From: Aureococcus anophagefferens
Lineage: Eukaryota > Sar > Pelagophyceae > Pelagomonadales > Pelagomonadaceae
Assembly: GCF_000186865.1 (NCBI RefSeq)
Contig: NW_008705561.1
Coordinates: 1,944,747-2,008,746 of the forward strand
Length of the DNA stretch: 64,000 nt
Direction: 5' to 3'
Part shown: piece after piece, positions 1 to 64,000 of the stretch
How the letters are laid out: every line of letters starts with the position of its first letter
Position numbering within the stretch: the first letter of the stretch is position 1
Notes under the pieces: model-generated
Told to the model about the DNA's origin: nothing
Seen by the model: only the letters and a program-made list of their open reading frames with translations
Databases searched by the model: none
Position numbers and translations under genes: made by a program

Positions 1-1
1 C

Positions 2-3000
2 GCGTCGCCCGACTACGCCTCGCAGCTCGCGCGCCCCCGCACCGCGCCCGCGTCGCCGGCGCCGTCGAACCCCTTCGCGCCGCGGCCCAAATCCGCCCTC
101 GACCGCATCGCCGACGCCAAGCTCAAGACGACGCTCGCGGACAACGTCGCGCCCATGGGCCCGACGTCGGCGCCGCAGACGTCCGGCGACGGCGCCGCGG
201 GCGCGGGCGTGCAGCTCGTCGCGAAGCGCGTCGCGGCGGAGCTGCGCAAGCGCGGGCCCCGGGGGTTCGTCGCCCTGAAGCGCCACCTCGCCGCCGCCGC
301 GGACCCGGGCGGCTACCTCACGCTCGCGGCGTTCAAATCCGCGATCCGCGACGCGTCCGTGTCCGTGGCCACCGACGGCGAGCTCCGGCGCGTCTTCGAG
401 TCCGTCGACGGCGACTCGAGCGGCAACGCGACGGTGGGCGCCTGCGTCGCCGCGCTGCGGCTCCCCCACATGTCGCTGCCGCGCGCGAATTTGGTGGAGG
501 TCGCGTTCAAGCGGCTCGACGCGGACGGCGACGGCCGGGTGCCCCCCTCGAAGCTCGCGGCGACCTTCGACGCGTCGCAGCACCCGGAGGTGCTCGCGGG
601 CCGCGTGTCGGCCCAGCACGCCTACGACGACTTCCTGGCGTCCTTCGACGTGAAGGAGTCCGCGTGCGGCGAGCCCTACGTCGGCTCCGACGAGTTCTTC
701 GACTACCACCGCTGCGTGTCCGCCGCCGTCGGCGACGACGCCTACTTCAAGCTCCTCGTGCGCAACGTCTGGCGCCTCGAGGGCGTCCAGTCCGACGAGG
801 CCATGCGCGACGGCGAGGCGTTCCTGACCGTCGTCGCGCGGCGCACGGACGGCCGGTCGTCCGTGGAGAAGCTCCCGGCGTCGCTCCATATCGCGCCCGA
901 CGACTCCGACGCGCTCTGCGCGGCGCTGCGCGACCACTGCGGCGTGTCGGCGTCGTCCGCCTTCGGGGTCGTGGACGCGGGCCCGACGGGCGTCGGCGAC
1001 GACGGCTACGGCTTCGTCGCGGGCGCGGCGCTCCAGCGCGGCGGCGCCGCGGACGTCGCCGCCAAGGGCGCGGCGAACGTCGCCGCCGCCGCGGAGCTCA
1101 TCTCGCGCAAGTTCGAGGACCGGCCGCGCGGGCGGAAGATGATCGGCGGCGCCGCGTCGCGCGCGACGGGCGGCGCCGCTTTACCGGGCAAGTCGACGCC
1201 GCCGCGGAAGCGGCCGCCGGCGCCGGGCCAGCCCGTCGTCGACGTGCTCAAGAAGGGCCTGGACCCGGGCGTCAAGGCCATCGCGAGCCGGCTCCACCAG
1301 GACTTTGTGCTCTCGCGCGGCGCGCGCGGCCTCGTGGCCTTCGAGCGGCGCCTGAGGGCCAAGGCCGCGGCCGTCGGCGGCGCGTCGAGCCGCCATCTGA
1401 CGCTGGAGGAGCTGTCGAGCGTGCTGCGCGAGGTCGACGCACATTTAAGTTCCGCGGAGCTCCGGACCTTGTTCGCGACGTGCGACTCCGACGGCGACGG
1501 CACCGTCGACTTCGCCGACTTCGTGACGCTCGTGCGCCCGCCGCTGAGCGCCCGGCGCCTGGCCCTCGTGCAACAGGCCTGGGTCCGCGCCTTCGGCCCG
1601 GACGTCGCGGTCGTGCCCCCCGAGCGCGTCGCCGCGGCGTTCGACGCGGCGTCGCACCCGGAGGTCCTCGCGGGCCGCCAGTCGGCGAACCGCGCCTTCT
1701 CCGAGTTCCTGGACACCTTCGACGTGCCCGAGCACAAGGCCGCGTCCCTCGCCGAGTTCGTCACCTACCACGTCAACGTCGGCGCGGCCGTGTCGAACGA
1801 CGACTACTTCGACGCGCTCGTGACCCGCGTCTGGCGGCCGCCGGGCGAGCAGGCCGCGCCGCCGGCGCCGGCGCCGGCGACGCCGGGCAAGCCCGTCGCC
1901 CTCGCCGCCTTCCGGGGCAAGGCCGGGGCGAAGCGGACGCCGGACCGCGTCTCCGCGTCCGCGGGCGCGCGCTTCGGCGACGCGTACGGCGTCGCGGACG
2001 CTTTGAAGGCCCACGACGTCGGGCGCCTCGGCGCGCGGTCCCACGAGGCCGCCGCGGGCATCGAGCGCTTGTTGTATGATTTGCGGACGCAGCTGGCGGC
2101 GCACGGCGCGCGGGGGATCGTGGGGCTGGCGCGCAAGTTCCGCATCGTCGACGACGACGGGTCCAAGAGCATCAACTCGCTCGAGTTCCACAAGGCGCTC
2201 AAGGAGCTGGGCATGGCGTCGCTCACGGACAGCGAGCAGCGCCTCCTGTTCGACCACTTCGACCGCGACGGGTCGCGGTCCATCGACTACGAGGAGTTTT
2301 TAAGGGCCGTGCGCCCGCCGATGAACGGCCGCCGCAAGGACATGGCGCGCCGCGCGTTCGCGATCCTCGACGCGGACGGCTCGGGCGCCATCGAGCCGTC
2401 GGAGATCGCGTCGCGCTACGACGCGTCGAAGCACCCGGACGTGCTGGCGGGGAAGTCCTCGGCGGAGGACGTCTACCGCGAGTTCCTGGAGACGTTCGAC
2501 GTCGGCGGCGATCTGGACGGCAAGGTCACGGCGCAGGAGTTCGAGAACTACTACGAGAACGTGTCCTGCTCCGTCGATGATGATGATTATTTCGAGCTGA
2601 TGATGCGCAACGCCTGGCACATCCCGGGCGGCGACGGCTGGTGCGGCAACAGTACGAACCTGCGGGTCTTGGTGACGCGGTCCGACGGGTCGCAGGCCGT
2701 CGAGTGCGTCGAGGACGACCTGGGGCTGTCGCTGCCCCGGGACGAGAAGGAGATTCTCCGGCGCCTGCGGGCCCAGGGCGTCGACGCCGTCGCCATCGAG
2801 GGCTCCGGCGGCGCCAAGAGGTCCTCGGCCCAAAAGTCGGCGTCGCCGAAGACGTTCCGCGGCGTCGTCGCGTCGCGCGCGGCCGGCGGCGGCACGCAGC
2901 AGACGGACGCCTACGCGCGGTCGAGCGGGAAGAAGATGCAGGCGGGCCACGGGGGCATGTTCGGCTCGCAGATCAACATCGGCGAGACGGACGCGCCGCC

Positions 3001-3967
3001 GTCGCCGCCCGCCGCGCACAAGAAGCGGTCGCCGAACGACGTCTTCCACAGCGTGCTCGGCGCGGACATGCAGGAGAAGCCCGCGCCGGCCTACGGGCCC
3101 GGCGCGTCGAGCCCGCGCGCCGCCGACGGGTCCCTGAGCCGCACGCTCAAGAAGTTCGACGGGCAGGCGGTCCTCAAGTCCGTCCGCGCGAAGCTCCGGT
3201 TCCTGGGCTGCCGGGGCATCGCGGGCATCGCGCGCAAGTTCAAGATCGCCGACGACGACAACTCCGGCGGCATCTCGCCCGTGGAGTTCCACAAGTGCAT
3301 GGCCGAGACGGGGCTGAGGCTCGCGACGGACGACGTCGACGCGCTCTTCGCGCTCTTCGACGGCGACGCGAACGGCGCCATCTCCTACGACGAGTTCCTC
3401 CTCGCCGTGCGGGGGCCCATGGCGAGCCGCCGCGTGGGCCTCGTGGACAAGGCCTTTGGGGTGCTCGACCGGGACAAGTCGGGCGTCGTGGACGTCGAGG
3501 ACCTCGTCGACGCGTTCGACACGTCGCAGCACCCCGAGGTCATCGCGGGCGCCAAGTCGTCGAACGAGGTGCTCCAGGAGTTCCTCGACACCTTCGAGGT
3601 CGGCGGCGAGAAGGACGGCAAGGTCACGCGGGGCGAGTTCCACAACTACTACGCGAACGTGTCCGCGTCCGTCGACGACGACGACTACTTCGAGCTCATG
3701 ATCCGCAACGCGTGGCACATCCCCGGCGGCGAGGGCTGGTGCGCCAACTCGGCGAACCTCCACGTCCTCGTCACGCACCAGGACGGCCACCAGTCCGTCC
3801 AGATGATCGAGGACGACCTCGGCCTCGACTTCACGGACACGCCCCACGTGCTCCGCAAGCTCCAGGCCCAGGGCATCGACGCCATCGACGTCCGCCTCTA
3901 CGGCGCGGCCGGCGCGACGAAGCCCAAGAAGAACAACACGTTCCGCACGACCTTCACCATCGAGTAG
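2..3967 (+). CDS. Calcyphosin-like multi-EF-hand protein (5' partial)
   Basis: The frame is open from base 2 and continues in-frame into the first ATG at 155, so the true start lies upstream of the window. About 1,320 residues are present. They hold four tandem copies of a calcyphosin-type module of roughly 300 residues, each with paired EF-hands followed by a conserved 'DDDYFELM..RNAWH' segment. The best calcium loops are in the last two modules (for example DADGSGAIEPSE, DDDNSGGISPVE, FDGDANGAISYDE, DRDKSGVVDVED); loops in module 1 are degenerate. Modules 3 and 4 each end in a small domain with a 'GWC.NS.NL.VLVT..DG' motif. Ser/Pro/Ala-rich linkers separate the modules. Predicted role: calcium sensing, possibly ciliary since calcyphosin relatives are found there, but no localisation signal is visible. 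The EF-hand call is firm; the four-fold array is unusually large for this family. Confidence 0.85.
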   Translation, partial: ASPDYASQLARPRTAPASPAPSNPFAPRPKSALDRIADAKLKTTLADNVAPMGPTSAPQTSGDGAAGAGVQLVAKRVAAELRKRGPRGFVALKRHLAAAADPGGYLTLAAFKSAIRDASVSVATDGELRRVFESVDGDSSGNATVGACVAALRLPHMSLPRANLVEVAFKRLDADGDGRVPPSKLAATFDASQHPEVLAGRVSAQHAYDDFLASFDVKESACGEPYVGSDEFFDYHRCVSAAVGDDAYFKLLVRNVWRLEGVQSDEAMRDGEAFLTVVARRTDGRSSVEKLPASLHIAPDDSDALCAALRDHCGVSASSAFGVVDAGPTGVGDDGYGFVAGAALQRGGAADVAAKGAANVAAAAELISRKFEDRPRGRKMIGGAASRATGGAALPGKSTPPRKRPPAPGQPVVDVLKKGLDPGVKAIASRLHQDFVLSRGARGLVAFERRLRAKAAAVGGASSRHLTLEELSSVLREVDAHLSSAELRTLFATCDSDGDGTVDFADFVTLVRPPLSARRLALVQQAWVRAFGPDVAVVPPERVAAAFDAASHPEVLAGRQSANRAFSEFLDTFDVPEHKAASLAEFVTYHVNVGAAVSNDDYFDALVTRVWRPPGEQAAPPAPAPATPGKPVALAAFRGKAGAKRTPDRVSASAGARFGDAYGVADALKAHDVGRLGARSHEAAAGIERLLYDLRTQLAAHGARGIVGLARKFRIVDDDGSKSINSLEFHKALKELGMASLTDSEQRLLFDHFDRDGSRSIDYEEFLRAVRPPMNGRRKDMARRAFAILDADGSGAIEPSEIASRYDASKHPDVLAGKSSAEDVYREFLETFDVGGDLDGKVTAQEFENYYENVSCSVDDDDYFELMMRNAWHIPGGDGWCGNSTNLRVLVTRSDGSQAVECVEDDLGLSLPRDEKEILRRLRAQGVDAVAIEGSGGAKRSSAQKSASPKTFRGVVASRAAGGGTQQTDAYARSSGKKMQAGHGGMFGSQINIGETDAPPSPPAAHKKRSPNDVFHSVLGADMQEKPAPAYGPGASSPRAADGSLSRTLKKFDGQAVLKSVRAKLRFLGCRGIAGIARKFKIADDDNSGGISPVEFHKCMAETGLRLATDDVDALFALFDGDANGAISYDEFLLAVRGPMASRRVGLVDKAFGVLDRDKSGVVDVEDLVDAFDTSQHPEVIAGAKSSNEVLQEFLDTFEVGGEKDGKVTRGEFHNYYANVSASVDDDDYFELMIRNAWHIPGGEGWCANSANLHVLVTHQDGHQSVQMIEDDLGLDFTDTPHVLRKLQAQGIDAIDVRLYGAAGATKPKKNNTFRTTFTIE

Positions 3968-4043
3968 GTCCCCCCAGAGGCCCGCACCCCCGGCCGCCTC
4001 CTTCCCCGCGAAGTCCGACTTACTCCCCCGTGTACCCCGCTTT

Positions 4044-4136
4044 GCCGTGGTTGATACGTCGCGCGGCTGGCAGGCCTTGAAATCACAACGCCATTGACAA
4101 ACGCAGAGTCTTGCCGCACGACGCATCAACCACGGT
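4044..4136. repeat. Inverted repeat (hairpin) between convergent genes
   Basis: A 24-base arm at 4044-4067 matches the reverse complement of 4113-4136 at 21 of 24 positions, with a 45-base loop. It lies in the 194-base gap between the convergent stop codons of the EF-hand gene and the DUF72 gene. It could be a 3'-end hairpin shared by both transcripts or a small MITE-like insertion. No target duplication is obvious. Confidence 0.7.
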
Positions 4137-4161
4137 GCCCAAGAAGAAGACGGTCCGGTGA

Positions 4162-5064
4162 TTACGTTGCCCCCTTGGGCTTGAAAAACGAGAGGATCGT
4201 CTTCCGCGGCTGCTTCGGGGCAAACGGCACGGCCTCGCCGGCCTCGGCGTGGACGAGCTCCCGGAACCGCTTCGCGTTTCGCAGCATCGCGTTGTCCGCG
4301 TCGTCGTTGAGGAACGAGACGTAGACTTCCTTGATCTGGGGCCGCCGGCGCAGCGCGTCGACCTGGGTCGCGTAGGCGCGCAACTCGTCGTCGCTGTAGT
4401 CGTAGGTGTGCTCGTCGTTGCGGCCGTGGAGGCGCACGTACGCCCACGACGCCTCGGAATCGACGACGTCGACGGCGTCCAACTCGTAGGACGGCGCCGA
4501 GCCGTCGCGCGCCCCGCGCGCGACCGTCGCGCGGCCCACGGAGTTCGGATGCGAGACGAGCGCCCAGTCCGCTTCGACGAGGACGTCCAAAACCTCCCGC
4601 GACTCGCGCCACGACGGGTGGCGGAACTCGACCGCCACCTTGGCGTCGACGCCCGCGGCGCGAAGGGCGTCCCGGAGCCGCCGCAGCTTGCCCGCGTCCG
4701 CCGTTAGTGTGCGCGCCGTCTGGAAGAGCACGGGCCCGAGCACGTCCTTGGCCGCGAGCGGCGCGAGGCTCCGCAGGAACGCCTCCGAGCGCTCGGGCGC
4801 GTCGAGGCGCGCCGCGTGCGTGATCGTCTGCGGCGCCTTGAGACCCAGGCGGAAGCCCCTGGCCGACCGCGCCGCCCAGGACCGCAGCGTCGTCGCCGAC
4901 GGCGCGCCGTAGGCCGACGAATTGATCTCGCAGAAGTCGAGGTCGGCCTGGTGCGCGTCGAGGCCGCCGCCCATGATGCCCGCCGTGCCGACGCGGATCT
5001 GGGCGAGCGATGGTGGTGATGTCGTGTCGACGCGCTGGCGCTTAGCTGGATTTGCCTCGGCCAT
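4162..5064 (-). CDS. DUF72 (YecE-like) family protein with PIP-box-like tail
   Basis: About 300 residues. The core matches the DUF72 TIM-barrel-like family, including 'IRVGTAGIMGG', 'DFCEINSSAYG', 'VLGPVLFQTA', 'AVEFRHPSW' and 'AYVRLHGRN'. The biochemical role of DUF72 is not settled. The start is placed at the ATG at 5064 (MAEANPAKRQRVD); the frame is open further upstream but only through a GTG. The N-terminus has a short basic KRQR stretch and the C-terminus ends in KTILSFFKPKGAT, which resembles a PCNA-interacting peptide (hydrophobic, two residues, FF, then basic) though the canonical first Gln is Arg. These tails suggest a nuclear, replication- or repair-linked role; that is inference. 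Confidence 0.85.
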   Translation of the reverse strand: MAEANPAKRQRVDTTSPPSLAQIRVGTAGIMGGGLDAHQADLDFCEINSSAYGAPSATTLRSWAARSARGFRLGLKAPQTITHAARLDAPERSEAFLRSLAPLAAKDVLGPVLFQTARTLTADAGKLRRLRDALRAAGVDAKVAVEFRHPSWRESREVLDVLVEADWALVSHPNSVGRATVARGARDGSAPSYELDAVDVVDSEASWAYVRLHGRNDEHTYDYSDDELRAYATQVDALRRRPQIKEVYVSFLNDDADNAMLRNAKRFRELVHAEAGEAVPFAPKQPRKTILSFFKPKGAT

Positions 5065-5516
5065 GCTCTTGCTGTGTTGTCGAGGCAGCGCGCTGACGCT
5101 TGGCACTTCTTAGCTCATGCTCTCTGTTTGGCCTATGATGCAACATGAATTCAAGTTGCTCTGTGAGTCGGTTTTTGCCGCTCCGGGCAGCATTGGGGCG
5201 TAGCCTGTGTCTCGGCGGGGCGCCGGGCTCGCTGGAAGCTTGCCACCGGCGACGGGCTGGGATTTGATGGCGGCACGTTGCCGCGTCCACGCGTCGCGCG
5301 CCCCGGCCTAGGTGCCGCGTGGCGACAGCCGACTGTGCCGCTCCTGTTTCAGGCTTTCTAAATCCGCTGTCGGCACCACGAACCACTCTGCAAACCGAGG
5401 CTACAGATCCGCTCGCAGACTTGCGGCGCGAAGCGGCCCAAGCGAGCCGGAGGCTGATGCGTCAGGTTTTGCCGAAGGTCGGTTGCACTTCGAGATCTTC
5501 GGGCTTGTCATCGCCT
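5065..5516. other. Divergent intergenic region, no gene seen
   Basis: About 450 bases between the start of the DUF72 gene (minus) and the small secreted-protein gene (plus). The frame is open upstream of 5517 on the plus strand, but codon use and composition do not look coding. It probably holds the two promoters; I see no TATA-like element or structured RNA. Confidence 0.4.
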
Positions 5517-5891
5517 ATGGCACTCCGTTTTGCGGTCACCGTTCTCGCGGTAGCGACCCTCGCGCCGTCCGCGAGCGCCCTCAGCGGTGCTGCCACGCTC
5601 CGGCGACCGGCGTCGCCGAGTTTCGCCGGCTGGCTCGCGTCGCCGAGCTTCGCCGGCAGCCAGCCGCCCACGAGCCAGGATGACGCACTCTCCAAGGCTC
5701 TGCGCCGGCCGCGCGAGCAGTTGACGGCGGCGCGGGCCAAGCCCAAGCAGACGATCTTCGGCCGCGTCATCTCGTCCGTCCTTCCGTCCCACGCCGACGA
5801 CGAGCCCGTGGAGGAGCTCGTGGAGAACATGAAGGCGTCCGGGCGCTGGAAGCACTCGTGCGACACGCTGACGGGACGGATATGCGGCTAA
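5517..5891 (+). CDS. Small secreted or plastid-targeted hypothetical protein
   Basis: 124 residues from the ATG at 5517. This start is chosen because it begins a clean signal peptide, MALRFAVTVLAVATLAPSASA, followed by LSGAATLRR. Heterokont plastid proteins carry an ASAF-type motif at this junction; here it reads SASA-L, a possible weak variant, so plastid and secretory destinations both remain open. After it come two copies of a short repeat (SPSFAG) and a basic region (LRRPREQLTAARAKPKQ). The C-terminal 'WKHSCDTLTGRICG' contains two cysteines. I do not recognise a family. Confidence 0.55.
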   Translation: MALRFAVTVLAVATLAPSASALSGAATLRRPASPSFAGWLASPSFAGSQPPTSQDDALSKALRRPREQLTAARAKPKQTIFGRVISSVLPSHADDEPVEELVENMKASGRWKHSCDTLTGRICG

Positions 5892-6067
5892 AAAGCGATC
5901 GGCGGGACGTCGCGCGGTCGCTGTGCCCTCACCCCGTATTATTCTCGGCGCCCACAGAGTCGGGCGCCGATCGAGTCACGCCGAGGCCACACCGAGCGCG
6001 ACGCCCCGCGGACCGCTGCGAGAGGCGCCAAGTGCGCGTGTAATATAATTTGGTGTATCGGAGACGC

Positions 6068-7535
6068 CTAGGACTGGGCGCAGTTGTTCTCCTCGAAGGC
6101 CCCGACCTTCTTCTGGAACTTCTGGAACGCCGTGGGCTCGACGGTCTTGTAGGTCGGGCAGTCCGTGGCGCCGAGGGAGTTGGGGAGGAGCAGGTTCGCG
6201 CCGCCGTCGAGGGCCTTGAGCGGGAGCTTGAGGACCTTGGCCGCGTCGGCGACGCAGCGGCGCGCGAGCGTCCGGTCCGCGTCCGTGAGGAACGGCGCCG
6301 CGGAATGTCGCGTCATCGCGGAGCCCGCCTGGGAGTCGACGTCGAAGACGGCGACGGCCTTGGCGACGTCGCCGTCGGTCTCGAAGAAGCCGCCGAGGTG
6401 CCTCAGCGCCGCGACGAGCACGTCCTCGCGCGACTCCTTTGCGACGAAGTCGTCGTAGCGGATCGCGACGGCGCGCGTGACGGGGTCGTCGAGCTGCTCG
6501 TCGTGGCGCCGCTGGACGAGGGTGAGCCAGGAGACGACGGCGTCGAACCACTTGCAGAACTCCATGGCGACCTTGGCGCGGCTCGCCTCGCCGAAGGGCA
6601 GCGAGCCGGCCGTCGCGGCGTCCTCGACCGCCGTCGCGTAGAGCGGCAGCATGGGCAGCGTCGCGACGCGCATGAGCGCCGGCGTCGACCGCCAGTCCGC
6701 CCGCTCGGCCTCGACGGTCGCGGCGTCGTCGCCGGCGCAGAGCAGGCGGCCGAACGAGTCCATGACCTTCTCCGCGGACCGGTACATGAAGCACATCGTG
6801 CTCTTGGGGAAGTCGACGGCGACGATGTCCGCGAGGAAGGCGCCGCCGTTGATGTTCTTCGGGTTGAGCGAGAACCGCTTCGCGTCCGGGTTCGGCGACA
6901 GGTGGAACCTGCGGGGGGGGCGCCGTCGCGCGCGCGCGACTCGCGCGAGGCCGCGCCGGCGCGCGCTCCAGGGCGAGGCACAACACGATAGCCTGCCACG
7001 TGTCGTCGCGCGGCGTCGACGGCGCGCGGGCGCCGATCTGGTCGCACCAGTGGGGCTCGGACGAGCTCTGGACGTCGAGCGCCTCGAGCGCCTTGTGCAG
7101 CAGCGTCGACCCGCAGCGGCCGCAGTTGAAGACGAAGCAGACGCGGCCCTCGAGGAGGACGTCGTACTTGTTGTGCTCCTCGATCCAGGCCTTGGCCGTC
7201 TCGAAGGAGCAGACGGCGACGCGGCTGCCCTCCTTCACGAGCTTCCGCGCTCCCCGGTCGAGGAACGGCTCGCGCCAGAGCGCGGGCTTGTCGTCGAACT
7301 CGAGGAAGACGAGCTTGTCCTTCTCCGTCGCGTACATGACGAAGGGCGAGCCCTCCTTGACGACGTCGGCGAACTTGCACTGGCGCCGCGACTCGCCGCA
7401 CTTGAGAAAGGCCGTGCAGGGCTTGCCGGGCCCGCCGGGCCCGGCGCCGGCCGGGTGGTCCGTGCGGTCCACGGACTCGAGCGTGTAGACCAGCGCCTTG
7501 CCCAGGCCCGGGTTGTCGCGCGTGAAGTCCGTCAT
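6068..7535 (-). CDS. Sulfotransferase-like P-loop protein, one short intron
   Basis: Two exons, 7535-6967 and 6908-6068, give 469 residues. Residues ~131-147 (VCFVFNCGRCGSTLLHKAL) form the sulfotransferase-type 5'-phosphosulfate loop; the rest is consistent with that superfamily but too diverged to name a substrate. No signal peptide is evident. The 58-base intron (6909-6966) is assigned as GC-AG: it joins '...LCLALE' to 'FHLSPNPDAKRF' in phase. An alternative GT donor at 6984 (76-base intron) is also in-frame and would drop six residues. The acceptor follows a run of Cs ending CCGCAG. The gene runs tail-to-tail with the small secreted gene upstream in the window. Confidence 0.7.
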
Positions 7536-7714
7536 CGTCGTTGCGCGAGTGCGGGCAGCGCCTCCAGTCGCGGATCGGCGGCGCAGGCTGCCCCGATTTT
7601 AGTGAAGCGCGTTCTTGAAGTTGTTTTTGAAGTTGTTGTCCACACTAAGGCGCGACACAGCGGCGACTTTATCGGCGGCCGCGTTAGACACCAAAACCCG
7701 GCGCTTTAACGTCG

Positions 7715-8761
7715 CTAGGGCGCGAGGCGCAGGAACGTCGGCCGCCGCGTGCGGTAGTAGGGCGGCGGCCTCCGCCCGTCGTCGAGGTACAAATAGGGCT
7801 CGTCGTCGCTCCGCGAGCTCCGGAGGCACACCGACGTGCGTTCGTCGAGCCAGTTGGGATGCATCCTCGTCAAGCAGCCCAGCGCGCACTCCGCGCGCGT
7901 CGCGGGCGACGCGCAGGGGTCCGCGACGTCCGAGGCGTTCGCCGCCGTGGCGTTCGATTGCCCGCGGCACGAGGCCGACGCGAGGAAGTCGCTCTCGTTG
8001 GCGATGGCGAGCAATTCGTCGGTCATCGTCGCCACAAAGTCCGAGCCGCCCCGCGCGAGCAGCGCGGAGAGGTCGAGCGTCCCCGCGAAGCGCGCGGGCC
8101 CGCCGACCGGCCCCGAGGGCGCCGGGCGGGCCGCGCCGTCGACGAGGAACCAGACGGTCGACGCCGCCCAGCCCGACGAGGCGTCGAGCAGGTCCTCGAG
8201 CGCGGCGCCGCCGTCGACGACCTCCGCGGCCGCGTCGACGTAGAGCGTCCACTCGCAGCCCGCGTCCGCCGCCGCGCGGAGCGCGCACAGGGCCTTGGCC
8301 GCGCGCGCGTCGCTGTGGCGCGCCGCGGCGGCGATGGCCGGGCATTCGTGCGCGACGAGCTGCCGCAGGGTCGCCGCCTCGAGGTCCACGAAGCCGTAGC
8401 CGTTGCGGGACGCGTAGGCGCGCTTTCCGCCGCGCGGGCCGCGCGCGGCCGCGGCCTCGTCGTCGCCGACCGAGGCCTGCGCGACGCAGAAGCGCTGCTC
8501 CTCGTGCGGCGCCGCTTCTAATGTGAATCGCGAGGATGGCGGTGCCGCGGCGTTCGCGGAGATGACGAGGAGCGCCGCACCCGCCAGCGTCAGCGCCGCG
8601 CCCAAGGTCTGCACCCAGCGATGTCTGGCCGCGGGTAATGGGCTTTCCGCTGGCCGCCCAAGGAGCGGCTGCCTCTCGCCAGCGCCGGGCTGCCCGAGCG
8701 GCCTGCCCATCGTGAACAAGTTTCTCTCGCCAGCGCCGGGCTGCCCGAGCGACTTGCCCAT
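7715..8761 (-). CDS. Type II membrane protein, glycosyltransferase-like
   Basis: 348 residues. A cytoplasmic N-terminus is followed by one membrane segment (about residues 51-70, TLGAALTLAGAALLVISA) and a long luminal domain. The luminal part has 'CEWTLYVDAAAEVVDGG', which resembles the DxD region of GT-A glycosyltransferases (GT34-like) but is degenerate, plus several N-glycosylation sequons (NES, NAT, NAS) and conserved-looking cysteines. Likely a Golgi enzyme, or an inactive relative. The first ~35 residues contain the same 9-residue string LGQPGAGER twice, each copy with its own ATG (8761 and 8710); either ATG could be the start. Confidence 0.5.
   Translation of the reverse strand: MGKSLGQPGAGERNLFTMGRPLGQPGAGERQPLLGRPAESPLPAARHRWVQTLGAALTLAGAALLVISANAAAPPSSRFTLEAAPHEEQRFCVAQASVGDDEAAAARGPRGGKRAYASRNGYGFVDLEAATLRQLVAHECPAIAAAARHSDARAAKALCALRAAADAGCEWTLYVDAAAEVVDGGAALEDLLDASSGWAASTVWFLVDGAARPAPSGPVGGPARFAGTLDLSALLARGGSDFVATMTDELLAIANESDFLASASCRGQSNATAANASDVADPCASPATRAECALGCLTRMHPNWLDERTSVCLRSSRSDDEPYLYLDDGRRPPPYYRTRRPTFLRLAP
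8673..8761. repeat. Tandem duplication across the start codon
   Basis: Two ~38-base copies (minus strand 8761-8724 and 8710-8673), 51 bases apart and differing at two positions, each beginning ATGGGCA. The offset keeps frame, so both copies are translated as MGKSLGQPGAGER and MGRPLGQPGAGER. Confidence 0.85.
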
Positions 8762-8821
8762 CGTCTAGAGTTTCGGGTCCCTGACACCGAAGGAATTCCA
8801 AAGCTCAAGGAGCACGTCAAG

Positions 8822-10387
8822 TTACGCCAGCAGGATCGCCTCGCAGCAGGGCGGCGGCGACTCGTCGAGCGGCGGGTCGCGGCGCGTCCGTTTCCGCGCC
8901 GGGTCGGCCGCCGGGTCCGCGCCGACCGCGGGGCACCAGAGCATCGCGGGGAAGAAGGACGCGTTCCGCCCCGAGCGCCAGAGCGGCGCCGTCGGCGGCG
9001 GCGGCGGCCCGTCGAGGGCGTCGCGCACGGCGGCGATGGCCGCGGCGAGCTCGCAGAACGTCGACGGCGAGTAGGGCCCCGCGCAGGCGACGACGCGCGC
9101 GGTCGAGAGGAGGTAGAGCTCCGCGAGCGCCGCCCAGCGCGGCGCGGCGCCCCAGTCGCTCGACTGGATCATGAAGCGGCCGTCGCGCTCCTGGCCCGTC
9201 ACGGCGGCGACGGCGTCGGCGCGTCTCTGCGCGTCCGCGGCCGCGTCGATCGGCGAAACGCGCGGAATTCGGGCCGCGAGGTCCGCGGCGACGGCCGGTT
9301 GGTCGCTCACGAGGAGCGCCTTGGCGGCGCCGAGGCGGGACGCGCGGAGCAGGCCCGGCAGCTGCGCGTCCCGGAGCGCCGCGTACCAGGGCTCGGCCGT
9401 CGGCTCCAGCTTCCTCGCCTTCTCGACGCCCATCTTCACGTTCGCGCCGCCGGCGTCGTTGACGCCGTGCGTCGTCACGCCGACATGGAGGTTCACGCGG
9501 AGGTGCACGCCGAGGCCGAAGGGCCCGAGGCGCTCGACGGCGTCCTCGACGTAGGCGCCGACGACCGCCGACGGCCGCAGGAACAGGTACGCGAGGACGC
9601 CGTAGGCGTCGGGGTGCCGCGCGAGCTCGCCGAAGCCCCTGGAGAGGAAGTGCTTCCCCCGGCGGTCGCCGCACGCGGCGCCGCCCACGCCGACGGCGGC
9701 CCCGCCCGCGAACGCGCCGTCGTACGCGTCGCCCAGGCCGAAGCCCCGCTCCGGGTCCGCGGCGAGCGGGAGCCGGTCGTCGGGCGCCATCCCCGCGAGG
9801 TGGAAGATCTGCTTCTGCGAGTGCCACAGGGGCGTGTCGCCGCCGCGCCGCGTGAGCTTGACGGCGTCGGGCACGGGGCAGCCGCACGCGAGGTACCGCG
9901 CCCGGAGCGCCCGCACCGTCCAGACCGCGCCGTCGTCGTAGCGGAGGTGCGGCGTGTTCAGCTCCCGGACCTCGTCGTCCAAGCCGAGCACGGCCGACCG
10001 GTTCTCGTGGATCGCGCGCAGCAGCGCGCCCAGCGTGGCCAGGACGTGGTTCCCGTAGCCCTTGCGCAGCCGCTTGTGGCCCTGGTACGCGAACGCGACG
10101 CGCGGCCGGCCGTCCGCGCCGAGGACGTCCGCGCAGAAGCGCGCGCAGGAGGCGGCATCTTTGGAGGTGACGAATGGGATGTGCCACTCGAGCCAGGCCT
10201 CCGTGCTTTCCAGCAACCGGCGCTCCGCGCAGCCCACTTTCGCTGCGGCATCGGTGCTCGAAGCGCAGGCGGCGGCGTCGTACGGTAGCACGCGTCGGAG
10301 CTCGCGCACGGCGGTGATCGCCGAGCGCGACCAGAGCGGCCTGCTCGTGACGAGCGACGCGCAGGCGAGCAGCCCGAGGCGCATCAT
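8822..10387 (-). CDS. Fucosyltransferase-like luminal protein
   Basis: About 521 residues with an N-terminal signal/anchor (MMRLGLLACASLVTSRP). Features of the GT-B fucosyltransferase-type fold include 'KGYGNHVLATLGALLRA' near the start of the domain, 'FGLGVHLRVN', 'ALLVSDQPAVAADL' and 'AELYLLSTARVVACAGPYSPSTF'. The last is like the conserved GDP-sugar-site segment of xyloglucan and alpha-1,6 fucosyltransferases. The C-terminal tail is basic and low-complexity. Location in the Golgi lumen and GDP-fucose as donor are inferred from these motifs only. It is the third minus-strand gene in a row of likely secretory enzymes. Confidence 0.5.
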   Translation of the reverse strand: MMRLGLLACASLVTSRPLWSRSAITAVRELRRVLPYDAAACASSTDAAAKVGCAERRLLESTEAWLEWHIPFVTSKDAASCARFCADVLGADGRPRVAFAYQGHKRLRKGYGNHVLATLGALLRAIHENRSAVLGLDDEVRELNTPHLRYDDGAVWTVRALRARYLACGCPVPDAVKLTRRGGDTPLWHSQKQIFHLAGMAPDDRLPLAADPERGFGLGDAYDGAFAGGAAVGVGGAACGDRRGKHFLSRGFGELARHPDAYGVLAYLFLRPSAVVGAYVEDAVERLGPFGLGVHLRVNLHVGVTTHGVNDAGGANVKMGVEKARKLEPTAEPWYAALRDAQLPGLLRASRLGAAKALLVSDQPAVAADLAARIPRVSPIDAAADAQRRADAVAAVTGQERDGRFMIQSSDWGAAPRWAALAELYLLSTARVVACAGPYSPSTFCELAAAIAAVRDALDGPPPPPTAPLWRSGRNASFFPAMLWCPAVGADPAADPARKRTRRDPPLDESPPPCCEAILLA

Positions 10388-10455
10388 CGTCTCACAAGGC
10401 GAACGACGCACAGGCGAGCAGCCCGAGCGAGCAGCCCGAGCGCATCATCGTCTCC
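10357..10455. repeat. Duplicated start region forming an upstream ORF
   Basis: The minus-strand segment containing the start codons and signal-peptide codons of the gene above (10394-10357) is repeated upstream (about 10452-10405), with an extra internal repeat. The upstream copy reads ATG ATG CGC... for 18 codons (10448 down to a TGA at 10394-10392) and stops just before the main ATG. It is thus a short uORF made of a decayed copy of the signal peptide (MMRSGCSLGLLACASFAL). Confidence 0.8.
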
Positions 10456-10672
10456 ATCGAGGTGCATCGTCCACTGCACACAACACCTGAGTCTGAGATG
10501 CCGTCGATCGGTCTCTCGGGCCCGCGGGAGCTCAGGAACGCGCTGAGGAACCCGCCGGCCCAGTCCTCCGCGCCGCGCCGCCACTGCTACTGCTCGCACC
10601 AATTCTGCCCACGCCATCTACATCACCCCACACACTACTCGCACCAACGCCGCACCGCCGCGCCGCACCCGT

Positions 10673-13330
10673 ATGGCATCGCGGAAGCGCCTGCGCGAGA
10701 CCTGCAAGGGATGCGGCAAACCGGGAGCGTCGTCCATCGGTGCCGACGCAAAGAATGGCACTTCGGGCTACTGCGAGTTCTGCGTGAGCGTTCGTATCGG
10801 GTCCGGGATTGAGAAGGCGCGGCGGAAGAAGCGCCGGCTCGAAGAGAAGCGCCAGGCGGGGCGAGTCGGCCCGCCGCCGCCGCCGCCGCCGCCGACGCGC
10901 GCGAGCTCGTTCGCGCCCGCGCCGGTGGCGCGCGTGCCGCCGGTCGCGTGCGTGCCGCCGGTCGCGCCCGCGCCCGCGCCCGCGCCGCTCGCGCCCGTGA
11001 CCGCGCCCGCGACGCTCGCGCCCGAGCCGGAGTCGCCGCCCCTCGTCATCAACGCGCCCGGCGACGCGGACGACGACGACGACTGGACGCAGCCGCCGTC
11101 CCAGCCGCCGTCCCAGGCGCCGGCGTCGCAGCGCGCGCCGCCGACGCCCATGTCTTTGTCTCTGCCGCCGCTGCTGGCCGCGCCGCCGCCGCCCGCGCCC
11201 GAGGCGGCCGCGCCGCCGCCGCCCGCGCCCGAGGCGGCCGCGCCGCCGTCGCGCGCGCCCGAGGCGGCCGCGCCGCCGTCGCCCGTGCGCGAGCCGCTGA
11301 CCGCGCCGCCGTCTCCCGTGCGCGAGCCGCTGGCCGCGCCGCCGTCGCCGTCGCCCGAGACGCCGGAGCCGGAGCCGGTCGCGCCGCCGCCGCCGGCCGC
11401 GCGGGAGCCCGTCGTTCTAGCGCCCGCGCCGCCCGCGCCGCCCGCTCCGCCCGCGCCGCCCGCGCCGCCCGCGCCCGCGCCGGCGATCGATCCGGTGCGC
11501 GTCCTCGAGGGCCACGTGCTCTGCTACGTCGTCAGCGAGCAGCTTCCGCAACGGCAAGCGCGCATGCAGGCGAGCCTGGCCGTCGAGAAGCTCGGCGCGC
11601 GGCTCGTCGAGGGCGCCGGGGCCCGGACGCGGTCCGCGAAGGTCCCGGCGCAGGGCCTCGTGGAGGCCTCGGCGCCGGACGCCGCGAAGCGGGCGGCCTT
11701 CGCGGCGGCCACCGTCGTCATCGTCGGCGACAACGCGTCGCGGCCCTCGGGCTGCGGCGACGACGTGACGGTCGCCAAGTTCGAGTGGATGGTGAATCTG
11801 CTGAAGCTGAAGAAGCCGCTGCCGCCGGACGACTACCTCGTCGGCGCCGCGCGCGCGGCGCCGGCGCCGGCGCCCTCGCCCTCGTCGTCGTCGTCGCCGC
11901 GGTCGCCGCGGTCGCCGCGGCCGCTGCGCAAGCTCCACGAAGGTTTCGCCTGCGGCGGCAAGCCGGCGGCCGTGCGTCCCAAGAAGCACGCCGAGGTCGT
12001 GGCGGCGCTCGAGGAGCTCCACGACTACTACCAGATGGACCCCAAGAAGCAGACATGGTCCGCTCAGCAGCTGCCGAAGCTCATCAAAAAGCTCGACGGT
12101 TTGAACCGCGTGCTCACGGACGACGACATGGACGAAGACGCGCTGCTCGGCATCCTCGGCAAGGGCTTCAAAGGCTCGAGCGCGAAAAAGGTCATCGACA
12201 TCTGGCAGACGGGCACGCTGCAGTCGCTCGAGGACTACCGCGCGAACGAGGAGTTCGGCGCGCTCAAATGCCTCTCGAAGATATGGGGCATCGGGCCCGC
12301 GACGGCGCGCAAGCTCTACGACGCGACGGGCGCGCGCAACGTCGTGGAGCTCCGGAGCGCGGTGCGACTGAATCCGAGGCTCGTCCAACCCAACGTGCAC
12401 ACGACGCTCTCGTGCCACGAGGACCTGCAGGCGCGCATGCCACGGTCCGAGGCCGCCGCGATCGCGGATCGCGTCAAGGCGTGCGCGGAGAAGCTCTTCG
12501 CGGAACTGGGCAACGCCGGGGCGCTCTCGGTCACGGCGGCGGGCTCCTTTCGCCGCGGCAAGGAGACGTGCGGCGACCTCGACGTCTTGATCACGGCGGA
12601 GGCCTGGCGCGGCGACGACGACGGCCCCGACGACGCGTCGTCCATCGCGTCGTCGTCGCTGCCGTCCGTCGACGGCGTGGCGCGCGACCACCCGGACCTC
12701 GCGGCGCGCCGCACGAAGCCCGCGCGCGACGACTTCCTCCGGCGTTTGGTCGACGCGCTCTCGGACGCGGGGCTCATGAAGCACACGCTCGCGGGCAACA
12801 TGCACTTCGGCAAGAAGGGCAGCGTCTTCGGCGAGGTCGCGGACTGCGGCGCGGCGAGCTTCATGGGCATCTGCCGCCTCGACTCCCTGCCCCACCGCCG
12901 CATCGACGTCAAGGTCTACGCGCCGCAGCACTACGCGTGCGCGCTGCTCTACTTCACGGGCTCCGATCACTTCAACCGCTCCATGCGCTGTTTTGCCAAG
13001 GCGAAGGGCTTCACGCTCTGCGACCGCGGCTTGCGCCCGACGGTCCGCAGGGGCAAGGCGACGGACAGCCGCGGGAAATACGTCGACAACAAGGTCGCGG
13101 TCGGCCGGCCCGTCGAGTTCGAGCGCGAAGAGGACGTCTTCGCCTTTCTCGAGCTCCCGTACAAGACGCCGCCGGAGCGCGCCCTCGACGACAACGCCGC
13201 GGGGATCGCGGCCGCGGCCGCTCGGGTCCGCGCCGAGAACAACGTCGACGTCGACGACGACGACGACGCCGGCGCGGAGGTCTTCGTCGGGCAGCGGCCG
13301 CAGCTTTCGCTGTGGTCCGGCGCCAAGTGA
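10673..13330 (+). CDS. X-family DNA polymerase with BRCT domain (Pol lambda/TdT-like)
   Basis: 885 residues, one exon. Order: N-terminal CxxC...CxxC possible zinc motif (residues ~10-36), basic stretch, a long Pro/Ala-rich linker (~60-270), BRCT domain (~275-392), Pol-beta 8-kDa-type lyase region (~420-490), helix-hairpin-helix 'WGIGPATARKLYD' (~540), palm with 'GSFRRGKETCGDLDVLI' (~622-640; the DLD pair supplies two catalytic Asp residues), and 'RRIDVKV' (~742) for the third Asp. 'YFTGSDHFNRSMR' is the conserved steric-gate/nucleotide region. This order is that of Pol lambda and mu; the expected role is gap filling in base-excision repair and end joining in the nucleus. The C-terminus adds an acidic run and ends LSLWSGAK. 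The leader lies divergently against the fucosyltransferase-like gene, about 285 bases away. Confidence 0.9.
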   Translation: MASRKRLRETCKGCGKPGASSIGADAKNGTSGYCEFCVSVRIGSGIEKARRKKRRLEEKRQAGRVGPPPPPPPPTRASSFAPAPVARVPPVACVPPVAPAPAPAPLAPVTAPATLAPEPESPPLVINAPGDADDDDDWTQPPSQPPSQAPASQRAPPTPMSLSLPPLLAAPPPPAPEAAAPPPPAPEAAAPPSRAPEAAAPPSPVREPLTAPPSPVREPLAAPPSPSPETPEPEPVAPPPPAAREPVVLAPAPPAPPAPPAPPAPPAPAPAIDPVRVLEGHVLCYVVSEQLPQRQARMQASLAVEKLGARLVEGAGARTRSAKVPAQGLVEASAPDAAKRAAFAAATVVIVGDNASRPSGCGDDVTVAKFEWMVNLLKLKKPLPPDDYLVGAARAAPAPAPSPSSSSSPRSPRSPRPLRKLHEGFACGGKPAAVRPKKHAEVVAALEELHDYYQMDPKKQTWSAQQLPKLIKKLDGLNRVLTDDDMDEDALLGILGKGFKGSSAKKVIDIWQTGTLQSLEDYRANEEFGALKCLSKIWGIGPATARKLYDATGARNVVELRSAVRLNPRLVQPNVHTTLSCHEDLQARMPRSEAAAIADRVKACAEKLFAELGNAGALSVTAAGSFRRGKETCGDLDVLITAEAWRGDDDGPDDASSIASSSLPSVDGVARDHPDLAARRTKPARDDFLRRLVDALSDAGLMKHTLAGNMHFGKKGSVFGEVADCGAASFMGICRLDSLPHRRIDVKVYAPQHYACALLYFTGSDHFNRSMRCFAKAKGFTLCDRGLRPTVRRGKATDSRGKYVDNKVAVGRPVEFEREEDVFAFLELPYKTPPERALDDNAAGIAAAAARVRAENNVDVDDDDDAGAEVFVGQRPQLSLWSGAK

Positions 13331-13378
13331 GGCCCGCGCGCCGACGTCGCCAAGGACGCCCGCGCGCCGTTTAAATGT

Positions 13379-14275
13379 TTACGACGTCGTCGGGCTCGGC
13401 GTGAACGCGTAGGACGCGAGGCCGAACTCCGGCCCGCAGCCCATTCCTTTGTAGTCCGGAAACAGGCTGCCGCAGTCGCTCCCGTTGATGCGGAGATGGG
13501 GCTTCAGCGTCAACTCCTGGCCGTTGACGGAGCCCCGTCCTATCGCGCCGGGGCCGAAGCCCATGTGCGTCCGCGCGTCCGTGTGCCAGGGCCTGTGCTC
13601 CGCGTCGGGCGCGTCGCTGCTCCAGAAGACCGCGGCCTCGTGGAGCAGGTCCGACGACGCCGCGTTCGCGTTGCCGACGAGCTTGACGCAGAGGTCGCCG
13701 CCCGCGGCGAGGCGCACGTCGTGCGTGAGGTCGCAGCCGCGCGTCGTCGAGTCGCGCAGGACGTCGCCGTCGCCGACCCAGGTGCAGCGCAGCTGGCCGC
13801 CCGCGGGCTGGTGGTCGTAGCGGACGGCGTCCTCGAGGCGGTCCGCCTCGCAGCCCGCGTAGACCCGGACCTCCATGTCCGGCGGGAAGCCGTCGGGCGT
13901 CGCGCGGAACGCGGCGGAGCCGACGGCGTCGAAGGAGAAGTCGCTGAGGTCGAAGCGGAGGTAGGCGACGCGGTCGCCCATCTCGCCGCGGACGCCGCAG
14001 AGGTTCGTGTCCGCGTAGGCCTCCGTGAGGTAGTAGGCCGGGTTGTTCTGCCGCACGAGCAGGACCGGCTCGCTGTCGTGGAACTCGTAGATCTCGTAGC
14101 AGCTCGACACGTAGGTGTCGCCGCTCGGGTACTTGGTGTAGGTGAAGCCCGGCGCCGACGACCGGAGCGTTTGCGGGAGGCACGCGAGGACGAGGGTCGC
14201 GACTCCGAGGCCGCCGCCGAAGGACTGCCCAGCGGCCCCCATGCTGCCGCTGAGGGATTGCCCAGCGGCTCCCAT
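13379..14275 (-). CDS. Secreted/anchored hypothetical protein with N-terminal repeat
   Basis: About 298 residues from the ATG at 14275, or 287 from the ATG at 14242. After a short Gly/Ser leader there is one hydrophobic segment (GLGVATLVLACLPQ). A cysteine-containing beta-rich domain follows with 'YLRFDLSDFSFDAVGSAAFR', 'VRVYAGCEADRLED', 'LRCTWVGDGDVL' and 'FGPGAIGRGSVNG'. That pattern resembles extracellular jelly-roll (DNRLRE/fibronectin-like) domains, but I cannot assign a family. The C-terminus is a short TPSPTTS tail. Likely cell surface or secreted. Confidence 0.5.
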   Translation of the reverse strand: MGAAGQSLSGSMGAAGQSFGGGLGVATLVLACLPQTLRSSAPGFTYTKYPSGDTYVSSCYEIYEFHDSEPVLLVRQNNPAYYLTEAYADTNLCGVRGEMGDRVAYLRFDLSDFSFDAVGSAAFRATPDGFPPDMEVRVYAGCEADRLEDAVRYDHQPAGGQLRCTWVGDGDVLRDSTTRGCDLTHDVRLAAGGDLCVKLVGNANAASSDLLHEAAVFWSSDAPDAEHRPWHTDARTHMGFGPGAIGRGSVNGQELTLKPHLRINGSDCGSLFPDYKGMGCGPEFGLASYAFTPSPTTS

Positions 14276-14290
14276 GCTGCCGCTGAGGGG
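14225..14290. repeat. 33-bp tandem duplication at the start codon
   Basis: Two adjacent 33-base units (14225-14257, 14258-14290) nearly identical in sequence. On the minus strand each contains an in-frame ATG and encodes MGAAGQSLSGS or MGAAGQSFGGG-type residues. Confidence 0.85.
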
Positions 14291-14543
14291 CAGCACCGAG
14301 GAAATATCTACGCGAAGCTGCACGGAGGCGCCACTGTCGCCCTGATTTTGGGGGTGCGTGTACGTCGACGACGACGGCGACTTAGTGGCCGCGCGTCGCA
14401 GCTCGGCGCGCGCTGTTCGGCCGTTCGGCGTGCCCAGACCGCGTCCGCTCGCGGGTCTCCGGCCAGCGCGGGGCCCGCCGACCGGGGGCGCGCCGCGACG
14501 ACAGGAGGAAAGCGGCGCGGCGCGGCACCGCTCTAGTAAAACC

Positions 14544-15641
14544 ATGTCGGGCGGCGGCGACGCGTCGGAGCAGCTGACGCCGGCGGACGGCCGCAAGTAC
14601 TGGGTGCGGCTCGCCATCTCCTTCTTCGGCATCATGTTCTCCTTCATCCTCTACGGCATCGCCATGGAGTACGCGACGACGGGCGGCCGAAAGCTCCACG
14701 AGCTCAGCCTCATCCTCGTGACGTCGACGCTCTACACGACGACGGCCTACGTGGGCAAGACGCTGCGGGGCGAGCAGCCGACGACGGTGCCGACCTACAA
14801 GCTCTTCTTCGTCGCCATGCTGTCCATGGGCTCGACGTTCTTCTCGGTTCGGAGCCTCCGCTACGTCATCTTCCCCGTGCAGGTGCTGGCCAAGTCCTGC
14901 AAGCCCATCCCCGTCATGATCATGGGCGCCTTCCTCGGCAAGCGCTACCCCCTCAAGAAGTACGTCAACGTCCTCGTCATCACCGCGGGCGTGTGCCTCT
15001 TCATGCTCGGCGGCTCCGCCACCAAACCCGGCGACGACGAGAAGGGCGGCATGACCATGATCATCGGCTGCGTCATGCTCTTCGTGTCCCTGAGCTTCGA
15101 CGGCGCGACGGGCGCCTACGAGGACAAGATCATGTCCAACGACCACGTCGGCCCCTTTGAATTGATGTTCAACATCCAGCTCGGGAAGGCGATCCTCGCG
15201 TTCCTCGGGCTCGTCATGCTCAACGAGATCGACTACTTCTTCACCATGGTCCAGGAGACGGGGCCCATCCTGCTCGTGCTGGGCCTCACGGGCGCCATGG
15301 GCCAGGTCTTCATCTTCGTGACGATCGCGCAGTTCGGCGCGCTGATGTGCTCGCTCATCGGCCTCGGGCGCAAGATCACGACGCTCATCGCGTCGATCAT
15401 CATCTACCAGCACCCCGTGTCGAACCAGCAGGGGGTGGGGCTCGTGCTCGCCGTCGGCGCCATGGTCTACAACTTCGCGGACAAGGGCGGCAAGAAGAAG
15501 AAGCCGGCCGTCGAGTCGCGCGACGTCGAGGACGCGGGGTCCAAGGAGCTCAAAACGCTGCTCAAGGACGGCGACGCCGCCGACGACGACGACGACGACG
15601 AGTTCGCCGACGCGCCCGCGCCCGCGGAGGCCGCGCGATAG
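14544..15641 (+). CDS. Nucleotide-sugar transporter, SLC35B/UAA family
   Basis: 365 residues with about ten membrane segments, from the ATG at 14544 (MSGGGDASEQ). The frame is open upstream to 14358 but that part is Arg-rich and non-coding in character. Family features include 'VPTYKLFFVAMLSMGSTFFSVRSLRYVIFPVQVLAKSCKPIPVM', split here as in SLC35B1-type transporters, 'YPLKKYVNVLVITAGV', 'SFDGATGAYED' and 'ITTLIASIIIYQHPVSN'. It exchanges UDP- or adenosine-type activated sugars or nucleotides across ER/Golgi membranes. A Lys-rich then Asp-rich cytosolic tail follows the last helix. It fits with the nearby glycosyltransferase-like genes. Confidence 0.85.
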   Translation: MSGGGDASEQLTPADGRKYWVRLAISFFGIMFSFILYGIAMEYATTGGRKLHELSLILVTSTLYTTTAYVGKTLRGEQPTTVPTYKLFFVAMLSMGSTFFSVRSLRYVIFPVQVLAKSCKPIPVMIMGAFLGKRYPLKKYVNVLVITAGVCLFMLGGSATKPGDDEKGGMTMIIGCVMLFVSLSFDGATGAYEDKIMSNDHVGPFELMFNIQLGKAILAFLGLVMLNEIDYFFTMVQETGPILLVLGLTGAMGQVFIFVTIAQFGALMCSLIGLGRKITTLIASIIIYQHPVSNQQGVGLVLAVGAMVYNFADKGGKKKKPAVESRDVEDAGSKELKTLLKDGDAADDDDDDEFADAPAPAEAAR

Positions 15642-15727
15642 GCGCGCGCCGGATCCGCGCGGTCCGCGGGGCTCCGCGGGCGATTTTATGACGCTTCGAG
15701 ACATTCGGGGGATTAGGACGTTGCGCC

Positions 15728-16684
15728 CTAGGTGAGGTCCGGGAGGTCCTCGGCGTCGTCCTCGTCGGGCGCGTCGGGGACGTCCTCGTCCGCGACGCTC
15801 GGCATCGGGGGCGCGTCCATGCCCTCGCAGGTGCCCTTGATGGCGAGGAGGAGCTTGGTCATCCAGGGGTCGAGGCGCTTGATCTTGTCGTACTCCGCCG
15901 CCGCCGTCGCGACGCCCTCCTCGCTCGACGCCTCGCACGCGGCGGTCAGCTGCTCGCAGAGCATGTGCTCGCGCGTGCCCACGAAGGAGTAGTCGAGGTT
16001 CGCGTACTCCGCGAGGGCGTTCTTCGCCTTGACGACGTCCTCGCGCGCGAGGGCGCAGAGGATGGCGTTCGTGAACCACTTCTTCGCGTTGAACTTGCCT
16101 AGGTTCGACCCGAGGCACGACCGGCCGAGGGAGTCAAAGGCCGCGAGCGCGTCGTCGTAGGCGCCGAGGGTCGCCGAGAGGAAGGCGACCTTCTCGCGGC
16201 AGCCGTTGGCGCGCATGGGCTGGTTCTCGCCGTCGTAGTAGTCGATGGCCGCGCCGTAGGCCTCGATGGCGTTCGGCAGCTCCGCCGGGTCGCCGCCGTT
16301 CTCGAGCACCTCCGCGAGCTTCTTCGACATGTTCGCCGCCATGGAGCACTTGCCCATGCCCCCGTAGATCGCCGCGGCCTCGCGGAAGCAGGCGCTGCAG
16401 CCCGAGACGTCCTCGAGCTTCTGGAACGCCTCGCCGGCTTTTCCGTACGAGCTCGCGGCGTCGAACTCGCTCTTGGCCTTGAGGTGGCAGTCCGCGGCGC
16501 GCCGGTAGGCCGACGCGCCCTCGCCGTAGGCCTTGCCCATGACGAACTGCTTGCCCGCGTCGTTGAAGCACTCGGCGGCGTCCTCGAACTTGGCCGTGCC
16601 GCCGCCGAAGAAACTGAACTTCGTGAGGGCCTTCTCGCCCTTGGCCATGAGCTCCTGGGCTTTTTTTACCGAAGTGGCGGCCAT
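15728..16684 (-). CDS. NAPA: Alpha-SNAP (soluble NSF attachment protein)
   Basis: 318 residues from the ATG at 16684; the upstream open frame is low-complexity. The TPR-like helical solenoid is recognisable throughout: 'KFEDAAECFNDAGKQFVMGKAYGEGASAYRRAADCH' (in segments), 'NAIEAYGAAIDYYDGENQPMRANGC', 'FTNAILCALAREDVVKAKNAL', and the C-terminal 'WMTKLLLAIKGT' that contacts NSF. Length is close to the family's ~295, with an added acidic tail. It recruits NSF to SNARE complexes for disassembly after membrane fusion in the cytosol. Converges on the transporter gene with an 86-base gap. Confidence 0.95.
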   Translation of the reverse strand: MAATSVKKAQELMAKGEKALTKFSFFGGGTAKFEDAAECFNDAGKQFVMGKAYGEGASAYRRAADCHLKAKSEFDAASSYGKAGEAFQKLEDVSGCSACFREAAAIYGGMGKCSMAANMSKKLAEVLENGGDPAELPNAIEAYGAAIDYYDGENQPMRANGCREKVAFLSATLGAYDDALAAFDSLGRSCLGSNLGKFNAKKWFTNAILCALAREDVVKAKNALAEYANLDYSFVGTREHMLCEQLTAACEASSEEGVATAAAEYDKIKRLDPWMTKLLLAIKGTCEGMDAPPMPSVADEDVPDAPDEDDAEDLPDLT

Positions 16685-17322
16685 CTCGCTCGAGTCGCGC
16701 GCGCGGCTACTCGCTGGCCGGACGTCCTGCGCGCGTCGGGCGGCTGGACGCGGTGGATGAGGCCGGAGAGCTCGAGGACTGGTCCGCAGATGGCCGGGGG
16801 CTCGAGCTGGGGTCGAGGCTGCGTCGCGCCCAGACGAGACAAGCGCGGCGCGGGCGCACGGGCGATCCTCTCCAGCGGGGTGCTCAAGGACTTCCGCTAC
16901 GCCACGTGCTCTCGCGGTTCCTATTCTCCTCACCGGAGATGCTCCCGGTCTTCGAGCTCTTCAACGGCGCGCCGCGGCTGCACGGGCCCCTTTTTGTCCG
17001 GAGTCCCGGTGCACGGCGACCTGGCTCATGGCGTACTGCAAGATGGTGCAACAGGCCTTGTAGATTTCGGCGCCGTCGGCGTAGACGTGGCCCATGAGCG
17101 CGTGGACGCTGGGGGCAGCCGCGGCGCACGGACTCCTCGGAGGGGGGGGCTTCGGACTCGCGGCTCTCGAACTCGCGACGAAGGCGTCGCGAAGCCGCCG
17201 CGGTTCAAGTCGGAGGTGATCCGCCAGCTCATCGCGGACCACCCGATGAAGAGCCCCGGAGTCGTCAAGTTGTGCATCACCAGAGCGAGACCGCACCCCG
17301 GGCCTCTACCACCGAGCCACAC
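16685..17322. other. Unresolved 640-base stretch
   Basis: It separates two minus-strand genes. Several overlapping open frames exist on both strands and none matches a family I know. A plus-strand stretch around 17185-17275 (…FKSEVIRQLIADHPMKSPG…) and a minus-strand stretch around 17030-17130 (…HALMGHVYADGAEIYKACC…) both have coding-like codon use, so a small or spliced gene may be present. No RNA gene is evident. Confidence 0.3.
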
Positions 17323-17970
17323 TTACCGCCCCGCCTTCCGCGCCGCGGCCACGTCCTCCGGCGGCGCGAGGGCGAGGTAGCCCGCCATGGCCGCGGTCGC
17401 GCGGCCGAGCATGGCGACGAGCTCCGCGGGCGACTCCGCGGGCTCGGACTTCAGGTAGGCGACCTCGGCGCGCGCGTCGTCGACGGCGGCCCAGGCGTCG
17501 TTGCGGAAGCCGAACTGCTTCGTCTGCCGCTCGGCCGCGGGGTCGTCCTCGATGTTGGGCCGGTCCTTGCCGTCGAAGCCCTTCGTATAATAGACCACGA
17601 ACGCGTTGCTGTCCATGTACTTTTGCTTGTAGGAGACGTCGCTCGAGTACTCGTCGAAGAGGCGCTTGAAGCTCTTCTCGTCCCTGGGCGGCTCGGCGAG
17701 CGCGGCCGCGACGGCGTCGAGCTTCTTCGTCTTGGCGGCCTCGGCGGCGGCCGCGAGCGACGCCTCCACTCGCGCGATGGGCGCCAGCGCCGCCACGGTG
17801 CCGCGGTTGTCGCCCTTGGCGCCCGTCGATTCCGGCAGGTTGCGCGCGCCGGCGACGCGCGCCGCGCACGCGCCTGGCAGCGCGGCACCGGACGCCAGGA
17901 AGCGCCGCCGCGGGACGCGCAGCGCCACGCTGCCGGCGACGAGCGCGCAGAGCAGCAGTTTTACAGCCAT
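17323..17970 (-). CDS. Predicted thylakoid-lumen protein
   Basis: 215 residues from the ATG at 17970. The N-terminus reads MAVKLLLCALVAGSVALRV (signal peptide) followed by PRRRFLASGAALPGACAARV, a twin-arginine-type signal (RRxFL then a hydrophobic run), as seen in proteins sent through the Tat pathway into the thylakoid lumen. The mature part is helical and charged with 'DVSYKQKYMDSNAFVVYY' and 'FGFRNDAWAAVDD', a pattern like small lumenal proteins of photosystem II biology; the exact family is not certain. This is the clearest sign in the window of a photosynthetic organism. Confidence 0.6.
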   Translation of the reverse strand: MAVKLLLCALVAGSVALRVPRRRFLASGAALPGACAARVAGARNLPESTGAKGDNRGTVAALAPIARVEASLAAAAEAAKTKKLDAVAAALAEPPRDEKSFKRLFDEYSSDVSYKQKYMDSNAFVVYYTKGFDGKDRPNIEDDPAAERQTKQFGFRNDAWAAVDDARAEVAYLKSEPAESPAELVAMLGRATAAMAGYLALAPPEDVAAARKAGR

Positions 17971-18000
17971 CGCGCGCGTGCGTTGTGCCAGCGTAGCGTG

Positions 18001-18107
18001 CAGTCGACGCGCAGCGCTGCACAAGCAGCCGACGACGGCGGCGGTGTCGAGCCGAGACAGTCGACGAGCAGCGCTGCAGGCCGACGACGACGACGGCGTC
18101 GAGCCGA
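18001..18107. repeat. Leader tandem repeat, 57-bp offset
   Basis: Two imperfect copies, 18001-18055 and 18058-18107, both beginning cagtcgacg and ending gtcgagccga. They lie 31-137 bases upstream of the lumen-protein start codon (minus strand), probably in its leader or promoter. Confidence 0.75.
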
Positions 18108-18840
18108 CCGAGTCAACATTACCCCTCGCGAAGCGGCCCGGATCCCTTGTCCTCATGGCTGTGGCAAGAGATTGCCGGCGCCCGCGCACCGCGCGTGCGC
18201 CCCCGTGAGCCCCCGCGCGGGTTACGCTGTTGTCTGTGACCTATGGGCCGTCCGTAACCAGCTTTTTGGCTCCAGAAAAGACGCGCGCGTGCGTCTACAG
18301 CGTGGGCCCCAAAACGCCGTAATCCAGCGGTCCAGCCATGCGGCGGTGAATCGATGAGTTCTCGGGCGCTCTTGCGACCGGATGCTCGCCATCATGGTGC
18401 GAGTCGATGGTGCGACGCATCTTTGGTCGCGCGCCGATTTTTGGGCGCCTCGCGAATGTCCGCCGGGCGCCGAAGCGCTTCGACCGAAAACGCGAGCCGC
18501 GGTGCGCCTGTGGCCGCTGGCGGCGGTCTGGATGTCGTCGAAGGCGTGGACCATACGTTACGAGCGGGCGAAGGCGTCGGAGTCGCCCCGGGTTGCGAAA
18601 TCGGCGTGCGAGAGGTTGTTCTGGTCAAAAGTGGCCTCAAATAGCCCGAAAACGAATGATTTCGGCGCCAAACGCAGCGTTTCGCGTTGACCGATCACCG
18701 TCGCTGTGTTCCGCCGGGCGGTTCGACATCATAGAGCTCCTGCACGGCGATCTACACCGTCTCCGACGCCCACAAGGTCCCCGACACTTGCCGAAAGCGT
18801 CTCGGCCGAGAAGCGGCGAATGGTCTCCGCGGCCTGTTTC

Positions 18841-19112
18841 GACCGCGTCCGGGCCTCGGTCGAGATTTGTGCGACCTGTCTGTCCATCGACGGTCCCGAC
18901 CGCAGCCGCGGGCGGCTGGATCGCCGCAGAGAGCGCCTTGGAGCGCCTCCAGGGGCTCAAAAGTGCTCATTTAGACTTTCATTTAGGCCTAAATTTAGTC
19001 CTTGACACCCACAAACTCGCTCTCTGCAGCGATCCCGCACCCCACGGCGCGGGTCGGGACCGTCGGCGGACAGGGCGGGCGCAGAAGCCTCGAGCAAGGT
19101 CGAGGCGCGGCC
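18841..19112. repeat. Foldback element with AT-rich palindromic centre
   Basis: An imperfect inverted repeat with arms of about 95 bases: 18841-18935 against 19018-19112. The best-matched part is the inner ~58 bases, ending gcagagagcg and its complement. The 82-base centre holds a perfect 14-base palindrome ATTTAGGCCTAAAT (18981-18994) inside a longer near-palindrome. It may be a degenerate foldback transposon or an inverted duplication. Confidence 0.65.
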
Positions 19113-19152
19113 GCAAAGCCCTGCCAAAGGACCCCGGCGACCACCGCTCGTT

Positions 19153-19612
19153 CGGCGCGGACGCGCCGACGCGCGAGAACGGGGGCGCGCGGACGACGAC
19201 CAGCGGTCCGCGCGGACGTGGTGGTACCATACCCGACCCCTCGATGCTTAGCTGTCGCCGGAGAGTCACGTGGCGCAGCTGCGCAGGCCCTCGAATCCCT
19301 CGGCCGAACGCGGCCGAACACCTCGACCATGTTGTTGCACATGTGCATGGCGCGCGTCACGCACCTCAAGCGCTTGGATCGATCGATCATCATCCCCGAC
19401 CCCTTCCCCACGCACTCGGAGGACACGGGCACGCCCGTGTCGACTCCGAATCGGACCCGCTCGGCTCGATTACGCGCATCGGCGCGGACGCGCCGACGCG
19501 CGAGAACGGGGGCGCGCGGACGACGACCAGCGGTCCGCGCGGACGTGGTGGTACCATACCCGACCCCTCGATGCGTAGCTGTCGCCGGAGAGTGACATGG
19601 CGCAGCTGCGCA
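19153..19612. repeat. Direct repeat pair of about 133 bp
   Basis: A ~133-base block starting cggcgcggacgcgccgacg and ending ggcgcagctgcgca occurs at about 19153-19285 and again at about 19480-19612, with only a few differences (for example gatgctta versus gatgcgta). The ~195 bases between them are unrelated. No terminal inverted repeats are visible. Confidence 0.85.
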
Positions 19613-19967
19613 CCCGATCGGCGCCACCCGCCGAAGGTCGCTGCTCGAGCACGACCGCTCGCGCTCCGCTCGCGTCGTCCAGCCGCGCCACCGCGCGGAG
19701 AGGCCCGTCGGATGCATGGCTCGGCGCTCCTACGTTTTTTTCCGCGACGGAATCGGGGAACATGGCGCCGCGCACGGCGCAAAACACGCTTCTCCGAGGC
19801 GCTTCGACGGCTCTCGGGACAAGCCGAGGACATTGGCCGGGGGTAAAATCGCAGTGGCTTCGCGAGGGGTAAACATGTACAACTCCCAAGCAATCGACTT
19901 CAATGTGAACGTCAACGACGCGAGAAAAATGACGCCTGGATCTAGTAAAACAGGCACTATGGTCTTT

Positions 19968-20017
19968 CTTGTTACTCGGGGAGCCATCAAGACTTGTTAC
20001 TCGGGGAGCCATCAAGA
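19968..20017. repeat. Perfect 25-bp tandem repeat
   Basis: The 25-base unit beginning cttgttactcggggagcc occurs twice back to back (19968-19992, 19993-20017) with no mismatch, suggesting a recent duplication. It lies about 200 bases beyond the 3' end of the SUMO-like gene. Confidence 0.9.
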
Positions 20018-20216
20018 CAGGGCAACGGAGCGTCGGGCTCGCGCATCCGCGGCGTCCGCGGGGCGGCGCGCGACCGCCGGCGGGGCCGGCGGGACGATGC
20101 GGTACTGGAGCACGGTGCGGGGCACGTCTCTGCTTCGCTGGCGACAAAGGAAAAAAGGCTCGGGGCTTGGGGCGGTTGGGGCGACTCGGGTGGGAATTCG
20201 GCGGGCGGCGGCGGCC

Positions 20217-20810
20217 CTAGCCCATGCACGAACATCCGCAGGGGTCGTCCCCCTTGTCGATGACCGGCGGGGGGTCTTCCGCGACGGCCGGCGTTGACAC
20301 CTGCGCGGAGGATCGTCGTCCCCGCCGCCGCCGCCGGGCCTCGCGCGCGCGCGCGGCGCGGCCCGTCGCGCGCGCGGCGTCGGACGCGGAGCGCGCGCGG
20401 GTTCCGAGACCGTCTTCTTCAAGTCCATGGGTTTGGCGTCGTTCGGGATCGTCTTCCCGCCGGCGACCTGCGGGGCGGCGGCGTCGGCGGCGGCGGGCGG
20501 CCCTTTTTTTTCCCCGTCTTCTGAAAGCCGCGTCCGGGGGCGCGGCGCGCGACGAAGCTCAGGGACTTCTCCTGGAGGCCCTTCTTCTCCGCGTACTGTT
20601 TGAAGACCTCGCCCATGGGCGTGCCCTTCTTCACTCGCATGATCGTGACCTCGCCGGTCTGCGCGGGCGGCGCGCGTGACCTCGCCGCGGATCGCCCGGC
20701 GCCCGGCGCCCCCCGGCCCCGCCCGCCCCCCGCCGCAGCCCCACGTCCGCGGGACGCACCTTCTTGTGGTGCGCGCGGATCGTAACCATGTCATCATCGT
20801 TGTCCCCCAT
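20217..20810 (-). CDS. SUMO-fold protein with Cys-rich tail (copy A)
   Basis: Assembled from four exons: 20810-20760, 20658-20554, 20467-20411, 20300-20217; 98 residues. Introns are 101, 86 and 110 bases, all GT-AG. Spliced, it aligns along the SUMO fold: 'MVTIRAHHKK', 'TGEVTIMRVKKGTPM', 'GEVFKQYAEKKGL', 'KSLSFVAGGKTI' (SUMO: SLRFLFDGQRI). There is no C-terminal Gly-Gly for conjugation. Instead the last exon ends DPCGCSCMG, a cysteine cluster that could be S-acylated, recalling membrane-anchored ubiquitin-fold proteins. The fourth exon (20300-20217) is the least certain. Role unknown; perhaps a non-conjugated ubiquitin-like adaptor. Confidence 0.65.
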
Positions 20811-21170
20811 CGTCGCGGGGCGGGGCGCAACTGTGTCCCGCGAACCCGGTGGTGAATGGCAGCCCGAGAGAACCGAGTGTGGGTTAGTTTTTTTACTGGC
20901 AGAGATACGTGAAGTCGAAAAAGGTTTGTTGCTTCCGCGCCGGGGATGACGCTGCAGCGGTTTTTTTTTCAGCGCCGCAGTTGTTTTGCAAGTTGCAGTT
21001 TTCATTGAACGAGAGAAAAAGGCGCCGGGAGCCGCGCGCGTCTCCCGGGGCTAGCGGGGCGGTCCAGAGGGGCCGCCAGGCCGCTTCGCTTCGCTAGCTC
21101 GCGTTACTACAGGGTTGGCGGTGTTGGCGGGGCCACAAAAAGCGCGGGCGCGTCGTCCCGAGCGCACGGT
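20811..21170. other. Spacer between the two SUMO-fold genes
   Basis: 360 bases holding the leader/promoter of copy A and the 3' end of copy B. Two T-runs (around 20888 and 20960) stand out against the GC-rich background. No gene is seen. Confidence 0.4.
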
Positions 21171-22068
21171 CTAAATCCACTCGTCGTCGTCGAGGCCCTC
21201 GATGGTGAGCTCCATGTAGTCGCTCCCCGCCGACGCCTGGTGGTCGAAGGCCGGGTGCGCGTCGACGGCCGGGTCGAAGGGCTCGGGCGCGGGCTCGGGC
21301 TCGGGCGGGAGGTTGACGATGCAGGTGGCGTCCTGCTTCTTCTCGGGCGGTTTCGCCGGGAAGGTGTCCTCCTTGGTCTCCTCGTCGGCGGGGCCGGGCG
21401 CGCCCCCGCCGGCCACGGGGTTGCCCGCCTTGTCGAACGTGAACGACTTCCGTCGTCGCGTCTTCGGCGCCGCGCCCTCGCCCGGCGTGGGCCCGCGGAT
21501 GTCCACGGAGGAGATGGACGCGCTGCGCTGCTTCGCGCGCCGGCGGCCCCCATCAACATAACAAGGCTCGGGCCCGTCGAGCGACAGCGACCGCGCGAGC
21601 GCCGTCGCCGGGTCCATCGGCCGATCCGCCGGGTCCTTCTTCAGGTCCATGAGCCGCGCGTGCTTGGCGATCTGCTGCCCGTTGGCCACCTAGGGAACGG
21701 TCGTCTTTCGCGGGTCGCGCCGCGTCGGTGGAAACGCCGGCGCCGCGCGAACGTGAGCGAATTCTCGGCGACGCCTTTCCGCTCCGCGTAGTGCTTGAAG
21801 ACCTCGCCCATGGGCGTGCCCTTCTGGACCCGCATGATCGTCACCTCGCCCGTCTGCGCCATGGGAGACGTGCTGGGGGGGCGACGCGGGGGGGGGCGAA
21901 CCGGGGGGGCGTTGTGTGCGGGTTTGGCGGGAGGGGGCAGCCCACCTTCTTGTTGTAGGCCCGCACGTTGACGCGGCCGTCGTCCTCGTCCGCCGCGGGC
22001 GTCGGCGGCGCCTCGGGCTCGCTGATCTTCTCCTTCCGCGAGGACATGCGCCGCAGGAGGGACGCCAT
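21171..22068 (-). CDS. SUMO-fold protein with long disordered tail (copy B)
   Basis: Three exons: 22068-21946, 21853-21749, 21689-21171; 248 residues. It is a paralogue of copy A: exon 2 is 35 codons in both and begins TGEVTIMRV, and both introns around it sit at the same codons. The second intron (21690-21748, 59 bases) must use a GC donor (TTC|GCGCGG) to restore 'NSLTF-VANGQQI', where copy A has GT. The N-terminus is basic (MASLLRRMSSRKEK); after the fold the protein has ~150 disordered residues with 'KTRRRKSFTFD' and an acidic end (LTIEGLDDDEWI). No Gly-Gly terminus. Function unknown; the tail could bind partners. Confidence 0.65.
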
Positions 22069-22267
22069 CTCGATGGATGTGGCAGCGTCTGGGAACAGAT
22101 GAGTGAGGCGAAAAATTGTTTTTGTAACGCTGCATGATGAACGGAAACATCCCAAAAGGCGAGCTAGCGAGCTGTGGCAAAATGGGAGCACTTTCATGGG
22201 GGTCGTCTGCAGACAGCAGCGCCGGTGAGGGTCTAAATTAGCACCGGTGCGGGTACCTCTTAATCGC

Positions 22268-23428
22268 ATGGAGGGGCCGCGGCTGGACAAGCGCTCCCTC
22301 TCCGACGACGAGCAGTCGACGCAGTTCATCACCCAGGAGACGCCGCACGAGCCCGCGCCCAGCGCCGCGCCGCCGAACAAATCCCGCGCGCTGCCCTACG
22401 TCGCGCTCGTCGCCGTGCAGCTCTCCTACTGCGTCTGGCACGTGCTCGGGAAGATCGCCCTCAACGGCGGCACGAACCCCTTCGTGCTCGCGCTCTACCG
22501 GCAGGCGGGCGCGTGCGCGTGCCTCGCCGCGCTCGCCCGGTGCGCGGACTTCCCCCGCGGCGGCCTGGTGCGCGCGGCGCTGGCCGTCTCCGCGCGGGAC
22601 CGGCGACGCTTTCTCGCCCTCGGCTGCCTCGGCTTCGGGAACATCTTCGGATTCGTCGTCGCGCTGAGCTACGTCACGGCGTTCAACTCCGCGCTCCTGC
22701 ACCCGGTCATCCCCGTCATCGCGGCGGCGGCGGCGGCGGCGTCGGGCGTCGAGCGGCTGACGTCGCGCGTCGCTTTCGGCGTGGGCCTCGCGGCCGCGGG
22801 CGCGCTCGTCGTCGTCGTCTTCGGGGTCTCCGGCGGCGGCGGCGGCGAGGCGAACGCGGGCGCGTCGTCCGCGTCCGTCGTGCTCGGCAACGTGATCTTA
22901 TTGGGGCAGTGCGTCTGCATGGGCTGCCTCCTCGTGCTCCAGAAGGCTTTGATCGAGTCGACGCGGCTCCCGCCGACGACGACGACGCTGTTTTACAATC
23001 TGATCGCCGCGGCGATCGCGCTCGTCGCGACGCCGCTGCTCGTCGGCGACGACGCCGGCGCCTACGTCTTCGCGTCCTGGGCGCCCGTGGCGGCGACGCT
23101 CTACGGCGCGGTCTTCGGGCTGTGCTTTGTGTACGTGGTCTTGGGTTGGGCGACGGCGCTCACGTCGCCGACGGTCGTGTCGCTGTCGATGACGCTCCAG
23201 CCGCCGCTCAACGCGCTCCTCAGCGTCGTGTTCATGGGGCGGCGGTCTTTCACGGCGGGCGAGGTCGCCGGCGGCGTCCTGATCAGCGCGGGCCTCGCGG
23301 TCACGGTGCTCGGGCGGCGGCGGGACCGCGTCGCGGACGCCGCGGACGACGCGCCACCGGAGAACCCCTTCGACGACGAGCCCCGCCGCGGCGACGACCT
23401 CGGCGTGCCCCTGACGGAGGTCGTCTAA
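22268..23428 (+). CDS. EamA/DMT-superfamily transporter
   Basis: 386 residues from the ATG at 22268, with ten predicted membrane helices in two EamA halves. Examples are 'YVALVAVQLSYCVWHVLGKIAL' split over helix 1, 'NIFGFVVALSYVTAFNSALLHPVIPVI' in the first half, and 'TSPTVVSLSMTLQPPLNALLSVVFMGR' in the second, which is the typical last-helix-pair motif. N- and C-termini are hydrophilic. The family moves small metabolites across plasma, vacuolar or plastid membranes; substrate cannot be told. A Gly-rich loop sits between helices 5 and 6. Its stop is only 3 bases from the stop of the convergent carboxypeptidase gene. Confidence 0.85.
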   Translation: MEGPRLDKRSLSDDEQSTQFITQETPHEPAPSAAPPNKSRALPYVALVAVQLSYCVWHVLGKIALNGGTNPFVLALYRQAGACACLAALARCADFPRGGLVRAALAVSARDRRRFLALGCLGFGNIFGFVVALSYVTAFNSALLHPVIPVIAAAAAAASGVERLTSRVAFGVGLAAAGALVVVVFGVSGGGGGEANAGASSASVVLGNVILLGQCVCMGCLLVLQKALIESTRLPPTTTTLFYNLIAAAIALVATPLLVGDDAGAYVFASWAPVAATLYGAVFGLCFVYVVLGWATALTSPTVVSLSMTLQPPLNALLSVVFMGRRSFTAGEVAGGVLISAGLAVTVLGRRRDRVADAADDAPPENPFDDEPRRGDDLGVPLTEVV

Positions 23429-23430
23429 CG

Positions 23431-25668
23431 CTACTTCTTAAGCTCGAGCAGGAACGGCACCTTCTTCTTCGCCTTCTTCGGTGGCGCCTTCTTCGCGGTC
23501 GCGGCCGGCGGGCCCGAGCTCGACGGGCGGCTCCGGTGCTTCAGGAGCCACTTCTTCGCGTCGTCGACGGCCGACCCGTCGCCGCCGAGCGCGGACGCCG
23601 CGAGGTCGGAGAACGCGAGCGCGAGCGCGCGGCCGACGCCGCGCCACGTCGCGGGGCCGTAGGGCGCGTCGGGCGCCAAACCCCGCGCGGACCGCGGCGG
23701 CTGGAGCGCGAGGGCCGTCGCGTCGACGGCGTGGCCCTTGTTGTAGTTGCACTCGAGCGTGAACGCGCGGCACCGCGGCCACGGCCTGTCGCGGCGCCGC
23801 CGGGGGCAGAGGCCGAGGTGGTGGAGCGCGACGCGCGCGGACCCCGCGTTGAGCATCTTCTTCCGCCCGAAATCCGACGACTCGAACTCGAAGACCGCGC
23901 AGTGCGCCGCTAATAACGCGGCCAAGACTTGCGCCTCCGCGTGGTCCGAGCCGCCGAGGTCGCCGCAGTTGCCGAAGACGAAGGTGCCGCGCTGCGTCGC
24001 GTGCGCGTGGCAGTCGACGACGCACGCGAGCCTCTCGCCCGCGGACGCCGCGAGGGCCAGCAGCGCCGCGCAGGTCGGGTGCGCGCGGCCGTCCGCGTCG
24101 GGCCAGTAGCACCGGTTCAAATCGTCGCCGCGCGCGTCCTTGCGCCAGTGGCCGCGGCTCACGCCGTCGGGGTTGAGCAGGGGCACGACGCGGAACACGT
24201 AGCGCCGCCGCAGCTCCGCGGCCCGGTCGTCGTCTTTTCGTAAAATGAATTCCAAAAAGCCGTCGGCGACGAACGACGCCGGGAACTCGCCCGGGTGCAC
24301 GCGCGCGCTCACGAGGATCTCCCTGCTGTCGCCGGCCCAGGCCTCGAGGCGCGCGGCGACGGCGTCGGCGTCGAGGCCGCCGCCGCCGCGGTCCGGCGTG
24401 ATCGCGTAGCCGCCCTCGGGGAGCCGCGGCCGCGACGCCGCGTCGACGGCGCCGTCGTCGTCGTCGTCGTCGCCGCCCGAGTCGTCCGGCGGCGGCGCCG
24501 TCGACAGGCCCCAGGCCTCGCCGCCGCCGCGCCTGACGACGCAGTCCTCGACGCGGCCCGCGAGCCCCGCGAGGCTCGGCTCGCCCCAGGCCCGCTGCGG
24601 CCGCCGCTCCGTGACGGTGACGACCTCGACGGGCCGCCCCTCGAGGGACCGCGTCAGCACCTCGCGCTTGAACAGGATGTCCGGGTCGTCGCCGTAGGCC
24701 GCGTCTAGAGCCGCGAGCGTCGCGTCGACCTCCGCGCACGAGTAGGGAAACCCGAACGCGACGTCCAGTACGCGCTCCTCCCCGAAGTCGAGCGTCCACT
24801 CGAGCTCGCACTTGGTCTTGGTGCCGCCCTTCTTCCTGGGCTTCTTGGGCTTCTTCTTCTTCGCCTTCGACGGCGAGGCCTTCTTCCGGCGCGGCGGCGG
24901 CGCGGGCGGGAGCGGCGGCGCCGCGGCGCCCGGCGGCGGCGGCGGCGCGTCGTCGTCGTCGTCGCCCGGCGGCGTGTTCTCGCTCGCCTCGTCGTCGTCG
25001 TCGCTCTCGTCGTCGGGCACCTCGCGGTAGGAGAACGTTTCCGCGTCGACGCGGCGCCAGCCGCCGGATCCCGCGGCCGAGAGCGCGGCCCACGTGTCGC
25101 GCGCTCCCGACCCGGGCCGAACGACGGGGCGGTAGCCGTGGCGGAAGAGGGCGCCCTGGCGGCTCGCCGTGAGGATCCGGAGCTTCGCCGGCGGCCGAAA
25201 CGCGCCGGGCCGCTCGTCCGCCACGGAGAAGTAGAACCACGTGCAGTGGCGCGAGCCCCACGGCTGGCCCTCGCAGTCGCGGCGCGTGAGCAGCTCGACG
25301 CAGCCGTCCTGGGCGTTGAGGCGGGCGGCCTTGAGATTTCCAGAACAGAAATCCGCGCGGAAGCGGAGGCCGCCCGCGGCGCACGGCGCGGGCGTCCACG
25401 GCGCGTCGCACCGCGGCCGCGCGGGCAGCGGCCGGCCGTCGGCGCCGACGCGCCGCAGGACCCAGAGGCTCACCCAGCCGCTCCGGTGCGCGCACGCGTC
25501 CTCGTCGCCGCCGAGCTCGCAGCGCTCCACGCCGTCGACGGCGACGACGCGCACGACGTAGACCAGGCTCTTGGCCGAGGCGCGGCCGACTTTGGCGCTG
25601 CAGAGCGACGGCTCCGAGCGGATCGTCGCGCCGGACTTGCCGACCTCGTAGAAGCCCAGGCGGCTCAT
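23431..25668 (-). CDS. Cytosolic carboxypeptidase (M14, CCP/AGBL5-like)
   Basis: 745 residues from the ATG at 25668 (MSRLGFYEVG). An SH3-like N-terminal region (~1-75) is followed by a long acidic/Pro/Lys linker and the M14 domain. Zinc-site motifs are present: HPGEF (His and Glu ligands), 'DCHAHATQRG' (His ligand) and the catalytic Glu in 'TLECNYNKGH'; 'PLLNPDGVSRGHWRKD' and 'DLNRCYW' are the substrate-binding segments. 'LLNPDGV.RGH' and 'TLECNYN' are closest to CCP5, which removes branch-point glutamates from tubulin. Deglutamylation of tubulin or other acidic tails is the expected role. All key residues look intact. Confidence 0.88.
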   Translation of the reverse strand: MSRLGFYEVGKSGATIRSEPSLCSAKVGRASAKSLVYVVRVVAVDGVERCELGGDEDACAHRSGWVSLWVLRRVGADGRPLPARPRCDAPWTPAPCAAGGLRFRADFCSGNLKAARLNAQDGCVELLTRRDCEGQPWGSRHCTWFYFSVADERPGAFRPPAKLRILTASRQGALFRHGYRPVVRPGSGARDTWAALSAAGSGGWRRVDAETFSYREVPDDESDDDDEASENTPPGDDDDDAPPPPPGAAAPPLPPAPPPRRKKASPSKAKKKKPKKPRKKGGTKTKCELEWTLDFGEERVLDVAFGFPYSCAEVDATLAALDAAYGDDPDILFKREVLTRSLEGRPVEVVTVTERRPQRAWGEPSLAGLAGRVEDCVVRRGGGEAWGLSTAPPPDDSGGDDDDDDGAVDAASRPRLPEGGYAITPDRGGGGLDADAVAARLEAWAGDSREILVSARVHPGEFPASFVADGFLEFILRKDDDRAAELRRRYVFRVVPLLNPDGVSRGHWRKDARGDDLNRCYWPDADGRAHPTCAALLALAASAGERLACVVDCHAHATQRGTFVFGNCGDLGGSDHAEAQVLAALLAAHCAVFEFESSDFGRKKMLNAGSARVALHHLGLCPRRRRDRPWPRCRAFTLECNYNKGHAVDATALALQPPRSARGLAPDAPYGPATWRGVGRALALAFSDLAASALGGDGSAVDDAKKWLLKHRSRPSSSGPPAATAKKAPPKKAKKKVPFLLELKK

Positions 25669-25832
25669 GTCGTCGCGGCTCGGTCCGTGTCTCGGCCGCG
25701 CCAACTATCTCGTCGTCGTCGCGGTCGTGCCACTACCTGCCCCGACCATTTCAATTTCGCGTTCACTGCGCCAAACTTGACGGCATTTTACCACAAGATT
25801 GGCGAGCGCTCATAAAACCCTCCAGCGTCGCG

Positions 25833-26462
25833 ATGCTGCGATGCCTCGCCTTCCTCTGCCCGTGTCGTGCGCCGTGTCCTGGCTGCATCGACTGCGAGGT
25901 CGAGGACCTCGTGCTCAAAACATACGACGGCGACGCCGTGGAGCGCTTCGTCCCGGACATTCGCCGCGGTCGCTGCGTCGCGGTCTACGACGGCGACACG
26001 ATTACGGTCATCGCGCGGCAGGGGGGCCGCGGCGCTCCGCGGAAGTTTCGCGTCCGCCTCCGGCGCATCGACGCGCCCGAGATGAGCGAGGGCGCGCCCG
26101 CGGTCGCGTCGCGCGACGCGCTCCGCCGACTCCTTTTGAACAAGCCCGTCACGCTGTCCGACGTCGGCACGGAGAAGTACGGCCGGGTGCTCGCGAACGT
26201 GCGGCGCCGCGGCGTCGACGCGAGCGATTTCATGCTCGAGGAGGGCCTCGCGGTCCGCTACGACGGCGGGAAAAAGGGCGTCGCCGTGGACGACGCCTTC
26301 GCCGTCGGCGACGCGGTCCGCGTGACGGGCGGCGCGCTCGCGGGCCGCCGCGGCGTCGTCGAGCGCGTCACCCCGAAGAAGGCGATCGTGAACATTCGCG
26401 GCGAGCGGCCGAGACCCATCCTCAAGTCGCACCTCGCGCGCGCCGCTTCATCCCGCGGATAG
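25833..26462 (+). CDS. Staphylococcal-nuclease-like protein fused to a KOW motif
   Basis: 209 residues. SNase domain at ~45-147: 'VYDGDT' (52-56), 'RIDAPE' (Arg78, Asp80, Glu83) and 'KYGRVLA' (Arg118) supply the expected calcium ligands and catalytic Arg/Glu/Arg set, so it is probably an active calcium-dependent nuclease. A KOW-type motif follows (~156-187, 'FAVGDAVRVTGGALAGRRGVVERV'), common in ribosome- and RNA-polymerase-associated proteins. The N-terminus, MLRCLAFLCPCRAPCPGC, has six cysteines and could be palmitoylated, as in plant membrane-anchored CAN nucleases. Target RNA or DNA is unknown. Confidence 0.85.
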   Translation: MLRCLAFLCPCRAPCPGCIDCEVEDLVLKTYDGDAVERFVPDIRRGRCVAVYDGDTITVIARQGGRGAPRKFRVRLRRIDAPEMSEGAPAVASRDALRRLLLNKPVTLSDVGTEKYGRVLANVRRRGVDASDFMLEEGLAVRYDGGKKGVAVDDAFAVGDAVRVTGGALAGRRGVVERVTPKKAIVNIRGERPRPILKSHLARAASSRG

Positions 26463-26471
26463 GTAAGCTTA

Positions 26472-29400
26472 CTACTGAATACATCCCGGCTCGGCGTCGT
26501 CGTCGCCGCCGGTGAAGATGGCGATGAGGGAGCTCACGGCGCCCGGCGCCGTGCCCGTGCGCTGGGCGACCAGCGCGTCGTCGTCCGAGGGAGCGCGGCG
26601 GCGCCGGACGCTCTCGCGCGGAGCGGCGCGATCGTCGTCGGTGTCGTCGTCGCCGCCGGTCGCAGTGAACATGGCGATGAGGGAGCTCATGGCTCCCCGC
26701 GCCGTGCCCGTGCGCTGGGCGACCAGCGCGTCGTCGTCCGAGGGAGCGCGGCGGCGCCGGACGTCAGAGGGCGGTAAAGATCGGAGCGGCTCGTCGTCGC
26801 CGGCGTCGTCGTCGAAGAGCCCTTCGAGGCGAGAGGGCTCCCGCGACGGTAAAGATCGGAGCGGCTCGTCGCCGCCGGCGTCGTCGTCGAAGAGCGCTTC
26901 GAGGCGAGAGGGCTTGCGCGACGGTAAAGATCGGAGCGGCTCGTCGTCGCCGGCGTCGCTCTCGGCGAACCGCGCAAGCGTGTCCTCCTCGTGGGCCGCG
27001 ATCGCCTCCTTGAGGGCCGCGTCCTCGTCGTCGCTCTCGGCGAACTTCTCGAGCGCCGTCGATTCGCGGGCCGCGTCCTCGTCGTCGCTCTCGGCGAGCG
27101 TTCCGGCCGCGACCGCGTCCTCGTCGCCGCCGCCGTCGCGGGCCGCGAGGGCCGCTTCGCGGGCCGCGTCGTCGACGGAGGAGACGCGCGACACGAGCGG
27201 GTCGCGGTTCCGGAGGCTCGGCAGGCAGACGTAGACGAGCAGCCCGAAGACGACGACGAGGACGGCGACGAGGGCGAGGTCGCCGCGGCCGCGGACGACG
27301 AAGAGGGCCGCGAGGATCACGTAGTGCGCGGCGAGGTTCGCCGCCTCCTCGAAGAGGATCGCCTGCACCTCCTCGTGCAAAAGGAAGAAGGCCGCGAGGC
27401 CGCCGAGGCCCAGCGCCGTGCCGAGCGGCGGCCGCCAGGCGCCGTGCTTCGCCGCGGCCGCGACGCGGTCCGCGGCCCACGCGTCCGCGCGCTCCTCGCG
27501 GAAGGCGCGGTTCGCGGCGCGCCGGTCCGCGGCGCCGCCGGCGTCGGCCCTGGCCGCGCGGACGGCCTCGCGGACGGCCGCGCGGCGGCTCGGCTTCGGC
27601 GCGGCCGGGTCGCTCGGCCGCTCGTCGGCCGACGCCGACGCGGAGAGGCTCTCGGACACGCGGCGGCACGTCTCGGCGACGGGCGCGACGACCGCGCGCG
27701 ACCCGTCGAGCATCGCGCCCAGAAGCCGCGGGTCCACGAGATCCACGGGCGTCGGCAGCGCGTGCCGAAAGGGCACGTCGACGGACTCCTCGAAGGGGTC
27801 GCCGATGTGCCGGAAGTGGGGGTCCAGCAGCCGCGGCGCGAGCACGTGCGCGAAGACGAGGCGCGCGGGGACGACGAGGAGGAACAGGAGGAAGTAGCCC
27901 AGGATCGTGCCGTCGGCCCAGATCCGAGTCTCCTTACGGCCGATCTCGCGCGCGTAGAACGTCATGAACCAGCACTGGGCCGCCGCGCCGACGAAGAGGA
28001 AGAAGTAGCAAGACGCCTTGGCGAAGCGCGACACCGCGGCCGGCGGCGCGGCCGCGCCGCCGCGCGCGCCGTGCTCGAGGTAGAGCGCGTGCGCGATGCC
28101 CGCGTCGAAGGCCGCGAGCTCGTGCGCGTAGCGGAGCTGGCAGAGCGCGCGGTACTGGACCGCGGGCCCGTCGAGGGCCGTCAGCGCGCCGCCCCAGTGC
28201 GCCGCGGCCTCGAGCGCCGCGCCGACGCGCTTGAGCGTCGCGGCCGCGACGGCGCCGTGGCCGCGGCGGTAGCGCGACGCGCCGTCGTGCGCCCGGAGGA
28301 GCGCCGCGAGCGCCTCCGCGCGGCGCGGGTCGCGCTCGGCGTCGAGCGCGTCGACGAGCTCCTCGCGCTGGCGGAGGACGACGCGCGTCGCCGCGGGGAG
28401 CGCCGCGCGCGCGACGGCGTCCGCGTCGCCGAGGTCGACGGCCGCGTCGACGCCGAGCGCGTGCAACAGCCGCGCGCCCGCGTCCGCGAGCGCGTCGACG
28501 TCGTCGCCGTCGTCGCCGCCGTCGCCCGTCGGCGCGAAGACGTAGGTCTCGACGGCCCAGTTCACGAGCGCGATGAGCGGCAGCGCGATGGCGAGGCCCA
28601 GCAACGTCACCTGGAGGTCGAGGACGGTCTCCTCGCCGCCGCTCGGCTCGCGGAAGACGCAGGGCTCGTCGTAGGACGCGTCCCACTCGCACATGCCCCC
28701 CGTGCCGAAGGACCGGAAGGAACGGACGTTCTCGCAGCTCCGCTCGTCGCGGCAGGGGTCGAAGGATTTGCAGAGCCCCGGCGGGATGACGAAGAAGAAG
28801 CAGGCGACCGCGCCGCCGAAGTAGAGCTGGACCGCGTCGAAGAGCATCAACGCGCACCTCGCGAGCCGCGGCCGCGCGGCGTCGTAGGCGTCGTAGATCG
28901 ACACCCAGTCGTGGTGGCGCCGCAGCGTCTCGCGGCAGAGCGACAGCAGGGGCCAGCGCGCGGCAAAAGACCGGCGCGCGGTCTTGCGGAAGTACGACCC
29001 CTTGGCGATGGCGTGGGGCAGCGCGGCCTTGAGGCTCTTGAAGTGGGCCGCCGCGGCCGCGTCGCGGGACGCGTCGTCCCCCGAGAGGTGCGCCTCGAGC
29101 GTCTCCAGGTGCTTCGACGCGCCGCGGCCGAGCACGGCCGACGACCGGCGCCGGGCCTCGGACGGCCGGGGCTTCGCGGCCGCCGCGGCCGCGTCGCGCC
29201 GGTCGAGGCGCGCGCCGGCCAAACCGGCGAGCGCCCAGAAGGTCGCGAGGCCCAGGAAGACGCGGAAGAGGGGCCGGCCCGTCGTCAGCAGGTCGCCGTC
29301 GAGGGGCCGCCGGAACACGGTCCGCAGGTAGCGCGCGTACGACTCCTGGCTCGACGCCGCCGCGTAGTCCGCGGCCGCCGCGTCGGCCGCGCAGGCGCAG

Positions 29401-32400
29401 ACCGTCGCGTCGTCGCCGCTCTCGACGACGACGCAGGCGTCCGCGTCCCAGTCGTCGCCGGAGACGTAGCGGAGGCAGGTCGCCGCCGTCGCCGACGAGC
29501 ACGTCGCGTTCGCGACGCCGCCGCACGCGCCGCGGCCGCCGCACGCCGCGTCGCGCGTCTCCGCCGCCGTCGTCCCGCGGCAGGGCTCCGGCGGCGCCGC
29601 GCCGGACGAGCAGTTGACGGCGACGACGTAGGACCTGTGTGGATTCCAAATATTCAACCCGACTTCAATGCGCGCGTACTCGAACGGTTTGGACCAGACT
29701 CTTTCGCTGTGCTTCGAGAACTCGATGGGAGCCATCGATTCGTCCAAAAATCAGCCGAATGGACGTCGATGTGACCGAGCTAGAGAGTTCTGAAGTTTGG
29801 TGGGGACCCCCCAAACCAGTGGTTGGAATCCACACTGCGTAGGACCAGTCGGCGGGAGGGTCGGCGACGCGGCGGAGCTCGACGACGAGCGCGTCCGCGG
29901 CCGCCGCGGCCTGGTCCGCCCGCCAGCCGTCGTCGAGGCGCCGCGCGGTCCCCGCGGTCTCGTCGTCGGCGAAGCGCGCCGCGCGGACGCGGACGACGGT
30001 CGTCTCGACGGGCGTCGGCAGCGCGGGCCGCGGGTCCTCGACGAATTCGGCGACGGCGACGTCGACGAGCACGGCCTCGTCGGCCCAGCTCGCCGGCAGC
30101 GCGACGCGCGACGCGCGCGGGTCCGCCGAGGCCGCGAAGGTCGCCGCCGCGGCGTCGATGGTCTCGAGGCGCGCCACGGCCATGGCGCCGTGCGGGCCCG
30201 CGAGCTCCGCGGCGGCCTCGCCGGGCACGAGCCCGAGCGCGAGCGCCGCGGAGAGGTCGTCGAGGCTCCCCGCGAAGGCGTCGCCGCGCTGTTCGTCGAC
30301 GGCGAGCGTGCCGCCGCCCAGGAGCGCGTCGAGCGCGGCGAAGACGCCGTCCGCCGTGCCCTCGGCGAGGCCCGCGGCCGCCGACGCGCTCGCGAGCACG
30401 GCGACGGCGTCGAGCGCCGCGCCCGACGCGGCGGGCTCGAGCTCGTCGGCGCGCGCCGTGAGCGCCGCCGCCGCGCTCGCCTGGCGCTGCACCGTGAGCT
30501 GCGTCCGCGGCAGCTCCTCGTCGACGACGGTCGCGAGCGCGTCGACGAGGTCGCCCCGGAGGTCCGCCACCGCCGCGCACGCCGCGTCGCCGCAGGGCGC
30601 GATCTCGCCCGTCGCGGCGACGGCCGTCGCGAGCGCGCCGCCGTAGTCGGGATCCGCGGCGCCGAGCGACTCGTCCAGGAGCTCCTCGACGACGGGGTCC
30701 AGCGCCTCCACCCCCAGGTCGCTCGCGGCGACGGTCGCGTTCTCGCCCACGCGTGCGGCCGCGCCGAGCGCGTCCGAGACCTCGCCGACGACGACGCGGA
30801 CGCCGCCGCCGCCGCCGCCGCGGGGCAGCCGCGCGGCCGCCGCGGCCTCGGACGACGCGGCGATCTGCGTCGCGGCGGTCTCGCCGGGGAGCCGGTGGTA
30901 GAACGCGTAGGCGAGGGGCAGCTGGTCGTCGACCCAGCCGTCGAGCGACAGCGCGAACTCCGTGAGGAGCGCGACGCCCGCCGCCGGCGCGACGGCGAGG
31001 CGGCCGGACCGCGGCGGCGCGTTCGTCGTCACCGCGATCGTCGCCGCCGCGGCGTCGCCGCCAGAAGTCGCCACCAGTTCGAACTCGTAGGCCTCGCCCG
31101 GCGCGAGGACGCCCGCGCGCACCACGAGGTAGACGAGGCCCGCGTCGACGCGCTGCGCGGCCGGCGTGAGCAGGTCCGCGTCGCGGAAGGGTCCGGACCA
31201 CACGACGTCCGCGAGCGCGCCGTGCGGCGTCTCGACGACGGCCGCGAGCACGAGCTCGGCCGACGGGTTCACGGCGTCGGCGTTCTCGACGGCCTCGGGG
31301 ACGACGCGGAGCGCCACCGGCGCGGCCGCCGGCGCGGCTGTCGGCGCCGGCGCGGTCGGCGCGGCCGCCGGCGCGGCGGTCGGGGGCATCGAGACCGCGG
31401 CCGTCGGCGGCGCGGCCGTCGGCGCCGGGGCCGTCGGGGGCATCGAGACCGCGGCCGTCGGAGCCGGGGCCGCAGCCGTCGTCGGCGCGGCCGTCGTCGG
31501 GGCGGAGGTCGTCGGGGCGGCCGTCCTCGGCGCGGCCGTCGTCGGCGCGGCCGTCGTCGTCGCGGCCGCGACTGGCGCGGCCGCGACCGGCGCGGCCGTC
31601 GTCGGCGCGGCCGCGGCCGGCGCGGCCGCGACCGGCGCGGCCGACGGCGCGGCCGACGGCGCGGGAACGGCGAGGTCTTCGAAGGCGGCTTCGAGGTCCG
31701 CGGCGACCGCGGCGGCGAGGATCCGTTCAAGCACGTGCTCGGCATCGGCGAGATCGGCGGTGACGCTCTCTGCGTTTGCCGGTGCGACCGCGATCGCGTA
31801 GCGGAGCGTGAAGGCCGCCTCGTCGAGGCGGCGGCGGCGGCTCACGGCATCCTCCGAGAGGAACTCGACGTCGACGGCGTCCGCGCCGACGCCCGCGGCG
31901 TCGGCCAGGCCCGCCTCGAAGACCGCGGAGTTGTTCGCGGCCGTCGCCGCGTCCATGCCCGAGAATCTCACGGTACCGACGACAGCCAGGACCGTCGGCG
32001 ACTTGGACGCTCCGAGGGGGCTCGGCGTCGGGCGTCGCGTGGGGCTCGGCGAGGGCCGCCGCGTGGGGCTCGGCGAGGGCCGCCGCGTGGGGTCCGGGGC
32101 GGCGACGAACTCGGACGTCGGCCGGGGATCTTCGACCATTTCGTCGGCGGCCGCCGTGGGCCTCGGCGTCGGGTCGGGCGAGAGCGGGCGTCGCGTGGGG
32201 CTCGGCGTCGGGCGTCGCGTGGGGCTCGGCGAGGGCCGCCGCGTGGGGTCCGGGGCGGCGACGAACTCGGACGTCGGCCGGGGATCTTCGACCATTTCGT
32301 CGGCGGCCGCCGTGGGCCTCGGCGTCGGGTCGGGCGAGAGCACTGGAGCCGACGTCGGCTCGCCGGGCGCGACCGTCGGCGCGGCGGTCGGTCTGGGCGT

Positions 32401-34673
32401 CGGCGGGAGCGTCGGCGTCCGGGACGGCTCGAGCGTCGGCTGCGCGGACGGGTCAGGTGACGGTGGCGGCGTCACGGGCGACGCCGTCGGGTCTCCAGGC
32501 GAGGTCGGCTTGGGCGTCGGCTCGAGCGTCGGCTCGGGCGTCGGTTTGGGCGTCGGCGAGACCGAGGGCGCGGGCGTCGGCGAGACCGAGGGCGCGGGCG
32601 TCGGCGAGACCGAGGGCGCGGGCGACGGCGCGGGCGTCGGCGAGACCGAGGAGGGCGCGGGCGTTGGGTTGCATGTGAATTCGGCATACCAAGGAAGGCA
32701 TTGGTCGAAGGCGTCGGCGTTGAGGAACATGTCCGTCTTCGCCGTCGTGGGCGACACGTCCCAGTCGCCGATGGGTTGATTGAAGGCGGAGGCGTCAGCG
32801 AACGCGGCGTACATGTTCATCACCGCCGACGTGTCCCAGTCGCCGATGTCCGCGTCGAAGGCGGCGGCGTTGAAGAACATCTCCCGCATGTTCGTCACCT
32901 TCGACACGTGCCAGTCGCCGATGAGTGCGTTGAAGGCGACGGCGTCGTAGAACATTCCGCGCATGGTCGACACCTGCGACACGTCCCAGCCGCCGATGGC
33001 CGCGTTGAAGGCGGTGGCGTTGTAGAACGTCTCGTACATGTCCGTCACCCGCGACACGTCCCACTCGCCGATGTCCTGGTTGAAGGTGGCGGCGTCCCAG
33101 AACATTGTGTACATGCTCGTCACCTGCGACACGTCCCAGTTGCCGATGTCCGCGTCGAAGGCGGCGGCGCCTTGGAACGTGCTGACCATGTTCGTCACCT
33201 GCGACACCTCCCAGCCGCCGATGGGCGCGTTGAAGGCGGCAGCGCCGTAGAACGCGGCGTACATACTCGTCACAGACGACACGTCCCAGGCGCTGATGTC
33301 CTGGTCGAAGGCCGCGGTCTCGCCGAACGTGAAGCCCATGTCCGTCAACTTGGACGTGTCCCAGCCGCCGATGTCCTGGTTGAAGATGGTGGCGCCGTCG
33401 AACGTCTCGTACATGTCCGTCACCGACGACACGTCCCAGGCGCCGATGTCCTGGTCGAAGGCCGCGGCGGCGTCGAACGTGAAGCTCATGTCCGTCACCT
33501 TGGACGTGTCCCAGCCGCCGATGGGCTCGTCGAACGACGCGGTCTCTTGGAACAGGGTGGCCATGTCCGTGACCCTGGACGTGTCCCACCTGCTGATCGG
33601 ACCGTACTTGGTCTGGGCGTCGCCGGAGTCATCGAGCCACTCGTCGACCGCGTTCTCGAGGTTGTTCCGATTGTCGAAGGGGTAGCACTGGAGGTCGGGG
33701 TGCCACGGGTCCCCCCCCACTCCGAACGAGTTGGCAGGCGTCACCCAGTTGACGCACTGGATGAATTCGTCAGCCCCCAAGAACATGTAGTCCATGACCG
33801 TCACCTTCGACACGTCCCAGCCGCCGATGGGCGCGTCGAATTCGGCGGCGCCTTCGAACGTGCGGCGCAGGGTCGTCACCTTCGACACGTCCCAGTCGCC
33901 GATGGGCGCGTCGAAGACGGCGGCGCCGAAGAACGTCGCGTACATGTTCGTCACCTCCGACACGTCCCAGGCGCCGATGTCCGCGTTGAAGGCGGCGGCG
34001 CCGGAGAACGTGCGGCGCAGGGTCGTCACCTTCGACACGTCCCAGTCGCCGAGGTCCTCGTCGAACGATGCGGCGCCTTGAAACGCGCCTGCAGGGTCGT
34101 CACCGACGACACGTCCCAGGCGCCGATGTTCTGGTCGAAGGCGGCGGCGTCGCTGAACGCGCCGCGCAGGGTCGTCACCTTGGACACGTCCCAGGCGCTG
34201 AGGTCTTGGTTGAACGACGCACAGCCTAGGAACGCGCCTTGCAGGGTCGTCACCGAGGACACGTCCCAGGCGACGAAGGCGCCGAAAAAGTCCAAGGCGC
34301 CGAAGGGCTGGTCGAAGGCGGCGGCGTCGGTGAACGCGCCGCGCAGGGTCGTCACCTTCGACACGTCCCAGGCGCTGAGGTCTTGGTTGAACGACGCGCA
34401 GCCTTGGAACGCGCCTTGCAGGGTCGTCACCTTCGACACGTCCCAGGCGCCGATGTCCCCGTCGAACGATGCGGAGGAATTGCACAGGGAGGCCATGTTC
34501 TTGACCTTCGACACGTCCCAGTCGCCGATGGGGCCGTACTTGCTCTCGGCGTCGCCAGAGTCCGAGATCCACTCGCCGACTGCCTCCTTGAGCTCGTTCG
34601 AGTTGGAGAACTCGACCGGTGTGGCGCGAGCGAGCGACGCCGTGGCGAGGATCGTGATCGTGGCGGCGTTCAT
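26472..34673 (-). CDS. Giant DUF285-repeat / REJ-like multi-TM surface receptor
   Basis: Signal peptide from the ATG at 34673, then about 20 DUF285 (BspA-like) repeats 'F.GA..F...IG.WDVS.VT.M', a Ser/Thr/Pro stalk, a REJ-like region, a Cys-rich GPS-like segment ('WDADACVV...VCACA') and about seven membrane helices. Exon 1 ends at 29846; intron 29635-29845 is an introner; exon 2 is 29634-26472. The join 'PADW-SYVVAVN' restores frame. The cytosolic tail has three copies of a ~23-residue acidic/SRLE repeat and two copies of a 30-residue repeat ([16 protein letters not shown]...). Total near 2,660 residues. One base appears missing near 34088-34092, so the DUF285 frame shifts there; this may be a sequencing error or a lesion. 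Polycystin-1-type receptors share the REJ-GPS-TM order; ligand and function are unknown. Confidence 0.75.
29635..29837 (-). mobile_element. Introner element 1 (intron in the REJ-like gene)
   Basis: 203 bp. Terminal inverted repeats C(A/T)GTGTGGATTCCAA; 8-bp target duplications GTCCTACG at 29838-29845 and 29627-29634. The upstream copy of the duplication supplies the GT donor and the element end CACACAG supplies the acceptor. Same plus-strand orientation as elements 3 and 4, but here the host gene is on the opposite strand. Confidence 0.93.
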
Positions 34674-35115
34674 CTTGTCGATAAAATACGTGCCTGAGCG
34701 CGATCGGCGATCTCGAGATCGAGAGCTCGTCGAGCCGCCCTCGACGCGCGCGCGATCGACGCGCCCCGGCGTCGGCGCCCATGCGGGTCCATGCGGATGG
34801 CGGTCGCGCGTTCGTCGATTCGGGCGCCGCGGAGGACGGCCCCGCGGCGGGACGCCCGGCGCCGACGTTTGAAAGCCGAAGGCGCGCGGCGGATGCGAAG
34901 GACGGGTTTCGACCCGCTGTGCGCCCCGCTCTCGAGCGCGAGCCGTTTTCGCGACGCGGGGAGCGCGCGAGAGTTAGTTAGTTGGGCGAGAAGGCGGTGT
35001 GGTGGTGCGCAAGGGCGTGAAGCGATAAATCAAGCCGATTCTGAGGTTGTCTACGATTGCGAAACGGCCGCACAAGCGGGGGAGTCGGCCTTACGCACAG
35101 AGGCCTCCGCAAGCC
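34674..35115. other. Intergenic region, no gene seen
   Basis: About 440 bases between the start of the REJ-like gene and the stop of the glycosyltransferase-like gene, both on the minus strand. Open frames here are Arg-rich and short. No RNA gene or repeat is evident. Confidence 0.4.
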
Positions 35116-36006
35116 TTACCCACCCGTACCCCTCCGCCGCCTTTTCGCCTCTTTGCGGAGGCAGGCGGCGTCGCGGGCCGCCCGGTCCGCGAAGGCGGCC
35201 GCGCGGTCGGCGTCGCGCTTCGCGGCCGCGCCGACGAGGTGCCGCGCGGCCGCAAAGGCCGGGTCGGACACGAAGGCGACGCGGCAGCGGTCCCGGGGCG
35301 TCGCGACGGCCTCGAAGGCCGCGTTCTCGGGCATGGGGCTCAGCGCGCAGAGCGCGGGCCGCGCGTCGAGGAAGGCCGCGAGCCGCGCGAGGAACCGGCG
35401 CGCCCACCGCGTCCGCCGCGCCGCGAAGAGGCCGAAGCGGTCCGCGACGACGAGGTCCAGGAGGCCCGTTCCGTGGCCCCCGGCGCGCGCGGCGAGGCGC
35501 AGGGCGCGGTCCAGGCCCGCGCCGGGCGGCGTCGCCGTCGCGCAGGCGAAGGACAGGTCCGCGTCCGCGAAGACGAGCCACTTTCCCGCGGGCGCGTCCG
35601 CGAGCGCGGCGCCGACGGCGCGGAGCTTGCCGCAGCGCGCGCGGGCGCCCGCCGGCGCCGCGCGCGCGTAGGGCAGCCCGTGCGCCGCCGCGTAGGCCGC
35701 GTGGTTCGCGGCGGTCGCGTTCGCGACAACGGGCCACGCGGCCTCGACGCCCGCGTCGACGTAGTAGCTCTGGAGCGCCGCGACGGCGGCGGTCCCGTTG
35801 GCCGCCCCGCGGCCGCGTCTCTCCGCCGCCGCGACGCGCGCCGCGTCCATGGCGCGGCACTTGGCCCGCGGGTACGCCGTCGGGCGCCGCGGCGCGAGGC
35901 GGTCCCGGGCGACGATGCGCAGGACGCCGCCGAAGGAGAAGGCGGCGTAGGCGAGCGCCGCGGCGCAGAGCGCCGCGGCGGCGCAGCGGCGGAGCAGGGC
36001 GGGCAT
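35116..36006 (-). CDS. Type II glycosyltransferase-like protein (GT34-like)
   Basis: 296 residues. N-terminal membrane anchor (MPALLRRCAAAALCAAALAYAAF), then a luminal domain with 'NHAAYAAAHGLPYARA', 'RCGKLRAVGAALADAPAGKWLVFADADLSF' in segments, in which ADADLS has the DxD metal/sugar-nucleotide motif of GT-A enzymes. This order (YA..HG, then K..A, then W..F.DAD) is like GT34 galactosyl/xylosyltransferases. Likely Golgi. It is shorter than most family members and ends in a basic tail (RRRRGTGG), so activity is uncertain. Confidence 0.6.
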   Translation of the reverse strand: MPALLRRCAAAALCAAALAYAAFSFGGVLRIVARDRLAPRRPTAYPRAKCRAMDAARVAAAERRGRGAANGTAAVAALQSYYVDAGVEAAWPVVANATAANHAAYAAAHGLPYARAAPAGARARCGKLRAVGAALADAPAGKWLVFADADLSFACATATPPGAGLDRALRLAARAGGHGTGLLDLVVADRFGLFAARRTRWARRFLARLAAFLDARPALCALSPMPENAAFEAVATPRDRCRVAFVSDPAFAAARHLVGAAAKRDADRAAAFADRAARDAACLRKEAKRRRRGTGG

Positions 36007-36153
36007 GGTCTCGCCGCCGCCGTCATGCGTGCCTCATGCTGCCATCATCCAGCGTGCCCATCATCCAGAGTGCATCAAGGCCAGTGTTTGCCTCGAGTCG
36101 AACGCATCGATGTGGCTTCGTCCAGCACAAAACAGCCTCAGCTTAGCAACGAC

Positions 36154-37212
36154 ATGATCCGCGTGGAGTGGGTGGAGGTCGCCGACGGCGTCGGCGACGG
36201 CACGTCGAACCTCGTGTCCCAGGCCCTCGACGGCCTGAGCCTCGACGCGGCGCGCGGCGGCCATTACCTGCTGGACCTCGACGCCGCGGAGCGGCTCGAG
36301 CGGGAGCTCTGGGCGGCCCTGCGGCCGCGCGGGCCCGGGAGCGGCTTCGGCCGGCGCCTCGAGGCGGGCCTGCGGCGCTGGCTCTGGGAGCCCGCGGCCG
36401 CGCGGCCGCGGCTCGCGGCTGCCGCCGCGGTCGCGGCCGCCGCCGCCGCGGCGTGGCTCTGGCGGTCCGGCGCCTTCGACCGGGACGACGACGAGGCCGC
36501 CGAGGTCGACGAGGAGGCGCGGTGCCCCATCTGCCTCGAGCGCGAGGTCGGCGCGGCGCGCGGCGACCAGTTCGGCGACTTCCACTTCCTCGAGCTCTGC
36601 TGCCGCTGCGGCGCGGCGTGCTGCGAGCCCTGCGCGCGGTCCGTCGCGCGCCACGCGAAGCGCGCGGGCGCGGCGCCGCTCTGCGCGCTCTGCCGCGGCG
36701 AGCTCGCCGCGCCGTCCGCGGAGCGCCACCTGAGCCTGCTCCACCTCGTCGCGAAGCGGCCCGCGGGCGTCCACGTCGCCGCGGCGCGCTACGAGCTCGG
36801 GTCCATGCGCGCGCGCGGCGACGGCTGCGTCCAGGACGCGCGCGTCGCCGCGGACCACCTCGTCGACGCCGCGCGGCGCGGCCACGCGCGCGCGGCCTAC
36901 GCGCTCTCGGCGGTCTACGCCGAGGCGCGCGGCCGGCCCCGCGACGAGGGCCTGAGCCGGTCCTGGCTCCGAAGAGCGGCGCGGCGCGGCTGCGCCGACG
37001 CGCGCGCCGCGCTCGACGAGGCGGACCGCGCGGGCGCGTCCGTCGTCTGCTTCTACGACGGCTGGTGCGCGGCCGACGGCTACGCGGCGTCCGCGGCGGA
37101 CCTGTGGCTCGACGGCGGGTCCTCCGGCGCCGACGTGTGGACCGTCTGGCCCGACGACGACGACGACGACGGCGTGTTCTACGACGAGAACACAAGGGGT
37201 GTTGTGTTCTAA
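36154..37212 (+). CDS. RING-finger plus Sel1-repeat protein
   Basis: 352 residues from the ATG at 36154. Order: N-terminal helical region, a hydrophobic Ala-rich segment (~88-106, possibly membrane), a RING-type zinc module beginning 'CPICLE' at residue 124 with further CxxC pairs in 'LCCRCGAACCEPC' and 'LCALC', and Sel1-like repeats (~205-300; 'AAARYELGSMRARGDG', 'AAYALSAVYAEARG'). Predicted E3 ubiquitin ligase or adaptor; RING-Sel1 proteins are frequent in algae. The C-terminal ~50 residues are acidic (DDDDDDGVFYDENT). Its stop lies 34 bases from the convergent coiled-coil gene. Confidence 0.75.
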   Translation: MIRVEWVEVADGVGDGTSNLVSQALDGLSLDAARGGHYLLDLDAAERLERELWAALRPRGPGSGFGRRLEAGLRRWLWEPAAARPRLAAAAAVAAAAAAAWLWRSGAFDRDDDEAAEVDEEARCPICLEREVGAARGDQFGDFHFLELCCRCGAACCEPCARSVARHAKRAGAAPLCALCRGELAAPSAERHLSLLHLVAKRPAGVHVAAARYELGSMRARGDGCVQDARVAADHLVDAARRGHARAAYALSAVYAEARGRPRDEGLSRSWLRRAARRGCADARAALDEADRAGASVVCFYDGWCAADGYAASAADLWLDGGSSGADVWTVWPDDDDDDGVFYDENTRGVVF

Positions 37213-37246
37213 GGGCGCTTTTTTTTACGGACGGGGCGCGCCCGGC

Positions 37247-37582
37247 TCATCGCCCCGCGAAGGCCGCGGCGGCGGCGGCCGTCGTCTTGATGTGGCGGAA
37301 GCGGCCCGCGGTCTCCTGGAACGTCGCGGAGACCTGGCGCACCTTCTCCATGGACTGGTCCATCTCGTCGACGGCCTCGCGGAGCGCGGCGTCCTGGCCT
37401 TGAAGCGCGTCGATCTTCGTCTCCTGGAGCTCGAGGCGGCTCGCCGCCTCGCCCATGGCCCGCAGCACGGCCTCGCGCTCCGCCGCGAGGTCCACGATCT
37501 CCGCCTCGCAGGCGCCCCGGTCCTTCTCCAGCGCCGCGATGAGGTCCCGCGTCGACTCCACGGGGTCGAGCCACTCCGACAT
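37247..37582 (-). CDS. Small coiled-coil protein
   Basis: 111 residues from the ATG at 37582 (MSEWLDPVES). Residues ~8-90 are one continuous heptad-type coiled coil, including 'EAEIVDLAAEREAVLRAMG' and 'LREAVDEMDQSMEKVRQV'. The C-terminus is Ala-rich. Size and pattern recall small subunits of tethering or BLOC-type complexes, but I cannot assign it. Confidence 0.6.
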   Translation of the reverse strand: MSEWLDPVESTRDLIAALEKDRGACEAEIVDLAAEREAVLRAMGEAASRLELQETKIDALQGQDAALREAVDEMDQSMEKVRQVSATFQETAGRFRHIKTTAAAAAAFAGR

Positions 37583-37837
37583 GGCCCGCTCGTTTCGCGC
37601 CGGCGGGGCAGCGCCCTTTTCAAGGGCTGGACGCGAAGCGCGCCGCGCCGCTCGGTGGTTGGATGGGGCTGCCCACGACGCTGCGGGCGCGCTCACCTCG
37701 TATTAAACAGAGGCAACACCAGGTTAACTTGACTGCATCCATGACCCTCTCGCAAGAGCAAGAGGTGAGAAGCATCAAGCCGCCGAAGCCGTCGCACACG
37801 AGCGCCAGCATCCGCAGCCACCAGGCGTGCCCAACAC

Positions 37838-38683
37838 ATGTCGACCCTCGCCGAGAACCGCGCGCGGTCCGGGTCCATCTACCTCGAGAACAAGGTCGCC
37901 GTCGTCACGGGCGGCACGGGCGTGCTGGGCACGGCGTTCTGCGAGGGCCTCGCGCTCGAGGGCGCGCACGTCGTCGTCGTCGGCCGGCGCGCCGACGTCG
38001 CCGAGGCGCTGGCCCTGCGCCTGGAGCGGACCTACGGCCGCGAGGCCCTGGCCGCGCCCGCGGACGTGCTCGACCAGCTCTCGCTCGTGCGCTGCCGCGA
38101 CAAGATCATGGAGAAGTTCGGCCGCATCGACGTGCTCGTGAACGGCGCCGGCGGCAACCAGAAGGGCGCCACCGTCTCGCCCGACGGCTCCTTCTTCGAG
38201 GTGCCGCGCGCGGCCATCGAGGGCGTCTTCGAGCTCAACATCACGGGGACGATGCTGCCCACGCAGATCTTCGGCGAGGTCATGGCGCGCCAGGGCTCCG
38301 GGTCCATCATCAACGTGTCGAGCATCTCGTCGACGTCCCCGCTGACGCGCGTCGTCGGCTACTCGGCCGCGAAGGCCGGCGTCGAGAACTTCACGAAGTG
38401 GCTCGCCGTCGAGCTCGCGCGGAAGCACGGCAACCGCATCCGCGTCAACGCGCTCCAGCCGGGCTTCTTCCTCGCGGAGCAGAACCGGGCGCTCCTCACG
38501 AACGCCGACGGCTCGCTCACGGCCCGCGGCCAGACCATCATCGACCACACGCCCCTCGGCCGCTTCGGCGAGCCCAAGGAGCTGATCCCCGCGCTGACCT
38601 TCCTCGCCTCGGACCAGTCCTCCTTCGTCACGGGGTCCATCCTTACCGTCGACGGCGGCTTCTCCGCCTTCTCCGGCGTCTGA
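37838..38683 (+). CDS. Bacterial-type SDR oxidoreductase (D-mannonate oxidoreductase-like)
   Basis: 281 residues. Classical SDR: 'VVTGGTGVLG' cofactor loop (~22-31), 'NGAGG' (~103), 'INVSSIS' (~157), catalytic 'YSAAK' (Tyr175, Lys179), 'PGFFLAEQNR' and 'SFVTGSILTVDGGFSAFSGV'. The last two segments, with 'HTPLGRFGEPKEL', are almost word-for-word those of bacterial D-mannonate/fructuronate oxidoreductases. It would reduce or oxidise hexuronates in the cytosol. No targeting peptide is visible. Intronless; GC-rich like its neighbours. The closeness to bacterial sequences suggests horizontal transfer, but this rests on recognition, not on a tree. Confidence 0.82.
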   Translation: MSTLAENRARSGSIYLENKVAVVTGGTGVLGTAFCEGLALEGAHVVVVGRRADVAEALALRLERTYGREALAAPADVLDQLSLVRCRDKIMEKFGRIDVLVNGAGGNQKGATVSPDGSFFEVPRAAIEGVFELNITGTMLPTQIFGEVMARQGSGSIINVSSISSTSPLTRVVGYSAAKAGVENFTKWLAVELARKHGNRIRVNALQPGFFLAEQNRALLTNADGSLTARGQTIIDHTPLGRFGEPKELIPALTFLASDQSSFVTGSILTVDGGFSAFSGV

Positions 38684-38744
38684 GGACGTATTTACTTTTT
38701 TAGTTGAACCCGTTGTTGCACATACAAAAAGCGCGCTCAACGAG

Positions 38745-39533
38745 ATGAAGGCGGAGACCGAGCTCTTCGCGACCGTGGGCAACACGTCCGTGCTCAAGGT
38801 CTTCGTCGACGCCGAGTCGGCGCTGAGCGCGACATGGCTCGCGACGGTCGTCGCCCTCATCGTCGGCACGGTGCTCTTCGCCTTCGCGCTCGGCGGCCGC
38901 GGCGCCGAGGGCCCCGCGGCGGATCCCCTCGCCGCCTTCATGGCCGAGGTCGGCGCGGCCATCGAGTGGGACGTCGACAGCGACGACGAGGCCGACGCGC
39001 CGGCCGGCGCGGGCCTCCTCGCCTTTTCGAAGGCGGTCTCGCGGCGGACGTGGGCCGCGCCGCCGGCCGACGACGACGACGGCGACGGCGGCGACGCCGC
39101 CGCGAAGGACTGGGCCGCGTCCCAGCTCCCCGACATATTCGCCGGGGCGACGGACGACGCCCACGCGCTCACGCATCGGGCCGCGGCGCTGCTCCGGAGC
39201 CTCGGCGGCGGGCGCTGGGAGGCGCACGAGACCGTGCGCGACGCGGCGTCCGACGACGCCCACGCGGCCGCGGCGCGCACGCTCGCCGCGGCGCCGGACC
39301 TCCACGCGAGCCTGCTCCTCGTCGGCGCGCGCGCGCGGCCCGCGATGCCCTGCGCGGGCGAGGCGGGGCTCCTCGTCGTGCTGGCCGGCCGCGTCGACGA
39401 GACGCGCGCGCGCGCGACGACCCACGGGCCCGGCGCGTGCCTGCCCTTCCGCCAGGGCCCGGACGTCGCCCTCCGCGCGGCCCGGGGCGGGCCCGCGCTC
39501 TGCGCGCTCCTCCGCGTGCCCGCCGATAACTAG
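38745..39533 (+). CDS. Single-TM hypothetical protein
   Basis: 262 residues. One membrane segment near residues 28-50 (ATWLATVVALIVGTVLFAFAL), then an acidic low-complexity stretch and a C-terminal ~110-residue domain. 'GEAGLLVVLAGRVDETRA...GPGACLPF' faintly resembles a cyclic-nucleotide-binding-type beta roll, lacking the phosphate-binding motif. Family not recognised. Confidence 0.5.
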   Translation: MKAETELFATVGNTSVLKVFVDAESALSATWLATVVALIVGTVLFAFALGGRGAEGPAADPLAAFMAEVGAAIEWDVDSDDEADAPAGAGLLAFSKAVSRRTWAAPPADDDDGDGGDAAAKDWAASQLPDIFAGATDDAHALTHRAAALLRSLGGGRWEAHETVRDAASDDAHAAAARTLAAAPDLHASLLLVGARARPAMPCAGEAGLLVVLAGRVDETRARATTHGPGACLPFRQGPDVALRAARGGPALCALLRVPADN

Positions 39534-39624
39534 ACGCCGCGGCATGTACGCGACGAGCGGGAGCGCCCGGCGCGATGCCGCGACCACCCCCACTTCCACC
39601 AACGTTAACTCCGCCGCGACCTCC

Positions 39625-40929
39625 TTAGGAGAACCCGCCGCCGCCGGGCCGGCCGCCGCCGCCGCCGAAGCGCGCGTCCGGGCCGTAGCGGCCGCCGCCG
39701 GTCTCGAAGCCCGGGTTGAAGCCGCGCGGCGCGTTGTCGAGGGCGAGCTGCTCCTCGTCGACGGCCGGCGGGACGTAGCCGATCGAGTCCGCGCGGTCCT
39801 GGACGAGTGTTTTCTGCGCGCCGTCGAGGTCGCGCTCGACGTCGTCGCCCGGCCGGGCCCGGACCCAGAACTTGACGCGGTGGTCGTTGGACGCCGTCGC
39901 GAGGACGTGGCCCACGGGGTGGAAGTCCATGTCCCAGATGGCCTGCTCGTGCGCGTAGTGCGAGTGGAGCGGCGCGTCGCAGCCGACGAGCCAGTGGTTC
40001 ACGCGGCCGTCGTACGCGCCGCTGCAGAAGACGCGGCGGTTGAAGGGGTGCCAGGCGATGGACGTGACCTCGCGGTTGTGGCCCTTGAAGGTCTCCGCGT
40101 TCTTGAGCACGCGGATGTCGTAGAGCTTGAGCGTGTGGTCGCGCGACGCCGTCAAAAGCCAGTTCGCGTCGACGGCGTTCCAGAGCACCTTCATGACCGT
40201 GTGCTTGTGGCCGTACAAGGTCGCGACGCAGGACCGCTTCCGCGGGTCCCACATCTTCACCTGGTTGTCCTTGGAGCCCGACGCGATGAGCTGGTAGGAC
40301 GGGTGCCAGGCGCACGTCTTCACGTCCCAGCCGTGGCCCGCGAGGATCCGCTCCTCCTGGAAGAGCTCCCAGTCCCAGATGCGCACCGTGCCGTCGTCCG
40401 CGCAGGAGCAGAACTTGGCGTCGGACGGCGCGAAGTCCAGGCCGCGCACGGCCTGGCCCTGGTGCGTGCCTAAAATCTCCTTCATCGGCGTCATCGTGCT
40501 CTCCCAGTACTTGATCGCGCCCTTCGTGTCGCCGGAGATCATCGTCGTGCCGGACCGGCTCCAGGCCAGGGACCGCACGGCCGTGTTGTGCGCGGCGATG
40601 AGGCCCTCGAAGTTGAAGGCCTGGCCGTTCCACAGCGTGAACTCGCCGTTCTGGTTCGCCGTCACCGCCCGCCGGCCGTCGCGCGCCCAGCTCAGCGCGT
40701 TCACGGGGAAGCGCACCTTGTTCAGCGACTGGTGCGCGATCGTGTCGCAGACGAGGCGCCGCGGCACGTCGCAGCCGCTCCGCGGCGTCGGCATGCGCGC
40801 GATGTAGGACCGCACGGGCTGCACGACCTCGCTCGGCTCGCGCCGCCGCTTGCCCAACGCCGACGGCCAGGCGACCTCGTCGATAAAGGACTGCGACGGG
40901 TCCACGGCGCGCGACGACTGGTTGTCCAT
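39625..40929 (-). CDS. WDR33: WDR33/Pfs2/FY polyadenylation factor
   Basis: 434 residues from the ATG at 40929. Seven WD40 repeats (~85-375) with family-specific strings such as 'QSLNKVRFPVNALSWARDGRR', shown here in part, 'LTASRDHTLKLYDIR', 'FCSGAYDGRVNHWLVG' and 'AIWDMDFHPVGHVLATASNDH'. These match WDR33 (human), FY (plants) and Pfs2 (yeast), the CPSF subunit that reads the AAUAAA signal in pre-mRNA 3'-end formation. The human C-terminal collagen-like region is absent; instead there is a short Gly-rich tail (RFGGGGGRPGGGGFS). Nuclear. Confidence 0.93.
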   Translation of the reverse strand: MDNQSSRAVDPSQSFIDEVAWPSALGKRRREPSEVVQPVRSYIARMPTPRSGCDVPRRLVCDTIAHQSLNKVRFPVNALSWARDGRRAVTANQNGEFTLWNGQAFNFEGLIAAHNTAVRSLAWSRSGTTMISGDTKGAIKYWESTMTPMKEILGTHQGQAVRGLDFAPSDAKFCSCADDGTVRIWDWELFQEERILAGHGWDVKTCAWHPSYQLIASGSKDNQVKMWDPRKRSCVATLYGHKHTVMKVLWNAVDANWLLTASRDHTLKLYDIRVLKNAETFKGHNREVTSIAWHPFNRRVFCSGAYDGRVNHWLVGCDAPLHSHYAHEQAIWDMDFHPVGHVLATASNDHRVKFWVRARPGDDVERDLDGAQKTLVQDRADSIGYVPPAVDEEQLALDNAPRGFNPGFETGGGRYGPDARFGGGGGRPGGGGFS

Positions 40930-41083
40930 GGCGGCGGCGGGCGGCGCGGGCGGCGCGCACGGCGCAAGGCGAGGCGAGAGCGTCCGCGAGCCCCGGCCGA
41001 GCTCAAGCCGAGCTTGGGGTGAAGGAAGCTGTGGTGAAGCGGTGAATTTGCATATCTGCAATCCGCTCCCAACAGCACCCGAC

Positions 41084-43976
41084 ATGGGTGCGGGCAGCCC
41101 GCGTTGGCAGCGCGTGGCGTGGATCGGGGGCTCGCTCTGCGCGTTCACGGCCGTGAGCCACGGCGTGCGCGGCGGGGAGACGCTCGTCGCTCGTCCAGGC
41201 GCCGCCGCCGCGGACGCCTTCCACCTGCGACGGCTGGACGAGGACGACCACAGCGACGACGACCACAGCGACGACGACCACGCGGACGACCACCACGCGG
41301 ACGACCACCACGCGGACGACCACAGCGACGACGACCACGCGGACGACGGCCACGGCGACGACGGCCACGGCGACGACGGCCACGGCGACGACGGCCACGG
41401 CGACGACGGCCACGGCGACGACCACGGCGACGACCACGGCCACGCGGACTTTACGTACGGCTCCTGCTACCACTCGTGCCACTTCTGCGAGGACCCGGCG
41501 TGCCTCAACTTCTGGCGCGAGGACAAGTACAGCGGCAAGTTCGGCCCCGCGAACCACGGCGGCCTGACGGAGATGAACTACAGCAAGTCGATGATCACCG
41601 TCGTGCTCATCCTCATCACGCTCTGCTTCGAGTTCGCCTACGAGAAGGCGCACCACGCCGTGCACCACAACCACCAGAGCGAGAGCGTCTGGCTCCGCCA
41701 CCTCAGCGACTACGACGTGCCCGACGGCGGCGGCGGCCAGCACCACAGCCTCGCGGGCCGGTCCGCGGGCGACGTCCTCAAGTCCGTGCGCCACGACCAG
41801 CTGCGCATGCACTACAAGACGTTCCTCCTGCAGCGCTTCACGTCGGAGCTCATGGTGCTCGGGTTCCTCGCGTTCTCCGTCTGGGTGTCGCTCAAGAGCG
41901 GCTTCATCAAGTTCCTCTCGGGCGGCCGCGACGTCAAGTGGGGCCCCCAGACGGACATCCAGCTCAAGGAGACGATAGAAGAAGCCCACATGGGCATCTT
42001 CGTCGCCATGACCATCTACTTCGCGGCGCTGACGACGATCTGCGACCAGTGCACGGCGGAGTCGGACCGCACGCTCCAGTACGAGCGGCTCTTGGCCATG
42101 GAGCGGTCCAAGGGCGGCCAGGTCGTCAAGACGCCCCACGACGGGCGGCTGAGCGTCGTCAAGGTCGCGGCGGTCGTGACGCAGTCGGCGAAGAACCTGA
42201 GCCTCCACGACTACAAGATGCTCCGCGAGGCCTTCGTCCGCGCCGGAAACAACCGGTGGAGTGGACGCGTCCAGCGAAACTTCTCGAGCTCGGTCGCGTC
42301 GACGTCGTTTCGGCTGATGTTTGGACGGATCGTTTTCTCTCGGCGAGTTCTTTTCAGACGGGAGAGAACCGATGGCAACACACACATGCCTATTGAAGTC
42401 GTGTTGCATATGTTCGTTTCGCCCAGGCCTTCGTGGAGTGGATCCGGCTCAACGCGATCCCGTCGTACGGCGGCGAGTACGGTTTAGCGCTGTGTGGAAA
42501 TCAAATCTTCAACCCGACTTCAATGTGCGCGTGTGCGACCGTTTCGACGCGAGGCTTTCTGCCGTGCTTCGAGAACTCCACGAGAGCAATCGATTCGTCC
42601 AAAAATCAGCCGAATCGACGTCGATTTGATTGAGATAGAGAGTTCTGAAGTTTGGCCCCGACGTCCCAGCTCACTGGTTGATTTCCACACAGGCCTCGCG
42701 CACGGCGCCAAGGCGTCGGAGTTCAACGACGACTTCCACTTCGCGCTCTACCTCCGGGTGCACCTCGACGCGCTCATCATGGAGCTCATCGAGATCCAGC
42801 CGACGACGTGGATCTTCGTCATCTTCTTGCTCATCATCCACGCGGCGCTCGCGCGGTCGCAGCTCCTGGGCGAGTGGATCATCTACTTCCCGCCCCTCGC
42901 GGGCATCGCCATGCTCGTGGCGCTCCACGTCGCGCTGACGTTCTACGAGCGCATCTACTGCGACGAGGACCGCGTGCGGCGGTCGCGGCTCGAGCGAGCG
43001 GCGTCGGGCAAGCTCGCCGTGTCGAAGACGGAGTCGAACCACGACCTCGAGGACATGCTGCTGCGCGTCATCCAGGCGCTGCTGCTCTTCTGCATGTACT
43101 CCGTCGGGTCCCACGTCGTGTCGAAGCACGTCTGGAAGCGGCGCCACGACCCGGGCTACGACCGGCGGACGACGGTCGTCGGCTGGTGCCTCAACCTCTT
43201 CCTCATCCTCGCCGTCGCGCTCCTCCTCCCGAAGATCGTCTTCCTCTCGAACATCATCATGCGCATCCCGCCCATGGTCGACAAGAACGAGATCAAGATG
43301 GTCGCGGAGCAGTGCCGCACGCGGGGCGCCGCGTGCGAATCAAATCTTCAACCCGACTTCAATGTGAGCATACGCGACCGTTTCGACGCAAGTTTTTCTG
43401 CGATGCTTCGAGAACTTGACGAGAGCAGTCGATCCGTCCAAAAATCAGCCGAATCGACTTCGATTTGACCGAGCGAGAGAATTTCAAAGTTTGGTCAGGA
43501 CGTCCCAGCTCACCGGTTGATTCGCACACAGGCAGGGCGCCTACAAGGACCTGTGCGCGTTCCACGCGGACAAGGCGCACCACGCGCCCGGGGACCACGA
43601 CGCGACCCCGGGCCACCACGACCCGGCGTCCAACGGCGCCCAGTCGACGTCGACGTTCCTCGTCAAGACGCGCCACGGCGAGCCGCGGCAGGAGTCGTCG
43701 TCCGGCGCCGTCGACGACTCGCTCGCGGCTTTCGCCGAGCTCGCCGAGGACGACGACGGGCGGCCGCCCGGCACGAAGGTCGTCGCCGTCGACGACGTGC
43801 GGGCCGAGGACTACGCGCCGCCGGACGACGCGGCCCTCCCGCCGCTCCGAGCGCCGCGGAACTCGGGCGAGCGCGAGCGCGGGCCGGCGAGCGCAAGGAG
43901 GGCGCCGCCTGACGACGTCCCCGCCGCGTTCCACCTCGCCCGTCCGCCCGTCATACCGCGCTCTCTCTATGTGTAG
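41084..43976 (+). CDS. MLO-like seven-TM protein split by three introners
   Basis: Four exons (41084-42229, 42427-42481, 42693-43320, 43532-43976) give 757 residues; the last exon has no ATG. Order: signal peptide, a His/Asp/Gly repeat (~52-122, DDGHGDDGHGDD) that could bind metal, a Cys-rich bit (CYHSCHFCEDPAC), then membrane helices. Family-like segments are 'MITVVLILITLCFEFAYEKAHH', 'LMVLGFLAFSVWVSL', 'MLREAFVEWIRLNAIP' and 'FHFALYLRVHLDALIMELIEIQPTTWIFVI'. These follow the MLO pattern, including the RALEDDF-like stretch. Plant MLOs are calcium-linked membrane proteins. Every join restores frame across an 8-bp target duplication; introns 1 and 3 need GC donors, intron 2 has GT. The tail is long, acidic and Pro-rich. 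Confidence 0.8.
42238..42426 (+). mobile_element. Introner element 2 (MLO intron 1)
   Basis: 189 bp flanked by perfect 8-bp duplications GCCTTCGT (42230-42237 and 42427-42434). Intron 42230-42426 uses a GC donor (GAG|GCCTTC), giving 'LREA-FVEW'; a GT at 42236 would instead leave two extra residues, also in frame. Weak inverted repeats (CCGCGCCGGAAAC / CTGGGCGAAACG). The interior shares ttcggctgatgtttggac with element 5. Confidence 0.85.
42490..42692 (+). mobile_element. Introner element 3 (MLO intron 2)
   Basis: 203 bp with perfect 15-bp inverted repeats CTGTGTGGAAATCAA / TTGATTTCCACACAG. Target duplications are GTTTAGCG (left, intronic) and GCCTCGCG (right, exonic), matching at 5 of 8. Intron 42482-42692 is GT-AG. 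Confidence 0.92.
43329..43531 (+). mobile_element. Introner element 4 (MLO intron 3)
   Basis: 203 bp. Inverted repeats CCGCGTGCGAATCAA / TTGATTCGCACACAG (2 mismatches). Target duplications GCGGGGCG and GCAGGGCG (7 of 8). Intron 43321-43531 uses a GC donor. The interior closely matches element 3 in the same orientation. Confidence 0.92.
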
Positions 43977-44013
43977 TAGGGGGGAAGGGGGGAGAGCAGG
44001 GGGGTCGCGGCTC

Positions 44014-46590
44014 CTACTTCTTCTGCTTGTCGTCGTCGCCGTCGGCGGTCTCGCCCTTGTCCGGCGCCTCCTCGGGCGCCGGCGGCACGTAGATCGCCGC
44101 GCCGCCGCTCTCCTCGGCGACCTTGGCCTTGAAGTCGTCCTCGGACATGCCGAGCGAGACGCGGCGCGCGTCCATGGCGAGCTGCGCGTGCTTCTCCGCG
44201 TCGTCGGCGATCCACTTCTTCCACTTCTCCGCCTCGTCCTTGGCGAAGAGGGCCCAGATGTTCGAGTCCTTGTCGACGGAGGCGTTCTTCGACATGGACC
44301 GGTCCCAGACGAAGTCGAGGCGCATGCGCTCCTCGACGGCGGGGAGCTCCGCGTCGAACCAGGCCTTGTCCGCCGTGTGGAGCCTGCCCGGCACGGGGAA
44401 CTCGGCGGCGGCGCGGTTCCGGAAGCGCAGGCCGAGGAGCGCGTACTTGGTCATGTGCTCGAGGAAGTGGTACGAGCTCTCGTAGCCCATGCCGTATTCC
44501 GCGTTGAAGTGCGCGGCGATCTGCTGCGACGTGCGGTGCATGAGGTGGAACTGCTTCGGGAGCTTGCGGTTCGTCACCTCCTGCGTCGCCACGAGGCCGT
44601 GCTCGTTGCCGCTCTTGAGGTAGCCCAGGAACTCGGAGAGCCCGCAGAAGCGGCGCTCGCGCCAGACCGGGTACGGGAAGAAGCTCAGGATCATGGTCAT
44701 CTTCTTGTAGTCGTCGCCCTCGAGGCCAAAGTCCGCGCAGCCCTCTTTCAGCAGCTCCTCGTCGCAGAGGCCGATGCCCGCCCAGACCTTGCACCACGCG
44801 AGGCGGTACTCGTAGGTCACGTGCGTGTGGAAGCCGTGGTCGATGATGATGAGCTCGAAGCGCACGTCGGCGGTCTCGGCGATGGCCTTGTCGACCTTCG
44901 ACCGCGTCTGCTGGTGGAACGTGAAGGCCTGCTCGAGGCGTGCGACCATCTTCGGGTCCTTGAACATTGATTTCAGGTTCCGCTTGAGCTCCGCGCCGAA
45001 GTCGACCTCGGCGAAGTGCTCGCCGAGGAAGAAGCAGGCGAGGCCCGCGGCGCCGCCGACGGCGGCGGTGACCGCGTTCTTCGCGTGGCGGACGAACGCG
45101 CCGAACCCGTAGAGCGCGGCGCCGAGCGGCGGGCACGCCGCGGCCGCGCGCGCGGCGAGGAACGGCGCGACGAGGCCCAGGAGCAGCGCGACGGCGGACA
45201 GCGCGGCGGCGAGGGCCCCGACGTAGCAGGCGCCGACGGCGAGCGCCGCGTAGTTGTCGACCTTGACGAGGCGCCGCGCGAGCGCCTGCGTCCACGTCGG
45301 CGGCGGCGCGCCCTTCTCTTCCATTTTCGGCCGCACGAGGACGTTGCCGAAATGCAAATCGTTGTGCATGTAGCCGTGGACGAAGCAGCACTCGGCGAAG
45401 AAGGACGCGAGCTCCGCCAACGCTGTGGTGAAAGGCACGCCGAGCTTCTCGACGACGTCGCGGTCCCCTAAACTCACGGCGCCCTCCATGAACTCCTGGA
45501 CCATCATGGACTCGACGCAGTAGTCCCACATGACCAAGGGGAAGTAGAGCGTCGAGTAGCGGCTCCGCTCGCTCTTGCCGCTGCGCTCGACGATGGCCGC
45601 GAGCCGCTCGCGGTTCGCGCCCTCGATGCGGAAGTCGACCTCCTGCTCGAGCATGGACGAGATCATGTACATGAGGGGCCGCAGGCCGTGGTTCGGGTCG
45701 AGGTTGTCGACGAACTGGATGAGGTAGGGCAGGATGGCGACGTCGGCGCGCAGCGCGTCGCGCACGCCGACGTGCTGCACCTTCACCAACACTTGCTGGC
45801 CGCGCGGCCGCCGGAGCGTCGCGCGGTGGACCTGCGCGATGGACGCCGCGGCCATGGCCTCCGGCTCCAGGGTTTCGAAGACCTCCTGGTACCGGCGGCC
45901 TAAACCGCGCTTCTTGCCCTCGATGTTCGGCAGGATCGTCGCCAGGGGCACGTTCCACGCCTTCTCGCAGCACTCGCGCAGCGGCGCGCGGACGTCCTCG
46001 GGAAATAAAGCCGTGTTCATGGCGAGCATCTGGCAGAGCTTGACCTGGAAGCCGCCGTTCGTCAACGCCAGATCGCGGAACATCTCGGCCATGTGCACGA
46101 AGTGGCGCTTGTTCTTCTTCTCGATCTCTTCGCGCGCGTCCTTCGCTTCGTCCGTGTCCTTGTCAAATTTATACTTCTCCTCCCACGCGTCGAGCTCGCG
46201 CTTCGACCGCTCTTTGTACTTCTTCTGCTCGTCGCCCATGTTCTTCGCGAGCTTGATCGTGTCGATGGACCGCTGGCCGCCCTTCATGACGTCCCGGACG
46301 CCGCCCCACCAGCCGCGCTTCTTCGGCGACATCTCTTCGTGGGACCGCATGACGTGGGCCGGCGCCGCGCCGTACATGGACGGGCGGCCGCGGTCCCACG
46401 AGGGGATGGCGTGCGGGGGGCCCTTCTCCGTGCGGATGGCGTCCACCGTGTCCGCGAAGGTGTGGCCCTCGTTCTCCTTGTCGTCGTGGGGCTCACCGGG
46501 CGCGTTGCCCGTCAGCCAGGACATGACGCCCTCGTCGGACTTGGTCCGCGCCCGCTCCGGGTTGGGGGGGGCGGCGACGGCGCCCGCCAT
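44014..46590 (-). CDS. ABC1/ADCK-family atypical kinase with inserted TM region
   Basis: 858 residues from the ATG at 46590. Family motifs: KxGQ region 'QVKLCQMLAMNTALFPEDV' (~180; the Gly is Cys here), Ala-rich loop 'AAASIAQVHRATL' (~247), 'VLVKVQH' Lys, catalytic loop 'HNDLHFGNVLV' (~407), and 'IIIDHG' for the metal-binding DxG (~580). Between the last two lies an extra ~165 residues containing about three membrane segments ([51 protein letters not shown]). ABC1 kinases act in mitochondria and plastids in quinone and lipid metabolism, but no clear transit peptide is seen. A charged coiled-coil region precedes the kinase domain. Long, and unlike the ~450-600 residues common in the family. 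Confidence 0.82.
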   Translation of the reverse strand: MAGAVAAPPNPERARTKSDEGVMSWLTGNAPGEPHDDKENEGHTFADTVDAIRTEKGPPHAIPSWDRGRPSMYGAAPAHVMRSHEEMSPKKRGWWGGVRDVMKGGQRSIDTIKLAKNMGDEQKKYKERSKRELDAWEEKYKFDKDTDEAKDAREEIEKKNKRHFVHMAEMFRDLALTNGGFQVKLCQMLAMNTALFPEDVRAPLRECCEKAWNVPLATILPNIEGKKRGLGRRYQEVFETLEPEAMAAASIAQVHRATLRRPRGQQVLVKVQHVGVRDALRADVAILPYLIQFVDNLDPNHGLRPLMYMISSMLEQEVDFRIEGANRERLAAIVERSGKSERSRYSTLYFPLVMWDYCVESMMVQEFMEGAVSLGDRDVVEKLGVPFTTALAELASFFAECCFVHGYMHNDLHFGNVLVRPKMEEKGAPPPTWTQALARRLVKVDNYAALAVGACYVGALAAALSAVALLLGLVAPFLAARAAAACPPLGAALYGFGAFVRHAKNAVTAAVGGAAGLACFFLGEHFAEVDFGAELKRNLKSMFKDPKMVARLEQAFTFHQQTRSKVDKAIAETADVRFELIIIDHGFHTHVTYEYRLAWCKVWAGIGLCDEELLKEGCADFGLEGDDYKKMTMILSFFPYPVWRERRFCGLSEFLGYLKSGNEHGLVATQEVTNRKLPKQFHLMHRTSQQIAAHFNAEYGMGYESSYHFLEHMTKYALLGLRFRNRAAAEFPVPGRLHTADKAWFDAELPAVEERMRLDFVWDRSMSKNASVDKDSNIWALFAKDEAEKWKKWIADDAEKHAQLAMDARRVSLGMSEDDFKAKVAEESGGAAIYVPPAPEEAPDKGETADGDDDKQKK

Positions 46591-46614
46591 GGAGGCTGGC
46601 CGGCGCGCGGACCT

Positions 46615-46720
46615 GGAACCGAAGGCTGCCAATTCGGGAGAGCCACGCTCCCCGTCGTCTTCGGCGTGGCAGGACCACTCTCTAACTCCTGGGATCGAGG
46701 GCTGCCAATTCGGAATTTGC
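46615..46720. repeat. Direct repeat in a divergent promoter
   Basis: ggctgccaattcgg occurs at about 46623 and again at about 46701, each within a longer match (cgaaggctgccaattcggga, cgagggctgccaattcggaa). It lies in the 204-base gap between the ABC1 kinase and the GANP gene start codons. It may be a duplicated control element or another leader duplication. Confidence 0.7.
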
Positions 46721-46794
46721 TTGCATACTATGGTTCCTCGTGATGCACCGGTGTTGCCGCGAGGGCTCGGCCTTAGCCAGGCTCCGCGCGAGCA

Positions 46795-49700
46795 ATGTTT
46801 GGCCAAAACAGCGGCAGCGGCGGCGGCTTCGGCGGCGGCGGCGGCGGCTTCGGCGGCGGCGGCTTCGGCGCCGGCGCCGGGGCGAACCCGAACGCGACGC
46901 CCTGGTCGCCGAACACGCCCTTCGGCGGCGGCGGCGCGCCCGCGCCCGCGCAGACTCCTTTTGGCGGCGGCGGCGCGTCCTTCGGCGGCGCGGCGACGCC
47001 CTTCGGCGGCGGCGCCGCGGCCGCGACGCCCTTCGGCGGCGCCGCCGCGAGCGCCGCGCCCGCGTTCGGCGCCGCGGCCCCGGCGGCGACGCCCTTCGGC
47101 GGCGGCGGATCGTCGTTCGGCGGCTCCGGCGGCGGCGCGGCGACGTTCGGCTCGCCGGCGGCGTCGACGCCCTTCGGCGGCGGCGGCGCGCCGGCCGCGT
47201 CGTCGACCTTTGGCGGCGGGTCGGGCGGCGCGTCGTCGTCCTTCGGCGGCGGCGCGAGCGGCGGCTTCGGAGGCGGCGGCGGCGCCTTCGGCGGCGGGAG
47301 CGGTACCTTCGGCGGCAGCGGCGCCGCGAGCACGACGAGCAGCACGCCGTTCGGAGGCGGCGGGAGCAGCACCTTCGGCGGCGGCGGGAGCAGCACCTTC
47401 GGCGGCGGCGTGGGCGCGTCCGGCGGCGCGCCGTTCGGAGGCGGCGCGAGCACCTTCGGCGGCGGCGGCGGAAGCGGCACCTTCGGCGGCGGCGCGAGCA
47501 CGACGAGCAGCACGCCCTTTGGAGGCGGCGCGAGCAGCACCTTCGGCGGCGGCGGCGCGAGCACGACGAGCGGCGCTCCCTTAGGCGGCGGCGGGGCCGG
47601 CTCGAGCGGCGCCTTCGGAGGCGGCGGCGGCGCGAGCAGCGCCTTCGGCGGCGGCGGCGGCGCGAGCAGCACCTTCGGCGGCGGCGGCGCGTTCGGCGGC
47701 GGCGACGCCGGCGCCGCGAAGAAGGGCGCGCCGAGCGCGTTCGGCGGCGGCGGCGCGTTCGGCGGCGACAAGGAGTCGAAGAAGGGCGGCGGCAAGGCCG
47801 CCGCAGCCAAGACGCCGTTCAAGGCCGGCGGCGGCGCGGAGCGGGGCCGGTCGCGGGAGCGCGGCGGCCGCGGCGCGGGCGCCGGCGCGCGCGACGGCAG
47901 CGGCGGCCGCGGCGGCGGCGACCGGGCCGGGTCGTCGTCGTCCGCGTCGGTCAAGGTCTCGGGCCTGCCCCTCGACGTCGGCGAGGACGCCCTGCGCGCG
48001 ACCTTCGGCGCCTTCGGCGCCGTCAAGTCGACGCGCGTCGCGCGCCAGGCGTCGACGGGCCACAGCCGCGGGACCGGTTTCGTGAACTTCGAGAGCGCCG
48101 ACGCGGCGCGCGAGGCCGCGGCGGCGCTCGACGGCACGGACGCCTTCCACAAGGGCAAGGCCATCCACTGCGCGCTCCAGGCCGCGCGGCCCGCGCCCGA
48201 CGCCGGCGGCAAGGGCGCGCCGGGCGGCAAGGGCGGCAAGGGCGCGGCGTCGGCGGGCAAGGGCGCGCCGGCGGCCGCCGGCGGCCTCTTCTGCGTCAAG
48301 GTCGCGGGCCTCGGGTCCGAGCTGACCGACGAGGCCTTCAGCGCCGCCGTCGCGCCTTTGGAGGGCCTGCGGTCCGTGCGCGTGCTCCGGGACCCGCGCG
48401 GCGCCGCGCTCTACGGCTACGCGAACTTTGGGTCGCGCAAAGAGGCCGACGCCGCGTGCCGCGAGCTCAAGCGGTCCGCGGCCTTTGGCGGCACGCCCAT
48501 CTGCACGGTCAAGGAGAGCCGCGAGAAGCCGTCCGACGCCGGCCGGAGCCTGTCGCCGCCCAAGGCCGCGCCGAGGCCCGCGGCGCCGAAGAAGGCCGCC
48601 GCGGGCCCGCCGCGCGCGGTCCTCGTCGCCAAGGGCGCGCCCAAGGACGAGCGGTCCCTCAAGTCCGTCTTCGAGTCCTTCGGCGCCGTCGAATCCTGCC
48701 ACGTGTCCGAGGCGGCGACCTACGTGCTCTTCGAGGACGCGGACGCGGCCGCGCTCGCCGCGCGCGAGATGTCCGGCATCGACGCGTTCATGGCCGGCGC
48801 GCTCGAGTGCGCCGTCGGCGCGCCGCCGGGCGCGAACGCCCCCGCGAAGGCGCCCCAGTTCGCCGGCGCCAAGGTCTGGACGCGCGAGGCGGCGCCGCCG
48901 CCGAAGGAGGCGCCGAAGCCAAAGCCCGCGGAGCGCGCGGACCTGAAGGCGCGGAACGCGGAGCGCTTCGCCGCGCACGACATCTCGAAAACGCCCGCGC
49001 GGCCCCGGAGCCCGCGGAGCCGGAGCCCGGCCAAAATCGTCCAGCAGGAGGCCGGCGCCGCGGACGATCTGGTCGGCGCGTGCCTCCAGTTCTGCCCCCA
49101 GGACGAGATCGACGAGCGCGTCCGCTTCAAGGAGCTCGACAAGTACGAGAAGCCGCCGGGCCACGAGGCCATGGACGACGACGAGCTCGCGCGGCGGGCG
49201 ATCCCCTACGCCATGAAGAAGTACAAGCGCTCCGCCGCGGGCGACGTCCAGTCCGTGCCCGAGATCGTGAGGCCGCCGGACGTGCTCTTCGCGGCGTTCG
49301 AGCACCTCGCGGCCCACGTCATCGACGACGCGGCGCCGGGCGACTCCGAGGACGACCAGATGACGCGCTACATCTTCCTCTGGAACCGCTTCCGCGCCAT
49401 CCGCAAGGACTTCATCCTGCAAAACTACACGACGGGCGGCAACGTCGACGCGCGCGTCGTCCGCGTCTTCGAGGGCATGGCGCGCTACTTCATCGGCATC
49501 GAGCAGCAGCTCTCGGGCCACCCGGAGTGGCGCGAGGGCATCGCCCACGGCAAGCACAACGCCGAGAGCCTGTCGGAGACGCTGTCCGCGCTCCTCGCGT
49601 TCTACGAGATGGGCAAGCACGCGGCCGACGCGGGCGACGTGCTCCGCAACGAGCCCGAGTTCACGCAGTACTGGCTCATCTATTTCCTGGACCAGGAGCA

Positions 49701-51744
49701 GGGCGCCGAGGCGGGCCGGCTGCTGACGGTGCTCGCGCTGAAGCGGCCCCTGCTCCGCGAGTCCGACGCTGTGCGGCGCGCCGCGGAGATCAAGCGCTGC
49801 CGCGAGGAGCGCAACTACGCGCGCTTCTTCGGGCTCGTGCGCGAGGCGCCCTACCTCGTGCGCTGCCTCGCCGTCGCCCAGTACGCCGACGGCATGCGTC
49901 TGGACGCGCTCGAGGTCATGGGCAAGGCCTACGTCAAGTCGGAGCCGTACCCCGCGGGCGAGCTCGCCGACCTGCTGTGCCTCTCGGGGCCCGAGGAGGC
50001 GCGGCGGCGCGCCGTGGACTACGGCTACAGCGTCGACGCCCAGGGCGACGTCCTCTTCGCGGCGACGGGCGCCGACGTCGACCTGGACGCGTTCGGCGAC
50101 GGCGGCGGCTCGAAACGAGCGCCGCTCTTCGGAGCCCAGGACCTCGGCGCGGCCGTGCGCACGCCGCGGGGCGAGGCGGACCCGGAGGCCGCGGCGAAGG
50201 AGCGCGAAATGCTCGCCGCGCGCGAGGCCGCGCGGCGCGAGGCCGCGGAGCAGGCCGCGCGCGACGCCGACGCGGCGCGGAAGAAGGCCGCGGCGGACGC
50301 CGAGGAGGCGCGGCTCCGGCGCGAGCTCGTCGCCAAGCAGGAGGCCGCCGCCGCCGAGGCCGCGCGCCAGCGCGAGGCCGCGCGCCTCGCCGCGGAGCAG
50401 GCCGCCGCCGAGAAGGCCGCCGCGGAGAAGGCCGCGGCCGAGGAGGCCGCGCGGGTGAGAGCGTTGGAGGAAGAGGCCCGGCGGCGCCGCGAGGAGGCCG
50501 AGGCGCGGCGCCGAGCCGCCGAGCAGGCCGCCGCCGAGGAGGCCGCGCGCCGCGAGGCCGCGCGCCTCGCGCTCATCGAGGAGCGGCGCAGGAGGACGGC
50601 CGAGGCCGAGGCGCGCGCGGAGGCGCGCGCGGCGGAGGCGCGCGACGCGCGGAACGCCGCGGCGGCCGCGCGGCACCACGCGGTCGCGACGTTCCGGCGC
50701 CTCGTGCGCCGCTGCGCCGCGAGGAAGCGCGGCCGCGCCGCGGACGCGAGGAAGCGCGCCGCGGTCTACCTGCGGCTCTGGCGGTATCGCGCGGCCGCGA
50801 GGCACGCGGCGCGGCTCCGCTACCTGCGCGTGCTCCAGTCCTTTTCGCGCTGGCGCGACACGGCCCTGGCCCCGTCGCCCTTCCCGGACTACGCCGCGCG
50901 CGCGCCGCCGACCGCGGCGGCGCGCTCGACGTCGCCGGCGCCGCGGTTCGCGGCGTTCCGCGACCTCGGCGCGGCCGCGGAGCGCGCGACGAGCGACCTC
51001 GCGGACACGCTCGCGCGCCTCTGCCGGCCGCGCGTCGACGCGCGCCGGGCCGTCGCGGCGGCGGCGCCTCCGGGCCCGTCGGCCTGGGCGCTGGCGCTCG
51101 TGGGCGCCGCGGGCGACGGCCTGCTCGACGCCGTCGCGGCCGCGCTCGACGACGGCGGCCCCCGGAAGCGGGCGCGGGACTGCGAGGTCACGGTGCTGCG
51201 TTTCGATAGCGTGGCCGCGGCGCCGCTCCCCGCCGTCGACGGGTTGCTGGTCGTCGCGTCGAAAGACCGCGCGGAGGACGCGGCCGCGGTCCTCGACGCG
51301 CACTTCATCGGCCGGGAAGCTATGGCGCCCTGCGCCGTGCTCCACGACGGCGCCGACGGCCCGCCGGCGCCGCTCCTCGACGAGCTCCGGGGCCGCGTCG
51401 GCGCGTGCTCGCACGCGGCGACGGCGAAGCGGTCGATGGCGCTCGGAGGCGACGTGGCCCGGTGCCTCGCGTTCCTCGCGGCGCGAAGACCGCCGCGGCC
51501 CCTGGCGCCGCCGGCGACCCGGGCCGTCGCGGCGCGCGTCGTCGCGACGCCGCCGAAGCGGCCCGACGTCGCGGCGATCAAGCGCGCGCGCGCGGCGCTC
51601 GCGCTCGCGAACGCGCGGCCCGCGCCGGCGCCGGCGGAGGGGCCCGCGAAGCGCTCCCGCATCGACCGCGCCGTCGTCGCCGAGGCCCAGGCGAGCGACG
51701 ACTTCTCGTCCTGGCTCGCGGGGGTCGTGGGGGGGGACGCCTAA
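46795..51744 (+). CDS. SAC3/GANP-type TREX-2 scaffold with FG repeats and three RRMs
   Basis: 1,649 residues, one exon. N-terminal Gly/Phe repeats (~1-355; 'PFGGGG', 'TFGGG') like nucleoporin FG domains; three RRM folds (~383-465, 497-575, 605-678); SAC3/GANP domain (~755-1070) starting 'GACLQFCPQDEIDERVR' and including 'RYIFLWNRFRAIRKDFILQNY' in part and 'EFTQYWLIYFLD'; a long Ala/Arg/Glu coiled coil (~1130-1300); and a C-terminal region ending in a short basic KRSRIDR motif. Human GANP has FG repeats, an RRM-like domain and SAC3 in this order. The protein would couple mRNA export to nuclear pores. Three RRMs rather than one is unusual. Confidence 0.9.
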   Translation: MFGQNSGSGGGFGGGGGGFGGGGFGAGAGANPNATPWSPNTPFGGGGAPAPAQTPFGGGGASFGGAATPFGGGAAAATPFGGAAASAAPAFGAAAPAATPFGGGGSSFGGSGGGAATFGSPAASTPFGGGGAPAASSTFGGGSGGASSSFGGGASGGFGGGGGAFGGGSGTFGGSGAASTTSSTPFGGGGSSTFGGGGSSTFGGGVGASGGAPFGGGASTFGGGGGSGTFGGGASTTSSTPFGGGASSTFGGGGASTTSGAPLGGGGAGSSGAFGGGGGASSAFGGGGGASSTFGGGGAFGGGDAGAAKKGAPSAFGGGGAFGGDKESKKGGGKAAAAKTPFKAGGGAERGRSRERGGRGAGAGARDGSGGRGGGDRAGSSSSASVKVSGLPLDVGEDALRATFGAFGAVKSTRVARQASTGHSRGTGFVNFESADAAREAAAALDGTDAFHKGKAIHCALQAARPAPDAGGKGAPGGKGGKGAASAGKGAPAAAGGLFCVKVAGLGSELTDEAFSAAVAPLEGLRSVRVLRDPRGAALYGYANFGSRKEADAACRELKRSAAFGGTPICTVKESREKPSDAGRSLSPPKAAPRPAAPKKAAAGPPRAVLVAKGAPKDERSLKSVFESFGAVESCHVSEAATYVLFEDADAAALAAREMSGIDAFMAGALECAVGAPPGANAPAKAPQFAGAKVWTREAAPPPKEAPKPKPAERADLKARNAERFAAHDISKTPARPRSPRSRSPAKIVQQEAGAADDLVGACLQFCPQDEIDERVRFKELDKYEKPPGHEAMDDDELARRAIPYAMKKYKRSAAGDVQSVPEIVRPPDVLFAAFEHLAAHVIDDAAPGDSEDDQMTRYIFLWNRFRAIRKDFILQNYTTGGNVDARVVRVFEGMARYFIGIEQQLSGHPEWREGIAHGKHNAESLSETLSALLAFYEMGKHAADAGDVLRNEPEFTQYWLIYFLDQEQGAEAGRLLTVLALKRPLLRESDAVRRAAEIKRCREERNYARFFGLVREAPYLVRCLAVAQYADGMRLDALEVMGKAYVKSEPYPAGELADLLCLSGPEEARRRAVDYGYSVDAQGDVLFAATGADVDLDAFGDGGGSKRAPLFGAQDLGAAVRTPRGEADPEAAAKEREMLAAREAARREAAEQAARDADAARKKAAADAEEARLRRELVAKQEAAAAEAARQREAARLAAEQAAAEKAAAEKAAAEEAARVRALEEEARRRREEAEARRRAAEQAAAEEAARREAARLALIEERRRRTAEAEARAEARAAEARDARNAAAAARHHAVATFRRLVRRCAARKRGRAADARKRAAVYLRLWRYRAAARHAARLRYLRVLQSFSRWRDTALAPSPFPDYAARAPPTAAARSTSPAPRFAAFRDLGAAAERATSDLADTLARLCRPRVDARRAVAAAAPPGPSAWALALVGAAGDGLLDAVAAALDDGGPRKRARDCEVTVLRFDSVAAAPLPAVDGLLVVASKDRAEDAAAVLDAHFIGREAMAPCAVLHDGADGPPAPLLDELRGRVGACSHAATAKRSMALGGDVARCLAFLAARRPPRPLAPPATRAVAARVVATPPKRPDVAAIKRARAALALANARPAPAPAEGPAKRSRIDRAVVAEAQASDDFSSWLAGVVGGDA

Positions 51745-51754
51745 CTTTTACGAC

Positions 51755-52447
51755 TCAGGAGCCGCCTCGCGGCGAGACGAAGGTCGCGACGACGGCGTAG
51801 ATTTCCTGGGGCAGCGCGCCGGGCGCGAAGCACTTGGAGACGACGTTGGTGATGAGGCGCGCGTGGTGCTTCGCGTATTCGTCGAAGCCTTTGGCTTTCC
51901 GGACCTTGTCCACGAGCGCCCAGCAGGATTTGAAAGCGGGCGTGTCCTCGCGCCGCGCAACGTTCGTCGTCACCAGTGCTGCACCCGCGCGTAGAAGCAA
52001 TGGTAACAGTCGCCGCCGTCCATGATGAAGGGCGATTGCGAACAAAAAAAAGTGAGGGGTGTCTTTCATTACGGTGTCAGTACAGTGTACGTTGGCTCCG
52101 GCCCCGATGAGTCTCTTCGCTGCCGCTAAGAGGTCCTTCTTTGCCGCTAAGGCATTCGGCCCAAGGATCTCCCACCGGGGAGATTGCACCAAATAAAAGA
52201 GAGCGGGGGTAAACCCGTGATCGCTGTCAGGGTCAGCGCCTGCCGCGAGGAGTATCTCGAGGATCTCGAAATTACCTTGGTAACAGGCGCGGCAAAGTGC
52301 GCTCATGCGAGGCGGGGCGGCTTCGTTCGGGTCGACTCCGCTTGCGAGCAACTCTCGGACCACCCGCACGTTGCCTTCGAACGCGGCTTCGCACAACTGC
52401 CACGCTGGTGTAAATGTTGTTGTTTGTGTAGCCGCGTCCCAATCCAT
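51755..52447 (-). CDS. Ankyrin-repeat protein
   Basis: 230 residues from the ATG at 52447 (MDWDAATQTT). About three ankyrin repeats: 'LCEAAFEGNVRVVRELLASGVDPNE', 'ALCRACYQGNFEILEILLAAGADPD' (each in part) and 'AKRLIGAGANVHC'. A helical C-terminal part ends 'EIYAVVATFVSPRGGS'. Its sequence is visibly less GC-rich than its neighbours. Interaction partner unknown. The 324 bases upstream, to 52771, show nothing I can name. Confidence 0.8.
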   Translation of the reverse strand: MDWDAATQTTTFTPAWQLCEAAFEGNVRVVRELLASGVDPNEAAPPRMSALCRACYQGNFEILEILLAAGADPDSDHGFTPALFYLVQSPRWEILGPNALAAKKDLLAAAKRLIGAGANVHCTDTVMKDTPHFFLFAIALHHGRRRLLPLLLRAGAALVTTNVARREDTPAFKSCWALVDKVRKAKGFDEYAKHHARLITNVVSKCFAPGALPQEIYAVVATFVSPRGGS

Positions 52448-52771
52448 CGCGGCCCCCCCGAATGCGGCGGCGGCGGCGACGCGGCGACGGGCGTGCGGCG
52501 GTTTTGGGGGGTCTGCGACGGCGCGCAGGGTCGGATGCGCAGAGTCTGCAGCGCTCGCAGGGGCGGAGGTCAATCTTGCCGGCAAGTGCCGTGCAACGCG
52601 TTCGTGGCTCTCGAAGATGGCTCTCGAGCCGGAGAGCTTCGGCTGCCGGCACGGCCGTGGCAGCTCGCCGAATTTTAGAGACTCAGGGTGTCAAGTGGCC
52701 CACTGTGGGAGGCGTCCAGGGGTTGAGTCCACATAGTGGCTCAATATACCCGTCACCAAGCTGTTCGCTCC

Positions 52772-53458
52772 TTACGAAGCCCCGGCGGCCTTGTCCTGCT
52801 CCGCCGCGACGACGAGGCCCGTGAGCTTCTCCTCGGCCCAGTGCCTCCACTCGCGGAAGTTCACCTTGCCGTTCTTGTTCGCGTCGATCTCGGTCCAGCA
52901 CGCCATGGCTTGGTCCTTGGTCAGGCCGTGCTGCAGGAGGAAGCGCCGCACGTCGGCCTTGGACAGCTGGCGCTCGCGGTCGCCGTCGGCGAGATCCATC
53001 TCCTTGAAGCTCGTGCGCACGAGTTCGACGGTCTCCTTCATGATGTAGTGGTCGAACTTGGCCACGGTGAGGCGACCGCTGCCCATGTCGTCCATGGCCT
53101 TGAAGCTCGCGGAGGCCTCCTCCCAGGTGGCCCCGCGCGCGACCATGGTCGTGATGTACTCGCGGCGGCTGATCGAGTGGTCGCCCTCCTCGTCCAAGGA
53201 ATCGAATATTGCGCGCAGCGCGACAGCGCGATCGTCCCTCGACAGGGGCTCGTCGAGCACGGCGGCCTTCCAGTCCGATTCCACTTCCCCGGCGTCCGGA
53301 TCGGCGGCCGAGGCCTTGGCGGCGGCGCGCTCCTTGTCGTTGAGCTTCTGGCTGACTTGGGAGATGGTGAGCGTTTCCGTGTCGGACGCGTACGCGCTGG
53401 AGACCAAGGCGACGAGCTGGTCCTTCGTGTAGCCCTTGGTGCTCGCAGCGGCGCCCAT
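52772..53458 (-). CDS. EF-hand protein with predicted N-myristoylation
   Basis: 228 residues from the ATG at 53458. MGAAASTK fits an N-myristoylation signal (Gly2, Ser6). Four EF-hand positions are visible; the last, 'DANKNGKVNFREW', is canonical, the others ('DEEGDHSISRREY', 'DDMGSGRLTVAKF', 'DLADGDRERQLSKADV') are degenerate or stretched. Likely a membrane-associated calcium sensor. Confidence 0.85.
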   Translation of the reverse strand: MGAAASTKGYTKDQLVALVSSAYASDTETLTISQVSQKLNDKERAAAKASAADPDAGEVESDWKAAVLDEPLSRDDRAVALRAIFDSLDEEGDHSISRREYITTMVARGATWEEASASFKAMDDMGSGRLTVAKFDHYIMKETVELVRTSFKEMDLADGDRERQLSKADVRRFLLQHGLTKDQAMACWTEIDANKNGKVNFREWRHWAEEKLTGLVVAAEQDKAAGAS

Positions 53459-53592
53459 CGTGTGTCGAGTCGGCGCTGCGAGCTCGGTGCGAGAGGGCAA
53501 GGGCAGCCTAGAAGCGGGCAGGCTGGTTGACCTTGCAGCATCATCGGTAAAAAAACACATTGACAATGCGCAGCATGCCCATCTTCCACTGG

Positions 53593-53668
53593 TGAATCCC
53601 ATGGCTCCCGCGTCCTGCCCTCGGGAGTCCTACGTTTAGAGTCGCATCACGGTGAATCCCATGGCGCC
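53593..53668 (+). repeat. Duplicated start region with a 12-codon upstream ORF
   Basis: gtgaatcccatggctcc (near 53592) and gtgaatcccatggcgcc (near 53652) are 60 bases apart. The upstream ATG (53601) opens a 12-codon frame, MAPASCPRESYV, that stops at 53637-53639, 22 bases before the main ATG at 53661. Confidence 0.85.
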
Positions 53669-54431
53669 CAGCGGGGGCCCCCAGGCCATCGACATGCAGC
53701 CCAGCGCCGAGGCCGTGCCCATCCGGCCGGTGATGGCCGAGCCCATCGAGGTCCACATGCTGGGCCTCGGCGTCGTGGGCATCGTGCGGGACCAGCACGC
53801 GGCGAAGCTGGCGAAGCGCGTGCTGTTCCTGAGCCAGGTATTGGTCGGCATCCAGCTCGTCCTCGCCGTCGTCGCCATCGTGCGGAACCACGGCATCTTG
53901 TTCGTGCTCGTGGGACTGTTCTTCAACCTGATCCACCCGACGTGCGGCTACTTCGGCGTGCGGAAGAAGGACAGCGGCCTTTTATGCCTTTTTTGCAGCT
54001 ACGGCATGGCCCAGGCGGCGGCCGACGCGATCGTGGCGTGCACGTTCATCGTCGACGCGACCCAGGCGGAGACGTACCGGCGGCGGGTCGCGTCGGGCTG
54101 CATCGCCGGCTACTACGCCGTGCAGGGCGTCGTCCACCTCGCGGTCTTCCACTGGGGCAACAAGCTCTACAACAACCGCAACTACATCGAGGGCGGGAGG
54201 AGGCAGATCACGCCCGTGGGGCGGCGGCCGCCGCCCGCGGAGCCCTTCCCCGTCGCGACGGCGTTCCCCGTCGACGAGGTCGCCGCGGTGCTCGTGCCGG
54301 ACACGCCGCGCGGCGACGACGGCGCGCTGAGCGACGCGCCGAGCGACGCGCCGTCGGCGCACGTCGGCAGTCGGACGCTCGACGACGACCTCGAGGCCGC
54401 GCCCGTCGTCGAGGACTTCCTAAAGGGCTAG
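53661..54431 (+). CDS. Four-TM hypothetical membrane protein
   Basis: 256 residues. Four hydrophobic helices, for example 'LVGIQLVLAVVAIV', 'GILFVLVGLFFNLIHPTCGYFG', 'QAAADAIVACTFIVDA' and 'YYAVQGVVHLAVF'; short basic loops; a disordered acidic C-terminus ending EDFLKG. Similar four-TM proteins are common in stramenopiles without known function. Its TAG overlaps the stop of the convergent gene in a CTAG. Confidence 0.65.
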   Translation: MAPSGGPQAIDMQPSAEAVPIRPVMAEPIEVHMLGLGVVGIVRDQHAAKLAKRVLFLSQVLVGIQLVLAVVAIVRNHGILFVLVGLFFNLIHPTCGYFGVRKKDSGLLCLFCSYGMAQAAADAIVACTFIVDATQAETYRRRVASGCIAGYYAVQGVVHLAVFHWGNKLYNNRNYIEGGRRQITPVGRRPPPAEPFPVATAFPVDEVAAVLVPDTPRGDDGALSDAPSDAPSAHVGSRTLDDDLEAAPVVEDFLKG

Positions 54432-55696
54432 AGCGCGGACCCCCGGGGCGCCTTGTCGACCGCGTCGTCGAAGAACGCGTCGACCGCCGCCGTGTACCGC
54501 GCCCGGTAGAAGTCGAAATGGCGGCAGTGGGGGCTCTTCTCGAAGACGACCGTCTCGATGGGCAGGCTCGCGAAGCACCGCAGCAGCGTGATGAACGCGT
54601 CGATGGACGGCTTCCGGATGAGCGCGTCCTCCGCGCCGTGGACGAAGAGGTAGCGGCAGTAGGGCGGCAGGTCGCTGCAGAGCCGCTCGAGCCCCCGCGT
54701 CTGGATCCGCAGCACCGCTCCGTCGTCGGCGCGGACGACGCGCGCGACGCAGGCGCCGAACGCGGGCCCGTCGACGGCCTTGGCGAACGTCAGGCCCGCC
54801 TTCGTGCCGCGAAATAAATTCTTGACCATGCCGCCGATGGCGTCGATCATCATGTCCTCGTCGCCGTGCATGTCGGCCGCGCTGTCGAAGACGCAGCCCC
54901 GGAGCCGCTTCTTGAACTCCGGCGACGCCTCGATGAGCCGCCCCAGCGCGGACGCGCCGTTGTTCGAGAACGCGTGGCAAAGCACGTGGTGCGCGCCCGC
55001 GCATTTCGCGACGACGTCGTCGATCTGCGCCTCCGCGGCGCCCCGGAGCGCCGGGGGCGCGAACGCGGGCGTCACGGCGACGACGCGCCGCCACCGCGGC
55101 CGCGCTGTCGCGTAGTGGTCCACGACGCCCTGGAGCTCGGGCAGCGACGAGCCGCCGAAGCCCAGGATGACGACGGCGACGGGCGCGGCGTCCTCCGGCG
55201 CCGCGGACGCGGCCACCCTAAACCCGGACCGCGCGGACGACGCGAAGGCGAGCGCCGACGCGCACAGCGCGCCGACGGCGTCGTCCGCGTCGACGCGCGC
55301 CGCCAACGCTTCGCAGATGGGCAGCAGGTGCGTCCCCTTGCACACGGCGGCGACGCAGCACTCGCCCGCGAGCTCCGGCGTCACGTCGCCTCTCTCCGCC
55401 GCTTCGAGCCGCGCGAGGACCGCGGCGCCGTCGGCGTCGTCGTCGGGGGCGAGGAGTTTGGGGTTCCAGGTGCTCCAGCCCGCCGCGTAGCCCTCGCCGC
55501 GGGGCGTGCACCGGACGCGCGTCTTGCGGCCCTCGAGCTCGACGGCGCCGTCGACATCGACGGCCACGGCCGCGCCAAAGGGCACGAGGCCCACGGGCGC
55601 CGACGTCAGCGACGGCGCCGCGCGGAGCTTCAGGCCGCGCCGGGCGACGACGCGGTGGAGCGTGCCGGACGAGGCCACTTCGTCCAGGGCAGCCAT
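54428..55696 (-). CDS. TMEM53/DUF829-type alpha/beta hydrolase
   Basis: 422 residues from the ATG at 55696. An N-terminal SH3-like region (~10-85, 'RGLKLRAAPSLTSAPVG') precedes an alpha/beta-hydrolase fold: 'VVILGFGGS', nucleophile region 'HVLCHAFSNNGASALGRL', acid 'FVHGAEDALI', and 'SPHCRHF' for the His. These are the TMEM53/DUF829 signatures; TMEM53 proteins are thought to act at the nuclear envelope, but the substrate is unknown. The SH3-like N-terminus is not typical of the family. Confidence 0.75.
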   Translation of the reverse strand: MAALDEVASSGTLHRVVARRGLKLRAAPSLTSAPVGLVPFGAAVAVDVDGAVELEGRKTRVRCTPRGEGYAAGWSTWNPKLLAPDDDADGAAVLARLEAAERGDVTPELAGECCVAAVCKGTHLLPICEALAARVDADDAVGALCASALAFASSARSGFRVAASAAPEDAAPVAVVILGFGGSSLPELQGVVDHYATARPRWRRVVAVTPAFAPPALRGAAEAQIDDVVAKCAGAHHVLCHAFSNNGASALGRLIEASPEFKKRLRGCVFDSAADMHGDEDMMIDAIGGMVKNLFRGTKAGLTFAKAVDGPAFGACVARVVRADDGAVLRIQTRGLERLCSDLPPYCRYLFVHGAEDALIRKPSIDAFITLLRCFASLPIETVVFEKSPHCRHFDFYRARYTAAVDAFFDDAVDKAPRGSAL

Positions 55697-55951
55697 AGCC
55701 GAGTGATGACCGGGCAAGAAGTTGACTTTGGCCGGGGTCGTCGTTGACGAGCGAGCTCGACATCGATTGCTCCCGCCCGCTCGAGGCGGCCCTGTGTACG
55801 AAAACGCCGACGGCCCCCGGCGCCACGAGCGTAGCCATTCGTGCTATTCTGCCCGGGCACCACCCCTGACGAAAAAAATCTGCGCGAAGCCCCGAAAAAA
55901 CGACCGCGCGAACCCCAAACAAGTCGCGCGCAAAAATCAGCATGGCGGGGA

Positions 55952-56989
55952 ATGGTAACGGACAGCACGACTTCATCGAGTTCGTCTGTAAGCCGGCCTG
56001 TCGCGGCGTCCGACTGGCTCCCCAGCCGCGCGCCCCGGACCGCCGCCGCGCGCGCGCGCCGACGAACGACCGCCTCGTCTTCGACGCCGGCCGCCTTCCG
56101 CCCCGGCCGCGCGCCCCGGACCGCCGCCCCGCGCGCCGTCACCGCGCGCGCCCCGCAGGTCGAGGACCTGTACCTCGCGTCCGAGGAGAAACGGATGGTG
56201 CGCATCAAGAAGGGGACCGAGTACCGGTGTTCGATGCTCCGGGACCAGCACTTCTCGAGCCTCTTCCGCCACTACGGCAAGCACAACGGCGTCGACAAGG
56301 ACGGCCTCGTCTTCTTCTTCACGGAGGAGCTCATGCAGGAGCTCGACGGCAACGACACGCCGCGGAGCGTCCACCTCCGCAAGAACGACGTCATCGTCAT
56401 CCGCCACCGATACAAGGAGGAGCCCAAGGGCCTCTTCGTGCGCCTCGACCTCGACGAGCGCGACGCTTTGGCCGTCATCGGCGCCTACCCGAGCGCGCGG
56501 AGCCTGAAGTCGGCCGACGGGCGCACGGCGCTCCACCACGTCGCGAAGCGCGCGGGCTACGACGAGCCGGAGAAGGTCCGGGCCGACCTCGCGCGGAAGG
56601 CGACGAAGCTCGCCGTCGACCTGCTGCTCCTGGGCTGCGACCCCTCGGCGACGAACCACTACGGGCAGACGGCGATGATGATCGCCCTGGAGCACGCGAA
56701 GATGGACGCGCCGGACGACCCGCACCGCGAGCTCGTCGGCGTGCTCCGGCCGCACGAGTTCAAGCGCCAGATGGCCGTGATCCGCGCGCACTTCGTCGGC
56801 CGCAAGGCGGGCGAGGGCCGCACGAAAAGCGCCGAGGACATCATCCTCAAGCGCGCGTGCACGTCGAAGAACGTCGACGTCCAGGGCGAGGCCAAGCACA
56901 ACGCGGCCGTCCGCTTCCTCTTCTCCGCGCTCGCGCACGGGAACCAGGCGAGGAACTTCAAGCGCGTCGTCTGCTTCCTCTACGCGTAG
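55952..56989 (+). CDS. SUMO-fold plus ankyrin-repeat protein
   Basis: 345 residues from the ATG at 55952; an ATG at 55942 in another frame is followed by a possible GT donor, so the first exon is uncertain. After a Ser/Arg/Ala-rich leader comes a SUMO/Rad60-type ubiquitin fold: 'FSSLFRHYGKHNGVDKDGLVFFF' (in part) and 'DTPRSVHLRKNDVIVIRHR' match SUMO's 'LKKLKESYCQRQGV...LRFLF' and 'TPKELGMEEEDVIEV'. Two ankyrin-like repeats follow ('DGRTALHHVAKRAG', 'ATNHYGQTAMMIALEHAK'). No C-terminal Gly-Gly. Third SUMO-fold gene in the window, with an intact 'TP..L...D' strand absent from the tandem pair. Confidence 0.65.
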   Translation: MVTDSTTSSSSSVSRPVAASDWLPSRAPRTAAARARRRTTASSSTPAAFRPGRAPRTAAPRAVTARAPQVEDLYLASEEKRMVRIKKGTEYRCSMLRDQHFSSLFRHYGKHNGVDKDGLVFFFTEELMQELDGNDTPRSVHLRKNDVIVIRHRYKEEPKGLFVRLDLDERDALAVIGAYPSARSLKSADGRTALHHVAKRAGYDEPEKVRADLARKATKLAVDLLLLGCDPSATNHYGQTAMMIALEHAKMDAPDDPHRELVGVLRPHEFKRQMAVIRAHFVGRKAGEGRTKSAEDIILKRACTSKNVDVQGEAKHNAAVRFLFSALAHGNQARNFKRVVCFLYA

Positions 56990-57162
56990 CCGGCGGAGCC
57001 CGGACGACGACGACGGCGCGCGGCCCCCCCGCGCGCCACCCTCTCTTTCCGACGCGCCCGCGGCGCGGGCCCCCGCCGACTCCCGGCGGACCCGCGCGCG
57101 CCCGCGGGTCCCGCGCCATCGCGGGCCGTAACTGCGACACAACCACGCCGTTAGAGCTCCTC

Positions 57163-58002
57163 TCAGAGCTCCTTGTCGAAGCCGATCATCTTTTTCAGGA
57201 GGACCTTCCGGACGTGGAGCCAGTCGAGGTCCTTGTCCTTGAGGTGGCCGTTGTCCTCGAGCATGTGGAGGCGGTCGAGCTCGATGTTGAGCGCGCCGGG
57301 CCCCGTCATGCGGCTCTGCTGCTTCTGGATGTAGGCCTTCTCCTTGTCCGTGCACTTCTTGCCGCTCTCCGGGTGGCAGTGCGTCGTCGGCTTCGTCGAG
57401 CCGAAGATGGCGACGACCTCGATCTTGAAGAGGATGACGGAGCCCGCGGGCACGTGCGGGTACTTGTGGTCGCCGTAGGCTGCGGGGGAGATCGGGCGTT
57501 TCGACCGCGCGCGGCGACGGGGGAACGCGGCGCGACGCGCCGAGCTCGCTCGGGCACCAGACGTCCCAGACGTCGCCCTCGACGAGGAAGGGCAGGACCT
57601 CCTGCCAGCAGGGGATGGCGTGCTTCACGTTGACCTTGATCGTGTGGCCGTTGTCGTAGGTCGACGTGAAGACGTCGCCGTCGAGGAGCAGGCCCTGGTA
57701 GTGGAACTCCACAGTACCCGTCGGCGGCTTCGCGTGGAACTCGCCGTCGCCGAACTTGATGATCTTGTACCTAGGCCGCGGCGACCCGTCGGCGAATGCG
57801 CGGCGGCCGCGGCGGCGCGTCGCGCGCGCCGCGCGCTCGGCGAATCTGCCGCGCCGGCGCCGCGCTGCAGCCCCGTGTCCGTCGTGTGGACGTCGTCCTT
57901 CTGGGCGTTGCGCGCGAGGAAGTCGACGCCCTCGGGCGTCGTGCCCGCCGACGCGAGCGCGACGACCCACGCCAGCGCGGCGAAGGCTGCCCGCCTGTCC
58001 AT
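57163..58002 (-). CDS. FKBP-type peptidyl-prolyl isomerase, secretory pathway
   Basis: Three exons: 58002-57866, 57770-57541, 57479-57163; 227 residues. Signal peptide MDRRAAFAALAWVVALASA, then an FKBP domain: 'TGTVEFHYQGLLLDGDVF', 'HAIPCWQEVLP' and 'CPSELAYGDHKYPHVPAGS'. Only GC-AG introns work: 57771-57865 joins 'TGLQ-YKII', and 57480-57540 joins 'PSEL-AYGD', the diagnostic FKBP string. The C-terminal helix ends GFDKEL, similar to but not a canonical KDEL signal, fitting an ER-lumen folding enzyme. Both GC donors read GCGCG. Confidence 0.88.
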
Positions 58003-58253
58003 CGTTGTACACACCTCCGCTGTGCCGCGGATCCCGGCGGATGTTGCTGAATGAGGTGGATGCTTACGCTACACGAGAAGAAGTTTTGGTCTGGAGCCAC
58101 CCACCGGGGGCAGCGTCATGGTGGGTGCCTGAGGCCCGGGGAGCATTCCGCACGTGACCCGGGCCTGGAGCGCTTCGTCCGCGCGCCGCGAGGACCCGCG
58201 GGGCCAGCGCGGGCGCCGCCCGCGGCCCGGGCAGCGGCGAGCGCAAGTCGAAA

Positions 58254-59835
58254 ATGGGCGAGATCCCCAGCGCGGGCCAGGAGTTCGTCGCGACGATCGT
58301 CGACGGGAAGGGCAAGCTCGGGTTCAAGCTCGCGCAGCAGCGCGTGCCCGGGGACTTTTACGCCTTCGTCGTCGAGCACGTGGACGCCGGCGGCGTCGCG
58401 GACGTCGCCGGCATCCTGCGCGGCGCGCAGCTGCTCGCGGTGAACAACAAGCTCGTCGTCTTCGCCGGGAACAAGGCGACGGACTTTTACGAGGTGCTGG
58501 GCGTGGAGACGAACGCGTCGCGCGCGGCGATCCGCAAGGCCTACCTCCAGAAGGCGCTGGACAGGGCAGGAAAAGGGTGTGAAATTCCCAACTTCAAAGG
58601 CTCCGATCTCGGCCGTTTTCCACTCGTTTCGGCTGATTTTTGGACGAGCGATCATCTCTCGGAACGGTCTCGAAGCATGGATGCTTTTTCCGGAACGCGC
58701 GCGCGCGGAACACTCATGTTGAAGAGAACTTGAATCACCCTTTTCCTGCCCAGGCGCTGGAGCAGCACCCGGACCGCGCGGCCGCGCGCGGCGAGGACCC
58801 GGGCGACGGCGGCGCCTTCGTGCTCATCTCCGAGGCCTACGCCACGCTCGCCGACGAGAGCCACCGCGCGTCCTACGACGCCATGCGGGGCTGCCGGGGC
58901 TGCTGCGTGGAGCTCGGCGACGTCGTCAAGATGGTCCGGGGCAGCCCGGGCCCCGTGCGCCTGCGCTTCTTCGAGCCGCCGCTCTGCGAGCTGAGCGACT
59001 ACCGGCGCGGCGCGGGCGCCGTGCGCTCCTTCGAGGGCGACGGCTGCGCCGTCGGCGCGCGGAGCGAGCCGCGGTCCGCGTGCGCCGTCGCGGCCGCGCC
59101 GTCGATGAGCCGGCTCTCGTGGATCGGCGCGGTCGCGCAGCGCGCGTCGGCGGGCGACGTCGACGCGCTCTACAAGCTCGGCGTGGACCACTGCCTGCGC
59201 ATCGCCGACGACTGGCCCGCGGCCGACGTCGAGGACGCGCTGGGCCACGCGCGGGCGTGCCTCGACGCCGCCAAGGCCCGGGGCGACCAGCGCGCGGCGA
59301 CGTCCCTCAAGACGTTGGACGGTCTCGCGCGCGACGCCCAGGGCAACCGGGCCAACGACGGCCTGCGGTTCGCGGCGACGGCGTCGCCCCTCGCGGCCGC
59401 GGCGCTGCAGGACGACGCGGAGGCGCAGCTGCTGGTCGCGATCGCGCTCGTGCGCATCAACACGACGGGCGAGCGGCGCAAGGCGCTCCAGCACGCCGAG
59501 CGCGCCGCCGGGGCCGCGGCGCGGTCCGCGACGCGGGGCAAGAGCGGCACGCGCGAGCAGGACATGGCGAAGACCTTAGTATCGTCCGAGGCCGCGTACC
59601 TCGCGGGTTTGATGCACCTCGTCGACTTCGACGTGGCCGAGGCGGAGAAGCTCTTCCGCGCGGCGGCGGACGTGGGCCACCCCTACGCCAAGGACCGCCT
59701 CAAGGAGCTCGGCGGCGCGCGGCCGCGCCGCGGCGGCTGCCTCTGCTGCCGCCCCGCGTACGACGCGGCCGCGCGGCGCCTCCTGCTGGTCGAGTCCTTC
59801 CGCGAGTGGGAGCAGATCCGCGTCTACACGGCGCA

Positions 59836-59872
<37 letters not shown>

Positions 59873-60313
59873 GCGTCCGTCGCGCCGCCCGCGGCGGCGG
59901 CGCCGCCGCCCGCGGCGCCGCCCGAGGAGATCCCCGTCGCGTCGCCGACGTCGCCGACCGCGGTCCTCGCCGCCTTCCTCTTCTGCGACGGCGGCGCGTC
60001 CAAGTACTCCAAGGCCTTCAACGGCATGATCTGCTCGTCGAAGCGCGACGGCTTCGGGAGCATGGTCTGCTTCGAGCAGGGGTCGAAGAAGACGCAGATC
60101 CACGCGACGGAGGACGTCCTCGAGGACATCGAGTACGCCTGGTCCCAGAACGCGGGCCACGCCGGCGACGACTTCGACGACATGGGCGCGCAGGTCGCGC
60201 TCCACGTCGCGGAGCTCGACGACGAGGCGAACGCGGCCGCGCTCGTCCCCGCGGACTACGACTTCGGCGACGGCAACCCGCTCCAGCTCGTCGAGCGGAC
60301 CGAGGAGTTCTGA
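58254..60313 (+). CDS. PDZ - J-domain - Sel1-like protein with an introner
   Basis: Two exons, 58254-58553 and 58754-60313; 619 residues. PDZ-like domain (~5-75), J-domain (~79-150) whose HPD motif ('LQKALEQHPDR', His105-Asp107) is formed only after splicing, then Sel1/TPR-like repeats (~300-380, 'ASEAAYLAGLMHLVDFDVAEA'-type), a Pro-rich linker and a C-terminal domain ('FNGMICSSKRDGFGSMVCFEQG'). The HPD restoration supports the GC-AG intron 58554-58753. J-domains stimulate Hsp70; PDZ plus J suggests a scaffolded co-chaperone. The combination is not one I recognise. Confidence 0.8.
58562..58753 (+). mobile_element. Introner element 5 (PDZ-J gene intron)
   Basis: 192 bp. Inverted repeats C(A/T)GGGCAGGAAAAGGGTG; identical 8-bp duplications GCGCTGGA at 58554-58561 and 58754-58761. 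GC donor from the duplication, AG acceptor from the element end CTGCCCAG. The interior has ttcggctgatttttggac, the reverse complement of the core in elements 1, 3 and 4. Confidence 0.93.
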
Positions 60314-60384
60314 GAAGCTGCCTTTAGTTGCCCCCCCCTCCTCTGCTCGTGCGTGTCCTCTGTCTTAATTCGTCTCCGGAAAGC

Positions 60385-60978
60385 CTACTCGACGCTCGTG
60401 TCCGCCTCGATGGCCTTCACGTGCGGGTCCGGCGCCTTGGCGACGGCCTTGACCTCCACCGTGGGCTCCGGCGCCTCGCTCTCCAGGATCTCCACGGACA
60501 GCCGGTAGACGCTCGCGAGGGGCGGGTGCCACTCCGCGAGCGCGGGGTCCTCGTCCTCCTCGTCCGGGTCGCAGGGCGCGCTGTCGTAGGCGTACTCCGC
60601 GAGCGCGTTCGGGTCCTCCATGGCGCAGGCGACGGACGCCATGGTGTGCAGGTAGGAGAAGGGCCGCACGGCCTTGATGCGCACCGCGGCGCCGACGAGC
60701 GCGCGGAGCTCCGTCGCAAAGGCCTTGCACGCGCCGGCCTTGCCGTTCATGGCGCCGTTCACGCCGTCCTTGTGGACGTTCGCGTGGCCGTAGAGGCCCA
60801 GCGTCCAGGACCGCGCCCGCTGCCAGGCCGCGTGGGCCTCGAGGTCCGCGATGGGCGCGCCGACGACGAAGGTGATGCCGACGGCGGCGTCGGGATGCGC
60901 CGCCGCGAGCTTCGCGAGCTGGCTGTTGTCCTCCGGGGGCGCCTTCGTCATCGCGCCCTCCGCCGCCGGGGCGCCCAT
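60385..60978 (-). CDS. Hypothetical protein
   Basis: 197 residues from the ATG at 60978. A compact Ala-rich domain with 'GITFVVGAPIADLEAHAAWQ' and 'SWTLGLYGHANVHKDGVNG', followed by an acidic C-terminus. No family recognised. Upstream is a 108-base divergent gap to the DZIP1-like gene. Confidence 0.5.
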   Translation of the reverse strand: MGAPAAEGAMTKAPPEDNSQLAKLAAAHPDAAVGITFVVGAPIADLEAHAAWQRARSWTLGLYGHANVHKDGVNGAMNGKAGACKAFATELRALVGAAVRIKAVRPFSYLHTMASVACAMEDPNALAEYAYDSAPCDPDEEDEDPALAEWHPPLASVYRLSVEILESEAPEPTVEVKAVAKAPDPHVKAIEADTSVE

Positions 60979-61086
60979 CGTGGCGCCGCGGGCCGGCAGA
61001 AAGCGGGCAGCCCAGAGCGTGAGAGGCCCTGAGGCCAGTTTTTGTGGCTGTTCAAGTACCGTGCATCTTGAAAAACGGTGGGAGTT

Positions 61087-64000
61087 ATGGCTGCCCCGCG
61101 ATTCCGCCTGCGCACGGGCGCGCCGGACTGGGCGAAGATCACGGCCGTCGACGTCGACGACGTGCTGGAGACGGGCAGCGCCGGCGACGTGCTCAGCGAC
61201 CTCGTCGACGACCTCGCCTTTTGCAAGGTCGTCCCGCCGGAGCTGCGCAAGGTCGGCCACGACGCGTCGGCGACCATGGTGCGCCTGCTGCAGCTCGCCG
61301 TCGAGTACCTGCTCCACGTCCAGGAGGCCCTGGGCGACGAGGTCGTCGCCAAGGAGTCGGCGCTGCGCGAGCTCGCGGAAGACGCGAAGCGCGCGGCCGC
61401 GGCCGCGCGCGTCTCCGACGCGAAGCGCAAGGCGCTCGCGCGCCAGGTCGGCGAGTTCCGCGACGTGGCCCTCGGCATCGCCTCGGCGGCGCGCGCCGCG
61501 GGCGTCGACACGGCGAAGTGGCTGCGGAGCCTCCAGGACGACGGCGGCGCGTACGAGGACGACTCGGAGGTCATGGGCTCTTACGGCGCCGCGCGCGGCC
61601 GCGCCTGGGCCTGCGCCCAGTGCGGCAAGGCCTTCGTGAATCGTGAATATTTAGAACAACATATACGGCGCAAGCACGGCGGGTCGCTCGCGGCGTCCGG
61701 CGACGCCGGGCTCGTCGCGATCGCGCGCGCGTTCGAGGCCGTCGCGCGCGGCCCGCGGCCCGAGGCGTCGCGGCGGGAGCTGCTGGACTTTCTCCAGCGC
61801 GGCGGCCACCTGGAGGCCATCTTCGGCGCCGCGCGCTCCGAGGCGGAGCGGGCCGTCGCGGAGGGGACCGTCGCGGCGCTGCTCGGCGACGCGTCGGCCG
61901 ACGCGTGCGTCGGCCCGGCGGACCTCGGCGACTTCGTCGCCGAGCTGCGGCGCTGCCGGAGCGTCGCCCTGGGGGCTTTGCGCTTCGCCGGCGGCGACCT
62001 CCCGCCGGCGGCGCCGGCGCCCGGCGTGCTGCTCGGCGAGGACGTCGCGGAGGTCCACGTCGCGTGCGTGCGCGCCGCGGGCCTGCCGGCCATCGCGGAG
62101 GCGGGCTGCGTCGTCGCCCTGTCGCGGGCGGGGCAGCGCGTCGCGGAGACGCCGCCGGCCGTCGGGTCCCGCGAGCCCACGTGGCTCACGTCGAGCCACG
62201 GGGCCACCGTCGCGGTGCCGCTCGCCGCCGACGAGCAGCGGCGCGAGCGCGGGCTCTTCGTGGAGGTCTTCGCGGGTGCTTGTCTGGTGGGCGTCGCCCA
62301 CGTCCACGCGCGGAGCCTACTCTACGACGGCCTGCTCCGCGTGAAGCTCCGGCCCGACGACGACGAGTTCCCGGGGGCGGCGGCGGATCTGGGGTTCGTG
62401 GAGTTGCGGTGCCGCGCGGCCGCGCGCGTGCGCCTCGAGAACGTCGAGGTCTTCGGGCTCGGCGCGGCGCCGCCGGGCGCGCCGTTCCTCGAGGCGCGCT
62501 GGCGCGGCGGCGCCGGGTCCGCGCCGTCCGTCGTCTGGCGGTCCGCGGCCGCGGTCCGCGCGTCGCGGCGGCCGGACTCGTTCGACCTCGTCGCGGAGCA
62601 CCCGCTGCCGCTGGGTCTGCCCTTCGCGCGGCGCCACGCCGTCCTCGACGTCTTCGCCCTCTTCGTCGACGACGACGGCACCGAGGCGAGCTGCGGCGAC
62701 GCCGTCGCGGTCGACGCCGCGGGGCTCCGGAGCCGCGCGTTCGCCGCGCGCGGCGAGCCCGTCGAGTTCGCCGCGGGGTCGGCGACGCGGGGCCTGCGCG
62801 CCGTCGCGAGCTGCTCGCCGCTGGCGGCGGAGCTCGGCGAGGTTTTGGAGGCGCGCTACCGCGAGGCCGCGGCGCCCGCGCCGGACCTCCGGCCCGCGGC
62901 GGAGCTCGCGATGTTGGACGCGAACGCGAGCCACGGGCCCCTCGCGCCGGACGCGCCCGGCGCCGCCGGCGCGGCCCTCGAGGCCTTCGCGGGGGCGTGC
63001 AAGCTCGCCGACGCCGTCGACGGCGCGTCGACGGACGTGGCCTTTTTCCGGAGCGGCGCGCCGGTCGTCGTCGACGCGGACGGCGACGTGGCCATCCGGC
63101 TCGCGAGGGCCGCGGACGGCGCCTGCGTGGCCCGGGGCGTGCTGGGTCCGCGGGCTCTCACGGCCGCGCGGCTGCTCAAGGTCGACCTGGCGAAGCGCGC
63201 GCGGGAGGCGACGTGGACGCGCGCGGCGGCGACGCTGCGCTGCCGGCCGCTCGCGCGCGTCCGCGTCCGCGTCTTCGAGGCCCACCTCCTCGCGCCGCCG
63301 CCGCGTATTTTCGCGTCGCTGGCCGTCCTCGGCGACCCGGCGGCGCGGAGCGAGCCGACGGCGACGGGCGAGTGCGCGCTCGACGTCGACCTCCTCGTGC
63401 CGCGCGACGCGGCGCCGGGCGCCTACGTGGACGTCGCGGTCGTCGACGCGGCGAGCGGCTTGGTGGTGGGCGCGGCGTCCCTGGACCGCGCGGACCTGGC
63501 AACGCCGTCGAAGCGCACGACGCTGGCGCTCCGCGACGCGCGCGGCGCCGTCGCCGGCGAGTTAGCGGTCTGCGTCACAGCATCGCCGGACGTCGCGGCG
63601 CCGCCGGACCGCAGCGACCTCGCGCGGTGCCGCGTCGCCGACGCGCAGCTCAGCGGCTTCGAGCTCGACGGTGCCTTGCTGGAGGGCGACGCCCTCGAGG
63701 TCGAGGCGGAGCTCGACGGCGTCGTCGTCGGGTCCGCGGCGCTCGCGCGGGCCGGCGACTCCTTCTCCGGCGCCGGAAACCTGCGCCTCGAGCTCCCCGT
63801 CGAGGCCGACGGCGCCCGGCGCCTGGCCCTGCGCGTCTACGACGGCGCGGGGGGGTGCGTGTTGGCCGGCGCGCTGCCCGTCGCCGAGGCGCTCCGCGGC
63901 GCGCGGACCGACGCCGCGGCGCCCCGGAGCCTCGCGCTGGCGTTGGCGCCGCCGCCGCCCGACGAGGCCGCGCTCGTCGCCGCGCCGCCGCTCGCCGCGA
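61087..64000 (+). CDS. DZIP1-like zinc-finger protein with C2-like domains (3' partial)
   Basis: 971 residues are visible and the frame is still open at the window edge. The N-terminal ~120 residues match the DZIP1 N-domain ('ITAVDVDDVLETG', 'LAFCKVV', 'LLQLAVEYLLHVQEALG'); a C2H2 finger (~176-196, 'CAQCGKAFVNREYLEQHIRRKH') follows, as in DZIP1/DZIP1L. After it come several beta-rich segments of ~110 residues that look like degenerate C2 domains ('RVRVFEAHLLAPPPRIFASL', 'VEVHVACVRAAG'-type). DZIP1 works at the basal body and transition zone of cilia. The finger region has a short AT-rich codon patch. The C2-like extension is unusual. Confidence 0.75.
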   Translation, partial: MAAPRFRLRTGAPDWAKITAVDVDDVLETGSAGDVLSDLVDDLAFCKVVPPELRKVGHDASATMVRLLQLAVEYLLHVQEALGDEVVAKESALRELAEDAKRAAAAARVSDAKRKALARQVGEFRDVALGIASAARAAGVDTAKWLRSLQDDGGAYEDDSEVMGSYGAARGRAWACAQCGKAFVNREYLEQHIRRKHGGSLAASGDAGLVAIARAFEAVARGPRPEASRRELLDFLQRGGHLEAIFGAARSEAERAVAEGTVAALLGDASADACVGPADLGDFVAELRRCRSVALGALRFAGGDLPPAAPAPGVLLGEDVAEVHVACVRAAGLPAIAEAGCVVALSRAGQRVAETPPAVGSREPTWLTSSHGATVAVPLAADEQRRERGLFVEVFAGACLVGVAHVHARSLLYDGLLRVKLRPDDDEFPGAAADLGFVELRCRAAARVRLENVEVFGLGAAPPGAPFLEARWRGGAGSAPSVVWRSAAAVRASRRPDSFDLVAEHPLPLGLPFARRHAVLDVFALFVDDDGTEASCGDAVAVDAAGLRSRAFAARGEPVEFAAGSATRGLRAVASCSPLAAELGEVLEARYREAAAPAPDLRPAAELAMLDANASHGPLAPDAPGAAGAALEAFAGACKLADAVDGASTDVAFFRSGAPVVVDADGDVAIRLARAADGACVARGVLGPRALTAARLLKVDLAKRAREATWTRAAATLRCRPLARVRVRVFEAHLLAPPPRIFASLAVLGDPAARSEPTATGECALDVDLLVPRDAAPGAYVDVAVVDAASGLVVGAASLDRADLATPSKRTTLALRDARGAVAGELAVCVTASPDVAAPPDRSDLARCRVADAQLSGFELDGALLEGDALEVEAELDGVVVGSAALARAGDSFSGAGNLRLELPVEADGARRLALRVYDGAGGCVLAGALPVAEALRGARTDAAAPRSLALALAPPPPDEAALVAAPPLAA

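Follow-up and report, generated by a model that had tools for sequence, protein, structure and literature searches.

How do five short elements come to lie at exactly the points where the coding frames of three genes break? The question is raised by a stretch of 64,000 nucleotides, which is called the window here. Judged by its protein matches, the host is Aureococcus anophagefferens or something very close to it: the five named matches (JL722_15245, JL720_16909, JL720_15791, SO694_00087176, and JL722_15249) all belong to this brown-tide alga, with 76 to 90% identity over the aligned part, where the gene models differ. The elements are very probably introners, that is, non-autonomous cut-and-paste DNA transposons (MITEs) that act as spliceosomal introns upon landing. 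Each insertion would duplicate 8 bp of coding sequence. The 5' splice site would be the first two bases (GC or GT) of the upstream duplicate, while the transposon itself would bring the 3' splice site, in a short terminal inverted repeat that finishes with CAG on the gene strand. Splicing would take out one duplicate along with the element and leave the mRNA unchanged. The spliceosome presumably performs the removal, insertions that cannot be spliced would be lost, and a transposase encoded elsewhere would mobilize the elements. This is the published introner scheme, and such elements have been reported from the same alga before. The 2016 Nature report of Huff et al. is said to describe the introners of Aureococcus anophagefferens and Micromonas pusilla as short non-autonomous DNA transposons, in which the element reportedly carries one splice site and the duplicated target lends the other. 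The elements described here share that one-site-each arrangement and, as far as the protein matches tell, the same host.

All five elements are gene-less, bounded by inverted ends, and flanked by a target duplication of 8 bp, and the positions given for them in the original prediction are correct: profiles built without the five copies match the window at exactly these five places and nowhere else. IE4 (29635..29837, 203 bp) lies in a gene on the minus strand and has the acceptor end CCACACAG and the opposite end CAGTGTGG. Its upstream target copy in the gene sense (29838..29845, minus strand) is GTCCTACG, with a putative GT donor, and the second copy, at 29627-29634, is identical. The other four are in genes on the plus strand. 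IE1 (42238..42426) is a diverged copy of 189 bp with the acceptor end CGCCCAG; its target copies, GCCTTCGT at 42230..42237 (plus strand), with a putative GC donor, and the downstream one at 42427-42434, are identical. IE2 (42490..42692, 203 bp) has the acceptor motif CCACACAG on both ends and follows GTTTAGCG (42482..42489, plus strand), with a putative GT donor; the downstream copy, GCCTCGCG, equals it at five of eight bases. IE3 (43329..43531, 203 bp) has the acceptor end GCACACAG and the opposite end CCGCGTGC, with the putative GC donor in GCGGGGCG (43321..43328, plus strand) and a downstream copy, GCAGGGCG, equal at seven of eight. IE5 (58562..58753) measures 192 bp, belongs to a young one-ended family, and runs from the 5' end CAGGGCAGGAAAA to the acceptor end CACCCTTTTCCTGCCCAG; its upstream target copy, GCGCTGGA (58554..58561, plus strand), has a putative GC donor, and the downstream copy at 58754-58761 is identical. 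The putative donor, read as the dinucleotide that opens the upstream duplicate, is GC in three of the five and GT in two. Three elements are thus exactly 203 bp long, as had been claimed. The 8-bp duplications ascribed to all five are exact in three (GCCTTCGT, CGTAGGAC, and GCGCTGGA), 7/8 at 43329, and 5/8 at 42490. CACACAG, said to stand on both ends, does so only at 42490; it is found at one end at 43329 and 29635, and the elements at 42238 and 58562 have an acceptor at one end only, reading CCCAG.

What happens to the genes when the elements are removed? Once the upstream target copy and the element are taken out, open frames join in three genes. Host gene A (41084..43976, plus strand), interrupted by IE1, IE2, and IE3, has by eye His/Asp-rich and hydrophobic stretches and no Pfam match. 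Host gene C (26472..34977, minus strand) is a stop-to-stop open frame after removal of IE4, with a REJ domain (PF02010, 3.9e-22) and, by eye, 25-residue repeats (BspA-like) and hydrophobic stretches; its sole match, P0008, aligns poorly over the IE4 region and is uninformative on IE4. Host gene B (58254..60313, plus strand) encodes a J domain (PF00226) and a weak PDZ match below the cut-off. IE5 divides the J domain directly before its HPD motif. The joined domain matches PF00226 at 3e-17, compared with 1.3e-5 for the unspliced piece ending at a stop inside the element, which agrees with the predicted restoration of this domain. P0006, a relative of the J-domain gene with 61% identity, is uninterrupted over the IE5 point and reads AYLAKALELHPDRASARGE where AYLQKALEQHPDRAAARGE is predicted for the joined frame.

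The proposed search of the genome for further copies was productive. For the 15-base end CTGTGTGGAAATCAA there are 774 occurrences, far more than chance would give (reversed control, 0), and two family cores give 2039 and 1566 matches (controls, 0). A set of 118 copies was examined, a mix of finds by similarity, by intact 15-base ends (which favors intact ends), and by internal core. Their target duplication is 8/8 in 90, 7/8 in 18, 6/8 in 7, and 5/8 in 3, so that the 8-bp duplication expected of copies genome-wide is kept at 7/8 or better in 108/118.

The copies fall into two classes, a two-ended 203-bp family (family 1) and a one-ended 192-bp family (family 2). The unused end also reads CAG in 29/50 copies of family 1 and in 1/54 of family 2. 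A two-way acceptor, as had been claimed, therefore holds only for those copies of the two-ended family that have both ends intact (29/50), and fails for the one-ended family. That the host gene may be read in either direction relative to the element is borne out for the 203-bp family, whose core lies with the gene in 30 copies and against it in 20. In family 2, the single CAG end is downstream in the host gene for every usable copy; the core is reversed, with the ends not, in 7/55 copies, of more than one origin by nearest neighbors (no tree), perhaps through exchange between inverted repeats. Is the set recent, as was suggested? The 58562 family is young, with a mean pairwise identity of 0.923 (18 core-chosen copies), but the families differ in age: the 203-bp family stands at 0.839 (20 core-chosen copies), and IE1 is diverged, matching in a profile search the 203-bp family (2e-25) better than the 58562 family (1.3e-5). 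These core-chosen values are preferred to 0.931 and 0.850, which take in copies picked for similarity.

The introner interpretation draws on a test in which the coding strand was called from codon bias alone, without splice information. To train the codon score, the three host genes were used together with another long open frame in the window; 100 of the 104 tested copies lie outside the window and 4 inside. Fourteen of the 118 copies were dropped, 6 with unresolved ends or duplication (IE2 included), 7 with a weak coding call, and 1 with a short flank. In all 104 usable copies the downstream end reads CAG on the coding strand, and in all 104 the upstream duplicate starts with GC or GT on that strand, against a background of 0.201. 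These two counts argue for a donor drawn from the duplicated target and an acceptor drawn from the transposon end; the predicted donors are GC in 57/104. Because the end finder scores CTGTG or CTGGG equally at both ends, it favors no strand. A subset of 40 loci was chosen by exact matches to the internal cores alone, as the first 20 plus 20 such places listed on contig C1, and is thus not random; it left 35 usable copies, of which 35 conform. Strand agreement is 102/102 and frame continuity 101/102; of these, strand match alone speaks for splicing, since any insertion into coding DNA gives frame continuity. L091/L116, a copy antisense in a gene, falls outside the simple rule and may be located in an older intron.

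Could the choice of target at insertion, rather than selection for splicing, set both the orientation and the GY start? A transposase, perhaps with coupling to transcription, would then prefer such sites. Several observations lean this way. (i) There are almost no exceptions among the copies. (ii) The sole exact 22-base family 2 acceptor end in the genome that lacks the expected neighbor base is predicted to be spliceable on the other strand, in a test covering exact copies only, with 24 among the collected loci and 2/20 in the core-chosen set. (iii) Resolved copies sit in confidently coding flanks in 104/111 cases, compared with 237/343 window tiles from which most, not all, training stretches were excluded, and random insertion plus selection alone gives no obvious account of copies lying nearly all in coding sequence. 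(iv) GY also begins the duplicate on the opposite strand in 20/54 copies of family 2 (p = 0.0035), an excess of the kind expected from a palindromic target preference. A transposase alone, however, is blind to the coding strand, and in family 1 GY is found in 50/50 copies on the coding strand against 12/50 on the other. Only transcription-coupled targeting could mimic this, and target choice as the full explanation seems unlikely. A target preference may nonetheless add to selection.

Far less probable is that the elements are plain MITE insertions that are not spliced and break three genes, the genes being pseudogenes or misread. Inverted ends and target duplications are what any MITE would have, and the public gene models leave the proposed splice sites unused: P0001, P0002, and P0005, all A. 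anophagefferens models, translate parts of IE1, IE3, and IE5, with IE1 sequence translated in the JL722 and JL720 records, IE3 in JL722, and IE5 in SO694. With splice-blind insertions, though, CAG and GY would turn up on one strand of the gene as readily as on the other, rather than on the coding strand in 104/104, and the unused end is often without CAG. Moreover, apart from the elements the host genes keep open frames, and conservation of gene B extends over the site in a relative. Avoidance of GC donors by the predictor is the probable reason why the models leave the predicted sites unused; alternatively, the donor may lie inside the element. Annotation of A. anophagefferens should thus probably allow GC-AG introns, given that about half of the predicted donors are GC and that three of the five sites are translated. 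The records bear on sharing between strains at most for IE1, and one of them may be the window's own assembly. Least credible is a spread of intron copies by reverse splicing of RNA, which would account for full-length intron-to-intron similarity but in its simple form predicts no duplications, inverted ends, or dual orientation, against the 8-bp duplications (at least 7/8 in 108/118), the inverted ends, and the two core orientations of family 1. Both this and plain gene-breaking insertion were considered and rejected.

The introner interpretation, which the original prediction had put forward, is thus supported by sequence, placement, strand, and frame, in what appears to be an alga with published introners; the observation behind it is partly confirmed. 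Introners are the clearest known answer to the old question of where new introns come from, and a coding-strand test free of splice information puts this genome in agreement with the scheme as published. Its copies point to what a jumping element requires to become an intron, and the presence of one-ended and two-ended acceptors in one genome could separate splicing selection from target choice. How do the elements compare with those described elsewhere? PMC9481584 gives A. anophagefferens introners a characteristic length around 210 bp, and here 203 + 8 makes 211. PMC7789003 describes direct repeats and terminal inverted repeats (TIRs) of constant length and canonical splicing motifs, in contrast to the GC predicted here for about half of the donors (57/104). 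Gozashti et al. (2022, PNAS, PMC9860276) report families with their own 3' splice site and a 5' site from the duplication (Symbiodinium, 4 bp), and a comparison of introns that permits insertion in opposite orientation. For an Aureococcus sp. from a Tara Oceans assembly, the same authors describe elements carrying both splice sites and a transcript longer by 12 bp, whereas here the mRNA would stay unchanged.

To which transposon superfamily might the elements belong? An 8-bp target duplication, as expected of hAT MITEs, is present. The TIRs of hAT elements begin with the consensus C/T-A-A/G-N-G, which fits 43/54 unused ends of family 2 and 3/50 of family 1. The acceptor ends read CTG and depart from this consensus at the second base, with T rather than A in 104/104. 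The duplication length is shared with Hermes (PMC10368747); the Hermes-type target, nTnnnnAn, is not apparent in the position table, which the GY start dominates. Non-autonomous Buster1 (PMC4298943) shares the short imperfect TIRs, and the unused end of family 2 mostly begins with CAGGG, like the Buster1 TIR CAGGGCTTCTTAAAC. The superfamily of A. anophagefferens introners is not named in the titles and abstract beginnings of the open-licence papers searched, and the word hAT is absent from the main text of PMC9860276. A search for the hAT dimerization and RNase-H domains (PF05699 and PF14372) gave no match in the genome, and none in the control genomes either. Variant ends, with unusual inner neighbors or the presumed ancestral second base, occur at 12, 4, 12, and 5 places, and neither inside any of the four lists nor between them do two such ends form an inverted pair less than 10 kb apart; the patterns were exact, requiring either a CAG end or one inner base that is G or T, and would miss a partner with other inner bases. 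A 745-bp pair of ends on C1, considered as a candidate partner, is actually two separate introners.

Why would one family be one-ended and the other two-ended? The unused end of family 2 is mostly CAGGG (42/54), hAT-like, and a single base change may therefore suffice to make an acceptor. Tentatively, and with a little less than an even chance of being right, a one-base switch made a 3' splice site out of what had been an ordinary end of a transposon, with A replacing T so that ...CCCTG or ...CACTG would read ...CCCAG or ...CACAG. A switch at one end would give a one-way introner, surviving only with the switched end downstream in the host gene; at both ends, it would give a two-way introner. 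Such introners would descend from a hAT-type transposon. If this is true, the effect of acceptor symmetry on the survival of insertions could be read from the two classes in A. anophagefferens. The ends of the young family are pyrimidine-rich on the acceptor strand.

The original prediction of five introner elements acting as introns in three genes of the window was right in substance. Profiles made from genome copies, with these five left out, match only five places in the window: IE1 (42238-42426, + strand, 189 bp), IE2 (42490-42692, +, 203 bp) and IE3 (43329-43531, +, 203 bp) in gene A (41084..43976, +), IE4 (29635-29837, -, 203 bp) in gene C (26472..34977, -), and IE5 (58562-58753, +, 192 bp) in gene B (58254..60313, +). 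The three elements of exactly 203 bp, as predicted, were also recovered independently by a repeat search of the window. On the gene strand all five sites have the same order: first an 8-bp target copy starting with GC or GT, next the element with CAG at its end, and last the second target copy. Cutting out the first target copy together with the element would leave a single target copy in the message and the frame open. The 8-bp duplications had been claimed for every element; they are exact in IE1, IE4, and IE5 (the set GCCTTCGT, GTCCTACG, and GCGCTGGA), but the copies agree at only 7/8 positions in IE3 (GCGGGGCG/GCAGGGCG) and 5/8 in IE2 (GTTTAGCG/GCCTCGCG).

Removal of the elements restores the coding frame in all three genes, as had been proposed. 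Gene A without its three elements has an 849-residue stop-to-stop frame, versus 559 for the best unspliced frame. Gene B without IE5 encodes a complete J domain (3e-17 against PF00226), and its joined model reads AYLQKALEQHPDRAAARGE at the junction, aligned to AYLAKALELHPDRASARGE, which is uninterrupted at that point in P0006, a full-length relative with 61% identity. In gene C, loss of IE4 unites a REJ-domain part with a part carrying hydrophobic stretches (the latter judged by eye).

What, then, is the evidence for splicing? Frame continuity by itself would be expected after any insertion into coding sequence; at the sequence level, the evidence for the predicted splicing is the strand match. 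The coding strand was called on joined flanks, ignoring splice sites, by a codon-bias score trained on window coding sequence. From 118 copies found, 104 were confident (50 of the two-ended, 203-bp family 1 and 54 of the one-ended, 192-bp family 2, to which IE5 belongs), 100 of them outside the window; of the rest, 6 had ends or a duplication that could not be resolved, 7 had a weak strand call, and 1 had a short flank. Read along the coding strand, 104/104 have CAG at the downstream end and an upstream target copy starting with GC (57) or GT (47), against a background rate of 0.201 for such starts and 12/50 (family 1) and 20/54 (family 2) on the noncoding strand. Among 40 loci chosen by exact internal core on one contig (20 + 20), 35 were usable and all 35 fit the rule. 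A prior run without the confidence filter gave strand agreement in 102/102 copies having one predicted direction, with a continuous frame in 101/102.

The genome search suggested by the original prediction (49.05 Mb, 86 contigs) found many further copies: 774 occurrences of the family 1 15-base end, plus 2039 family 2 and 1566 family 1 core matches (≤2 mismatches), versus 0 for each reversed pattern. The core TCGTCCAAAAATCAGCCGAA is common to both families, while their ends differ. Family 1 appears to be a two-way element, with the unused end still CAG on its own strand in 29/50 and cores lying 30 with the gene and 20 against it; here the prediction of host genes read in either direction holds, and an acceptor would work both ways, as predicted, where both ends are intact. 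Family 2, with CAG at the unused end in 1/54, appears to be a one-way element. Nor is the set uniformly recent: judged by mean pairwise identity among core-chosen copies (0.923 for 18 copies versus 0.839 for 20), family 2 is the younger. Seven of 55 aligned family 2 copies (L059, L010, L055, L057, L076, L083, and L094) have an inverted core between unturned ends, and both terminal bases keep splice polarity. Since L059 is close to ordinary copies (98.4% identity) and others are nearest one another, the core probably flipped more than once.

The acceptor end has T, not A, as its second base in 104/104 copies of both families, and the unused end of family 2 starts CAGGG in 42/54. Passages in PMC4298943 and PMC10368747 describe, respectively, a CAGGG start to the inverted repeat of the hAT element Buster1 and 8-bp duplications by the hAT element Hermes. 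From the ends and the length of the duplication, the acceptor can be read as a possible one-base change in a hAT-like end. A transposase domain search of the genome found none, its controls being equally silent, and the few variant ends searched there yielded no partner element.

Are there exceptions to the strand rule? Exact 22-base family 2 acceptor ends lacking the expected preceding base occur at one place in the genome, in a search limited to copies whose end matches exactly (24 in the sampled loci, 2/20 core-chosen). That place has CAG at both ends and would be spliceable on the opposite strand, uniting a coding frame. L091 is the only sampled copy lying antisense in a coding gene (longer stretch L116, G000:C1:858373-859864). 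Its flanking frames fit loss of more than the copy itself, up to an AG further downstream, but several combinations of donor and acceptor score equally well; it may have landed within an older short intron.

The strand match is most simply explained by selection for splicing, because a transposase by itself is blind to the coding strand, though insertion targeting coupled to transcription may also produce it. Selection may not be the whole cause, because copies outside exons should be least selected against, yet 104/111 resolved copies have confidently coding flanks, versus 237/343 window tiles. An insertion preference for transcribed or coding DNA is likely acting too. Passages in PMC9860276 report introners enriched in genes in 161/175 introner-containing genomes.

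The chief sequence-level evidence at odds with the proposed splice sites comes from public gene models. All named protein matches of genes A, B, and C are from A. anophagefferens, and models of such records translate pieces of IE1 (P0001 and P0002), IE3 (P0001), and IE5 (P0005), for example LREAFVRAGNNRWS, CRTRGAACESNLQPDFN, and LQKALDRAGKGC (compared with window 42230-42426, 43321-43531, and 58554-58753); P0003 also runs into IE1. The GC donors are therefore not used by those models, probably having been disallowed during gene prediction. IE1, at minimum, occurs in two of the named records, one of which may be the window's own assembly.

The five elements belong to a phenomenon already published for A. 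anophagefferens, reportedly by Huff et al. in 2016, where the two classes may also have been described. The present analysis contributes the strand test, a division into one-way and two-way classes, a possible origin of the acceptor by a one-base change, and the remark on gene models. PMC9860276, PMC9481584, and PMC7789003 also cover the introner phenomenon.

The window also holds coding repeats. Before the REJ domain of gene C, 75-bp tandem repeats (32601-34582; the repeat search lists 16 copies) encode BspA-like repeats; P0008, a related model, carries PF03382. Near the gene A N terminus, 15-bp repeats (41223-41470) encode a His/Asp-rich stretch (DDHADDHHADD...) whose length varies among records. 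At 46800-47800, GGCTTCGGCGGCGGC-type repeats encode glycine- and FG-rich sequence that is nucleoporin-like by eye.
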